Below are positions 1 to 64,000 of a DNA stretch of 64,000 nt, one piece after another; the first letter of the stretch is position 1, and each line of letters starts with the position of its first letter. Both the position numbers and the translations under genes were made by a program. The stretch is from Deuterostichococcus epilithicus. Taxonomy: Eukaryota > Chlorophyta > Trebouxiophyceae > Prasiolales > Stichococcaceae. The notes under the pieces were generated by a model that did not search any database, was not told the origin of the DNA, and saw only the letters and a list, made by a program, of their open reading frames with translations. Location: positions 732,501 through 796,500 of the forward strand of contig JAVTLE010000005.1 in assembly GCA_033439295.1 (NCBI GenBank), in the 5' to 3' direction.

Positions 1-42
1 CAGTTCAGGGTGTTATCCAAGGACCACCCTGCCATGCTGCAG

Positions 43-3000
43 AGCGCCTGGGCGGCGGCCAGGTGGAGTTCTGCCTCACGGTGACGCGGCCAAACTCGGA
101 GGAGGCCGGCGCCCCGGGCTACGCCACCGTGATTGCCGGCAGGTGAGCTGCAGAACGGACATGAAATGAACCACGCCAGACAATCAAAAGCCGTCGAGTC
201 TGTGAAGCACCTGCTCGCGTGCCCTGTGCAGACGCTGTCACGCAATCAGCCAGTTGGCTGGCCTGCAGCATGCACGACATGCGTGCATGCAGGTGTTTTG
301 TAAGGCGTTTTTGTACCACGGCCTCCAATCGAAGCCATGCGCCGTCAACTTCTGACATGTATCTACCTGATGCTGCATGCCCCGCAGCATGCACGACGAT
401 GCGCTGCTGGTGCACGAGCAGCTGGCGCTGCACAGCTTCCGCTCGCCGTACACCGCCACCTTCCGCGCCCGATCGCCCCCCAGTGCGCCGCTGCCACCCT
501 GCTGGTCGCCTATAATGCATGTAAGAATGTAAGAGCACATTTGTCAGGGTGTCTCTGACAGAAGTGCACCTTGCCGGTGACCTGGAGGAAATCTGAAGCA
601 GCGTCTCGCCGCATCTTACTCATGTCTGGTGTCGATTTTTGATGTCAATGCTGAGGAGTCGTGCACGAGAAGGGAGACATTTATCGCACTCTTCCTGAAC
701 CGTCTTACCCGCTGTCGATCTGCTGAGTCGGAGTGGGCAGTGCGGACTCGATTTCCCGCTTTCCTGCATGCAGGTGGCGCGCCGCTGGACATTGTGGCGT
801 GCCTCATCAACGACAAGTGGGTGGGCCTGGACGTGACCATGTCGCAGCAGGTCGCGCGCAATGCCACTCTTGGCGGCAGCCGGCCTGCCCTCTGCGCTGA
901 CGAGGTGCGCTGACAGTCATCGACTGTGCCCGCATGCACATCCGCGCGCCTGCACTTCATCAGGCCAGGGCGCATTTGAGGGCGGACATTGAAGAAGCAT
1001 CATGCCCGCTGTGCCTAATGAGGTATGTATTTCTTCTGCGATAGATGTTACAAGCATTCTCCCCAGCAAAGATGCAGACCCAAAGCATGGCATCAGGATG
1101 ATAGTTGCGACTGTTCCCTTGCCATCGAACATGACCCGAAAAACAGCATCGCAGCTGGGCCTGACAGTTCCCCTGGCTGACAGGAGGCCGAGGAGGCTGC
1201 GTTGGCTGTGTGCGTGCCGGCGGAGGCCGCCACAGCAGGTGCTGCGACGGCCGCTGTGCGCCAACCGCTTGGCGCCCAGGCGTCAGCAGCGACTGCATCT
1301 GCGGTCGAGACTGTTGCAGCGCCTGCTGCTTCTGCTGCAGACAGGCTTCCTCCTACGCATCATTCCAGCCGCCCTCCAGCGCAGCCTGCCCGGAAGGCCG
1401 CTGCCGATCGGCCCGGACCGGCGCCAATCGGCAGCGGTAGGGGTGGCCTGCAGGCAGACGCGGAGCAGGGCCCGCATCTGCAGCTGCCAGCTAGTGGACC
1501 GCGTATTCCAAACCAGCAGCAGCATGCCCTCGGTCGCCAGCAGCCGCACCCAGCCCAGGCTGCCACGGAGGCCGTCAGCGGGGCGGCGGCAGAAGCGACG
1601 CCACCGGACGCAGCGGCAGGCGTGCCAGCTGGCGGCCGGCCGGTGACCACTTCGCGCCCAGCGTCGCTGTTCAGCAGCCCACTCCTGTCGTCCGCCGCCG
1701 CCGCCTGGCAGCCGCCCGGAAGCCGCGGGGCCAAGCGTGCCGACGCCATGGCGCCGGCGTCTCCACCGCCCGCCAAGCGCATGCAGGCAAGCATGGCAGC
1801 CTGAGTTGAAGCATCTGCCACAAGAGCAGAAAGCACAGCTGTGCACATCATCATGTGCAGCAGCATTTGGTAATCAGGGTGGTCATGGTCTCATGGACAG
1901 GTCGGATGCCCCAGAAGGCTGCCATGCAATGTCAAGGTAGTTTGCTGCATGCAGGAGTGGAGCAGCTCCATCTTCAAGCGCCGATCCTTCGACGCGCCGG
2001 CCACGCCTGCTGAACCCGAGGCTGCACGGCCATCCCTGTGGGAGCGCTCGGCGCTGCCGCCGCCGCCGCAGCAGCAGCAGCAGCAGCAGCTGCTGCAGCC
2101 TGCGCCGGTGCAGCCTCGCCGGGAGCCGCAGCATCGAGGCCGCAGCAGCTTCCTGTCAACCCGGCAGCTGCAGCGCCCTGGCTCAACCCTGCTGCAGCAA
2201 TCCCAGCCCCAGCAGCAGGGGGCGAAGCACCGGTTTGAGGAAGAGTTGCGGCCGCTGCGGCAGCGGCAGGTGCAGCTGCAGAAGCAGGATGCGCCCGTGC
2301 AGCGGCAGGCGCTGCAGGCGCCGGCGACGCCCGCGCGGCAGCACCAGGGGCAGCCATCGGACATCTCGGGGCTGCGCCGCTTCACCTTCGACGCCAGCAG
2401 GGAGACTCGCTCGCCCCTAGGTAAATTATTGTTGCAGCCACGAGACGTGGAGACGCGCATGTCAGGGTTTGCCGCTTCTTGCAAGTCATATGCGGCAGCA
2501 GTGATATCATACAGCATGCACCTGGGCTCGAAGGGCACCTGCTCATGCAGCACGTGCCAGCATCCTAGCAAGTCAATGTGCCCGCTATGAACGCAGGCGT
2601 CGGCATCAAGTTTGCAGCCTCGCCTCGTCGAAGGCAGGATGGCAGCCCGGACGGCAGCAGCCCAACACACCGGCTGCAGCAGCGGCCACAGCAGCCGGCG
2701 TCGCGGCATCATGCTACCCCTGCTGGCAGGCCAGCGGCCCAGGTGCAGCTGCCGCCGCCGCGCGGCCAGGCTGTGAGCCAAGTCAGCGAGCTGGACCTGG
2801 TCCGCCAGAAGGCCGCCAAGCTCTCGGGTAGCGTTGCTCTCCCATAGTTACGACAAGTCATTTTCACACAGCTCGATGACAGCCTCATGTGCGGCTGCTG
2901 AAGGGCCTGTCGACCTGTACCCCATGCGCTTTGGATCTGCAATGCAAGCAGCAGATAGGCATGGCATGTTTTCCTTCACGCAATTGACGGTCGCCGCCTT

Positions 3001-4335
3001 GACGTGCCGCAAGCTTGGCATCCTCCTGTGCCGCACTAGCACGACTTCATACTTTGTAGTTTCTGCTTTACCCATCCGCTCCAGCCTCGACCTGGATGTC
3101 CTGCTGCAGGACTGCATGAGACTGCATCAGAAGCAGTGCTCCCACTGCGGGCACCCCACGGCCGCGCCATCGAACTCATGTCCGACCGGAGCCATGCGTC
3201 ACGCCCTCTGGCCACTCCAGTGAGTGCCGCCCCCAATGCTGTTCCCACTGAGAAGTATCCGGCTTTACGAAGCGTTCAGCGTTGCCTTCGCGGATATGCA
3301 GTCGCTCATCTAATGCGCAGCTTCAGCAGCAGCGGCAGCAGCGGCAGCAGCAAAAGGTTTGGCAGCGCGGCGGCGGCGGTTGCAGCAGCAATGCCGCACA
3401 ACACACTCGCAATTGGCGCCAGCACAATCGCGGGAAACTCATCCGTGCAGGTCCACAGCCAGAGGCCGCCACCGCCGCTGCAGGACCTGTCCAAGGCAGA
3501 GCTGCTGCCCAGCAGAGGCGCATCGGCTCAAGGGGAGTTTGGACCTTGGGAATCTGGGCCCGACGCAGCCCGCGGCAGCGACCAGACGCGCCTCCGCTCG
3601 GACTATGACAGCCTGGGCAGCAACGGCGGCTTTGGGATCGGCGGCAGTTTCTTCAGTGGCGGCGGCGGCCTTGGCCGGCAGTCCCTCATGCAGCCGGCGG
3701 CCGCGCATGCAGAAGATGAGGCCGAGGCACGTGCAACATTCGGCGGTCCTGCAGCCAGCAACGACGCAGCCAGGATTGTGCTGCGGCCCAGGGACGGCGG
3801 TGGCGGCAGCCGCGCGCAGCAGGGGCCGTTGGCAGCTCCGTGCGGCTTTGTGTCGGGTGGCGCAGCCGCCGTTGCCAAGGCGCTGCGTTCTGGCCGCCGC
3901 TCCAATGGCTACCTATTAGGGGAGGACCGGGCGGCTGCAGACAGCATGCCAGGGGATGACGAGCGGCTCACGAACGGGAAAGCACGCGGCAGCAGCGGCC
4001 GCTGCCAGGACGACAGTGCACCACGGCCCGGCGGCAGACTTTCCACGCGAGACGGGACGGAACTCGCCGGCGCGGGCCGGCCCAGCGGCAGCAGGCGGCT
4101 GCCGCTCGCAGACGCAAGCAACTGCATGAATACGCGCAGCGACTGCGGCATGGAGGAGCACATGTGGGAGCAGCAGGCGGAGAGCCCAGACCCCGACGAG
4201 CTGCCAGAGGCGCCGGCGGCGGCAATTGTGGCGGCGGGTAATGCGGCGGCGGCGGCGGCGGCGGCTGGCGCAGAGGCGAGCTCGGGAGTGGACGAGATGG
4301 TGCAACGATGCGAGTCGGTCTTCTCGTTCTTGTGA
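43..4335 (+). CDS. Unidentified Gln/Ala/Gly-rich protein, 5' partial
   Basis: I do not recognise the family. Exons with matching phases are 43-142, 388-482, 774-904, 1184-1786, 1955-2420, 2597-2827 and 3137-4335. The first visible exon starts in mid-codon after an acceptor, so the 5' end lies outside the window. About 941 residues are visible. The first ~110 look globular (GYATVIAG, LHSFRSPYTATF, LINDKWVGLDV). The remainder is low complexity: Ala/Pro/Gln stretches including a run of seven Gln, basic patches (PPPAKR, FKRRSF), Gly-rich blocks and an Ala run near the C-terminus, ending ESVFSFL. The intron after 1786 appears to be GC-AG (CAG|GCAAGC). Composition and basic patches suggest a disordered nuclear protein, which is inference only. 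The acceptor of the last exon is the least certain junction. Confidence 0.6.
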
Positions 4336-4713
4336 AGCTGGCGGGCGTGGCACTGCTGCGCCGTCGGGGTCTTGGCAGCGAGGCTTCAGTGTCCTGGGCA
4401 GTGTTTGGCAGCGGCGACATCACCAGCTAGACATGCCTATTCATAATGTGACAATGCCAAGTGAAGTTCCAACACCGAGTCTCCATACATCGACCTGGTT
4501 TCAAGCAAACTTATGAGAATGGTCGTACATCGTACAAGACTCTACCTTCTGCTAGTCTGAAGGCCATCACTCGAATGCGAAGGGTCATGCAAGGAAAACC
4601 GCCTCCCACAACTGGTGTGCAGTGTCTAACAAAGCTGATCCTCCCCCTTGCCCTCCCCCGCCTCGTGCATAAGTACTCCGACAGGTCGTCTCTCGGTCAT
4701 TCAGCTCCATGCC
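4336..4713. other. Convergent intergenic region
   Basis: This 378-nt stretch lies between the stop codons of two converging genes. It should hold both 3' UTRs. I see no coding potential and no clear polyadenylation signal. Confidence 0.6.
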
Positions 4714-7700
4714 TCACGGCGCATCATAGTATCGCGTCCCAGGAAGAGGTAGCGGATAATTCTCCGGCAACTGCACGTCGCAGCTCTCCTGCTCTTCTGC
4801 CGTCATGCGCCACGGTGCGTGGATGTGCTCTGCTGGCACCGCGGCTAGCTCCGGCACCCACTTCCGGATGTACTCCCCGCCGGCGTCATAGTCTTTGCTC
4901 TGCGCGGCATTAAAGTGCAGTCGCATGCATTGCAACACTGCAATGCGCGGTTTTTGTCCAGCAGTGCATCACGTCTTCAAAAACACCAGCGAGCTGTGGT
5001 AGAGGCCCAACAGTCCAGCTTTCCAAATGGAAGATGTGCAGCAGGCCCACCCACTGAAGCGCCCCAAAACGAAATGCATCATTACCATGGTCAATGGACA
5101 AAGGTGAGCTGGGTGCACCTGCTTCAGCAGGTTGAAGCGGTTGGTGCGGCCCGGCGCCAGCCCCGCGGCGGCGACCCAGTTGCCCCAGTTGGAGCACACG
5201 TCGTAGTCCAGCAGTCGCGACTCGAACCAGTCAGCGCCCTGCCGCCAGTCCTCCTCCAAGTCCAGCGCCAGGTAGCTGGCCACATTCTGCCGCCCCCGGT
5301 TGGACATCCAGCCTGCACGACAGCGATGTGGGCCCAGGCAGGGTTGGGAACAGCCTGCTCCAGCCTTAGTGCAGGCTGATGTCCGCCAGCCAGGGCCAGG
5401 TAGGATAACTACTGTATGCTGCTGAACATAGCGCGGCGGAGCAGATGGTCACGAAAGCAAAGCCCACGCCTTCAGCGGTCACGAACTTGAGAGTGCGGCT
5501 GCTCCAGGCTCCCCTACGGCGCTGCCTGCTGCACTGAGAGCCAACCCACTCTCTCGTAACTCAGACAGAACACGACGCCGCGCACCTGTGTGCTTCAGCT
5601 CCCGCATGTGCGCATCCACACAGGGGATGCCAGTCGTGCCATCCTTCCAGCGCTGCAGCGCGTCCGCATTGCCGCGCCAATCGCTGCGGTCGCCGGTGAC
5701 GCCACCCTCGTGGAACACGCGGCTGCCATGCTTCAGGCAGAAGAACCTGCGCGTGGCGTAGAGAGCACGATTCACACCACAGCGGCTTCAAAGCTGCAGT
5801 CTGAGTCTGGTTCGTGATGGCCTAGTGCACCTATCAGGCAGACGTAGGACTGTCCCAAAGTCTAGTTGGCCCAGGTTGATGCATCATGCTGCCTCCCGCA
5901 CTGCGGCCGACAGATGAGGCGCCTCTCTGCGAAGCAACCTGGCATCAGAGCTCCACCTGAAGTAGTCCCGAACCAGCAAGTGGAAGGTGAGGAAGTAGGT
6001 GCTCTTGCTGGCGCCGCGCGCCGCCTCGAAGCGCGCCACCTCAGAGTGCACCCGCCGCGGGGACAGGCAGCCAAGCGCCAGCCAGGGTGACAGCTTGGTC
6101 GAGTCGTCCGCCGCCAGCAAGCCTGCCGCCATTGCGATGCCGTGAGTCACAGGGATCGCACTCCAGCAGAGGTACTTGACACCATGACAACGGTGACCGG
6201 GAGGTCCGTCCGGCGCTGAAACGCTTGTACGCGGCGACCACTTTGCCGGCTGGCATGCCAGCGCTGGCTTGGAGGGAAGACGCAGAGGCCACGGCGACGA
6301 AGCTGCACTGTTCAGCCCCGCCTCTCTGGCGTCACACCGTTGCGGGTGTCGAGGTATGTAGCAACAGCGCCGGTCTCCCAAAGGTAGTGCCGTAGCCGCT
6401 CGAGGCCCGCCGCCTCTCCGCCCTCGAAGCGCATGAGCGCCTACAGTTGCAGTTTGATTGCCTGTTGTTCTTCGGATCTGGCTCGGAACAAGGCTAATCA
6501 AACTCAAGTATGGTCAAATGCATGACAAACGGACGAGACAGTGTGCTCGCTTTGGGGCGATCAATCAAGCAGCTGGCATGGCAACTGCTGGTACCAGCGG
6601 GGCAGCGTTTTGCCACTCTGCAGAAGCCATACAACATCGAAATTGACTGACAAAGAACATGGCGAGCTCAGGCCGCTCACTGCAGGGTGGTCTTCGAAGT
6701 CCCCCAGCGGCTGCTCGTCTGTCTGCTGCGCCAGCTCTGACAAGTCCTGCAGGCTGCGCGGCTCGAAGGCGGACGGCAGGCGGGGCAGCCCACCGGCGGG
6801 CAGCGGCAGCTGCCCCTGCTCCAGCGCCGGCAGCTGCGGCCGCACCCGCCAGTGCTCTGGCTCCTCCACCTGCGCAAACCAACCGTAGAACCCCGAACCT
6901 CGGACAATCCAGCCGAGGGTGAGAGGGCATAAAAGAGGCCTCTTGGGCATGGTACAGCAACAAGCAACATCGTTAGAGGCGCTTGACCAGAGATTAGGCA
7001 TCAGTTCACCGCCGTCCACCTTGAGGCGGAACTTGGTGAAGACGTCTGGCATGTCCTCGCAGCGCGGCCCGAAGGGCAGGTCGTCGATGTGCAGCAGGCT
7101 GGGGCCCCCCAGCGCCTCCAGGCAGCCCCTGCCCCCCGCCTCGAGCACCGCCTGCAGCCCAGGTGCATGCCGTGTGCCACCCTCCAGCAGCGCCCTCGGC
7201 AGCCCGGCTTCACGACTTCACATCGCAGGCAGCCAATGTGGCGCTGGATGGCCAGGACCTGCCTTTGCAAGACTGGCTGCTACAATGCGAGTGTGTTACG
7301 GTCAGGGCGCGCGCGAACTCTGCCTGACGGGTTTCGCTCGCTCAGGAGGCACCTCGTCTGCAGCCAGAGGCATGCCAGCATGTCGATGTGCCGCACACCT
7401 GCACTGCTGCATCAGATTTCATTTCCTCGCTGGTCACCTCCGGCTGCACGAACACGGTGATGCCGCCCCCAGTCGCGTCGAGCAGCTCTGTGAACAATCA
7501 CGGGACTTGTAATGACACTTCACAAAGGTACAGCCTGCGAGACATGCATCTGATAAGCACAGCCTTACAGCCGATCAGCCCGACACCTGCTGACTGCATG
7601 TGATCGTTGAAGCCTGCCGACGAGTCACTGCACTCACGGTGGCTGCAGCCATGCGCACCTGAAACCGCCTGGTGCGGCGCACTGTTGGTCGTCAGCAGAT

Positions 7701-8178
7701 CACTCCCGATGCCCTGTAGCGAGGTCCGCAGCGCCGCCACCGACTCCAGCAGGAAGCGCGCCCTGAAGGGCCCCGTCTTCGGGCTGCTCCATGGCGTGCG
7801 TTCAAACAGCCGCGGCTCAAAGCAGAACAGCGGCACCACCTGCTTGACAAATGTCGCCCGGTCAGGTGTGGTGTCCTGATGGTCTCACGAACTATATGAG
7901 TGTCTTCGTGAAACAGAGCTGCATTTCATGATCAACAGTCACAAGACGTGGCTGGCAGAGCAAGGTCAGTGGCCTTGAACTGCAGGTCACGCGCAAGGCA
8001 GCTGTCTCTAAGTCCACGCAGCTCTCACCTGAAGATTGGGGCCTGCCGCCGCCCGCTGCACCGCTTCGTGCACGATGGTGTTGTCGTGCAGCCGAAGATC
8101 GTTGCGCAGCAACAGGACGATCGTTCGAGTCTCCTGCTGGCTACCGCTGCCGCTGCCGCTGCCCACCGACTCCGCCAT
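4714..8178 (-). CDS. CRY-DASH: DASH-type cryptochrome/photolyase
   Basis: Blue-light FAD flavoprotein of the photolyase/cryptochrome family; DASH members repair cyclobutane dimers in single-stranded or looped DNA and may signal. Ten exons, in transcript order: 8178-8029, 7839-7659, 7487-7399, 7151-7020, 6869-6681, 6440-6338, 6122-5957, 5746-5586, 5312-5119, 4899-4714. They join to 516 codons plus stop. The N-terminal photolyase domain opens with [13 protein letters not shown]. The FAD-binding half carries [20 protein letters not shown] and the DASH hallmark MSNRGRQN (about residue 393), followed by [11 protein letters not shown] (about 425-435). The C-terminus has [12 protein letters not shown] chose the ATG at 8178; four upstream in-frame codons begin with GTG. 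No obvious organelle transit peptide is seen, unlike plant CRY3. Diverges from the GPHR gene. Confidence 0.95.
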
Positions 8179-9243
8179 CTGGCTGGCCACAACAGTGCTG
8201 CAGCAGACACGCCGCCCGCCTCGTGCCTACATGTGCAGCTACGATTTGTACGTGGATGACGCAACGAACGTCCCATCCTCACGAGTACGTTTGCATGCGG
8301 CAACTTCCGCAATTATGACACTGGGCGAGGTGTTGGCAGTGAGACTGACCGCATAGCCGATGGCGACGCTCGACCTCAAGACATGAATTCGGGTGACAAG
8401 CAAGCTGCTAGGAGCATGCAAGCGGCAGACGGTCGCCAGGTCGACTCAGTGCAGCGTCGAGACTTGGCGTTGGGTTTCACATAAAGCAAGACGCTGTCTA
8501 CCACATAAAGCAAGACGCTGTCTACTCAGACCTGAGGTTTCAATTCGATGTCGAGTGGTGCGCAATCTCAAGTCTGAATGCGCTCCGCGCTGTGCACCTG
8601 GCTCTGACGCTGCTTCCGGAGATCCTCACGTGACCTACACAGGTCCCAACTTGTAGCCACAGTCCACCATTTCTGATGCAATTTGCATGGGACTATTGTA
8701 TACATCTGCAAGCTCAAGATCACGCTCGTCTACTTGCGCACACGTTGCCTGTGACGATCAGAAACGGGAGACAGGTTGCACATCAACACTCTCGGTGTGC
8801 AAGAAGCAAGCTTCACAACATTCAGGTTGTGTGAGCAGTCCCTGCAAGCATCTGCCACAGTTATCAAGGCTAAAACGCACTTGTCAAAGACACAGGCCCA
8901 GGCCCAAGCCACGGTCAGGTGGCCAATGCCAGCGTGGCCAACACTCTCTTCTCGGTGGTGAGCACACCAGAGACACCGCGACAGAGATTACTCTGCGCTA
9001 CGACGCCGGGAAATTCAGTGCGCGACGGGCGTCTTGGTGGTTGTGAAGGGCAACAACGACAGCGCAGCGAGACTCGCGGGTCGGGCGCAACGGCAGGACG
9101 CAAGCCTCGTCGCCGCCGCGGCGGCAACGGCAGAGGCAGTACAGCAGCCCACTATGATGCCGCCCGCCGAGGTCTAAGTGGTGCCGTCCGCACCATGCGC
9201 CGCACCAGCGGCTGAAGTCTTTGACACGCGTGCTCAGCGACCA
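8179..9243. promoter_or_regulatory. Divergent promoter region, CRY-DASH / GPHR
   Basis: About 1.07 kb separates the start codons of CRY-DASH (-) and GPHR (+), so both promoters and 5' UTRs must lie here. It contains a perfect palindromic CACGTG (G-box core) at 8627-8632 and a perfect 24-nt direct repeat at 8478-8525. No convincing coding sequence was found. Any regulatory role is inferred from position only. Confidence 0.5.
8478..8525. repeat. Perfect 24-nt tandem repeat, two copies
   Basis: The 24-nt unit beginning CACATAAAGCAAG occurs twice without mismatch at 8478-8501 and 8502-8525, in the CRY-DASH/GPHR divergent promoter. It may be a recent duplication or a duplicated protein-binding site. 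Confidence 0.9.
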
Positions 9244-12200
9244 ATGACGCTGGCAGAGGCAGCGGTGGTGCTGGGCTCGCTGCTGGGCCTGGGCGTCGCT
9301 GGCTGGCTGTTCCTGGACCACAGCCTGTACCGGGACCATGAGGACAAGGATCCCATTGTCCAGGTGAGGAGCCCTTGCTGATGGTATGACCTGCTACAAA
9401 GTGCATGGGTCGCTTTGCGGAGGCGAGGTCGGCAAAGGGGCCTTCGAACAGCAGGTACTGTTTATAGGGCTCACGACACCAACTGTTCTGCTGCAGGGGC
9501 TATTTGCGTCAGTGTTCGCGCTGTCGGTCAACCTGCTGCAGCTCATCTTGTTCGAGATCCTGGATGTCCTGTCCGTCAGGTGCGCCCCACCTGCGTACAC
9601 CTCGAGCGCATTCCTCATGCTTGATCGCAACCTGACTCCACAGCTGTATCGTGGCGCTGAATTGTGAGAGGCACACGTGGGCCCGGCACCGCCTGATGCT
9701 GGCGACCTGGGCTGTACAGGGCGCGGTGGCTCAACTGGCGGGCGAATGTGCTGGTGATGCTGGTGCTGCTGCTGGTGGCGCTGCCGTACTACCACTGCTA
9801 CCGCACCCTCGCCAGCACACGTGAGTCTGAGTGTCAAGCTACAGTCTTCGTCCATTTGTAGAGCTCAGTGGCGTCAGCATTTGAGCTGTTACCCAAAGCT
9901 GACTCTGTGCCTGCATCAAGTTGTGCATAGAGGGCAGTAGGCACTGGAAGTTTGCGGCACCCATCCGGATAGGAGGTGCACACCACCTTTCAGGGAAGAT
10001 TCAGCACATGCGGGCGGCGGCGGGCGCGGCGCTGTTTCTGGGCGCGTTCATGTATGGCTTCTGGCGCATCGGCATCTACTGGCCGGGCGTCCCGCCGCCC
10101 GACCACGGCTTCTTCCGCCTCAAACAGGTGCGTGCAGGCTGCTTGCTAGTTTCAGAGGCGTCTGCCAAATTGCCGCTGCTGCATGAATTGGCTGGCCGTG
10201 GTCCTGACAGCCATTCGCCTGTCATAACCGAGCCACAATCAAGGCTCTCCAAGTGCGACCTCCTCTGCACATTCGCGAACTTCAGGCAAGCTTCCCCTGC
10301 CGCTGCCTGCCCATTCACCCGTTTCGCACCTGTTAATGCACGAACGGGCGATCAGCATGGTAGGCGTGATATGGGCGTGACGCTGATTCCCTTTGACTGC
10401 AAGCTAGTCCCCTGCCGCCGCTTACACTCTGCGGACCCTTGCCCCGTGCGCTGCAGGCAATCAGCAGGGTGGGCGTGATGGGCGTGACGCTAATCGCGGT
10501 GCTGTCCGGCTACGGCGCCGTCAACATGCCGTACTCCTACATCTCCCTGTTCATCCGGCCGGTGGACAAGGCAGAGATTGCCGCCATGGAGGCGCAACTG
10601 CTGCAGGTGGGACGACTGAGCCTGCGGCTCGGCTGGTCACTGTGTGTTTGCTTGTGCAAAGGCAATCAGAGTACGAGAGGATGCTGTGCTGGTTGGGTTT
10701 TAAAAAGGTGATGGACCGAGAGAGGCCACCACATTCTGGAGATGCCGAGCTCGATCACGTGTTTTCATCCTTCCAAAACCACCGCCGTCCAAGCGAGCTA
10801 AAGCTGGAAGCGTGCCGACCCCCTCCGCCCGCCGCCGGCAGGTGATGGAGACGGCGGTGTCCCGCAAGAAGCGCATGATCCTGGCGGCGAGGGAGCTGGA
10901 GGCGCAGCGCGCCGGCGGCCCCGCCTCCAGCCGCGGCTTCCTGCGGACGCTGGTGTCCTCCGTGACGCGGCCGGCGCGGCGCTCGCCCGCCGACACCATC
11001 GCCGCCCTGCGCAGCGAGGTGCGGTTTCCACGCCTCGGTGCAGGCCGCCTGGATGTCCCATGTGCGCGGAAGGGCAGCAGTCAAAACCCTGCCATCACGT
11101 GCAGAAGCTGAGATGCCGGCAGGGAGCAGGGGCTGCGCGCCTGCTGCCTGCGCTCTGTGCAAATGCCACAGGCACATGCGCAGATGGGAAGAGTCGGCCA
11201 AGGTCTCGATCGCATCCACTGTCCGTCAGAGGGTAGTGGTTGAAGAGCTGCTGGCTCTCCCTGTCCCGACGCAGAATCATGTTGTGGCAGAACAAGGATC
11301 ATTCAGAAGCGTGTCTTTCAAGAGTTGAATCGCCTTGACCCTGGGCTGCGTCAAAGCAGCGTGGCCAGGCACTGACTCAGTCCGATGCACAGGCACCGCC
11401 GGTGGAGGCGCTTGCGCGCGCACGCTGTGCGTGTCGTTTTCCGCTCGTCGGACCTGCTTCTGATGACAGAAATGTATGGCTGAGTGGATGAGCAGGTGAC
11501 GTCGTTGGAGGCGCTCAGGGCGGACGCTGTTCGTAGAGGTGCTGATATGGTTGCGCGCAAAAATCAAGTTGTCCTTTTGCGAAACTACACAAGACCTCCC
11601 TCTCCCACACAGGTGACGTCATTAGAAGCGCTGGGGCGGGCGCTGTTCCTGGAGGTGCTGGAGCTGCGCAAGGAGCGGGAGCGGGCACTAGAGTCCCGCA
11701 CTCTGACAGGCCATGCCAAGAACCTCATGGGCTACCTGCTGTCCGCCTACTGCCTCTACAAGTGCGCGCCTGCGCCTGCCGCGGCATGTGGGCCGGCTCT
11801 CAAGGGCTCTGCATGTGCAAGGCTTTGGGGACGTGCAGCGGCGGCGCGATTCTCGATGCCCTCCCCACGCCATGCCCTGTCCAAGTGCAAATCGCCTGCA
11901 CCATGCCAGGTCGACAGTCTGGGTCACAAGGCCGGTTGCCTCAATCTGCTTGCAGGATGTACGCATGCGTGCGGGCGCTCATCTTCGGGGAGGACTTCAC
12001 GTCGGACCCGGTGAGCAAGGCGCTGGGGATGGCGCTGCGCTACTTCTCTGGCGGCGCCATCGCGCTCAACGTCCCCCTGCTGTCCCAGGTGCACCTCCGC
12101 GTTCCATCTTCATCTTGACACAGCATACCTAGAGGTTCGCTCTTTCGAATGAATATGAGTAAGCTTTTGAGCCTCTGGGGTGGGCCTGGAGGGAGAGGGG

Positions 12201-15200
12201 TGGGAGGTTTTGGGGCTGGGCGGGCTGGCCAGTAGCGAGCGAGAGGTTCAGCGGATCCGGTTCTCTATGCACTCTGCACCTAGCGAGACGAAAACCACAA
12301 ACAAATGCCGATCAAAGTAGAAAGAGGCCGCCCAGACGCTGGTGCGATGCATTGGCATGGTCGACATATTGCATCGGGGTCTTCCCTATTAGCATGTCTA
12401 CCTCGACAACCATTTTATTGCGCCACTCATGTCCTAGCCAGTGCTCCCGCTGGCCGGCCCCGCCGACAAGGGCAGCGCCGCCTCAGTCGCTCAGGCAGCC
12501 GACGTTGATGTATGCGTCCGACATCGTGATGAGGTCGCAGCCGCCCCAGCTGGGCTGCAGCGCCGCGCACCACTTTGGCGCCTCCACAGGCGGCGCCGTC
12601 CCGCAGCCGGCTACCGCCGCCGTGCCGAGCGCCGGCCGACCAGGCTGCGGCGGCCCTCTCGCGGCGCCAGCCACTGGTACGCGCTGCTGTGTGCAGCAGG
12701 GCCGCGTGTTCTCTTTGCCATTGGTCGTGACGCTGAGCACTGCGGCGGCCATGTCAGCCTGGCAGACCCGTTGCAGGCCGCCGCACGCCAACGCTGCTGT
12801 GCCAGCCATATGCGCGGAACCGGCTGCCTGTGCAGGCTGCCTGACAGCATGCTGCCGCTCGGGGTCAGACCACCGCGGCTCTGCGGCCGCGGTGGCGCTG
12901 CCCAAGCCGCCGCCGCCGGCAGCTGTGGCTCCCGTGCTGGCCTCAGCACCGGATTGGTGTGCCATTCCTGCCGCCATGCCGCTTGACACCGGGGCTGATG
13001 TCGACAAGTCTGGCAACGCTGCCGTCAGGGGCTGGTGCAGCGGCCACGGCTGCTGCCTGCCCGGATTTGCCGCCGGCTGCGCTTCGGCAGGCGGCCGATC
13101 AAGCCGCTTATGTGGCATGTTGGTGGCGGAGCGAGCTGCGCTGGCAGAAAAGGCCGCTTGTTCCGCCATGTTGCGCCGCTTATGCCACCGCTCGCCTGCC
13201 GAGTCAGGCTGCTGTGCTGCTCGTGCGCAAGTCTCTGCAGCGGCCATGCTTCCGTCTTTTGGCGCCCCGCCCGTGCCTGTGCTGGCGTCAGCCACTGCTG
13301 CTCCGAGCACTGCTGCTGCTGCTGCCGAAATTTCCGCCGCATGTGCACCGAGAGCTGATGCGGCTGGGGCGCCGCCTGCCGATGGCGCCGGGGTTGTAGC
13401 ACCTGCGCCGCCTGCCTGCTGCGCTGTATGCGGTCCCGCCGCCGCTGCCTCCGCGACTGGTTCCGCTGCCGCCGCCGCCGCGCCGGCAGCCACACGCGCC
13501 GCCGTGAAGCGCGCCTCGACCGCTGGCAGTTGGCACTGGTCGGCCCACTGGCCGACAGCGTTCCGCAAGACGCGCCCCATGCCGCCACAGATGGGCTGCA
13601 CCGTCTTTGGCCGCAGGGCCTCCACCGCAGCCGCCAACTCGCCTTGTGAGCTGTGCATAGAAAACAGCACGTACCACACGCCATTTTCCTGCGCAAAACA
13701 GTAACTCGAAACATATCAGGTCTTGGTCCCCATGGTGACACACCAGCCAACAACTCCAAACTGTACTTGCACATATTATATGAGCTTGCTGACAGCCCCA
13801 CCGTAAGAAACAAAAAGAAATACATCCTTTCCAGGTCTGGAAGGGCACCTCGAAGGGCTTTGTTGGCGTGCGGAGGCAGGCGGTGTGGCTGGCCTCGCCA
13901 GACTTGTCGAGCTGCTCCACCGCCGTCATTACCCACATTTGCGTGCTGGGCTGCACAAACAGCGGCGGCGGCTCGCCGCGCTGCCTGGCAGCGGCCGAAT
14001 GCCTTGCCACGGCGTCTTGCAGCACCTTGCTCCCGCAGATGTGGAACCTGCAGTAAGACTTGGTTCAATATACAGATCTGACATCCGTCACTTGATAAAA
14101 CAAGCAGATCGCAAGCACATCGACAGCTGGAGGAGTCTGCTGCAAGGACAAGCTGCGATGGCTTGCCTGGTGGAAGTTGCATCCTCAGTCCGAAGTCCCG
14201 GCAGCAGCAGATCCAGCTCCTTGACCCGTTCTGCCTGGAAGATGCAAACAACACCTTGCATCAAGACCCCTAGGTTCCTGCGATGCGCTGAAGCCGTCTT
14301 GCTGATGTCGTGACAGCAAAAACGCGACTTCATGGCAGACAGCCGGGAGTCCAGGGCCTGCTTGCCCAATGCCAGCTTGCTGGCCCGCACCTGCATGCCT
14401 GGTCCCGACCAGGCGAAGGAGGTGCGCGGGTCTGCCGACAGGAAGAAGCGCGCCCCGTTTAACGCCTCGCTCACGCGCTGCAGCACGCGCTCGCAGCCCA
14501 GCATGTCTGCCGAGATGTAGACGCGGGAGCGGGGCGGCGTCCGCCGGATCAGGGTCCCCACCTGCTCCAGCGCCTTGAGGCGCGCTGGAAAGTCCTGCAG
14601 TGGCAGTGCCGAACAGCTGACTCGCCAGTCCTGTCGTATGGCCAACAGAGGGCAGCCGGGGGCCCAAAAGTCGAGCTGGTACTTGGCGCTGCCTGCCCTC
14701 CAGCCAGGGAACCGCCTGTCCACGAGTTCGTCAGCGACCGCCCGCAGCGCGGATAGCGCGGACAAGGATCAGCAGGCAAGGATGCCGTCGGCTGTGGCGT
14801 GTGACTCGACACGCTCTTTCCGGGCTGGGGGCTCACCAGCGGCGCCTCTCCAAAGGTGCAGTCCAGGTACAGCATGTCCAGCTGGGGCAGCGGTGGCACC
14901 AGCGCCAGATACCGCTCGTCAAGGCGTGCGTCTCCGGTGTGCAGCACCGTGCCAAAGTCGCCCTGCCAGTCATCGCCGTTGTATCAGTGGCGTATACCTC
15001 ACAATATAGCAAGGGCCCTGTCACGCGAGACAGGAGCAGGACAAGGTGTGAACTCTGCTCTCTTACTGAGTTCGGCTCATGGGAGGCTGTGGCTTTCTCA
15101 CCTCGAACAGCAGCATGGCTGCGCCTTGGCAATGCTGCGCGGGAATGGCCCTGACGGTGAATCTGACACCGTCTGCCGCTATGACCTGTGCGCACGTCAT

Positions 15201-16773
15201 TTTGCAAAGCTCACTTCACCTGCTGATGAGGTGCTGCCTTTGCTCTGCCGGCTCAGTCCTGTGCTGTGCGCTGAAGCGGAGCCCTGCGCAAACCTCGGCA
15301 CCGCACCTCTTGCGCTTCGTCGCACGCATCCCCAAAGCTCTCCTCGCTGGGTTCAAGCATGTCAAGTATATGAAAGCTCGTCCTCGACCGCTGCAGAGCT
15401 GGATAGCGGATGCAGATAAGCTCCCGGGTCAACTCGGTGCACCAGATGTTGGTGCCAAATTCCTCGATGCCTACTGCATGGTCCTTGTGGGCGTGTGTCA
15501 GGAATTGCGGCTTATCGCAATTGCCCGGCTCGAACACATCGACTGTGAACGGCAGATCCGGGTGCACGCCCCTCACCCCAAAGTTTTTTGCTGCCATCCT
15601 GGGATCGCACTGAAAAATGCCGGACTCAAATCTGCGACCGGTGCTGTTGCAGCGGCTTGATCTGCTCCGGCATGTTGAAAGCCTGAAGATCGATGCCTCG
15701 TGACACTTACAGAAGCAGCTTGGGGAGAGGGGGACTTGGGCTCGAATGATGTGCGACAGCTGCAGGGTTGCTGCATTCGAAGTTCAAAACCCGTTGTTGC
15801 ATGACGGAGTCGGCATGCAATCGAAGGCCACATTGTTGTATTGCAGATTCATTCAGTCATTCGTCATAAGTCTCTGCAAGCAACCTGCATTCCTGCACAG
15901 GCCCAGCGATGCTGCGCTGGCATCCGCCAGCGTGCTCTGCGCTGCCTGCCAAGCCATGTCCCGCCAGCCGAATTTTCATCCGCATTCTGACCCATGCCGT
16001 CTGTGCTGCAGTACCTGACGCTGGCGTTCATCGGCTTCATCAGCGCCAGCAGCATGCGGGGCTTTCTGCGGGACATGCGGCGGGCATTCTCCGCCATTGC
16101 CGGCAGCGGCAACGTGACCACGCTGGTGCTGCTTTTGACGGAGCTCATGGGCCTGTACGCCATCTCCAGCCTGCTGCTCATCCGCAAGCAGCTTCCGCTA
16201 CGCTACAGGTGCGACTCCCTCTGAAAAGCATTCGTATCTGCTCCACCCTGTGCTGCGACTAGCCATGCCAGTCAGCCGCAGGCGGCTTCCGCCGCACAAT
16301 GTTTGCACTGGCTGCCAACCGATCAAAGCCGATCTGTGTCGACTGCGATTCGCCTCGATTTTCCACTTGTAGAATGTGCTTTACTCGGGCATTGTGCGCT
16401 GCAGGTCGGTTATTACGGAGGTGCTGGGCGGGGAGCTCAAGTTCGAGTTCTTCCACCGATGGTTCAACTCCCTGTTCCTAGCCAGCGTCGCGCTCACGCT
16501 GTTGCTTTTTTACGGGTATGTCTGACCCCTCTGGCGTCCTTGAGAGACCGTCAATGATCACCCTGTCTCAGCTTTCCAGGGCAGACATGTGCGCTGCAGA
16601 AGACTCGCAATCGCCAACTGAAGTTCACATGAGGCGCTTTGGAGTCAGCTTGCCGCACTGTTGAGTCGCCATCACCAAGAACGGTGCATCGTTACCGCAG
16701 GCGGTATCAGCACTCCTTGGACGAGGGGCCGCCGGACCTGCCGCTGTACGCGGCTCACCACACAAAGGACTAG
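9244..16773 (+). CDS. GPHR: Golgi pH regulator / GTG-type membrane protein
   Basis: Multi-pass membrane protein of the GPHR/GTG family. The mammalian member is a Golgi anion channel needed for lumen acidification; Arabidopsis GTG1/2 were proposed as GPCR-type G proteins. Eleven exons: 9244-9363, 9497-9579, 9720-9820, 9994-10127, 10457-10606, 10842-11018, 11613-11761, 11956-12088, 16012-16208, 16405-16515, 16701-16773. They join to 475 codons plus stop, close to the 468 residues of Arabidopsis GTG1. Family blocks include [12 protein letters not shown]-like text in exon 2, [25 protein letters not shown], a charged cytoplasmic segment in exons 6-7, [15 protein letters not shown] and [18 protein letters not shown]. 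Exons 8 and 9 are contiguous in family alignments (NVPLLSQ joins YLTLAFIG) although 3.9 kb apart, and that intron holds another gene. Introns 4, 6 and 7 carry decayed exon fragments. Confidence 0.95.
10348..10390 (+). repeat. Decayed copy of GPHR exon 5 start
   Basis: This stretch in intron 4 matches the first ~42 nt of exon 5 (10457 onward) with a few substitutions and a one-base insertion; it shares GGCGTGACGCT. The offset is 109 nt. The insertion breaks the frame, so it is not a usable alternative exon. Confidence 0.85.
11496..11560 (+). repeat. Decayed copy of GPHR exon 7 start with acceptor AG
   Basis: This part of intron 6 repeats the start of exon 7 (11613 onward): GTGACGTC, then a diverged TTGGAGGCGCT and GCTGTTC. 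It is preceded by CAG, so the acceptor dinucleotide was copied as well. The offset is 117 nt. Small indels follow, so the copy loses the exon frame within about 50 nt. Confidence 0.9.
11819..11890 (+). repeat. Probable decayed copy of GPHR exon 8 end
   Basis: This stretch of intron 7 resembles the 3' end of exon 8 plus its donor (12017-12094): AAGGC..TGGGGA, GGCGGCGC and CTGTCC.AGTGCA are shared in order. The offset is about 198 nt and the match is weaker than in the other copies. Confidence 0.5.
12089..16011 (+). other. GPHR intron 8, host of a nested antisense gene
   Basis: This 3,923-nt GT-AG intron is far longer than any other in the gene. The nuclease gene fills 12483-15597 on the minus strand. 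That leaves 394 nt on its 3' side, where I see nothing recognisable, and 414 nt (15598-16011) on its 5' side, which must contain its promoter. Confidence 0.9.
12483..15597 (-). CDS. SNM1/Artemis-family metallo-beta-lactamase nuclease
   Basis: Metallo-beta-lactamase/beta-CASP 5' nuclease of the SNM1-Artemis-Apollo family, which acts in crosslink repair, end joining or telomere processing. Seven exons: 15597-15307, 15185-15102, 14962-14837, 14594-14391, 14234-14167, 14047-13849, 13688-12483. They give 725 codons plus stop. Metal-binding motifs: HAHKDH (residues 35-40), the AQHC histidine (115) and HTGD (133-136). Beta-CASP features: [20 protein letters not shown] and FSMHSS (His 336), followed by [15 protein letters not shown] and the overall order resemble Artemis-like members more than yeast Pso2, but I cannot assign the orthologue. 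Residues ~365-725 are an Ala-rich low-complexity tail from one 1.2-kb exon. Intron 5 appears to be GC-AG (CAG|GCAAGC). The whole gene lies inside an intron of the opposite-strand GPHR gene. Confidence 0.9.
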
Positions 16774-17871
16774 CCTGGGGACTGCGTCATGCCTTCCTGA
16801 GGGAAGCCCACTGGCGCGCTGTGCATTCCCTGCGGGCCCGCCGCAACCGTCAAAGCAGCGCGGCAGCAAATATTACTTTCTCCTTTCAGCAGGCCTCGCT
16901 GAAACACTGTTCCGGCGCTGGGATTGACAGTAAGTGTGCAGTTCTGCAAGTGGTTTGGGGCGTTTATGGGTGAGGTCTGACCTCGGGTGCATGTCAACTC
17001 GTGCACAGGCTGTGCACACGAGCGATTCAAGCACCCAGGTAAAGCTGGCAGGGTCGTGCCTTCCTCCCTCAATGTTACAGACCGCAGGGGACTTGAACAG
17101 CCACCTAAAGGGTGAACAGCCACCGACAGCAGAACTGCCCCACGCACACAGCGAGTGAACGAATGCAGAGCAGGCAGTGGGCAAGCGCTGATCAAGTCCA
17201 TGCCAAGCTAGGCGACCACGATGCACAGATGCAGGTCTGAGAGCAACGCTGATTGGGCCATACAGCAAGAGCCAGTGAGAGCACGAGAATAAAGCAAGAT
17301 ATTCGTTGGCCACTATTCCACAACATGTGTTGTGAACGCCGTGTCGCATGCCAAGGCCCAGAATGCGGAGGTGCTTTTACTGCAGCAACCAATGCTCGTG
17401 GTTCCTGCTGCCAGAGGCTTCACGCCACCAGAGGCCTCTTTCGCCGTATAGCGGCACCGTGCAACCACAGGCGCAGGATCTATCCTGCTGAGCAACACGG
17501 CAGCAGGGGATCCTGGCGCCTCGCTGCCTCCGGTTGGCGCCCTCAGTTGCGAGTTTGCGGCATTGGAAAGCAGAAGCAGAACTTCTGGCGCGTGTCGTCG
17601 TATGCACTGTCCTCGTCGTCTGACACACCCGGCGTCGCCTGCAAGTGGAATGGCATTGTTCCCAGGGTTGGGGGTAGGACACAGCAGTCGTTGACGGCAT
17701 ATGAACCTGCATGATGCAGCGTTATGGCGGGTGTTCTGCAGAGTAATTTGCAGAGTATGAACAACAGGGCAGGCACATTGAAGGACTCCCGTGGCAAGCC
17801 GCACCGTGCGCAAGGTGCTCGTTGCACCGCAGGGACCGCATCCATCAGAGGTGGGCAGGCGGAACCAAGCC
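16774..17871. other. Convergent intergenic region
   Basis: These 1.1 kb lie between the stop codons of GPHR (+) and the START-like gene (-). They presumably hold both 3' UTRs. I found only short open frames without splice or homology support, and a minor imperfect duplication of GTGAACAGCCACC around 17095-17130. Confidence 0.6.
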
Positions 17872-20800
17872 TCAGTCAGCCGCCGCATCGGTGTCGGATG
17901 CATAGCCCATGGCGCTGCAGCTCACCTCGCGGACGCCATCCACTACAGGGTGCGCAAAGCCGACGGTCTTGCGCGAGCGCGAGCCGGGGCTGCTGCCGTC
18001 CTCCACCGGGACGCCGCCCGCGGCGCCGCCCCCACCGTCCGCCCGGCTGCCGCCGTGCGACTGCGCCGGCTTCACGAGGCCCAGCTTGACGGCGACGCCA
18101 AAAAGGTAGCCGAGCCGCGTGCCGGCCTTCTGCGCGGGTTCCTGCTTTGCGACCGACCTACGCGCATGCAGCATCACTGCTCAGCAGCGTGTATGGAGCA
18201 GGCGAGGCAACACCAATATTGCCTGAGCAAGCGCACGTGATCCAGTCAGCGACAGGTTCATCCACACGTGCTGGGGTGTGTGGCTGTTTACAGAGCAAGG
18301 GTGCCAGCAGGCTGGCAGGCAGCCAGCCAACACCCGCAATGCAGCGCCCCAGTGCACAACGCATGTCACACCCCACATTCAGCGCCACTCTGCGCAAGGG
18401 CGGTGCAAGAAACACACTGCTTGTCCCAGAAGGCAGCCCAGTTGGAGTAGTTTCGAGCATTGCTCGCCGGCCCCTGCGCCGCCAGTTCGCCATCGCCAGC
18501 GCCGCCCAGCGACCGGCCCCGGCTGTGCCGCCGCCACCACTTCCGCTTGTCGCCTGCCTCTGGTGCCCCACAACAGCCACTGTTTCGGAGTGGGTCACGG
18601 AAAGTTGTCTGCAATCGACCGGTGCATTCACGCCGCATGCCGCGTAGCCATTTCTCCCATTCGTGCTTGCGCACCTGAATCCGAAGCCTCTTCCTCGCCG
18701 GCAGAGATCACCGGCACCGGCTGCCCTGTGACGGAGTGCTGCCGGTACCAGTCCATGGCCTCCTGCGGCAGCAACGCACGCACAGTCACGCCCGCTTCCG
18801 TGTTGTACCTGGTATCCTTTGACCTTGCCATATCGAAGCAGCTGATACCATTGTTTCTGATGTCACAGGAACAACCACTGCCGCCCTTACGTCCCGGAGG
18901 CATGCGCGGCGGCGACCCTCCCGCCTGAGGCTCCACGGTACATCAAGTCCCCCCTGACGCAGGCACACCCTGCACCACGAGAGCAGCGCACCGCATGGTC
19001 GCTGCGCAGGCTGCTGGCTGTCGCAGGGTCGATGTCGTCCGGGATGTCGTCCGGCTCATAGAATGTCTCCCCCTCGAAGTTGGCCACTGATCGCAGCCGG
19101 TCTACCTCCAGCGAGCCCTGCGACCAGGGAAATGCGCTGTGAACTTGCAATGCAACCGAGCACGGGACAGCACGCGCGCCTGCGGAGGCGGGGGNATNNN
19201 GCNGCGGATCGCAGACCATTGATCAGCCGGCCAGCTGAAGAAGGCAATGGTCGGTGCCGCATGCTGTGCCGCACTCGACAGCGGACCACCCCTCACACAG
19301 CCTGTCGCGCCGCACCGTGTGGCTGGGCTGGCTGCTGTCGACGCTGAAGCGGTTTGTCACGCCCGCAGATGGCGACACCCGCTGCTGCTGCTCTCCCCGC
19401 TGCCACTCCGGCTGCCGCCCCGGCTGCCCTGCCGGCGCAGGCGCCGCGCCATCCCCGCTCCGTGCCAGTACCCCCTTCTGCTGCTGCTCCGCGGCGCTCT
19501 CTTCCAGACCCTTAGCGTGGCCGCTCGGCGTCGGGCCATTGGTGCCGCCTGCCGCCAGGCCGGGCGCGGGTTGATCGAGGCCCGGCTTCGTGGTTGCCGC
19601 CACCGCGCTGTTATCTCCCTCAGGCGGTTGCGCGCTGCCTGCTGCTGTGTTGTACGGCGACCTCAGCACTGCGGCCACCTGTGTCCCATTTCGCGCAGAG
19701 AGGGTGAATATTCGAGACGGTCGACTCGTGACCGGCATGCAGTCTCAGGTTATTCAATTGCATTTGTGCGACGCTCGACACTTGCGCAGTGCTATCTCCC
19801 CCTCCCCTTCCGCACCTGTGGCAACACCGCGAGCAGATGTCGGCGGTGCTTGCAGGACCAGACGACTGTTTGCCCGGAGCAACAAGCAGGCGCGGGGCCG
19901 GAGGGAATGGCCAACACCTGCTCGGAGACCCAACCCTCCTGCAGCGGTGGGCGTCCCTTGAACAGCACCTCCCGGCCGTCTGGCCGCTGCAGCACTTCGT
20001 CACGGAACACTTTCCACCTGCGGCGGTAGACGGACCGAGATGGAGCAAACTGGCGAGTCTCAAACCAAACTCGCTCGCTATTATTGCCTGAAGCACAGCA
20101 CCACCGCAGCGCAAATCATCTGGGAACCTACTGATGCGGCGGCAGCGGCGATGGCTGACCTGCGCAAGCCCAGCGCAAAGTTGTTGTACTCCAAAACATA
20201 GGTCAAGCGCACCTCTCCACGATCTCGGGGATGCCGGAGTAGACGTCACGCAGCGAGGAGCAGATGATCTTCTCCGCAATGAGGCCAAGGCCCAGGACGC
20301 TTATTTTCACGTCTCCCTCCAGCGTCTGGCGGCAGGAGCCGTCACCGAGGTCCTCGATGGTCAGCTCGCAGTCGATTGTCGTCTGCACCCAGGGCAAGTT
20401 GTGGGCCACACGATGCTGGATTGTGAGATGAGATGGTGTATGGCCATGCAGCACACGACTGCCCTCTCCACTTCTGAGCCGGTGCCCACAAAGCTGGCAG
20501 GGCGCTGCTGCTGAGCGCATGCACGGGCCAGCACTCGGAAGGGCACGCACGGACCTTCTTCTGGAAGACGGGCGGGATGCTGTGCACGACCAACTTGAAG
20601 GGCGGCTTCTGCAGCAGCTGGGGGTCGTAGCGAATGATGTCTGTGTACTCCAAGCCGCCGCCGGGCAGGTAGTGCTGCAGCCGCTTGGGCACGAAGCGGT
20701 CCATGTCCGGCTTGGTGACCAGCTTGAAGACCTGCGGGGGGGGGCAGCCAACGCTGGTCGCGTCTGCCGGGCTGCGCACACGGCAGGCTGCGAGGTTTGC

Positions 20801-21081
20801 GCACTGTACTTCGGTGCGTGCGTGTGCGCTGGGCCACGCAGCACAAGCTACGCCATGCCTTGGATTTAAAGCCATGCTGTATCTTGTGCATTAACACTGC
20901 GCAGCGGCTGCGCCGTGGTGCCGTGCCGCACCTGCACATCGCCGTCGCGCCAGCCGCCCTCAATCTCCAGGGCGCCCAGGTTCTGCGTCTTCGCCACCAG
21001 TGCCCGAAATGCCGCCGAATCGCGCTCCACCAGGAAGGTGTGCGCGTCAATCGGCAGCACTGCACTCACCTTGAAGTGCAT
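17872..21081 (-). CDS. START/SRPBCC-like domain protein with disordered tail
   Basis: Nine exons: 21081-20932, 20731-20555, 20382-20213, 20017-19918, 19678-19316, 19117-18969, 18808-18675, 18553-18418, 18157-17872; 554 codons plus stop. Residues 1 to ~200 read as a START/SRPBCC-type (Bet v1-like) fold. A strand-rich opening (HFKVSAVLPIDAHTF, DSAAFRALV) leads to LVTKPDMDRFVPKRL, then LTIEDLGDGSCRQTLEGDV, and closes with the amphipathic helix IICSSLRDVYSGIPEIVER. Such domains bind lipids or other hydrophobic ligands; actinobacterial DUF2505 proteins look similar, but I cannot name the family. The rest is Gln/Ala/Gly-rich with one acidic patch (EPDDIPDDID) and a basic one (DKRKWWRRHSRGR). The end of exon 6 was chosen by phase; a small extra exon there is possible. 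Ambiguous bases near 19195-19203 fall in intron 5. Confidence 0.7.
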
Positions 21082-22082
21082 GTCGGCACCGGCAAGGCGC
21101 CGTGCGCTGCAGCCGGATCACTCACGACTTGCCTGCGAACGGGAACCAGATACGCAACTGCCGTCTGGACCAGGACGGAAAGCAGCATCGCTGGCGCGTG
21201 CGACATGGGCCGTGCAGCTGCTTCGGATGCAACGAGCTTAGAGCTTGAAAAGTACAATGGCAAGCGCATCGCATCGGCGAGATGGATGCCAAGCACCATG
21301 CAGGGCGTGCATCTCATCACAAACAACTGGTCACTTGCACATGCACATGTTTTGCGCACCCAAAGTCTTGTGTCCGACGTGTGTCAACGGAGGGCACAAC
21401 ACGGGTGACAGGCACTGCTGCTGTTCCGAGATTACTGCGCAATGCCCGCGATCCACAGCTATATGGCAGTCGCGAGTTCTGACCAATGTGAGGACGAGCT
21501 GAGCATATCAGAATTAGGCTTGCGTGCTGCCGCCCGTCCAGCTGACGTAAATGCAGCCAAGCGCAGGGCGCAACAGGCAGTCTGCAACGTCCTCTCTCTG
21601 TGTGCCAACTTTGTCCCGACACGCAACGTGCAAGACGTTCGACTGCCGTCCTCACATTGAATCATGTGAAGTTCGTCAGGGGTAAAAAGCGCACGTGAAG
21701 TCGTGAACCCTGTGGAGTAAATCTGGAGATGCAGGTGCAGCTCAGTTCCCCCGGTCTTGGAACAAATCCGGCGAGGAGGGATGATCGACCGCTGCAAATG
21801 ATATCATCTCATTAGCCGTCGCTGCAGTTATTGTTGCGTCCTACTGACAGCTGAGCACAAAGCTAAAAGCTCTGACCTGAGAGCGCGGAGCCTCGAAGCG
21901 CGACTTGCATTCATTGCAGCGGCGGCTCTGAGTGTCCAAGCACAAGCATTGGACACACGGCCAACCCTAGATTGGGTTAACGACTGCACGCTCGTCAACA
22001 GCTGTGCACCTCACACTCGACTACATTTTGATCTCAACAATCCTGCCCCAGACGCTGCCTGGCCGCCTGGAAAAGCGGCCTG
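21082..22082. promoter_or_regulatory. Divergent intergenic region
   Basis: One kilobase lies between the start codons of the START-like gene (-) and the succinate/fumarate carrier (+). By position it holds both promoters and 5' UTRs. I see no coding exons or repeats that I can support. Confidence 0.5.
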
Positions 22083-23809
22083 ATGGCCGCCACAGGCCGA
22101 CCTGCCGGTCCTCCCAGCGGCGATGACCTCAAGACGATCGTCACGTTGTCGCCGTTCGTCAAGTCCGCGGCGGGTGTGTGCTACCCTTCTGTGCACTTGC
22201 CGTGTTTCACAGTCTATTGCAGCAACTTCCCTCAGCCTGAATAACAACGTAAACTATTGTTCACACAAAGCTGTACCGCCTCTGAGCAACTCACTGCCTA
22301 GCGCGCAGGCTCCCTTGGAGGCACCATGGAGGCCTGCTTTTTGCAGCCGATTGACACAATCAAGACGCGCCTGCAGCTGGACTCGGCCAAGAAGTACACA
22401 GGCGAGCATGCAGGAGTGCCTTGGCGTCAGCTCTCTGCTTGGCAGCAACACGTCTATGCTGCAGCTGCTGGACCGCTGTGAAGTTGCATAACCTAGACGG
22501 CAGCGCTTGGTTGGTAAACACGAGGCACAGCTGCGAAGGGCTCGATCTGAGAACGCAGGTATTTGGAACTGCGGGTCCACCATCATAAAGGAGGAGGGCG
22601 TGCGGTCGCTGTGGAAGGGTCTGACGCCTTTTGCGGTGCACCTGACGCTCAAGTACGCGCTGCGCATGGGCACCAACGCCTTTTACCAGAGCTTGCTCCG
22701 CGACTCGGTGAGCGCAGCTGGAGCACGATCCAAACGGGTTGGATTAGGGCGGCATGCACGATGCAGCTGGTGGCAGACGGGGCACCTCCTGAGATGCATC
22801 CCAGGCAGGGTCCAGGTTGACATTCGACAGCAGAGGTGCTGGTGCAGGTGCAGCATGCGGGCCTTCAGAGTAGCCAACAGGGTGCCACTGCCCTGACTGC
22901 CCGCCGCAGGACGGGCTGCTGAAGGACAACAGGCGCATGGCGGCGGGCTTCATGGCTGGCGTCACTGAGGCGCTCGTCATCGTGACGCCCTTCGAGGTGG
23001 TCAAGATTCGGCTGCAGCAGCAGCGTGGCCTGACCAAGGAGCTGCTCAAGTACCGGGTGCGCTGCGGCCAGCCCGCCACAAGATGATGACACAGGGCAAG
23101 GCGGGTCAAGGTGCCACAAAGGTGCTGGTCCGGGCGCCACAGCCGCTGCTGCACCCGATCAGCCGGCACGTGCTGGCTGATGGACAATGATTGGTGCCTC
23201 CATGTGCATGCCAGGGGCCGGTGCACTGCGCGGTGACGACGGTGCGGGAGGATGGGGCACTGGGCCTGTGGGCGGGCGCCGCGCCGACGGTGCTGCGCAA
23301 TGGCACCAACCAGATGTGCCTGTTCTGGGCCAAGAACCACATGGACGGCCTGCTGTGGGGGAAGACGGAGGGGGACGGCATGCAGCTGTCACCCTGGCAG
23401 TCCATGGGCAGTGGCTTCTCCGCGGCGTTCCTGGGCCCCATCGCCACGGGGCCCTTTGACGTTGTCAAGGTGAGCGGTGTGTTGCAGCAGCTCGCTGTGT
23501 GTGTGTGGCATGGCAGGACGTCTTCCATGCGCTGTCAGGGACGCTGCGGCTTCTTTCTGCAATCCAGAGTTGCGCAGCCTGCGACCTGCGCTCATGCACC
23601 GCCCTGTGCTGTGCGCGCAGACGCGGCTCATGGCGCAGCAGAAGCAGGCGGACGGCAGCAAGCGCTACAGCAGCTTCCTGCATGCGCTGACCACCATCCC
23701 ACGGGAGGAGGGCCTGCGTGCCATGTGGAAGGGCCTGACGCCTCGGCTGATGCGCATCCCACCAGGCCAGGCTATCGTCTGGGCTGTCAGTGACCAGATC
23801 ACCGGGTGA
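22083..23809 (+). CDS. SFC1: Mitochondrial succinate/fumarate carrier
   Basis: Six-helix mitochondrial carrier of the inner membrane, closest to plant mSFC1 and yeast Sfc1, which exchange succinate for fumarate. Exons: 22083-22173, 22309-22401, 22559-22707, 22910-23056, 23215-23469, 23621-23809. They give 307 codons plus stop (Arabidopsis: 309). The three carrier signatures are PIDTIKTRLQ (residue 44), PFEVVKIRLQ (138) and PFDVVKTRLM (240). Subfamily-diagnostic stretches include WKGLTPFAVHLTLKYALRMG, GPVHCAVTTVRE and LMRIPPGQAIVWAV. Intron 2 appears to start with GC (ACAG|GCGAGC), since no GT in the right phase is available. The model stops at DQITG; plant homologues run about a dozen residues further. 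Downstream splice-like exons (23912-23931, 23997-24081) do not join in frame. Confidence 0.93.
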
Positions 23810-24997
23810 GCCATCCTTCGCCCGTCGTCAGGAGTTGAGCTTCTTGCATGCCAGACCACCGGGGTGTGTGGCGGCCTCACGCAGCCGCAGCCTGTTGCCG
23901 TGTCCCCCCAGGAGCTGCTCAAGTGCAAGTGGTAATGCTGTTGCTGAGCGGAGGTGCTGACCAGGCATGATCAACGGAGCATGTGTGTGCCTGCAGCTAC
24001 TGTGAACGGAACAGCATCGGCGTGCAGAAGAAGGCTGTTGTCACCGAGGCGGCGGCCAAGGGGATGGCGTCAGGGCAGTAGTGAGGCAGCATGCAGCGTG
24101 AGATTGAGCGTGAGAGACTCCACATTGGTCATTGAGGGGCACGTAGCACAGCAAATTCACTATTAATTCGAGCTCTTTCTGAGCAGGAGGTTGCTGTTCA
24201 GGTGTTGGAGACCCGAATTGAAGACTTGCTTTGGCTGAAAAGGCATCTTGCCACCCCCGGATATATCCCACTTTGCGCCGGAACGACTGGACCCCCGACT
24301 TGAAAACAGCACTTGAACACTCAATACTACAGCAACAGCAGCACTTGAAGTCGATCAACGATACGAACTGCAATCGTCATCACACGCAGACATCGCGCGG
24401 CCATTCGAAGCAGACACTACAAGGTCAGTAGACTCTGATGTGCTTCGTCGACAACATCCTTGATCGGATGTTTTGTGAAAGTCCGATTGACTGCTGCTAA
24501 GAATGCGTCTCATTCCGGTCAGAGCTGCTGCATGCTGCTGCGACACGGCAGTTGCAGCCAGCTTCGGGTGCGCCTGTCGGACTGCCCTGTGGCCTGCTCA
24601 AGCGCTCCGGCCCGATTCATGCTGACTACTTTGATCGTTCACGGCTCAAAGCGGGTACCTTGAGGGCGGCGGAGAGGCTTTGCCGAGCGGTGCAAGGGTT
24701 TGCTGACGCAGCCGAATTGACCTCCGCACAAGCAAAATGGGGGCCCAGTCGGCACACCTCAACCGCAGACTCACTGTGTCATCTTCTGTAGAGCGAAGCG
24801 AGGTGCTTAGTCGGCTTTGTTGGTGGTGCAGGTCTCACGTTAAAGTGACCAAAAGCCCAAGCATCGCGAAGAGTGTAGGTACACGAGCCCCAGCATCCAG
24901 CCCTGCTGACCCTGTTGTTGTCAGTCGCAGGAGTCGCAGCAGCAGCTGCCCGCACGCCAGGCCAGTCGGACCAGGATCCGGAGAGGCTGCTCGGCTT
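23810..24997. other. Intergenic region, carrier to next (+) gene
   Basis: About 1.2 kb. The first part contains an orphan open segment with splice-like borders (23912-23931 and 23997-24081, reading ELLKCK then YCERNSIGVQKK and a stop) that joins neither neighbour in frame. The rest shows no coding signal and should include the promoter of the next gene. Confidence 0.5.
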
Positions 24998-27900
24998 ATG
25001 TCCGAGGGTCAGGCAGACAGCGAGCAGGCGCCTGCTCTGAGCAGCGGAGGCGACTCGCTGGGCGCAAAGGCAGTTCTAAGGGACGCTGTCCTGCCATCAC
25101 TGCCCAAGGACGTGCAGGACACCCTCGCAGCGCACCTCCTCGGCCCCAAGGTGAACTGGCTGTGCAGGTTGGCGCTGCCACTCCCTCGGCTGCAGAGCCG
25201 AGCAGCTGGCAAGCGGACTTGCGCCGTTGGCTGCAGGGCCTCTCGCAGCCCAGACCCCTGCTGCTGGCCACCTTCTTGCTGCGGCCTGGGCGGCTCGGCA
25301 CACGCGGCCTGGTGTGGCATGCAGCCGGGGTCTTATACGCTGATGCTCGTGGTGCAGGCGGGCAGCGTGAACCATGCTGACGCGCTCGTCACAATCCAGC
25401 TGGTGCTCGCCAAGGTGGAGGCGAAGGGTCTGCAGCCGCGCCACATGGCCTGGGAGTCCCTGGCATCTGCCATAGCGCTGCTCGCAGACACCTCGGTCGC
25501 GGCACTGAAGGCCCGCGCTCGATGTGGCTTCTCGCACAGGTAGCCACCCCCGCCCCCCCCTTCCTCCCTCGGCGCTCCGCTCTCCGGCCTGTGCAGACTG
25601 TCGATGCCTGCACACAGCAGCGAAAGTCGCACTCTCTTGAGGGTCCTCCAACTCTGTGCAAATGCTTCTCGGCAGCCGTCATGCGTCATGCATGCCCAGC
25701 AAGCGCGACTGGAAACTTTCTTCGCCAGGTCCCATGCTGCTGGGAGTCGTGCTGAGCACCGCAAATTGCGCGCACTCGCAGGGAGCTGTACTGGGCCGTG
25801 GAGCAGGATATGATGGGCTTCAACTGCGGCAAGACAACGGCGCGGCGCTTTGCGCGCTGCCTGCCGTGCGCGGTGGGCAAGCCCGGCAAGTGCGGCGGGC
25901 AGAGCGCGGCGTGGTTCTGCCGGCGGCGCCTCGCGGTGCTGGACACCCGCGGCGTGCCGCACGGCAGGAAGTCGGCCGCGCTGCGCGAGCACGGTGGGTG
26001 GTTGCTTCCTGCGACTCTGCGACCGCCCCACAAGCACTCGCGATCCTGACGCCCGGGACATGCAAACTCCCAATGCAGGTCTGCAACACAATGCAAGATT
26101 GCTGCACAGGAGCCATGACATCCACTGGTGACAGCCTTCCCAAACGGCGAGCTGATGCTTGGTGCCGATTGGTGGTGACCTACAGGCGCGGCGCTGCTGC
26201 CGAGCCGCAGTGAGGGTCACGCTCTGGCGCGCGGCCTGGACGCCGAGGGCAGGCCATGCGGCCTGAGCCGCAAGAGCACCTGCCCGGCGCCTGGCCCCGA
26301 GGTGCTGCTGCCGTCCATACACATCGTGCATCCACATGCGGCCGCACTGCAGGCGAACCTTCTCCAGCCAGAGGTGATCCACATCAGTGGGGCGTCGCTG
26401 ACCGGGCACGTGCACGGCTCCCGCTGCGCAGGAGGACGATTTCGTGAGCGCGTTCGACCGCATGACATGGTCGGACGCGCGGCTGAAGGGCGTCGCCGCG
26501 CATGACGACAAGTCGGAGACCTTTGTTGCACAGGCCCGCACGCTGCTGGACGCCTGCGAGGTGCCTTCCACACACTGCAGCACCTCTGCTCTCATTTGCG
26601 CTGGCACATTGCGTTGAGCTTGCAGAGCGCTCGTCTTGAGTGCGGGTCCTGAGAAGCAGATGTCCTGATCGCCAGGCCCAGCTTGGCATTGAAACGTTTG
26701 AGCTCGACAAGCTCAAGGTTGAGCTTGGATGCCGCTTCCTGTTGGCAGGAGATGAGCGCCGCCGACAAATGGCAGGAGGTCAATGTCGCGACCACCAAGC
26801 GCTATGTCGGCTGCCTCAAGCGCCTGGCTGGCAAGGTACCCCACCTCACTTCACACGCTGGCTTTGGGTCTTTCCAGGCTGGCACTGTTGCACTGTTGGA
26901 AGGCGGATCTGTTTTAGTTGACGTGCGGGTGCTGTCCTGTGTGGGTGGCAGGATAGATAGCACTTGGCCTTCGAACATCTCCCACACCTCGTCACCTCCT
27001 GGCTTGTCAAGCATCCTGGCACAGCCTGGATGCAGTCGAGGGACCGGGCGCTGCAAGGGGGTCTTCTGATCGGTCGTGGGCAAGGGACCTAAGTTGTTCC
27101 TTTCCACGGTGATGCGCAGGACAGCAACAAGCGCAAGATGGCAGAGCGGGCTCACGGCGAGCTGGCGCCCGCCACAATGGCGGAGCTGCAGACCACGGAG
27201 CTCAAGCGCTGGCCCGACTTCGCCTTCCTCATCGGCGGCGCCGAGCCGGGTGAGGGCCTCCCAGCCGACTTGTCCTTGAGACCGCATGCCTCGTGTCATG
27301 CTCTGCCTCGAGGGAGCCGATCATGCTTGCTGCCCCGCGCGCTCGTCATAGGCTGGGCGACTGTGTTCACCGTGTGATGCCTCTGAATATGCGCCGGGCA
27401 GCGGCGGCGTGCCGCGACTGGTCGGGCTGCAGCCTTTGCCGACCTGTGCGTCTGCTTGGGTGCAGACATGTGCCTGCCCAAGGAGCTGCAGGCGCGGTCC
27501 GCATGCTTTTTGAACGACGCGACGCGCGCCTGGGCTGCCGAGATGCAGCCCTCCGCCTTTGGCATGCCGCCGTGGCACGTCCGCAGGTACAATGCTGTCG
27601 CACGGAGCAGCAACCTGGATGAGCTCATCAAACATCAACGTGTGCATACGCCGGGGATGAAGCTCACCTGCCCTCGAGTGGCATGCATGAGAAGGAATGC
27701 ATTGCATGTGCAGCGTTGTGCCTTCCAAAAGCTGACGGTGCGACGCTCCTCGCACGCTGCAGCAGTCAGCAGCAGCCCAAGGCTGGCAAGGACGGGCCTG
27801 CGCCAAAGCGGCAGCGCCTGCCTGGCAGCCGCGCCCCGGAGCTGTCCTCGTCCTCAACCGCGGAGCTGTCGACCGCCAGCCTGCTAGGTGCGTGTCTCGG

Positions 27901-30001
27901 CGGCGAACCCGAGCCCGCGCCCGCTTGTTTTCATCGACCCGTCCGCTGGCTTCGGGTCAGCCTTCCAGGCGGAAAGAAAGTGAAGCGCGGCTGCAGGGCT
28001 GCATGGCCGCAGAGTGGCAACTGTGAGCCCGACTGCACACCGTGTCGGCCAGTCGCCTCGTCTCGATATCTCCCATCAGCACATGTACATCTTCCCCCAA
28101 ACACCCCATGCTGTTGCATGTGCACTGCAGATACCAGCCAGCTGAGGGCGCCGTCCGGCGGAGGAGGCTGCTCCAGCCTGTATGCTCAGCTCAGCTGCCG
28201 CACCGGGGTCCCGCATTCGCAGCCCACGACGCCCGAGCTGTCTACCACAAGCATCTGCCAGCCGGCCAGCGGCTCGGCCGGCGGCCCAGACGGCATTGCC
28301 GCAGCCGACGGCGGCGCCGACGGCGCCAGCAAGCGGCGCTGGCAGGCGCCGCGGGCCAGCTACGGCGGCCAGCCGGCGCACGACAGCAGCAGCAACGCTG
28401 TGGGCCTGGGCGGCAGCGAGGCGCCAACGCCGTCGTCGCCGCTGTCACCAGCGCGCCGTGACGTTGGCGTCAGCTTCGACGGTCGCGGCACCGCAGCACA
28501 TGATTTGCTCGGCAGCCTCGTGGCGCCGCGGGATGGGCGGCTGGCGTACAGCAGCCTGCTGTCGGAGCCGGGCCAGCACAGCCTGTTTCCCACCGGCGAG
28601 GCCTTCCGGTTGTTCGAGCAGGGCGCCGGGCGCCTCGCTGCCAGGCCGCCAGCGAGCGCCGTGCCCCCAGCCAATGCTACAGCGCCCCCTGTAGCCGCCG
28701 CACGCCCATTCGGCGGCAAGGCGCCGCGCTCGGCCTTGTCGGGCTCGGTGTACGCTGAGCTCCGCTTGGCGGTGAGTGGACCCGGCGGCGGCAGCGGCGG
28801 CGGCCGCATCGGCACCGCCGGCTGCGTCGGCGGCGGCGGCTGCGACGGCGGCTGTGGCAAGCGCGTCGACCCGGCCTCCTCCGACTCGGACGCGCTGTCG
28901 ATGAGGGGCTGCCAGCTGCCGGGCTGCCCTGCCGGCGTGAAGCGCGAGGCCTGCTGCCCGTCGCTGCACATCCCATCGCTGCAGACAAGCATCGGCCAGC
29001 ACCCCGGCACGCACCAGCTGCACGCGCCGCCGCCGCCGCCGGGGCTGCACCACTCACACTCCGCGCAGCTGCTCAGTGCGCCGCACGGCTTTGCTCGCCA
29101 GCACAGCCTGCAGGACCTCGCCACAGCGGCGCAGCGGTCGACTGGTTTTGGCGGCGGCACGGGCCTGGACTTTGGGTCTGCGCCCGGCATGGCCACTTCC
29201 GGCCTGGCTGCCGCGGGCTTCGGGACTTCGCCGGCCAGCGACCTGGCGCACGCCGGCTTCGGCTCGACCAGCAGCCTCGCATCTGCCGGCTTTGGCGACT
29301 ACAGCTCCGGCGGAGGCTTCCCCGCGGCCGGCCGGCCNCCCGNCGGCCCGGGNTCTGCCGCCAAGGCGCACCGCCTCGGGTCGACGGCGCTCGCGCCCGC
29401 GCCGTCGGCCGACCTCTCCGCCTGGCGCCTGGACATGGGTCTGGGGAGCAGCAGCGCCGGCGCTGGGCCGAGCGACNGCGGCGCCGGCCNCNGCAGCGGC
29501 GTNGGGCCNAGCCCCGCGCCGGCGGACACCACGGCCGCCGACGACTCCGCCATATTCGACGGCTACCTGGACGATCTGCTCACCTTTGATGAGATGCTGA
29601 TGCCAGAGGCCGGCGGGTGGGCGGACCCCGACCGGCCCGAGTCACGCGGCGCGGGGCCGGGCCATCATGGCTTTGGCGGCGACGACCTCGGTGGAGCACT
29701 GTGTTCCGACTGCTGGTGCGGCATTGCCCGCTGCCAAATGCGCTCCCCCTGCTGCTGCGCCATTTCTCTGCTGCGTTGGCCTCGCATGCAGGGCGTGAAA
29801 TGCACCACATTGTTGTAAGTGTCTGCAGCCATCTGCGGCTGGAAACTAGCCATGGTGGTGGAAGTTGTGGCGCATTATAAACGTCTCCTCGTCGTGCGCA
29901 GGGGCAAGGAGGAGGGATGCCCCGCCTGCCAGCGGTTTCTGGAGGAGCTGCTGCGGCCGACCAGCCCCACGCCGCACAAGCCCGCTGCTTTTGCCGCCTG
30001 A
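24998..30001 (+). CDS. Unidentified putative nuclear regulator
   Basis: I do not recognise the family. Eleven exons: 24998-25150, 25358-25539, 25782-25997, 26211-26301, 26432-26560, 26749-26835, 27120-27249, 27466-27586, 27763-27887, 28131-29700, 29902-30001; 967 codons plus stop. The first ~400 residues look folded and helical (AVLPSLPKDVQDTLAAHLL, DDFVSAFDRMTWSDARL). They include a Cys/Arg cluster around residues 126-160 (FARCLPCAV, GKCGGQ, WFCRRR) that could be a small metal-binding or DNA-binding module. A basic PAPKRQRL near residue 380 may be a nuclear signal. A 1.57-kb exon encodes a Ser/Gly/Ala-rich region with repeated AGFG motifs, ending near residue 890 in an acidic-hydrophobic patch (FDGYLDDLLTFDEML) resembling a transcription activation domain. 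A nuclear regulatory role is inference. Several N bases lie in 29338-29508. Confidence 0.65.
29338..29508. other. Ambiguous bases in coding exon
   Basis: Seven single N bases fall at 29338, 29343, 29353, 29477, 29490, 29492 and 29504 or within a base of these, in a Gly/Ala-rich GC-extreme part of the unidentified regulator's large exon. They leave several residues undetermined but do not shift the frame, which stays open to the stop. Other N bases lie in ATR exon 35 and in introns near 19195 and 59136. Confidence 0.9.
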
Positions 30002-31021
30002 GCCCCGCTAAACGCGGCTCGCTCCGGCTGCGCCCCTGACGCTGCGCATCCGGCCATCAAGAAGACTCCATGTCGGGAGCCACGCACATTCGCGCACGCT
30101 GGGGTGCTGGCACCATATGCAGCACACAGCCAGCGGCGGCATCTGCTTCGTCTGGCAGCGGCGCTGGGTGCTGCCGCAGGGCTGGCAGCGTTGCTGGACC
30201 CTCGCCGGCAATGAGTTAAACATTGTACATTAGGATCTGCGTCATGGGGGTTTGGCATTGACTCCACGATTGAATCACCCCTCTGCAAATTGCAGGCGAT
30301 ATGGGGTGCAGAAACGAGAGCCAAGTCCTGATTCGAGCAAAGCTGTTTCGATCCGAAGTTTTGGCAGATGTGCTCAAACCTTTTGCCACAGGGTTGCGCT
30401 CATCGCAATCCAAGGAGTTTTCGCACCACCTTGGATTTGATGTTTTGCGTCTGTCGCGGCGGGCCACAATGTCGCATGCCCAACCGGTGGTGCACTCGCT
30501 GCTGTTTTGGCGTTGCTTCTCACTGGCTGCACCCATTTACTTACTGTGTGTGTGCGCGCCACTCTGCTTGGCCGATCCGTCTCACCGTCGGAATGATTTT
30601 GATGGCAAACGGCTTTATGAAGCCCGGCGCCCTTACTCAGAGGACGCCATAAATGTAATTCAGAAAAAGGAAAGTTAATGCTAGTTTCACACATAGGTAT
30701 CACGAGATGCTTGCTGCTGGAGTTACAATGCGTCCACTTGCTGAGACGTGCTATAACTGTTGCGAGTGACGCACTGCAGACACCAGTTTCCACGGCAGTG
30801 ATGCAGCCAATACGTGATAACTGCAGTGCTAGCTCAGGCTGCTTGATGACGACAGAAACACCTTCCCTTTTCGACTGCCAGCCCTGCTGTCACCTCGTCG
30901 TCTTGTAGCTCTGCAAGCACACAAGCAACAGTCGGTACCCAGTGTCAAGATGCTGCAGCCAGTGCAACCGTTGATTGGCAGCCTGCCCTTACCTGTTCAG
31001 CAATTCTACGCGCCGCTGCCC
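30002..31021. other. Convergent intergenic region
   Basis: About 1 kb lies between the stop codons of the unidentified regulator (+) and TyrRS (-). It is noticeably more AT-rich than the flanking exons. A 125-codon open frame at 30301-30678 (+) has no recognisable domain or support. Otherwise nothing was seen. Confidence 0.6.
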
Positions 31022-34000
31022 TCAGCTGTTCAGCATTTCGACATTCACCTTGACCTTCTTCAGCAGCTCCTTGGCGGCGGGGTCGGTGTCGAAGTGCTCC
31101 CGGACCGGCTTCAGGATGGCGTTGATGGCCACTGTCAGCGCCGGCTTGAGATCGCCTGCGGGCGCAGGTGCAGGCTTAGATGACATGGAAACCGCCGCGC
31201 AGGCGTCTGCCAAGCAGCATCGAAGATCCACAGATCCACCAGCTGGCCGCTGCAGTGAAGGCCACTTGTCGGGCAGCCAGCATTGGCGACCGCGTCACAA
31301 GGGGGTCGCTTCCTAGCCAGTTGCCGCGGTGCGCGGGGCGTCAGCACAGCAGGACCGCAGCACTCACCTGGATGCAATGCGCCCGACGCGTAGTCTGCTG
31401 CCAGCTCTGCATAGGCGGCGTAGGCCCTGCACCACAGCAGCGCTAAAGCTGTGGCCGTGAAGGCTGACGTTCGACAGCTGCACACCGCCTGACCCATTAC
31501 ATACCAGCTGCATGCCGGGCCCGTCGCCATGTCTGGGTGCCTTTTAAATGTTAAAGGCACATGATGCAAGCGAGACCTGTCAGGGACACAGCTGCAGGCA
31601 GAGCAAGCGACTGCAGGGTGCACAGAGGGCTGCCGATGTGCACATAGCAGGGGGTGGCCGGGCGGTCGCACTTCTCGCCGCCGGCCTCGGGCTTGCGCGA
31701 CACCGCCAGCCGCCCAAACCAGGGAAAAACCACCAGCTTGGCGTACGCGAGGCACGGGTTGCCCTCCACCTGCCAGAACCACGGGCGAGCTCAGCGTCGA
31801 GCGTCGAGGGCAGCGAACACAGGCCGCGCTTCCTCAAGAAAGGTGGCGCGGGACCCGTCCGCGGCATGGCGCGGTGGACGTGAAGCTGGCGGCTCCTGAA
31901 CCCTGCACCCTGCAGCGGGGCGCCTGCCTGCCAGATCGGGTGCTTGTTCGGGTGGGCACCGTTGGACGGGACTCGTGCCGCGGGCGGGGCCCGCACCTGG
32001 CCGGGCGGGCAGAAGGCTTTCTTGATCTTGGTCTTGACATCTGTCTCACTGTCCTCCATGAAGATGGCCGACGCCGGGTCGCTCTTCGACATCTTCTCCT
32101 GCCCCTGCAGCGGCAGAAACCACGGGCCCTGCTCACGGGTGGCTGCCGTGGGCGCCCAGGGACTCTCGCAACGCCGGGTCGCTCCTCGACATCCCTCCTC
32201 CTGGCCCGGCAGCGGTGGAAGCCCACGCTGTTGCTAGCAGGGGCTGCAGGTGGCTGCTGTGGGCGCCTGGGGACTCTTTTGATGCCGGTTCGCACTTTGG
32301 CGGTTTCTGTCGATCCTGCAGCATCGCGTTCAGCCCACGTGTTGCTGACATGCTGCTGTCATGCCGCCGACGTATCGCTGTTGGGCAGTAGAGGCAAATA
32401 ACCGCGGCATTGGCCGGGACTTGCCCCAGCCTCAGCAACACACAACAGCTGTGCACAGGAGCGCGCTCTGGCACAGCAGGAAGCAGCTCGCGAGCTTGCC
32501 GGCGCCACGCGGGCGGCAGACTGTGTGTCGTGCGGGTTGACATCCTGAACCCTGTTGCTTGGAGACGCCCTAGCAGGCGGCAAAGCCCAAGACCCAAAAA
32601 TTCTACCTGCAGCAGGCCGGGCATCATGGGGTGCGACAGGATGACGGGCTTGAGCTTGCGCTTGGGCTGGCACACGTCGCAGTACTCCCGCGCCAGCATG
32701 TTCACCTTCCGCTGGTCCATGCCCAGCTGGCAGATGTCCGCCTGCACACACAGCTTGCCGCAGCAGATGAGACCAAAGTGCTGCCGTTGCGGTTGACACT
32801 TCGCGTCACCCCTGCGGGATACTGTGTTTGGACAGCAAGCCAATTTGCAGGACTGCGTTGGTGCCTGCTGCGCGCCTCCCGAAACTATGACATCGTTATG
32901 CCGACCGTGGAGCAAGCCGCCTGTTGTGCGGGCATCGCCGCCAGGGCCGCACCTTGAGGAAGAAGATGTCGGCACATTGCATGCACGGGTAGAAGATCTG
33001 GGCGGCCGACATGTCGTCGCTCTCGGAGCGCCCCATGATCTGGCCGCAGCGCACGATGCGCTTCAGGTTGTTGCGCCGCGCCACGTCCATCACCAGCGGC
33101 CAGTACTCCGCCGCCCGCCTGGGGTCCAGGAATTTTCAGGGATTTTGACGCCCATGGGACATCTAACACGGTCCTGCACCGACAGTGAACCCCCAGCCCA
33201 AACGAAGGCTCTGAGAACACCCTGCATGTACGCCCGCTCATGAGGAGGCGGCGCGCTCACGAATTGATCTCCTCGGAGGCGCTGATGAACTGCACGCGCT
33301 CCATGTCCATGCCGACCGCCCTCCAGATCTCTACCATGTACCGGCCCACCACCTGGATCTTCTTCAGGTCGCCGCCCATCTTGTTGTTCAGCTGCGCAAA
33401 GTAGTCCGCCACCCTGCACAAGGCTTGACAGGCTTATCCAGTCCAGATGAGTCCTGTAGGGCAGTCGCCGCGGTTTGCATCACATGCTGCCCTGCACAAG
33501 CCGTGACAGGCTCATCTAGATGGGTCATGTAAGACAGTTGCGCGCAGTTTGCATTACATCGCAGGGTGTCACTGGGGAGTGAGCGTGTCAGCTCGCCGCT
33601 GCAGCTGCCTCCGATGCATGTGGGCAGACCAGCTGTGGACGCACCAGAACTTGAACGTCACGCCGCATCGCGTCAGCTTGTTCACGTTGAGCGCCTTGAG
33701 CACTCCCTGCATGATCAAGACTTGCGTGATATGGTGGCAACCGACGCCGTCCACTGCCGACCATGAAATGTCCGACGTCGTTTGGCAGCACACCACGCCC
33801 TGAGCCAACACGCACCTGTGCGATGTGCATGCGGCCCGATGGCTCGAAGCCGTCGTACGCGACGATGCTTGGCTTCTTGTCCAGCAGGTTTCTGAGCTCA
33901 TCCTCTTGTATGCACTCCTCCGCTATGCTCCTACAAAGCTTGAACTTGTCGTCCAGCGTCAGCCTGCGGGCATGCATGGCGGCTCGTCAAAATGTAGCCG

Positions 34001-34233
34001 GATGTTAGAGGATAGAGGTTGCTCTGACGCATGATCTGACAACATGGACGCAAGTGTGGGCTCGTTCGTGCTCACTCTGAGGCGGATTTGGTCATGAGCT
34101 CCGACAGCCTGTTTGTGACGTCCGACAGGTCGTCGGCCACTGCAGAGACCTCAGGCTGCGCCGCTGCATTGTCCTGGCTATTGCTGGGCGGTTCTGCAGC
34201 CTGTGAGGGAGCTGCGTCTGCCACATCAGCCAT
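31022..34233 (-). CDS. TyrRS: Cytosolic tyrosyl-tRNA synthetase
   Basis: Class I synthetase that charges tRNA-Tyr with tyrosine. Ten exons: 34233-34076, 33963-33816, 33706-33645, 33413-33261, 33118-32953, 32741-32607, 32104-31997, 31769-31624, 31426-31368, 31155-31022; 422 codons plus stop. The first ~53 residues are a non-conserved acidic Ala/Ser extension. The catalytic fold follows: YDGFEPSGRMHIAQ (HIGH-equivalent, ending at residue 102), FAQLNNKMGGDLKKI, IMGRSESDDMSAAQI, YPCMQCADIFFLK, ICQLGMDQRKVNMLAREY and the KMSKS loop QEKMSKSD (residues 278-282). It ends in the short helical domain of plant and archaeal-type enzymes, with no EMAP-like extension. The exon 8 donor is uncertain: phase requires the one at 31624, which adds about nine residues plants lack. 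Shares a 360-nt divergent promoter with ATR. Confidence 0.95.
32071..32280 (-). repeat. Tandem duplication across TyrRS exon 7 acceptor
   Basis: Two adjacent units of ~100-110 nt (32071-32167 and 32171-32280) share ACGCCGGGTCGCTC, CTTCGACAT/CCTCGACAT and GGTGGCTGC.GTGGGCGCC. The first includes the start of exon 7 with the KMSKS codons and its acceptor. The second is a diverged copy lying wholly in the upstream intron. Confidence 0.9.
33412..33563 (-). repeat. Tandem duplication at TyrRS exon 4 acceptor
   Basis: Two units (33412-33489 and 33490-33563) share CCCTGCACAAG, TGACAGGCT.ATC and GTTTGCAT.ACAT, an offset of 78 nt. The first unit begins at the acceptor of exon 4 (CTGCAC is the reverse complement of GTGCAG). 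The duplication therefore copied the splice site into the intron. Confidence 0.88.
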
Positions 34234-34593
34234 GGTCGGCGGCTGAATCTCGCCGCTGGTGTCGCAGCGTTGATCGGAGACTCGCGCTTGCGACTTCAGA
34301 CAACAAGTGCAACCATTGCATGCTGCTGCGGCTAGCTCAAAAGTGCTTAAGGTCTTCACGCTGAAAATTGCCGACCCTTTTCATGTCGGAAGTCGTGACT
34401 CGCATGCTGTGCTCGAGCGCAACTCTGCCGCATTGCTGCGACCGAACCGCCCTTGGTTTCGCGGCAACATTGATGCGGCATATGCATGAATGTGAGCACG
34501 TCCAGTCCACAATCACTGCGGAAAGCCGACATGTTTCAGTTGCAGCTGTTGTGAAGGATCGTGCGCAAAGGCTTGCAATCTGGACTTGCCATC
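34234..34593. promoter_or_regulatory. Bidirectional promoter, TyrRS / ATR
   Basis: Only 360 nt separate the start codons of TyrRS (-) and ATR (+), the tightest divergent spacing in the window. Both promoters and 5' UTRs must share it. I see no clear TATA box. Confidence 0.6.
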
Positions 34594-37500
34594 ATGCCAG
34601 TCGCTACAGATCCCAGCGCGGCTGAAGCCAATGTCCAGAGGAAGCCGCTGAGCACTATCATCCAAGAGCTCAGCGCTTGCCTGGATACGACCGGCGAGGC
34701 AGCCTCGACGCAGCAGCCCTCCGATAGCACCGTGCTGGCCGCCCGCATGCGGGCTGTGCTGCCGCTGGTGTTTGCGCACGTCGAGCCGCAGCAACGTGCG
34801 CGACACACGCGCGAGTCTCGGATGGTCTGCAGCACAATATGATGCCGCCGCACTGAGCCAATGCACTTCATCGTCATGCACGCCGGGTTGCAAGTTTCGT
34901 CAGTGGCATTTGTATGAGAATGCATGCAGGTAATGCGAGAGCGGTGCAGCCGGTTTTGCGCATGGTGGATCTGGCACTCGAGCGCTTCCCGGCGCTATTT
35001 GCGCCCGGCAGTCGCGGCTTCTGCTTCCTGCTCATGCAGAAACTGCTGAACCTGCTGACCACACAGTCCGCCATGCAGTGAGCCCCCATTCCGCCTTCGA
35101 GGCGCTCCAGGTCTCGTTGGCTGCATACATGTCACTGGCCGACTGAATGTTGCTGGTTGGCACCATGGTATTGTTGCTGAAGAGTGCCATGATGTGTTCA
35201 TTCGCCCAGCTTGCACCTGCAGGGGCGTGCTCGGCGCTGTGTGCGAGCAGCTATGCACCATGACGAGCATGCTGGTTCGGGATGACGCGGATGCATACTC
35301 CAGCATGTACAACGGCGCTTTCGAGCTGGCTGCGGGTCAGTTGAAATGCAAATTTTCTGTCAAATAACGCGCGGCCGAATATATAGTTCCAGAGCCTGTC
35401 ACATGCATGTCCTATGCAGAAGGTCGTGATTATTGCTTGCCACTATGCAGAAAGTCATGACTGTTGCTTTGTTGCGAGAGCACTGCCAATATGGCTTGTC
35501 AGGTCAAAAGTAGCTGTCTTGCTTTGTGTGCAGAGTGCCACCAGGTGCTGTGCCTCATGTGCATCCCCGGCATGCTGCCCGCCGGCACCGCCGCACATGT
35601 CGCCTGCTTCCGCAGCGGATGCGCTGCTGCCGCAGCGGCCGACGCAGCGGCCGCCGGCCCGGCGGCGCCTGTGGCTAATGGTGCGCCGCCGGCAGAGCCC
35701 TTCGAGCACTGCACCGTGGCGCTGGGCAGCGTGCAGCACTGCGAGTCGGCACTGGCGGCCGCGCTGTCCCTCATGGCGCACTGCGTGCGGCATTCGCCAT
35801 GCCTCGCTGCCGGCAGGACCTCGGCGTCGGCGCTCAGCCTGGCCGCAGAGCTCATGCGTTTCGGCGGCCAGGAGTCCGTGCAGCCGGCGGCAGTGGCGGC
35901 CACCGCCGCGCTGGCTGCGGCGCTGCCGGCGGCGCAACTGCCGGCAAGCAGCCTGCTGTGGGCGGTGGTGGCGGTCGTGGACGATACAGTTTCCGACGGC
36001 CGCATGGCGGACGAGCAGGAACCCCCCAGGGCCTGGCAGCTGGCCCTGCTGCGCCTGGCGCAGCGCTGCGTGGATGCGCTGGCGCTGCGGGGCGGCCTGG
36101 CGGAGGCGGCGCCAGGCCTGGCGGACGCCCTGTGCCGCGCCGTCGCCGCGGCGCCGCCGCAGTCGCGGCTGCAGGCCGAGTTGGCTCACATGCTGGCGGA
36201 CGTGGTCACGGCGTTTCCTGATCTCGCGGACCGCTGCGGCGGCTGCATGGCGGCGCTGCCGGTGGGCGGTGCGCTCGCGGCCGCGCTGATGCGGCTCGTG
36301 CACGTGGCGGCCGTGGCGTCGCTGGTCGAAGCCAGCCCGGCGCCTGCTGCGACACAGCAGGTGAAACCTTCTCTGCCGTGATACGCCTGAGCAGCGGGCC
36401 ATGACCGCTGCATGAATGGCGCAAGTCTGCGCCCTGAAGGGCTGGCGCAGTAGTGTTTCTGTTGACTGCAGCGTATGGCCTGTCACTTGCTATTGGGCAC
36501 AGCAATTCTGATTCAGCAGCCTGACCATGCTCGTGCTGTTTGCAGGATGGTGCTGCGGCAGAGGAAGGGGACAGCAGCTCAGCCCGCAAGCGCCGCAGGC
36601 TGCGGTACAACAGTGCGCGGGAGGCGCACGGCCAAGCCAAGCAGCTGGCATCGGACGATCATGCCGCCGCAGCCCTAAGGCCTGGCTTTGCCGCCAACTT
36701 GCTGCAGGTGCCCCCAGCAAGCCAGTGTCGTGTCATAGTCTAGCAGCGTGCTAAATTGTGATCTGCAGGTTCGGCACGCAGCGTCTGAGTGCGTGACAGG
36801 GGCTGCTGTTGAAGGTGTCATGTTTCTTCTGACCCGCCGTGTGCTTGTCGGTTCAGGCCATGGACGCGCTGCACCCCGGCCAATCACGCGTCAGTGGCTG
36901 GAACGACGCGCAGTGCCTGGCAGCACTGGCGACCGTGCTGGGCGGCTGCGCCGGGCCGGCGGCGGCGGCATGGCTGCCGCGTCTGGGAGGGGTCATCGGC
37001 CGCTGGGCGCACTGGGCCAGTGACACGAAGCGGCAGCCCGCGGAGCAGGAGGCTGCCACGTCCATTCCCAGTGAGCTGCTCCTTCGCTTGCAATTGCGCA
37101 TTCCCTGTGCGCATTCGTGGTCTGCCCTGGCCATTGGAAGAGAGTGCCCAACCGGGGCATCAGGCAGTGGGTGCCATGCTGATCAGAGTTTGCACCATGT
37201 GGAGCCACAACCCGGCTGATCTCCCCGATGCCATGGACACCCCTGGTTGCAGGCGTTGCGGACGCGTTTGCTGCTGCCTGTACACGTGTGGCCACGACGT
37301 GCCACCCGGACTCGCCGCATCGGGCGCTGGCCGCCGCCCGTCGGGCGTTTGCAGCGCTGGACCTGAGCGCCGCCCAGCTGAAGGCGCTGCTGCGCCTGCC
37401 CTGGCGGAGCATGGAGGTGCTTTTGTGCACTCTCACCTCTGTTGGCGCTGCCAGACTGGCACTGCGAGCAGCACCATGGCCTTGGCTTAGGAAAAGCGGG

Positions 37501-39671
37501 CCAGAGCGTCCTCGAAACCACAGGGCTAGCCGGCCCCTGTAAACAGCATCGCACCATTGTCGGATCTGGAGGCGTGTTGGTCGTGGTGGTGCAGACTGAT
37601 GGCGAGGACCCGCCGCCAACGACCGCGGCGCTGGCAAGTCTGCGCCTGGCGCTCGCGGCTAGCTGGCTGGGCGGCAGCGGCAGCCAGCCCGGCGCGGACC
37701 TGCTGACAGAGCTGCTGCAGCAGGCGGCGCGCCACGACGCGGCGCCGGTGCGGGCGGCCGCCGCGCTGCTGACGCCACCATGCCTTGCCGTGGCCGCTTC
37801 GGCAGCCGCGAACGGCCTGTCCCAGGTGAATGGAGGCGGCGAAGCACTGTCTACAGCTGCCTTGCGAGGCTGTTGAATGAATCCCGCAGGTCAAGCGGAT
37901 GACGTGTGCACATGCAGTGTGCCTGCTTTTGTCTGCGCACAGCTGCCAAGTCCAGCTCCTTGTGTATGTTAGTTCAGCGCGACATATCGGTTCTGCAGTG
38001 CGACGTTATGTACATCTCCAGCAGGTGTCGTTCCAGGCGCGAATGGACGCACAGCAGGATGCGTACGAGCGGCTGCAGGTGCTGCTGCCAAACACCCACC
38101 CTGTAGTGCGCCAGGCGCTGGCGGTGGCGCTGCGCGACTGCCTGTACTTCGAAGCCCTGTGCCAGCCCGGCCTGACGGACCTGTCACGGGTGCTCTGCTC
38201 CGGTGCGACGCACGTTGCTCTTAATTTGTCTGGCAAGGTCAGGTCAGGCGGCTTCTTGTCAAGTTCTAGCATTTTTAGGATAGGAGGGCATGGACCAAAC
38301 CGATTGCGTGTTGTTGCGGGAATGTGACCGGGAGGGCCTCCACCATTGCACCGTCCTCGTTTCTGCCTTCACACCCATGCCTGGGCCTGCCAGCGTCCAA
38401 CGACTGCTGTACAGCCGCTCATTGCAAACATGCTGCAGTGGAGGGCGTGTGCAGCAGCTCTGCGGGCTTTGGTGGCCGGCACTGGACGTCAGAGCCAGCG
38501 CACCACACGTGGCCGAACATTGTGTCCGCCAAGGTGGACTTTGCGGCGCTGGAGGTATTCGCCACGGCGCTGCTGGTCGGCGAGCCCAAGGCAGAGGTTC
38601 AGGTGTGCTGGCAGCTGCAGCCGCTTGACTAGCAAGCCTTTGCGGGATGTGCCGAGCCTGCCTTTCATGGCTACGGCAAGGCCCCTCGTCTGAGCCTGTG
38701 TGCTGTCAAGTCTTCGCAATCTCGCGCTGGCTTCGGAAGCACCGCGCTGCCGTCGTCCTGCAGGCGGGCATGCTGGCCACGCTGGCGCACTACTTCAAGG
38801 CGGCATCCGCCGCATCACTGCCAGCGGCGCGGCCGCTGCTGCTGGCCTGCTGGGACCTGGCTGGCAGGTGGGCCTCAGCCTGCTGGAAATTCATTGCCCT
38901 GTCCGTTGTCGCGCCCCCGGTGGTCTGACCAAAGTGGTCGTCCAGGCTTGCGGGCTCAAGAGCATCACTATGTGTATATCTTCAGTCCTCCTGCACATGG
39001 CTCAATACCGGCCACGTAGAAGGCGATGTGGGGTGCTCACAATCTGACTGTCTGCGAGTTCCGAACCCACTCAGCAGCAGGACTGCTAAAATTCTCGATG
39101 GCTGCAGCGGCGGCAGCGCGCCGGTCCGGGCGGCGCTCACGGCCGCAGTGCCGCTGCTGGCGACCCCCGAGCTGCTGGCAGCCGCTTTCGACGAGGGCTT
39201 CGACGCGGCTGACGCGGTGCCAAAGTGCGAGAACGCGCTGCTGCAGGTGTGCAGACCTCGAGAATTGCACGGCAGTACCTTAGGCCAAGGCGATCGCACA
39301 TTGCCAGACTTGGCCGCACTGTTGTAGTACCCCATGTTCCCCATGTGCCGCCAACCCTACACCTTGTGTCGTTGGGCTGCATTATGCTTTATGCAATCGC
39401 TCGCTGTGCGACTGCGCTACCATGTTGTGGGCTTGCAACTGTCGAGATCCTCAACCCTAAATCCTGAATTGGGTACCGCAGCGGCTGAAGGGGTTGCTGG
39501 ACGGCGGTGGCGCGTCCTCAGAGGCGCGGGAGGGGCTGCTGAAAACGCTGGCGGCTGCGGGGCCGCACCTGGCCTCCTCCGGGGCGCAGCTGCTGCTGCT
39601 GGCAGTGCTGGTCGGCAGCCTGGACGACGGCTCGGCGGTCGTCCGCGCCAGCGCCGCGGAGCTGCTGGAAG
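34594..39671 (+). other. ATR: ATR N-terminal helical region, exons 1-13
   Basis: Exons: 34594-34795, 34930-35077, 35223-35335, 35534-36360, 36546-36707, 36857-37070, 37253-37416, 37595-37825, 38025-38202, 38439-38602, 38764-38867, 39108-39246, 39482-39671 (residues 1-945). The region is Ala/Leu-rich and helical, as expected for HEAT repeats that bind ATRIP. Exon 4 is 827 nt, six times the gene's mean. Exon 5 encodes a basic ARKRRRLR (about 442-449) that would serve as a nuclear signal. Confidence 0.85.
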
Positions 39672-42600
39672 GTGCTTCCCCGCCACTCCCCTTCGCTGCT
39701 TACCTCTGCGGCGCAGACCAACCTCTCAAGATGTCCAGCTGCGCACTGAAGTTTCAGCGCGACTGACATTCGACAGCACACGCACCAGACACTGTTCTGC
39801 TGTGGCGGGAAACATGCCTGTCTGGCGTTCGAACATCGTCACAGTGCGCGCCAACGACAGTCGCGTCTCGTGCCGTGCAGCCCTGGCGGAGCGCAGGGGT
39901 GTGGAGCTGCAGGACCTCATCCTGGGCATGCCCAAGCTGCTGGAGTGGCTTGGCCGCATGTTCATCACGCGCGACGCGCTGCTAGGTGCGCACCTGGGGG
40001 CGTCCAGTTCAGCGCAGCAACCATGCAGCCACCTCCTGCACCATAGCCCGCTCTGCCCGCGGATCTGCATGGCCATCGGCCATCGCCTCGGGATGTCCAA
40101 GCTGAATTTCCCCTGGTACTCGGGAATGTGCTCCGCAGATGAGCTGGCGGACGTCTTGGGCATGGGGCAGCAGCAGCTGGCGCGCGAGGTTCTGCCGGCC
40201 GCCATCCCCGCCCTCATCGCCGCCCAGGTGACAATTGCTCGCACAGGAGCTCGCCCACATCTGCCGGCGTGTTTACGCCAGTTCGAGTGTGGGGCTACAC
40301 CACTGCTGGCGGAACGCGGTGCATCTGAATCAGGAGGTGGTGCACTCATGGAGCATGCTGAGAGTGCTGAGAGCGGCACAAGGCGCATGCAGCACCCACC
40401 TGCATGTTTCGAACCTCTTCTCCGAATTGTTTTGTACCACAACAGGACCGGCCGGCGCTGGAGGCGCTGGCGCAGTGCGCGGGCATGAGCCTGCAGCACC
40501 TCATCCACGAGCTGGGCCACCACGCCGTTGCCAAGCACATCTTCGAGGGTGCGCGCCCGCCGCTGGCAAACCTTCATCCTCGCACGAAGCCATGACCAGC
40601 GCTGTGGTCTGCACTGTGCGCGGTGCAGCGTGCGATTTACATGTGCTGCTTGAGTTGCAAGCAGTTTCAAGCGTTGCTCAACACAAAGTCATTGGAACTT
40701 CAAAGCTGACATGGTTCATGGGCGTTGCGTCTGCAGGGTCCCAGGAGTTCGGCTCCTTCATGGAATTTGTGGAGTCGGTGATAGGCGAGGGGTTTGTTGC
40801 GTACCTACGCGGCATCATGCAGCGCGTCATCACCGAGATCATCGCCATCGCCAGCGACTCGCCCGACTGGGGCGGCGGCCCCACCCTTCCGCAGGCGAGC
40901 TCACGCCTCAGAGCGTATCTGCTGTACTTCATGAATGCAATCAATGCACTTCTGGATTGCCTAATGCTTATGGCACACCGCCAAGCAGGGGAGGTTTGGC
41001 AGCTCGGAAGCCTGCACGAAGACACACAAACATCCTGTGCATTGTCGACATATATATGCATTGCCGACACAAGCACATGTCACGACTTGCTGGTGCTTCG
41101 ATTCGGCCGCAGTCCGTCTTCGACCGCGCACGCAACATGCTGCACATGCTGGCGCATGATGTGGACGGCGACCAGCGGCAGGACGTGGCCGACCTGCTTG
41201 CAGGTGTGGCATCCCACGGGATGCCTGATGGTTGCTATCCAGTTGAAGATCAACCATGCACAACCATACTCGCTGGATCACATCACCATGTGACAACACC
41301 ATGCAGACCCCATGCTGGCGATGCCAAAGTCGAGGCCTCTGCGGGGTGAAGCAATGCACACGCACACCGCTGCCATTTTCTGTGTTGAAAGACGGGACGC
41401 AGGCGCGCCCATAGCAGCGTGCGCGTGTTCGAGTGATGCGCCCTCCTCGCCCGCCCTGCAGACTGCGACCACGTGACCAAGATCCTGAAGCTGTATGGCG
41501 ACGAGCTGGACCGCGGCGGCAGCGCCGCCTGCACGTCCGAGCTGGCGGCGCACCGACAGATCCTGCGCGGCGTCACGCTGCTCATCGGCCTCACCGGCCG
41601 CCACATCGACCGCTTCCTGCCGCAGGTGCGGCCTGGTCCTTGCTGGGGGTCGTGCCAGGCATCCTGTGCCACCGAGTGTTGTCTGATCTGCATGCGCGTC
41701 TCACCAGCGCAGCAAGCGTCAGGCCTGCCCCGAGAGCGAGCTGGCTTCTGTTGTGGCGTCTGGACGTTCACGCAGTCGCAGGTCAGCTGCACAAACAGAG
41801 CAAGCCTACACGCAGCATGTGCTGCTGGCAAGATGGTCAGCTCAATTGTGGCGCCTTCTGATTTGCCGCCTGTCTGCCTGCAGATGATGGTGCTGCTGAC
41901 GGGCGCAGTGCGCGCATCGAAGCCGGCGCAATTGCAGCTGCAGGCGCTGGAGGGATGGCTCATGCTGGTGCAGGCGCTGCTGCGGCACGCGCCTGCACAG
42001 CTGTCTGGCGTCATGCACCAGGTCTGTCACAGTTTGATATGCCATTTGCGCCCTTCACCGTCGGGCAACCATGCTGCCGGCAGCTTAGCGAGATTTCGAC
42101 TGACATCTGAGCTGATTTCGGACCTGAAATCACGTATCAGCCTCCAATCGGCTAGATGGGGCGGTGGAGGTCTGCGGACCTGGAGATGCTGCAGGCTTTT
42201 GATGTGGGTGCCTCATGCAATCTCGCTAGATGATCGTGACGCTGCTGGAGCCGCTGCACGAGGGCGGCGCCGTGGCGGCCGCGGCTGCCAAGGTCGTGGA
42301 GGAGATCGTCATCAACGGCGCCAAACTCTTCAAGGTATGTTCGCAAATGGCTGTCCTGGCATGTCAGGCGCTAGGCAGGCAGGAAATCGGACTGGGTAAC
42401 GCATTGCACTGTGATGAGTGCTTGCTGACTGTCAGGCGGAGATGCAGTGTGCATTCAGACCGTCCCTGTTGGCGCACTACCTCTGCAAGCAGCAGCCACG
42501 ACACATGGCCCGCCATGTTTGCGACAGGACAAGCTGAAGCAGCTGCCGCCCCTGCCGGCCTCGGTGCCCGCGCTCGCGGCGGCGGGCGAGGCGCTTGCGG

Positions 42601-45600
42601 CGGCGCGCGGCCAGCTGTATGCAAAGGAGACGGTTGTGCTGCTGCGCGACTCGCTCGGCAGCGAGTCCCTGGGCGTGCGCGCCGCAGCACTGCAGGTGCC
42701 CCACCCCTGCAGCTCTGTCGGCCATCTTCTCGCGGCAGTCGCCTCTGCGCAGGATGTTGTAGTCCCCTCTTCTGAGCTTGCCCTTTGCTACCTGCTGCTG
42801 CACCAGACCCACCCCAGGAAACGAGTACCGCTGCATCATCCGTCGGCTGTCCCCCATCGTGGCAGCGGACGGCCCTCCCTCATAGCCGACCCGCTGTGGG
42901 AAGCAGGCTCTCCAAGTCATGCTCACAGTCACTCAAAGCCGTTGCCGTCCGCCCCTGACCGCAGGAGCTGCAGACCTACCTGCAGCAGAAGCGCAGCTGG
43001 CTGCAGGGTGTGCTGGCGGACAGCGCCGGCGGCAGCCCCGAGGGCGAGGCCGCAGAGAGCGAAGAGGCTGCGCTGCTGGCCAGCCTCATGGCCGCGCTGC
43101 TCAAGTGCTGCGATCCCGAGGTAAGTCACAGGCGCCTGCCTTGACCGCGTCAAATGGACGTGCGTTCGGATCGCTGCTCGGCCTGCTGCCGAGACGGCTG
43201 CCGTGGCGCCCAGGTGCAGCCTGCCGCGTGCGAGGGGTCGTGCCTGGGGCGCGTCCGACTTTTGTGCCCGCGGCGGGAACGGCAAAGTTGGGACCCACCT
43301 GCACAGCGAGCCAGGCAGGCGGGAACACTCAAATTTCCTGCTGTGGAGGCCACCTCTGTCTGCCTGCCGCTCCCAGGCGGGGCTGCCTGTGAGCCGCGCG
43401 GCGCAGCAGTGCGCGGCGACGTGCCTGGGCCTGCTGGGCGCTGTGGACCCCGCGCGCCTGGGCCTGGCGCCGCCGCCGCCGGGGGGCGCCGCAGCCGCGG
43501 CGGACCTGCCGCTGCTGGTGGCCCTGGTGGAGCGGCACCTGGTGCGCGTGCTGCGGGTGGCGTCACACCTGTTCCAGCTGGACGCCGCCACCTTCGCCAT
43601 CCAGGTCGGTTCCTGGAGGGAGGAGCTCCTCCCTCCTTGTTCCCTCAAACCGTCCCCAAGCCTTGCCCAGTTCGTGTTGCAATCGCTTTAATTGTGAGTG
43701 AGGACCCTGGTAAGGCGCCCACCTGGCGTGCACGCGTTGGGTCGCGACCCTCCCCCTCCAGCTGGACATCGCCCCTTCGCGATGCACCTGGCCGCTAGTG
43801 CTTCACCATACATGCCGACCGTTCCGTACGAGATTCCTGGACTGCCCGCTTTGGTTCTCGAACCCGTTTTGGGTTCGCATGATGCATCCTGCTGGCCCTC
43901 AGTGTTGCTGGAGGATGTTCCACCCCCTGGACCGTTGTTCCAAATGGGCGCAGACCACCATGACGATCTGGGCGAACAAAAGGCTTACTCATGACTGCCT
44001 GCTACTGAGAAGCAACAGTCCCCCTGTCGGTCCGTTTCAGTAACCGATGGAATGTAGATGGGCAGTCGTGACGAAACCGGACATCAACGACTGCGAGGCT
44101 GGCACTGATCGTCACTTAGCGCACTTCAGGGACCAGCAGCACGCTGCGCACACGGGCTCTGAAATTGGATGCCCGTGTGCGTAGTTGTGCTGTGTCCCTC
44201 ACCCGCGCCAAAACTAACCTGCAACCCAGCCAAACATGACGACTACAATTTCGGAGCACAGGACTAGCTTGCATGCCCCCTGCCAGCATATCCCCTGAAC
44301 GCGCAGCCTGAGGCTCAGACAGACAGTGGAGACCGGCTGCAGCCTTAGATGGATTACCGGAGACAATGCGCATCCAGGCAGTGGCTCTGTGCGCAGGAGC
44401 TGCTGCGGCACTACAGCAGCGCCGGGCTGCCGGCGGTGCCCGCGGCAGACATTTCGGGCAGCGGAGCCGGCCGCAGCGTGACGCCAAAGGAGGGTAACTC
44501 GCTGTTTGCAGCGCTGGCGCTCGAAACCCAGGTGGGTGCTGAACAGAAGCACAGCTTGCACGTACGCCCACTGCATCGTACTGATCACAGTTGCACCAAC
44601 TTGCACCAAACATCGACACTCGACACTGGGCACATGTATCAGACTCGTCAATGAACGCCAGGATGCAGGCGATGCACAATCTTTGACGACCGATTGACTT
44701 GGCCCTCCCTCGTGCGCCTGCAGGCCATTGTGCGGCCATACCTGGACTCGAAGTTCGCGGTGCAGGGCGCGGGCCGCTGCCGCAAGGGCGTGATCTTTGG
44801 CGCCGCAGGCGCCGACCTGCCCTTCCGCAAGTGGCTGTTCCAGTGGCTCAAGCAGCTGGTCAGCCAGGCCGCAGGTCTGTGCTGCATCCGAGTGACCTTG
44901 ACTCGCAGTCGATGTTGGCCTGACGCTTATGGCCCGTCATTGCATGGGCGGTGTTGTGCACGGAGGATGCGCCAGTGCTGCTGCCCGTCAGGCTCGAGGC
45001 TCAGCTGAGCATGGTCGCTCATGACAGCTCCTTCGAGTTGGTCGCTTGGCAAGACTGAGCCGAGCTGCACAATTTAGATGCAATCGAAGCACCAACCGAA
45101 GTTGATACACCAGCTGCACAACTTGATGCAGTTGCTGAGTGGTGCTTCTCTCAAGTTCGAAGCGCTTGGGACAGGCAACGACCAGATATCTGCGCAGGCT
45201 CGCGGCTGAGGATGTTCCAGGCGTGCATCCCCATCTTCCGGGTGGACATCCAGGTGTCGCAGTACCTGCTGCCGTACCTGGTGCAGAACGTGGTCGCCCA
45301 CGGCTCCGACGAGGCGCGGCGGGGCGTGCAGAGCGAGGTGCGCACGCCCGCGGGCAGCCGCTGAGCCGCGTCGGGTGTTGCAGGGCCCAGGAACAGAGTC
45401 CCTGGTAGCGGCAGATCTGCGCGAGGTGTCAGTATCGGAGGGTGACAGCGTGCTTCGTGCCCATGCCATGATGCAGCAAGCTCTCAGGTGTTTGCTCCGA
45501 AACAGCCAACAGCTGCTCAATTCAAGCGTTTCAAGTATAAGGCCATCGCTGATGGGTGGCCTGCGCCGGTCGCGCCTGTGCAGATGGAGGCGGTGCTGCG

Positions 45601-48600
45601 CGGCGGGCAGAGCAGCCGCGAGGGGGAGTTGTGCGTGCAGGGCGTGTTCGGGCTGCTGGACACGCTGGCCAAGTGGCGCGCCGAGCAGCGCGTGTCCTCC
45701 TCCAGCGGCTCAGGTGGGCACTGCTGGGTCCATTAATGAAGAGTGGCTTATCGAGCATCGAGCGTTGAGCAGCGAGCATCGACCCATCTTGACCAGGCCG
45801 AGTGGCCCAGCAGTTCCACTGTTGTTTTGCACAACTGAAACCCTACCCGCACATGCAGCTGGCACAGGACTGCTGTGTTGTGGCATGTCTGCAACCTACC
45901 TGCCCAGCACAATGGGCGTGATGGTCCAGGTGAGGACCCTTCTCAAGCCGTCACGATCCGCAAGGCGTCGGGTTGCCCAACAACAGACAGCTCTTTCCCA
46001 AACCGTCAATTTTGCCGCCAGGGTCCACGACGTCAGGCACGACGACGGGCGCCGCCGCAGCCACCGCCCGCTCGGCAGCGCAGGACCCGGCCGCCAAGCA
46101 CCTGGGCGACCTGCTGGACGGCATCCCCCAGGAGCTGCTGGCCAGCGCCGCCGCGCACTGCGGTGCGTTCCCTGCCATACTTCTTGTTTGTCATTTGAAG
46201 GCTGGCCATCACACACCTTTGCACGGCATTCCCCAGGAGCTGCGGGTCAGCGTCGCCGCGCCTGCAGTGCCCTTGCTTGCAGATGGCTGACATCCATGCT
46301 GCAACTCGCCTCCTGTAGCCACTCGAAACCGCGAGTGGAGGAGGCGACTCCCGCCAGGCTCGCTGCAGCCCGTGGGCGCACGGACAGCCTGCAGGGTCTT
46401 GTCAAACCCTCCCCCAGTGCCGGCTTGCATGTTCCTGTCAGCCCTCGAAGCCAGTGCCCTTGAAGCCAGTGTGCCTCAGGGTGCTGTTGCCATCACGACA
46501 GGCGCGCACGCGCGGGCGCTGCAGCACTACGAGAACCATGTGCGGGCGCTGCACGGCGGAGGCCTCAACGTGGCCGGCCTGCGCAACGTGCAGTACGCCG
46601 ACTCCGAGGTCGTCTTTCTCCAGGTGAGGGTTCCCCTTGCATCTTGATCTCTCGACACTTGTGCTGCAATGCCATTCGTGTGTAGAGCGCTATTCAGCAG
46701 CACGCATGTCATCATTTGCAAGGCGAACCACTCCACTCACTCTCACTCCGGACAGGGACCAGGAGAGTGACACGGCAGCGGGGCTGGAGGCGCTGTGGCC
46801 CGACGACTCTACTGCCAGTCCGCTATGCTCTTGTTCATTACTCATTCAGCGATGCATGATACTATTGATATGTCACAGCCTCCATTTCCAACAACCGCTG
46901 CAGGAGGTGTACGGCAAGCTCGAGGAGCCGGACGGGCTGGCGGGCTTGGTGCGGCTGCGGCGCGGCGGCGCGACGCCCGCCGACCACATGCTGGCCGCGG
47001 AGAAGGCCGGCGCCTGGTCCGAGGCCCTGTCCTTGCACGAGCAGGTGGGGCTGCTTCCGCGAGACGCGGTTTGAAATAGTAAAGGCTGCTGCAAACAGTG
47101 TGTGTGTCTGTCATTGCGATGCAAGAGCATGCTGACCAGCACCTGGCCGGCTGCTGGCGCAAGGGCTCTGCGCGCATGGGTACCGCGGGCCGCCCGCCAC
47201 TGCCCGCTGCCGCTCCTCGGAAGTCGTGCATGGAATCAGCGCGTGCCAGAAGCTGTCGGCCCTGGTGCTCGGCAGGCGCTGCAGCACAACGCGGCGCACG
47301 CAGCGGCGCCGGCGGCGGGCGCCGCCGGTATGGGCGCGGAGCAGGGCCTGAGCGCCGGGCAGCGCGGCTACCTGCGCTGCCTGCAGCACATGGGCCATCT
47401 GCACAGCCAGCTGACCCACGTCAACGGCTGGGCGCTCGGCGCCTCCGGTGTGCATGATCATACGGGGTGCATTGCTTCCTCTGTACCGCAGCCTCCTTGC
47501 CGCCATGCCGCGGCTCGCCTGCAATGCAGCCCAGGGCAGTTTGGCTCCCTCCAAACGCGGGTTTGATGATCGTGCTCCTTCCTTGCAGATGCGGCCAAGT
47601 GCCAGCTGGCGGCGTCGGGCGTCGCGGCGGCGTGGCGCCTGGGCCAGTGGGACGCGCTGTCGGAGCACCTGCCGCGCACCGTGGCCGGCTACGAGCGCCT
47701 GGATGCAGAGGACCGCTGGGAGGTGCCGGCAAAACCCTACCTCGGCAAACCCCTACCTTCCGCCGGGACCCCGGAGGCACCCCTGACACAACTTCATGTC
47801 GTGCATGTACTGGCATGTTCTCGCACCAGACTCTGGGCACGTGCTGTCGCTGCAAGTGGAGACGTCATCTGTCATCGAATGGCCTGGCCGTCTTCAACAC
47901 GCCATGCTCGATCGCTCGAACTCCATCCGGGCAGATCCTTGCGGAGGCCCTGTCTTGCCTGCCGGACTTGCCATCGCCATGCCGCTCGAGTACTTTGGGG
48001 CGACATGGGCGAAGAAGAATCTCGCAGGCCAGGCAGGGAAGGCTGCAGAGGGGTGCAGTGTCTGCTGCACAGACGCTGTGACCTCGCTTGCATCACCAAC
48101 ACGACCCGATTCGAAGCTGGCGGTTGGGTGCCGAGCCCGGAACCTGGCGCTCCCCAGGTGCGCGTCGGGCGGCTGCTGGCGGGCGTGGCGGGGCGCGACG
48201 CCACCGCCGTGGCGGTGCAGCTGCGGGCGGCACGCGCCGAGATCATGGCGCCGCTGTCCGCCGCCAGCATGGAGTCCTACGCCCGCGCCTACCCCCACCT
48301 CGTGCGCCTGCACATGCTGCAGGAGCTGTCCGATGCGGCCGCGCTGCTGCAGGTGCGCGCCATCAGGATCCAGAGCTAGGCAATTTCCACGCGTCCTACC
48401 CTTCATGCGTGGCTGCAGTGTCGCTGCTGGTGGCTGCCCTGATGTCCCATGACTCTCTCCACTCCCGAGGTGCCCCATCATGCGACATGTGAAGCCGTCG
48501 TGACAGCACTCTGCAGGAGGAAATGACACAGACCCAGTTCTGCCGCCTCGTGAACGGCCCTGCAGGAGACGCCAAACGCGGGGCCGCACGACAGGGACCG

Positions 48601-51600
48601 CGCGCTGCACTGGGGCCCGCGGCTGGCGGTGACGCAGGCGGGCCTGNGGGCGCGGGGCCCCATCCTGGCGCAGCGCCGCCAGCTGGCGGGCCTGGCCGGC
48701 GNGCCGGCCGACGCTGGCGCCGCGTGGCTGCAGCACGCCAAGCTGTGCCGCGCCGCGGGTGGGCCTTGCGCTTCGGAAAGGAGCAATAATGACGACTCAC
48801 GGACTTCCTGTCCGCAAGTGTCGGCTCTGTGTGTCTGGCGCAGTATAGACTTCTGCGCAGAGTGCAAGCACAGCCTTGTGCGCATGCTGCCGTGATCGGC
48901 TCTCACTCACATTGCTGCCTTGCGCCCCTACCAAATCATTGTGTGTGCCACAATGAGTTGGTGAGGTCTGGTATGCAAGGGCTTCCAGGCTGCCACCGCA
49001 TGCCAAGTCGGCCGTCTCGAATTGCCATGCGGTCGCAGCGAGGAGGGCTTGCATACCGTACCAACGTCGCATCTCCGCAGAGCCTCGAGCACCTGCCAGT
49101 GGCTCACCTGGCGACTCGAGAGCCGCCAGCTTTGCAGGGCACTTCGAGGCGGCCAACACGGCGTCGCTGGAGGCGGTGGCGCAGAGCGTGCCGGGCGCCC
49201 CCGTGGAGCACGCCAAGCTGCTGTGGGCCATGGCCAAGCCGCACCGCGCCATCATCGAGATGCAGGAGGTGCGCGCCCCGAGGGAACATCTGCCAGTGCG
49301 GATGGAGCAGCCAGGGCGTGCAGGGTTGCACGCATGCAGGGTTGCACGCAGTGCTGTATGCAGGGCTGCAGGGAGGCAGAGGGTTGCTCTGCGCCCGCCT
49401 CCGGGACACCACCGGGAGTTGCTCCTCTGCTACTGGGCCTGCTGTCCTTGGATCGGTGTGGTTAGTGTAGCAGACACAGCTGTGCTGCGGAGCCCCGTGA
49501 TGCTGCACTGCGGTGCGAAACGCTGCCGAGGTCACGCCGCACCAACACTGCGCGCAGGCGATCGGACAGCACGAGGCGGTGAGCGGGGGGCGCGGCCCCG
49601 GCGCAGACTTCCTGGGCTTTGAGACGCTGCATGCGCGGCGGCGCAATGAGGCCAAGGCCCGCATGCTGCTGGCCTGCTGGATGGCGGAGACGGGGCAGGG
49701 CTACCGCGGCGACATCGACCGTGTGTTGTTCCCACCGAAAGTCTGTAACAAGCTCCTTGTTGAAGGCTGTCCTCTGCAGCGCTGCTCGAAGGTGGAGGCA
49801 GGGCAGGGCCTTGCCGCCGACATCGACAATGTGCCAGCTTGTGCATGCTGGCTTCACTGAGCAGTTCTGTGCAGAGTAGGCTTTTGCAAAGCCTGCTTCG
49901 TAGAAGGAAGACTGCTTGCTGCTGCGTTGATGCAAAGTCTGGGCATGGGCGCCTGGGGCTGCACTCCGTCTGCACCAGCTCGGCAGCCCTGCAGATGAAA
50001 CGTGTGCAGCGCTTTGCGTGTACTTTCACGGATGAGTCGGGAATGAGGCGCTGGTTTTCAGCTTGCCTCGTATCTCGCCCGCAGTCAACTTCAAACGATC
50101 CATTGACCTGGCGGGTGACTGGGAGAAACCGCACTTCCGCTACGCCAAGTTTCTGGACCAGCTCATGTTGGACGCGCGGCAGCGCCAGGCCACCACCAAG
50201 GTCGGTTGGCCTTCCAAGCGCTCCAGGGGGATGATGTGTTATGGACATCCACCCAGCTTGATTAGGCATCCTGCGATCGCCAACAGCTCGCACCGCCAAT
50301 CAGACTTTTGCGTGTACAGTCGAGTTGTCTGTGTTTCAGATGGCAGTCAGCAGCTCAGATGGCAGTCGGCAGCTCAGATAGCGGCCAGCACAAGCCTCTC
50401 CAACCGGCAAGACCCTGCCCTCTTGTAATGTGTCATTGTGTACTGTATGTCGCGGTGCGCAGGCCATGGCAAAGGACCTGGACCGCATTGGCGGGAAATC
50501 CAAGATCCCGCTGGGCCAGGACAAGCCATACCTCGACTGGCTGCCCGAGGTCGGCCTCCCTATGCATGTGCCTCGTCGATGCAGATGTGCCCAAAGATAC
50601 TTGCAGCTGAAACATGGCGCCATGGCTACTAACGGCGCAGAGTGATGCAACTGAGTCTGTGCTTGAAGCTCGGCAGTGCAGCCCTGTTGCAACCAGCAGC
50701 CAGCAATGCAGCTCCAGGTTGAAAGCACTGAACCATGCGAATTCTAATTCCTGATCGTTCATTTCCGCACAGGTGCTGAAGCATTACGCGCAGTCCATCA
50801 GGCTGGGGTATCGCCACATCTACAAGAGCCTGCCGCGGCTGCTGACGCTGTGGTACGACTTCGGGACGCTGGACGCAAAGGCCTGCGACAAGAAGGTGCA
50901 CTGGGTTGAGGATGCCTTACTGCACCATCCGGGTCCCCAGTTTTGACCCGCAACTCCGGCGCTGTGCTGCGATCAGCTCGTTCCAGGACTGCCATGGCTG
51001 CCCATTCGTTGCAGTCATACCTGTGTGCGAGCAGCGGGTGCCAAAGGTTCGTTTCGGAGGTGACATGGCAGTGCTCGGCACTGCCAGTACGACCACAGCG
51101 AGCTGGCGCTGGCGCCACAGCACTAGACCCAGCGGAACGAGGCCAGAGCCTTTGTGATCGCCCTGATCGGATCTTGCCTTGCACGCTCAGGTGGTGACCG
51201 AGGTGCACAGGACGATGTCGGCACTGGCCAAGGCACTTCCGATGTATGTCTGGCTCGTCGCGCTGCCGCAACTGTGCTCCCGGCTGACGCACCCGCACCC
51301 CGAGGTCGCCGCCCTGACGCGCAACATCATCACTCGCGTCTTCATTGCGTACCCGCAGCAGGTGTGTCCTGCCTCGGTCTACGGTTGCGTGGCGAGTGGA
51401 CATCCTGTAGCTTGACACCGTATTGGAGTGGAAGCATACGCTTGCACAAGTCGCAGCTTAGTTTTGGGCTGCCGACTCAAGCCTTGCTCCACAGCCGAGG
51501 CAGCGTGCCTGGGCAACTGCACTTGCCACACAACTCCTCAATCTGCGGCCTCCATAGACTTGCAGGTCCCGTGCTGATGGCCTGCTCTTGGCCCTGCCCA

Positions 51601-54600
51601 CCCTGCAGACGCTGTGGCAACTGGCGGCGATCCTCAAGTCCACAAAGGACCGGCGCCAGGCGGCGGCGGTGGAAGTGCTCAATGTTGCCAAGCGCAACAT
51701 TGGCGACGAGAAGGTGTGGGCAACATGCTGCGTGCAATCGACATCAACATTGACGTCTCAAATCCAACAAAGAACGATCACACCCGACACTGCCATCATG
51801 TTGTGCTGAATGCCATCAAGCGCAACATTGGTGACGGCAAGCTGTGATGTTCGAGCGAGAATGCGAACACCAATAAGCGCATGCCAACACATGAGACGCA
51901 CCCAGCAAGACTATGCTGGCCAGGGGGTCCGATTGCCTGGCGCAGACACGGCAACCCTGCCCGTGTCGCGCGCTTCCTGGCGCAACTGACTCTTATGCTG
52001 ACCATGTCTGCAGGCTCGGAAGCTGATCCGGGACTTTGCCGCGCTGTGCGACCAGCTCGTTAAGCTGTGCCACCACCAGCCCAAGGAACCCAGAGCAAGG
52101 TGCGAGCGCCAAGCTGTGACTCCTCGGCACCCGACATCTGAATGCTTTCGTGCAATTTTATAATAAGTCAAATTATACAACTCCACAGCTGCATTTCGCC
52201 CCTCACCAAGTGTGAACTTGAAGCGAGGAGTCAGGGAGCATCGTCCATGCCCGAGGCAGCGTCAATGCCAGCAAGGATGCTCATGTCGAAGACGTTTTTC
52301 CATGTTGTGCAGCCTCCCCATGCGCAGGGTCCTCAGGCGGAAATTTTGTATACTGCAGCATGCACCTCGAAATTACAGTCAGCCCTGAGGCAGCACAGCG
52401 GGTGTATGCATGCTATGAACAAGCTCAAGCGGACTCAAGCGACATGACAATGCGCTGCAGGACCTTTTCGGTGCGTACAGAGTTCACGACACTGTCGCGG
52501 ATGCTACCCCTAGGCATCATGGTCCCAATCCAGGTGAGGGAATCCGCCCCAAATGCTGGCAGCCATGCGTCATGCGACTGACACTGTTGGCTTCGACTCA
52601 TACCCTTGCCGGCATGTGCCCCGCTCGCAAACTGCCATCTTATGTGGAGGAAGCCCACAGCCGAAGCGCAGGCCGCGGCATCATGATCCAACACTGCAAA
52701 GCCATCGGTCGAGGCGCGAGCAGTACTTGCAGCGGCATCTAGCAGCAGCATCCCGTGTGGCAGTTGGTTTCTGGAGTGCAAGGGGGTCTTGCTGAGGCGT
52801 TGACGGAGTGGCCCCCGCAGGCGACGCTGACGCCGACGCTGCCGCCAGCCGCAGCGCCCGTGCCGGGCGCGGCGCACGAGCCGTTCAGCCATCTGGTGCA
52901 CATCGGCGCCATCTACGACACCGTCGAGGTTATCAACTCCCTGCAGAAGCCCAAAAAGGCGCGCGTTTGTCACATGAAAATGTCGTTTGTCCGAGCCTTG
53001 TGTCCTTGTCACATGAGGAAGCTTGCAGCTCCGCATAAGGGGACCGAGAGGGCCACCGGTACTTATCTTTGTGTTGTCAATGAGGCCGCATGCACGTTCC
53101 GCTGCCGCAGATCCAGTTTGTGGGGTCTGACGGCCACCGCTACCTGTTCCTGGCCAAGCCCAAGGACGACCTGCGCAAGGACGCGCGCATGATGGAGATG
53201 TTGGGCGTCCTCAACCGCTTGCTCGCCAAGCAGCCCGCCTCCCGCCGTCGCAACCTGTTCGTCCGCAGGTGTGCACGGGCATCATCAAGCACCAGATGAG
53301 ACTCGAGACAGCGGAGCAGGGGCCTTGCAGCCTGCCGCGCCCCATCCCTGCCGCTAAGTCGCTGCCGCTCTCGGGGTGCTGCCTCTCTGCAGACGCAGCT
53401 GTGACTGACTGCTCTCCCCCCAAAGCGTCGCATGCCAGCCTGCCTGCCGGCAGCCACAGAGGTTCAGGCATGCGGCGACAGACGCGGCACCGGGGCCGTC
53501 CCCGCCGCCGTGTGGCCTGTCGAAGAGCAGCCTGCCTCACCGCCACTCTCGTGGCCCTCGGTGCGCCTTGGCAGGTTTGCGGTGACGCCGCTGACGGAGG
53601 ACTGCGGCATCCTGGAGTGGGTGCCCAACGTGGCGCCGCTGCGCGATGCGGTAGAGCGGTGCTACCGCCAGGACAAGCTGTTCGACCGCTCCACCAACAC
53701 CACCATCAAGCTCATGTGGGACGCCTACCCAAAGGTCCGTCATCTTCAGATTCATGCTGTTGATGATTCGACCAACCAACCAAGGGTTTTGTTGTACTTT
53801 TGGGTGTACCCGGCTCTAATTCAGTAGGTGTTGAAGAATGTCATTTGCAGCCTCGGCCCCCCGCCCCACCGTGCGCCTGAGCTGTCTGATGGGGTGGCCG
53901 CGACGCTGGCTTTCGGCACTGTCCTCATTAGCACAGACGAGCAAAGGACAACAACTTCGCATCCAGGCACAGGATGCTGGCGCACTTTTACCAAACCGGC
54001 TGCAGTCGCGATTCTTGCTACTCTTATCAGGGAGTGAATAACCGCCTGAGACACCCAGTTCACTGAAACCTGTCCCTCAATCTCGCTGCCGCAGAAGGCG
54101 CGGCGGACAGAGCTGCTGGACAAGGTGCTGGCGATGCTGCCGCCGCGCATGCACCGATGGTTCCTGGAGCGCTGGGCGGAGCCCGCCGCGTGGCACGCCG
54201 CGCGCCTTGCCTTCATCCGCACCGCCGCCGTCATGTCCATGGTCGGCCATATCTGCGGCTTAGGCGACCGCCACGGTGAGTGCAAGGGGCCCCATGACCG
54301 AGCGTGTGGCGCGGCAGTCGGGGAAAGCTGCTGGTTGACAGCTTCCTGGAGCTGCGCGCAGCAGCCTGCGTTGTGGAGGCCGGCCCTGTTTCGTGTTTGG
54401 CGCTTTGGGCCTCGTCTGCTCAGATATGAAGGAAGGTTGTTCAGGATCGCTCTCGAGCACTCGCACTGCTGCCCGGATACCTGCCGCGGTCCTGCCTGAC
54501 GCCGAACCCTGACCGCCCGCCTCCCCCCGTACGCCGCAGGCGAGAACATCCTGCTGCACGACCAGACGGGGGAGGTGATGCACGTGGACTTCAGCTGCCT

Positions 54601-55849
54601 GTTCGACAAGGGGCTGACGCTCGCCCTGCCGGAGATGGTGCCCTTCCGGCTGACGCAAAACATGATCGACGGCTTCGGCGTATCCGGTCACGAGGGCGTC
54701 TTCCGCCGCTGCTGCGAGATCACCCTCGAGGTGGGGCCGCCGGCAGCATTTCCCTCATTACTTTGCTGCCGTTGCTCCCGTCCTGGAGCGTGTCTAGATG
54801 CCGGCTGGGCATGGGTGACAGCCTCTGCGCGCGGTCAGTCCATGTCAAGCAGCCGGTCTGGCGATGTCCAGCCGTCAGTGCTCCGACGGCAACTCATATC
54901 CTCAAGTATGCCATCACGCCCAGGGAACCACATCACGAGCCGTTCCCCTCCATCAAGCGCAGGTGCTGCGGGCGGACCGGGAGACGCTGCTGAGCGTGCT
55001 GGAGACGTTCGTGCACGACCCGCTGGTGGACTGGACGCGCAGCGGTCGTGCAGAGGCGCAGGAGGCGGACAACCCGCACGCCAAGGACGCCCTCGCCACC
55101 ATCGCAGGTGACATTGATACATTCAGGAACCTCTTTGACTGCTGGCTTTCACACTGCTTTCGCGGTGGGCTTTGATACTGGGATGGGGAGCCGCTGGGCT
55201 CATCTACCTGGTGCGGCGCACAAGCGTGCCACCTGGCCTGTTGTATGCATATGGCAATCAAGCTCCGGGTTCTGCCCAGGAGTGCCTTGAGGCTGGCCGC
55301 CAGCACCCAGTGACTGTTGCGGTGAAGTCAGCGGCGACGCAGCCCCGAATCGACCGGTCAGCAGAGACCCCGGGGTGGAAGTAATCTCTGCTGAGGAGGA
55401 GCAGATATGACTAGCCCGAGGCAGTGAACTTGCAACCAGAGATCCACCCGGAGATGCAAGGCAAACTACCCTGTTCCTCTTCTGAATGCACCCTGCAGGG
55501 CGGCTGACGGGCACGGTGATCGGTGTTTCCGCGACACCATCGCCGGCGCTGAGTGTGGAGGGCCAGGCGCACCGCCTCATTGACGAGGCCACCTGCAAAG
55601 AGCGCCTGGGCTCCATGTACGTTTGGTAGGGTTCTCTTCCACTCTCGTGACCCCGCTTGGATCTCGCGCAAGCAGCAGTATGCCCTGCCAGCCTGGTTTT
55701 CATTGAAGTCCCAGTCTGTCCCTGTGTCCCATGAGCGACCCTACCGTGCACGCTTGGGCGTCCGGCCCTAAAACAGCAGCCCTTGAGTCCACATATCCGT
55801 TGCGTGACTCATGAACGTTCTCCTGAACAGGTGGATGCCGTGGTTCTGA
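34594..55849 (+). CDS. ATR: ATR checkpoint kinase (PI3K-related)
   Basis: Giant Ser/Thr kinase that senses RPA-coated single-stranded DNA, usually through ATRIP, and phosphorylates CHK1-type effectors to halt the cell cycle and protect replication forks. Fifty-two exons spanning 21 kb chain without a phase conflict to 2,722 codons plus stop, against ~2,702 residues in Arabidopsis ATR. Domain order: helical HEAT-like N-terminus, UME (about 945-1010), FAT (about 1680-2325), PI3K-type kinase (about 2350-2675) and FATC. The protein ends in WWMPWF, as in plant ATR, which separates it from ATM, TOR and DNA-PKcs. The ATG at 34594 is the first in-frame one. Intron 17 is GC-AG and intron 45 may be. 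Exon coordinates are in the four domain entries. Confidence 0.96.
39881..46162 (+). other. ATR: ATR UME domain and central region, exons 14-29
   Basis: Exons: 39881-39985, 40139-40227, 40446-40548, 40737-40894, 41113-41203, 41462-41625, 41884-42021, 42230-42334, 42528-42695, 42965-43120, 43377-43604, 44397-44531, 44724-44874, 45198-45337, 45584-45713, 46022-46162 (residues ~946-1679). Exons 14-15 carry UME-type text ([32 protein letters not shown]). Later landmarks shared with plant ATR include [12 protein letters not shown] and [14 protein letters not shown]. Exon 17 ends at GCGAGC. Confidence 0.88.
43605..44396 (+). other. Long ATR intron 24
   Basis: At 792 nt this is among the longest ATR introns. 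It joins ATFAIQ to ELLRHY, which are contiguous in plant ATR. It contains a perfect 7-bp hairpin (CGAACCC, 5-nt loop, GGGTTCG) at 43859-43877. No RNA gene or coding exon was recognised in it. Confidence 0.75.
46115..46270 (+). repeat. ATR: Duplicated 3' end of ATR exon 29
   Basis: The exon 29 end at 46115-46165 and an intronic copy at 46220-46270 share GGCAT.CCCCAGGAGCTGC, CAGCG.CGCCGCG and the junction region. The offset is 105 nt. The copy has lost the donor GT. Confidence 0.9.
49319..49350. repeat. Perfect 16-nt tandem repeat
   Basis: TGCAGGGTTGCACGCA occurs twice head to tail in ATR intron 36, followed by a diverged third partial copy (TGCAGGGCTGCAGGG). Confidence 0.92.
49682..49835 (+). 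repeat. ATR: Duplicated 3' end of ATR exon 37
   Basis: The exon end (49682-49727) and an intronic copy (49790-49835) share GGGGCAGGGC/AGGGCAGGGC, CGGCGACATCGAC/CGCCGACATCGAC and a following TGTG. The offset is 108 nt. The donor is degraded from CC|GTGTG to CAATGTG. Confidence 0.9.
50337..50374. repeat. 19-nt tandem repeat
   Basis: CAGATGGCAGTCAGCAGCT at 50337-50355 is repeated at 50356-50374 with one mismatch, followed by the start of a third copy, in ATR intron 38. Confidence 0.9.
51675..51843 (+). repeat. ATR: Duplicated 3' end of ATR exon 42
   Basis: The exon end (51675-51713) and an intronic copy (51803-51841) share GTGCT.AATG, AAGCGCAACATTGG and GACG..AAG. The offset is 128 nt. After the copy the GGTGTG donor has become GCTGTGA. 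Confidence 0.92.
52461..55849 (+). other. ATR: ATR kinase and FATC domains, exons 44-52
   Basis: Exons: 52461-52533, 52821-52958, 53111-53268, 53575-53734, 54095-54275, 54540-54730, 54963-55107, 55499-55625, 55831-55849. ATP-site element [15 protein letters not shown] (lysine of KPKDD near 2412), [10 protein letters not shown], catalytic loop GLGDRHGEN (Asp ~2560), metal-binding [11 protein letters not shown] (Asp ~2579) and [14 protein letters not shown] are all intact, so the kinase should be active. FATC ends [13 protein letters not shown]; the last exon is only 19 nt. Exon 45 may end at AAG|GCGCGC or six bases later at CGC|GTTTGT. The first gives the conserved PKKI junction. Confidence 0.95.
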
Positions 55850-56466
55850 CGCCCGCTCGGCGCTGGGCCGCACAGCCACAGGAGCCTGCAATGCATTGAG
55901 GTCCCAGCGCAAAGGTGGGGCCTCAACCAGCATGTGTTCACTTGAGAACTACGCCAAGCATCTATATTGTTGTGCTCCCAAACGCATGTTGCGGGCATGC
56001 TGGTGTCCCCCAAGCGTCCTGGTCGCCACAGCACCACCGCAGCTGACGAATTGTGAGATGCCGCAGGCAGCGGTGCTCGAGGGTCGGGGAGCCTGCTGGA
56101 CGCGTCACAGGGTTTGATGGGCGTGAAACCTGTAACCAGCCCAGCAACAATTAAAGCAAGGGGAGTTTCTTGTCTGAACCAGCAGGAGCACAACTCCCGC
56201 AGAGATGTGTTCCCGCCAAGATTCTTGCGACTTGGGTCCAGTTATCAGCCAGCTTCTGAGTCCAGCACTGCGATTTGTGGTCTGCAGCATAGTGATACAG
56301 CCGTGTCTTGCTGCGAGAGGTCTCGCCTGACGCCCATTGACACATCCTGCCTGACGAGTGCTCATGACGTCAGGTTGCTGGCAGGCTTGACAGGGTACAA
56401 GTGCGGCGCACAGCGGGGTGGCCCGTTTCATTGGCCAGAGCAACATCGATTCATGCGGCGGGCGCC
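55850..56466. other. Intergenic region, ATR to F-box/WD40 gene
   Basis: These 617 nt hold the ATR 3' UTR and the next promoter. A TGTAA, the usual polyadenylation signal of chlorophycean algae, occurs near 56129. With a single occurrence I cannot say that it is used. Confidence 0.5.
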
Positions 56467-59400
56467 ATGGTGAACTGCACGGGCGCTCCGCCCAGCAGGC
56501 GAATGGATTTGCCACAGCTGGACATGCTGGACGACGGGTCGCTGACCGGCGTGATGGGGCGGCTGGACATCGATGCGCTGCTGGCCATGCGCTCTGTGAG
56601 CCGACGGACGTGTCGCCTTGCCTCGCAGCCGGCGCTCTGGCGGTGCGTGCCGGCGCCGCGCTGCCTTGCACTGGCCTTACAGTTTACACGCCCCGGATGT
56701 ACCGCAGCCTCCGACCGGCACACAAATTGCGCGGCCGAGGGATCCTCGGCTATCGAGCTTTGCGTGGCCCAAGTGCTGTTGCCCGGCAAGGCGGCCGCGG
56801 CATCCCGGCTGTCGTCGTCCTCACAGTTATCGCCCGGACGTTGCGGGTGGCTCACCAGCGCGATCCTGGCGGCCGGCTCGTGCAGTACACCATGCTCGGT
56901 TCGAAGCCGTAGCTTTGTCCCACATGAGACCTCTTGCAGGCGCTTCAACTTGGGCTCACGCCGAGAGGACTCGGTTGATGCAAGAACCCCCTGTTCACTT
57001 CCCGTCCCTTGGCAGTGGCAGGGCACAGCGCTCCTGCACGCAGCCTTGGCTTCCGGCAGACGCAGACCGATCGGAGCCCGTGATTGCCGGTCCACTGGCG
57101 CAGCGCCCAGGCGGTGCCCGTGTTGCGCGCAGCGCCGCTAGTACCCACCGTGCCTGTATCTGTCCGCTCTCAGGAGCTTCTTCGAGCGCGACTTTCCGCA
57201 CCACCTTGGCGCCTTTCAGCAGCAACCAGCGCCACACGAGTGGCCCGCGGTGTACCACCGGCGGCGGCGGATACAGCGGCGCTGGGTTGCCGGCCCCTGC
57301 GCCTCCACTGAGCTCAGAGCCCACACAGGGGTGAGTGGGTGCGAAGGCCGTGCAGTGGTTTCCAGAACCAGGCGCTGCTTTCTTGGCTGCAACAAGCTTG
57401 CGCTCGTCGGCGGCATTTCGACTGCCGCATGTCGCATAGCCGTTCACGCGGTCTTTCACTCATGCATGACTGGAGGAGTCGTGGGGTTGCGCAAAGGCTG
57501 TGGGCCTGTATCGAGTGTTTCTTTGCGCTGTGCGCAGCCTGTCTTCTCGGTGGAGCACTTGAAGGACCCATTTCCACCGGGCGCGGTGACCATCAGCGGC
57601 GGCGTGTTTGGCTATGGCGAGGTGCGAGTTTCCCGCCATCTGCTCTTGCGCCCCGGGCAGGCTGCCGGCAGGCCATGCGCTCGTCCCATTGCTCTGCGCC
57701 GCACAGCTAGCATACGTTGAGCGCTGGCAGTCTGCCAGCGGACTCGGACGTGCTTTGGTCGCTGCTTCCTGCAGTGCTTGCGTCAGTATCAGCTTCACCT
57801 CCGATGTGCGGGTGACGCACGGCCGACTCGCTGCGCGGACTCGCTGCAGCGAGCAGCAACGCGTCAGAGACTTGACGCCTTGAGTGAAGAGGCACACCGG
57901 TGAAAATTGGATGTGGCTGCCGCTAGCTGCCGCTAGCTTGCCGCTGGGCAGTGATTCGTGGCTCGGCGCATACGATCCAACAGAAATCTCAACGATGGCG
58001 CAGGTGTCAGAGCTGTACCAGTGGAACACGACGCTGGCGGGGCTGCCGCTGGAGTGGCCCGCGGCGCCGCAGCTGTGCGGCGTCATTGCCCTGAAGCAGC
58101 GCCCTGACCGCCGCGAAATCGTCATCGGAGGCTTTGCGGGCTGCGCACAGGTGGGCGAGTGATCTGTGCGCCCACAATAAGACGCGCCAGGGCACTGTGA
58201 GCTCAAGGGGAATTGGGGGTACTGCCTGATGTGCAGACGGCAGCTTCCGTGTCACGCCCCGGCAGAAGACCCGCCCGATAGCGACGACTGCCTCTACGCC
58301 TTGAGCTCAACCTGGCATGGCACTGTCAAACTCAGCAGCCTGAGTGTTTGCCCCGCAGCAGGCCGCATGATGAGCTGCCTGCTGCCCAGCTCGACTTCGC
58401 ACCTGCAAGTCCACTATTTCTCGACCATACAGATCGTGGCACTGGAGGAGGCGGACGTGGGCATGATGGAGGAGCCGCAGATCAACCACCTGGCCGCCAG
58501 CCTGCTGCCGGACAGCTGGCTGACCATGCCCCGCCAGGTGCGTGTCGCTTTCGAGCCAGAAATCTGGAGGCGAGCGCCGCGCAAGGGACGGCGCAACGAT
58601 CTACGAGGTCGGTGCATTCCTGCCGGCCCCGCACTCGGTGCGAGCCCGCAGCAAGCCCGGGTGCTTGTGCAGAAGGCGCGCCGGCTGGCGCCGTCGCATG
58701 CGCGGCGGCTGCCCATGTTGTGCGACCATCTGAAGCACCTACTCCCAGAGATGGGCGTTGGACTAGAGATTTGTGCGTTCACTGTACCAACTCTGCATCT
58801 GTACCGATAACCTATCCGTGTCTGTACCTGTACCGGCCTCATGACGTACCGACAACCCTCTCTCTTCAAAGTGCTGTCAGCGATCTGCACAAATGGCAAC
58901 GCACAGCGATCTTCCTCCAGGAGCTCGAGGAGCGGCTGCACGGGTTCGGCGCCTATTACGTCGCGCGGCACACACACACGATGCACGGGCACGCAGGCGC
59001 GGTGCCTGGCGCCGACGTGCGTGGCGACGTGGTCGTCACCAGCGGCTTTGACGGCTCCATCCGCGTGTGGCGCCCCTCGGTGAGCGCCAGGCAGGGCACA
59101 GCCTTCGCTGCCATGTTCGGCTGCCGTGCCCTGGCTNATCATACCCCTCCCCTGCTGCGCAAGACGGCAGCCACCCAGACAGCAGCGCAGGCGGCGGCGG
59201 GAGCCCGGCATCGGGTGGCGCAAAGCCTCTGGCAGCCGCCACTGCGTCTGCGTCCCCCTGCACGTTTCTCTGCTCCTGGAGTGCTGCCTGGTGGGGTGAC
59301 GACCGCCCTCAAACGGTGCGGCACACGTCCGGGCCTTTGAAGCCAGAGCCTGTCACGCCGCAGGACCCGCCGCAGCCGGACGAGGGCCCGGCTCCGCCGC

Positions 59401-60910
59401 AGCAGCAGCAGCCGCAGCTGGAGGCGCCCGCGGCCGTGCTCGTGGACCCCGTCAGCCAGGACGAGGGCAGCGAGGAGACGCCTGAGAGCCAGTCCGTGTG
59501 CTCCGTGGTGCTGCGCCCCGACGGTTGCTCCCTGGCCTCCGGCTGCAACGACCACCTGGTAGGGTTTGTCCGGAGCCCTGGCGCTTGCTCACCTCGGGAG
59601 AGCTTTCGGGAGAGCCGGCTCCGTGGTCGACGGGCTCCCGGGCAGCACCTGCAGCGTCTGCGGCAGTGCCAGGGTGGAGCTGCTTGCTGCCTGCTTTGCC
59701 GCCCCAGAGTTGGCGGCCCTGATGGGTCGATGTGTCGTCGAGGCTTCAGGGCTGCCGCGTCGTCATCCTGCAGCGCCCCAGACTGTTTGCGCAATATACC
59801 CAGAAGGCGCATCCACCATCCGATAGCCGTCTCTGACGAGGCCTTGGAGCCTGTGTGATGCGCTAGAGCCCGAATTTTGCCCCGCACACTGCGCAGGTGC
59901 GGCTGTGGGACATCGAGCGGCGGCGCGTCACGGCGCGGCTGGCGGGGCACGCCGGGTGGGTGTGGTGCCTGGAGCCGCACCCCTCGCAGCCGGACGCCCT
60001 GGTGTCCGCTGCCACCGATGGCACCGTCCGCATGTGGGACCTGCGCACCGGCGGCCAGGTGGCGGCGCTGCCGGTCGGCACGCGCGCCTCGGCCGAACTG
60101 ACAGCGGGTGCGGCGTGTTTCCATTCCAAATGATGCTGACATTAAGAGCTGGCTCGCCGGCAGAGCATGGCAGATTCCGGTCGCTGTTCGGGCAGCTTCT
60201 TGGGCTGCGCCGGGGGCGCTGTGATGAGGATCCGTCACAGCCAGACCCAAGGCTGCCGCAGGCGTACACCAGGCTGTGCAATTGGGCGCCATTTGTGCAT
60301 GTTTGAATCTTGGCTCGCCATTCGCTCAGTCCAGGGGCGGTTGTCGGCGGCGTCGAGGTGTGACAATCGGCCTGCACAGCCTACTCAAGCCCTGCAGGCG
60401 CCAGCCTGTCAATCGTGACCGTGCTCCTCCTTCGGCCCTTGATGCGCCGTCCTTCCGCCGCCGCTCAGGCGCCATCAGCGGCATTGCGGTGCGCCCCGAC
60501 GGGCACGCGCTGGCAACCGGATCCTTCGACACCCTCGTCTCCGTGGTGGACCTGCGCACCTGGCGCCTGATGCAGAGCCTCAAGGTGGGGCCTGCGTGCG
60601 TCCCCCCGCATGTTCAGACTCACGCTCCGCCAACACTCATGCGGGCAGTGACCAGTATCTGCGCATCGGCACCATTGGAGTCGCGAGTGTCGCGTCGATA
60701 GCTGTTGTGGCAGTCCACACGCCGGCCAGCTGCCCAGGCAGCGGTGTTGGGACTCCCGCGACAGGGGCATCGGCAGGAGCATGACGCAGCGCTGCTGCTC
60801 TGCAGGGCCACGGGCACCGGGCGACGCGTGTCGCGGCGACCGACGACGGCATCTTTTCAGCCTCCTTCGACTCGACTCTGCGCCACTGGTCCTTCGATTC
60901 CTTCGAATAA
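56467..60910 (+). CDS. F-box/WD40 repeat protein
   Basis: Probable substrate receptor of an SCF (SKP1-cullin-F-box) ubiquitin ligase. Model exons: 56467-56642, 57174-57285, 57538-57621, 58004-58150, 58244-58537, 58921-59079, 59364-59558, 59897-60107, 60469-60584, 60806-60910; 532 codons plus stop. Residues ~17-60 form an F-box (LTGVMGRLDIDALLAMRSV, then CRLASQPALWR and FFERDFP). The C-terminal half has WD40 blades: HAGAVPGADVRGDVVVTSGFDGS then IRVWRP; LRPDGCSLASGCNDHLVRLWD; LVSAATDGTVRMWDLRTG; LATGSFDTLVSVVDLRTW; and a final GIFSASFDSTLRHWSF. The layout recalls the plant F-box/WD40 family that includes At5g21040, but orthology is not established. Introns at 58538-58920 and 59080-59363 contain open, coding-like sequence, so one or two exons may be missing. 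Confidence 0.82.
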
Positions 60911-61843
60911 TCCCGCTGCCGCTCCGCTCCCACCCGAGCCTGCAAGTGCCGCGCTTCCGGTACTGCCTTAGCGCTGCGACCGCCAAAGGATGCCGGCTGG
61001 CACTGCGCCGGAGGGAACAGCATCAGCCGGCAGCCCACTGTCGGCAAAGTGAGTCGATGATGGGAGGGGCAATGTGCGGCAGCGGAAACTGCCTCGTCGT
61101 GGTGGGGAGGAACAAAACGCAGTATCAGCAAAGACAGCGGTGGCGGCGGTGGCGGGTCCGGCGCGATGCGCGTGGCAGACAGCGAGCGTAGGGCGTTGAC
61201 GCAGTTGGTCTTCTTGGAACCGAAACTCTGAAACCTGGACGGTCACTAGACCTAGATGGGAACCCGCCTAAGAAGCTGGTGGCATCTTTGCGTGCCGTCA
61301 GCGACATTTCCCGTATTGTAGCTGCACCCTTCATCTGAATACACCCACCTACATCTAATGCGTGTACCTAGAGATGCGGTACCTCCATCGGGCCTTTCTG
61401 ATAGAGTTTCGTTGCGTCTCTGAACAATTCTGCTTCGCAATACTCTAGGTAGTACTCCATCACATGGAAGTTAACCTTGAAAAAAGATAGCAACCTATAC
61501 ACGGCCTCGCCTCTCGCATGTCGGTGGCACTAAAACCACTTGGCGGTGGGCCGACATGCTGGGTTTTGCAGAACACTAGCTGCCCCCGCCACCTTCTACC
61601 GCCGCGTGAGCACCGCCATGCTCTCGACATGACTGCGTGGGCACAGAAGCAACAGCGTTACTGATCCACAGCTTCTGAAAACACCTGCTTCTGAAAACAT
61701 GCCACAATTAAAGCATCATTCGAAGATTAAGGAATCCAACCGTGAATTCCTTCGAAAGCGTCAAGCAGCCCTGGTCGCAGCTGGTGCAGCAACCCTGGGC
61801 CCAAGCAGCACTGCCGAACACGACTGGCTTCCTGCTGGATTGG
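60911..61843. other. Convergent intergenic region
   Basis: About 0.93 kb lies between the stop codons of the F-box/WD40 gene (+) and the methyltransferase (-). It is AT-richer toward 61300-61750. A 13-nt repeat (GCTTCTGAAAACA) occurs at 61671 and 61687. No gene was recognised. Confidence 0.6.
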
Positions 61844-64000
61844 TCACTTGGGGCGATGATCATGAAGGTGTGCGCGCCTGGTCTGGGGAAACAGGTCGCA
61901 GGCCTGCACGAAGTCGAGATGATAGGCCGGCGGCTGCGGCGCGGCGACATCGCCGGTCCCCAGCAGCACTGCCAGGTCGCGCGCCTGAAAGATCGCACGA
62001 AGGAGCGTTGATTTGCTGCAGACGTGTACACACATGTTGCCACAGAGATGCGGCGCCTGAAGCTACCAGAGGCGCATCTGGGTGCACTACCGGAAACCCC
62101 TAAACCCCCAGCCTGTACATGGGAACTGCAGCAAGGGCGTGCAGGCTGTCGGGATCGCGCCGCGACGGTTCCGCGGCGGCCAGAGCCTCTTCGAGGGAGA
62201 GCGCACCTGCGTCGCCGGGTTGCAGCTCACATACACGATGCGCCGCGCGCCGCAGCGCGCCAGCCAGGCCAGCAGCTTCTGCGACATGCCCGCGCGCCCG
62301 GGGTCTGCATTAAGAAAAGTCTCAGTCGTGCTGCGGACATCTAGCAGCTTTGGCTCAGCAGAAAAGCCCGGGACGTACAAGAAAAAAGGGCAGGATTCGC
62401 CATGCCATTTAGCATGCACTGCTGATCTGCCCAGAAGGTTGGTGCCCACACCCCGCAGCCTGAAAGGCCAGCAGCACAGCGTCAGGTGCTTGTGCACCTG
62501 CCACGACAACGTCCGGCGGCGGCAGTGCCGCCGTCCCGCAAGTCGCCGGCACGCCGCCGTCCAGGTCCGCCCGCTCGAAGGCCGCGTTGCCGATGCCGTT
62601 CGCTGCCGCGTTGGCCCGTGCGTCGGCCACGGCTGCGGCAGAGACCTCGATTCCGTACACAGCCCGGCAGCGCGTCGCCAGCGCGAGTGCAAAGAAGCCG
62701 GCGCCACAAAAGAGGTCCAGCACCACGTCGGCGCCGTCCGGCCGCAGGTCTGCAGCAACACCGGTGGCAGACTTGCGGGCAAATGGCGACCCTTGCCAAG
62801 GAGCGCACGACCCCGCCCCAGATAGGGAGGGTCGCTATTTGTGGCTCGCAGCAAGCCATGACGGAGGGGAGCCTCAGGCTTGCAGCAGCTGGAATCCTGA
62901 CCTCACCAGGCCATACACAAGGATGTCGATGCTGTCGCCATTCGAGGGGCTGGCTGCACACAAGGGAGGGCGGCAGCGCACCCGCAGCGGCGGTGACCAT
63001 GGCGGTGAGGGTGGCCGCCTGCGCCGTGTTGGTCTGGAAAAAGGATTGTGCCGAGATGTCGAACTGTAAGCCGCCCAGCGCCTGGCTGATGGTCGGCTCC
63101 CCCCACAGCACCTGCGGAGTGGCAACAGGACATGGCATCGTTCCTGCATCCTGGGCCCGGCTTTAGAACGGCTGAGCCGGATGTCAAGTCGCCAGGCAGG
63201 GTGTGCCTCGTCCCTGGCACGTCCACCGGCGCACTGACCCATGCTGACCCAGTGCCGCTGCCGCACAACTGTGCTTGACGGAGCAAAGAAGGTGATGCCC
63301 TGCATGCTGGGTGTCAAAGCCTGAAAGTCTGGCAGGCCGGATGCCGAAGCCAGCCTGACTCGGCTGCACAAGCAGCCGTCGGCGCCCCTCAGGGGCGACC
63401 CGCACGTTTGCGACCCGCTCATGTTCCGGGTGCGCCACACCCACCTCTGTGGCAGGGCCCCTCGGCTGCTCCTTGGCCCGCCCCCGCTGCCGCCGTGCCT
63501 GCCCTGCCGCGTCGCTGCGCACAATGCTGCACACCGACGGGCACTGCTCACGCAGCGCTTCGACGACAGGCGTCAGCATCGAGGCGGCGCCCGGCACCGC
63601 GGCGGTGACGAGGTGCACCATGTGCTGCAGCCCGCCGCCGTCGGGGCAGCTGCCCGCCCGGATGGCCACCCGCTGCAGCAGGCCCGACCCCGCCTGCTTC
63701 GGGCCCCGCCTGCCGAGTCTGCGTGGAGAGGGGAAGTGTCACGGAGGCGGGCGCCGCCAACAGCTTCAGCGCTCTGAGGCTACGATCGAGTGTGGCTTGG
63801 CATGCACCTGCAGATGCAGCCGGGCAGCTCAGGGGAACATGGAGATGCTGACATTTTGCACAACAGGCTGGACCATTACGAGCGCAAGAAGGATGGGCGC
63901 ACGGCTGCAGCTGCGCGCTTGCAATGCCGGCCCGGACAGCATCTAGGATCGCATTGGCGGCGGCGTCCTGCAGCCAGCAGGCGTTGATTGGCAGCACCTG
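61844..64000 (-). CDS. TrmA/RlmD-type RNA uracil-5 methyltransferase, 5' partial
   Basis: SAM-dependent enzyme of the TrmA/RlmCD/Trm2 family, which makes 5-methyluridine in tRNA or rRNA. Visible exons: 64000-63903, 63718-63445, 63111-62982, 62749-62498, 62304-62207, 61984-61844 (331 residues; the 5' end is outside the window). Diagnostic elements in order: DAAANAILDAVRAG, LLQRVAIRAG, ISAQSFFQTNTAQAATL (family FFQ-N motif), SAM-binding VLDLFCGAGFFALALA, DPGRAG, the catalytic-cysteine motif YVSCNP and FPQT near the C-terminus. The usual DPPR is DPGR here, as in many eukaryotic members. The last exon runs past FPQT into a non-family HDHRPK ending, so a further 3' exon may be missed; an AG|GCGCGC just after FPQT could be a GC donor. 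The first upstream exons and any organelle signal cannot be seen. Confidence 0.9.

Follow-up and report, generated by a model that had tools for sequence, protein, structure and literature searches.

In tandem exon duplication and mutually exclusive exons, exon sequence is duplicated into the adjoining intron, as in the copies described here. Intron gain by tandem duplication likewise involves short, local, direct duplications in genes, sometimes including splice sites; in the potato RdRp case a piece of intron was duplicated together with exon. Unusual gene structure is reportedly discussed in the Chlorella variabilis genome paper. In mammalian cells, fill-in of 3' overhangs by CST-Pol alpha primase generates small tandem duplications (PMC8355091). 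In the open-licence literature, no title or abstract among the matches listed dealt with exon-edge copies within introns at this scale, and the growth of introns and the origin of their sequence have so far gone mostly unobserved.

We analyzed a window of 64,000 nt from Deuterostichococcus epilithicus (assembly GCA_033439295.1, contig JAVTLE010000005.1, positions 732,501–796,500, forward strand) together with 250 kb of two further contigs (C1 and C3), giving 314 kb of scanned DNA. Exon and intron borders are those of computed models from a self-trained gene finder that used the DNA sequence alone. Gapped self-BLAST covered offsets of at least 60 nt, shorter offsets being covered only by an ungapped scan. 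The resulting pairs are partly non-independent, as several loci contribute two pairs each. Pairs with an identity of at least 85% and an offset of 70–160 nt are referred to as young.

The first-pass annotation of the window had reported degenerate copies of exon ends in the adjoining introns of GPHR, TyrRS and ATR. This observation is confirmed and recurs beyond the window on C1 and C3; six of the eight offsets named (109 and 117 in GPHR, 100 in TyrRS, 105, 108 and 128 in ATR) correspond to exon-edge/intron pairs above chance. The ungapped scan of the window found 14 pairs with a score of at least 17, low-complexity ones among them, while three Markov-shuffled windows yielded none at this score for offsets of 30–1000 nt and none with a score of at least 15 for offsets below 500 nt. 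In GPHR, identified by its Pfam match to GPHR_N (PF12537), the start of exon 10457–10606 (source edge 10456..10494, forward strand) is present as an acceptor-type intronic copy at 10347..10387 on the same strand (offset 109, 85% identity), and this pair retains residual intron-intron similarity, as few others do. Self-comparison likewise paired the start of exon 11613–11761 with its CAG (11610..11660, forward strand) to a copy at 11493..11544 (forward strand, offset 117, 85%, one gap); two tiny predicted exons in or near this copy are taken to be gene-finder errors. The TyrRS model, which aligns continuously to PDB 8zmi, lies on the reverse strand. Its exon edge at 32071..32104 (exon 31997–32104) was copied at offset 100, a second pair following at +111, and degenerate copies of this edge form a tandem-type array in the intron at 32171..32293, where similarity extends 78 nt across the intron too.

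The ATR model, identified by matches of its C-terminal part to PF23593 and PF00454, carries its copies on the forward strand. Self-comparison paired the end of exon 46022–46162 with 4 nt of the donor (46115..46166) to an intronic copy at 46220..46270 (offset 105, 87%), and a test of this pair for intron-intron similarity detected none. The end of exon 49558–49722 with 3 nt of the donor (49666..49725) is copied at 49774..49833 (offset 108, 76%), where a predicted exon over part of the copy is again taken to be a gene-finder error, and the end of exon 51609–51713 with 5 nt of the donor (51675..51718) is copied within the intron at 51803..51846 (offset 128, 80%). Another exon edge, at 43522..43603 on the forward strand, has a weak copy at 43705–43786 (offset 183, 71%). 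The remaining two offsets fared differently. At offset 78 (33412 vs 33490, TyrRS) there is indeed a duplication, a near-full tandem duplication of the intron at 33412..33559 on the reverse strand (unit 78 nt, 77%), but it consists of intron sequence with only 2 nt of exon and is not an exon-edge copy. For the copy claimed at about 198 nt nothing rose above background; the best match (11814 vs 12012, 18 nt, 83%) is one among several at chance level. As a side observation, the self-trained finder predicted exons within several copies, which shows that such copies mislead gene prediction.

Across the 314 kb, direct near-repeats show the proposed offset peak, at 80–140 nt (52 direct and 0 inverted cases of at least 35 bits), and in 86 of the 94 rows kept, one or both copies include predicted exon sequence. 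Of 965 exon-edge probes, 37 matched the intron next to their own exon, far above the controls (another gene's intron 1/965, reversed probes 0/965, reverse-complemented probes 1/965), and exon-interior probes matched in only 2 of 476, bearing out the suggested enrichment at junctions. Among young pairs, 21 were of the exon-edge type vs 2 intron-intron pairs, both repeat arrays (P = 4e-7 against a null of 40% exon-edge; P = 4e-4 with intron-intron pairs half-weighted). Loci with young copies on the other contigs include, on C1, the eS19 gene (near 535900), a mitochondrial carrier (near 578400) and a lipase (near 682800), and on C3 a site near 509800. The young blocks passed the junction by 1–18 nt in 15 of 21 cases, where 24% is expected (P = 5e-6); counted at the exon copy's junction only, which was partly hand-assigned, the figure is 17 of 21, with none passing by more than 18 nt. 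Blocks ending before the junction make up 15 of the 50 clean pairs. Identities run continuously from 98% down to about 70%, in line with the varied decay noted earlier. Copies were found in a sizeable share of the longer introns, 27 of 167 probed introns of at least 300 nt (16%) vs 4 of 382 at 120–300 nt, which agrees with the suggestion that they lengthen introns. Clustering of copies by gene was not significant (p = 0.24).

The copied block is about 50 nt long and mostly exon, its end usually lies 1–14 nt beyond the junction, and about 63 nt separate block and copy. Long intron similarity is absent from 43 of the 50 clean pairs, and in these identity has reached background by +7 at donors and by -13 at acceptors. 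These values bear on the possibility that plain tandem duplications of ~80–130 nt occur at random, those within exons being purged and those at borders surviving with intron halves that decay twice as fast. From such a process one would expect blocks that reach the junction, neutral decay and an increase in intron length, and it fits a minority of the pairs. With a tandem unit of ~100 nt, however, 15.9 of the 16 young pairs should show intron-half similarity (15.2 at 1.5 times and 12.7 at twice the divergence) and only 2 do; in a wider set it was found in 3 of 36 pairs vs about 30 expected. The similarity is thus absent where simulated detection power is near 1, and young intron-intron pairs are too scarce. 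We consider this account quite unlikely, and as the sole cause it is rejected for most young pairs tested, their intron halves missing; the plain 80–130-nt tandem unit of the first-pass annotation is not supported. Intron similarity 28–99 nt long in the other 7 of the 50 clean pairs nevertheless means that tandem duplication happens too, and with this minority of full-unit duplications the idea of one single process becomes doubtful. Block and spacer lengths are negatively correlated (-0.35), which is more in keeping with tandem duplication of a fixed unit, but truncated alignments would also make the correlation negative.

A more elaborate version would have old full-unit tandem duplications over exon borders, in which the intronic copy later had its exon part refreshed from the exon through gene conversion or unequal exchange, whereas the intron halves diverged until they could no longer be recognized. 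This would explain high exon-part identity beside unrelated intron parts and also why blocks end sharply at the junction, homology ceasing there. Tandem or array cases are known (e.g., C1 19393, 98650, 132397 and 197180, and TyrRS 32071), and mismatches are clustered, with a mean of 0.79 vs 0.64 in permutations (n = 57), although individual pairs exceeded their own permuted dispersion in only 56% of cases. The block spans at least 90% of the offset in just 8 of the 94 rows (offset 70–160 nt). Seven of these are at 69–81% identity and the remaining one, at 88%, is a satellite array; therefore no young full-unit duplication was seen. We regard refreshed old duplications as a real, if minor, possibility. 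As for the seeding of new introns, which had also been proposed, the offset equals the predicted intron length in only one of the 94 rows (C1 138656, both 135 nt), an ambiguous case whose upstream 24-nt predicted exon may be spurious, and no new intron was confirmed among these rows. Overall, the earlier interpretation is partly supported.

The copies show no coding constraint. Mismatches fall on codon positions 1, 2 and 3 at 119/700, 109/701 and 168/696, changed codons are nonsynonymous in 200 and synonymous in 98 cases, and 21 of 50 pairs contain gaps; the solved relatives of eS19 and of a lipase lack the copied peptide. GT or AG is often kept in the copies. The stretch from -15 to -6 upstream of copied acceptors scores 0.38 (n = 17), close to real acceptors (0.44) and unlike random intron (-0.34). 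Some copies may therefore be former working sites, and refreshed old duplications would account for this stretch as well, but the score owes in part to blocks that contain the stretch itself. The retained GT or AG and the acceptor-like upstream scores, together with the concentration in long introns, would also suit functional copies (splicing decoys, poison exons, or exons used alternatively or in mutual exclusion), as would a donor-like site (p < 0.1) at the inner end of 5 of 24 acceptor-type copies vs 2.4 expected. Inner-end sites are otherwise at random level (medians 0.43–0.49 in two narrower windows; 17 donor-type and 24 acceptor-type copies), and branch points upstream of copied acceptors showed no clear difference. 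Given this and the codon-position pattern, functional exons or decoys are not favored and appear highly improbable. Of the marks of tandem or alternative exons in particular, neither a complete exon with splice sites at both ends nor coding constraint was found in the copies.

Searching 43 spacers against the 314 kb returned matches confined to the own locus, and a mobile or introner family as spacer source is rejected since no repeat family is shared among them. Telomere-like sequence (p <= 0.005) occurs in 5 of 71 spacers, where 0.36 would be expected, and three of the five belong to the youngest pairs; two of the four strongest telomere-like stretches of the 314 kb are such spacers. This would suit fill-in of staggered breaks with filler placed between the copies, often telomeric (by telomerase or captured repeats), and break fill-in has a precedent in the CST-Pol alpha duplications of mammalian cells (PMC8355091). 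Yet none of 11 independently picked interstitial telomere stretches was flanked by direct repeats above control, the remaining spacers resemble ordinary intron sequence, and filler alone leaves junction anchoring unexplained. Across introns in general, the enrichment of telomere-like 8-mers is only about 2.5-fold over permuted units on the C-strand and 1.8-fold on the G-strand. Telomeric filler is not favored as a general rule, and we hold the filler account to be very unlikely. Copying from cDNA or mRNA was rejected, next-exon sequence being absent: continuation of the copy into the next exon scored a mean of 11.2 vs 11.6 in controls (n = 50).

Direct orientation, an offset peak, junction anchoring, an exon-limited source, the absence of coding constraint and long host introns, all observed on the computed gene models, are best explained by a recurrent, junction-anchored and exon-limited local copying of DNA that is selectively neutral and lengthens introns. 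We give this reading a probability of about 0.5. In each event, some 50 nt of the adjoining exon edge would be copied in direct orientation into the intron, usually bringing along 1–14 nt of intron with the donor or acceptor core. Original and copy would lie ~63 nt apart, mostly at an offset of 80–150 nt, with unrelated intron sequence between them. We infer that each copy arises in a single event and that splicing uses the original site. Because that site would remain in use, the copy would be neutral, decaying at all codon positions in an intron now longer, and repeated events at one junction could produce arrays. The favored route would be error-prone repair, through fill-in or template switching, of a break that has one of its ends at the exon border; we conjecture that RNA-DNA hybrids, confined to exons by bound splicing factors, might define this border. 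The bolder idea, that transcription or splicing marks borders on the DNA (e.g., through exon-limited RNA-DNA hybrids) and so causes recurrent cutting or re-copying there, with splicing steering local duplication and introns built of decayed exon edges, is speculative and rather unlikely. We know of no mechanism that would place the ends of breaks at splice sites.

Since the copies range from near-identical to barely recognizable, they amount to a natural archive of how introns lengthen. If the anchoring holds genome-wide, a mutation process of DNA would be tied to splice-site position, a link that to our knowledge no model predicts. Among known systems, introners (PMC9860276) share with these copies the recurrent mutational shaping of introns, whereas the spacers tested here have no shared repeat family. 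The CST-Pol alpha duplications (PMC8355091) are likewise direct, local and mostly short and stem from breaks with overhangs; they are immediately adjacent by definition, while the copies here show anchoring to splice junctions and a separation of ~63 nt. Tandem exon duplication differs in that here only an edge of about 20–90 nt is copied, generally without a second splice site or coding constraint. In intron gain by tandem duplication, finally, the duplicate turns into a new intron, whereas here the copy sits within a pre-existing intron, usually without the intron half.

Pairs consisting of an exon edge, usually with its splice-site core, and a decayed direct copy of it in the adjoining intron were analyzed in 314 kb comprising the window, 200 kb of contig C1 (500001-700000) and 50 kb of contig C3 (500001-550000). 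These represent 3 of the 21 contigs of the 46.8 Mb genome, whose telomere is CCCTAAA and whose GC content is 0.62-0.63 across the sequence examined; in our judgement its genes are built like green algal ones. Positions given as C1 n or C3 n are numbered from the first base of the sampled stretch. A self-trained exon-intron model yielded 65 genes with a coding length of at least 300 nt. The median length of their 692 introns is 222 nt, the donor consensus being CAG/GTGCG and the acceptor consensus TGCAG/G. The TyrRS model aligns continuously to PDB 8zmi, and Pfam confirmed GPHR, ATR, the mitochondrial carrier, Cid1-type poly(A) polymerase and PP2C. The computed ATR model (window 42230-60910) extends into WD-repeat-like sequence, the gene finder having probably fused two genes.

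An ungapped scan of the window (offsets 30-1000 between original and copy, score at least 17) detected 14 pairs, some of low complexity, and none in three Markov-shuffled windows. With low complexity filtered, ungapped scanning of the 314 kb gave 4, 5, 8, 6, 18, 11, 19 and 4 pairs in 15-nt bins from 30 to 150 nt and 16 in total at 150-200 nt, counts that take in overlapping pairs and within-protein repeats. Gapped BLAST (bits at least 35), which covers offsets of 60 and above, returned 52 direct versus 0 inverted matches at offsets of 80-140. The peak near 100 nt anticipated by the first-pass annotation is present, at offsets of 80-140 nt. Using 50-nt exon-edge probes against their own introns of at least 120 nt (low-complexity probes excluded), we obtained scores of at least 30 for 16/478 donor and 21/487 acceptor probes. 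The same probes scored in 1/965 cases against length-matched introns of other genes, 0/965 when reversed and 1/965 as reverse complement. Probes taken from exon interiors, 60 nt or more away from the edge, matched in 2/476 cases, a control partly constrained by the offset peak itself, and the proposed enrichment at junctions is borne out. At scores of at least 34, matches were found in 31 introns, 27 of the 167 probed introns of at least 300 nt and 4 of the 382 of 120-300 nt.

From 187 direct matches we retained 94 rows (bits at least 33, offset at most 320), with predicted exon in one copy only (56), in both (30) or in neither (8). Fifty are clean pairs, in which one copy holds at least 20 nt of exon and the other is entirely non-exon: in 29 the copy lies upstream (acceptor-type) and in 21 downstream (donor-type), and they are partly non-independent as several loci contribute two. 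In eS19, solved relatives go directly from the exon-edge peptide to that of the next exon (the second piece is weak alone, 5.0 bits), therefore the copied peptide, called coding by the model, is intronic. Solved relatives of the lipase show a gap where the copied peptide sits and, by analogy with these two genes, we take several further exon-exon rows to be similarly miscalled copies. Near 537805-538123 of contig C3 (L025 ~7805-8123), the gene model calls several copies spaced 90, 180 and 270 nt small exons and gives them splice sites; they are possibly a true repeated exon. Merging neighbors gave 61 exon-edge loci (offset 60-210) across 31 of the 65 genes, and no gene-level clustering beyond intron number was found (p=0.24). 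For 55 exon-edge rows (offset 60-160, spacer above 10 nt) the medians were 117 for offset (quartiles 99.5 and 131), 52 for the copied block and 63 for the spacer.

Young pairs with at least 85% identity and an offset of 70-160 number 23 after low-complexity filtering, and 21 of them are exon-edge. The other two are intron-intron, a short-repeat array (C1 87750) and a 153-nt satellite (C1 152961), the latter a direct repeat array near 652961-653560 of contig C1 (L017 ~2960-3560) inside a predicted intron. If pairs were placed at random, given an intronic copy, 40% would be exon-edge (P=4e-7); with intron-intron pairs half-weighted, as both copies decay, P is 4e-4. The block ends 1-18 nt beyond the junction in 15/21 compared with 24% expected (P=5e-6); this count measures from whichever copy's junction is closest and is thereby biased towards small values. 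With the exon copy's junction only, partly hand-assigned, 17/21 end 1-18 nt beyond, 3 fall short, 1 is unassigned and none exceeds 18 nt. Thus, the exon is the preferred source and its border the preferred end. Across all 50 clean pairs, 15 blocks end before the junction and 7 extend 28-99 nt beyond.

A tandem unit spanning an exon border would have duplicated intron sequence as well. In 43 clean pairs lacking long intron similarity, identity reaches background (0.26) by +7 for donors and -13 for acceptors. When the intron half is simulated as decaying to double the divergence of the exon copy, intron-intron similarity is expected in about 30/36 pairs; 3/36 show it, and 28/36 reject the plain tandem model at 0.05. 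The 14 clean pairs outside this test comprise 7 ending more than 12 nt before the junction and 7 with intron similarity above 25 nt, consistent with tandem duplication. In 16 young pairs (11 clean at 84% or above, 5 oriented by hand) the intron half was detected in 2 compared with 15.9 expected, or 15.2 and 12.7 with 1.5-fold and twofold divergence. Blocks covering at least 90% of the offset (70-160) occur in 8 rows, of which seven have 69-81% identity and the eighth, a satellite, has 88%, hence no young full-unit event was seen. Plain tandem duplication is mostly not the source: the recurrent ~80-130-nt duplications proposed earlier as one continuing process fit 7/50 clean pairs but not most of those tested. 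Old tandem duplications later homogenized are a serious rival explanation. A perfect 24-nt tandem duplication (window 8478-8525) and pairs at offsets 31-33 (35412, 30983) may form a separate class of short-offset repeats.

Copies serving as functional exons are disfavored by several features. Mismatches by codon position in the 50 clean pairs (119/700, 109/701, 168/696) show a slight third-position excess, compatible with a neutral copy beside a slowly evolving exon; 200 changed codons are nonsynonymous, 98 synonymous and 2 stops, and 21/50 have gaps within the exon part. Splice sites at the inner ends occur at roughly random-intron frequency, but 5/24 acceptor-type copies have a donor-like site (p<0.1). 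At aligned sites GT or AG is often retained, with mean scores of 1.7 versus 5.1 for real donors (n=12) and 0.7 versus 5.3 for real acceptors (n=19). Counting against a non-functional reading, the -15 to -6 stretch of copied acceptors is acceptor-like (0.38, n=17; real 0.44, random intron -0.34), partly because some blocks contain that stretch.

No next-exon sequence was found after the copies, making spliced RNA an unlikely source, and 43 spacers searched against the 314 kb matched only within their own locus. Degenerate telomere-like spacers number 5/71 (p<=0.005 each) compared with 0.36 expected, three of them among the youngest pairs (C1 131255, 35875 and 78382). In the genes for eS19 (contig C1 near 535900; L005 ~5890-5990) and the mitochondrial carrier (near 578450; L009 ~8420-8480), the sequence between an exon edge and its copy is in each case one of the four strongest interstitial telomere-like stretches of the 314 kb. 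Around interstitial telomere stretches, however, direct repeats above control were found in 0/11 among the matches listed on C1, C3 and C4, so telomeric filler may be involved in some events but is not the rule. The spacer of a weak pair (43522/43705) contains a 22-nt perfect palindrome at window 43615-43636.

We prefer a process of repair or template switching that would be anchored at the exon-intron junction and produce the exon-edge copy. CST-Pol alpha is known to generate small tandem duplications when it fills in overhangs (PMC8355091), but such fill-in leaves the junction anchoring of these pairs unexplained. Tandem duplication is an established route to introns (PMC3443670, PMC4974935). 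Among the open-licence papers listed, no title or abstract describes copies of exon edges that lack the intron half and lie, at a comparable rate, inside introns already present.
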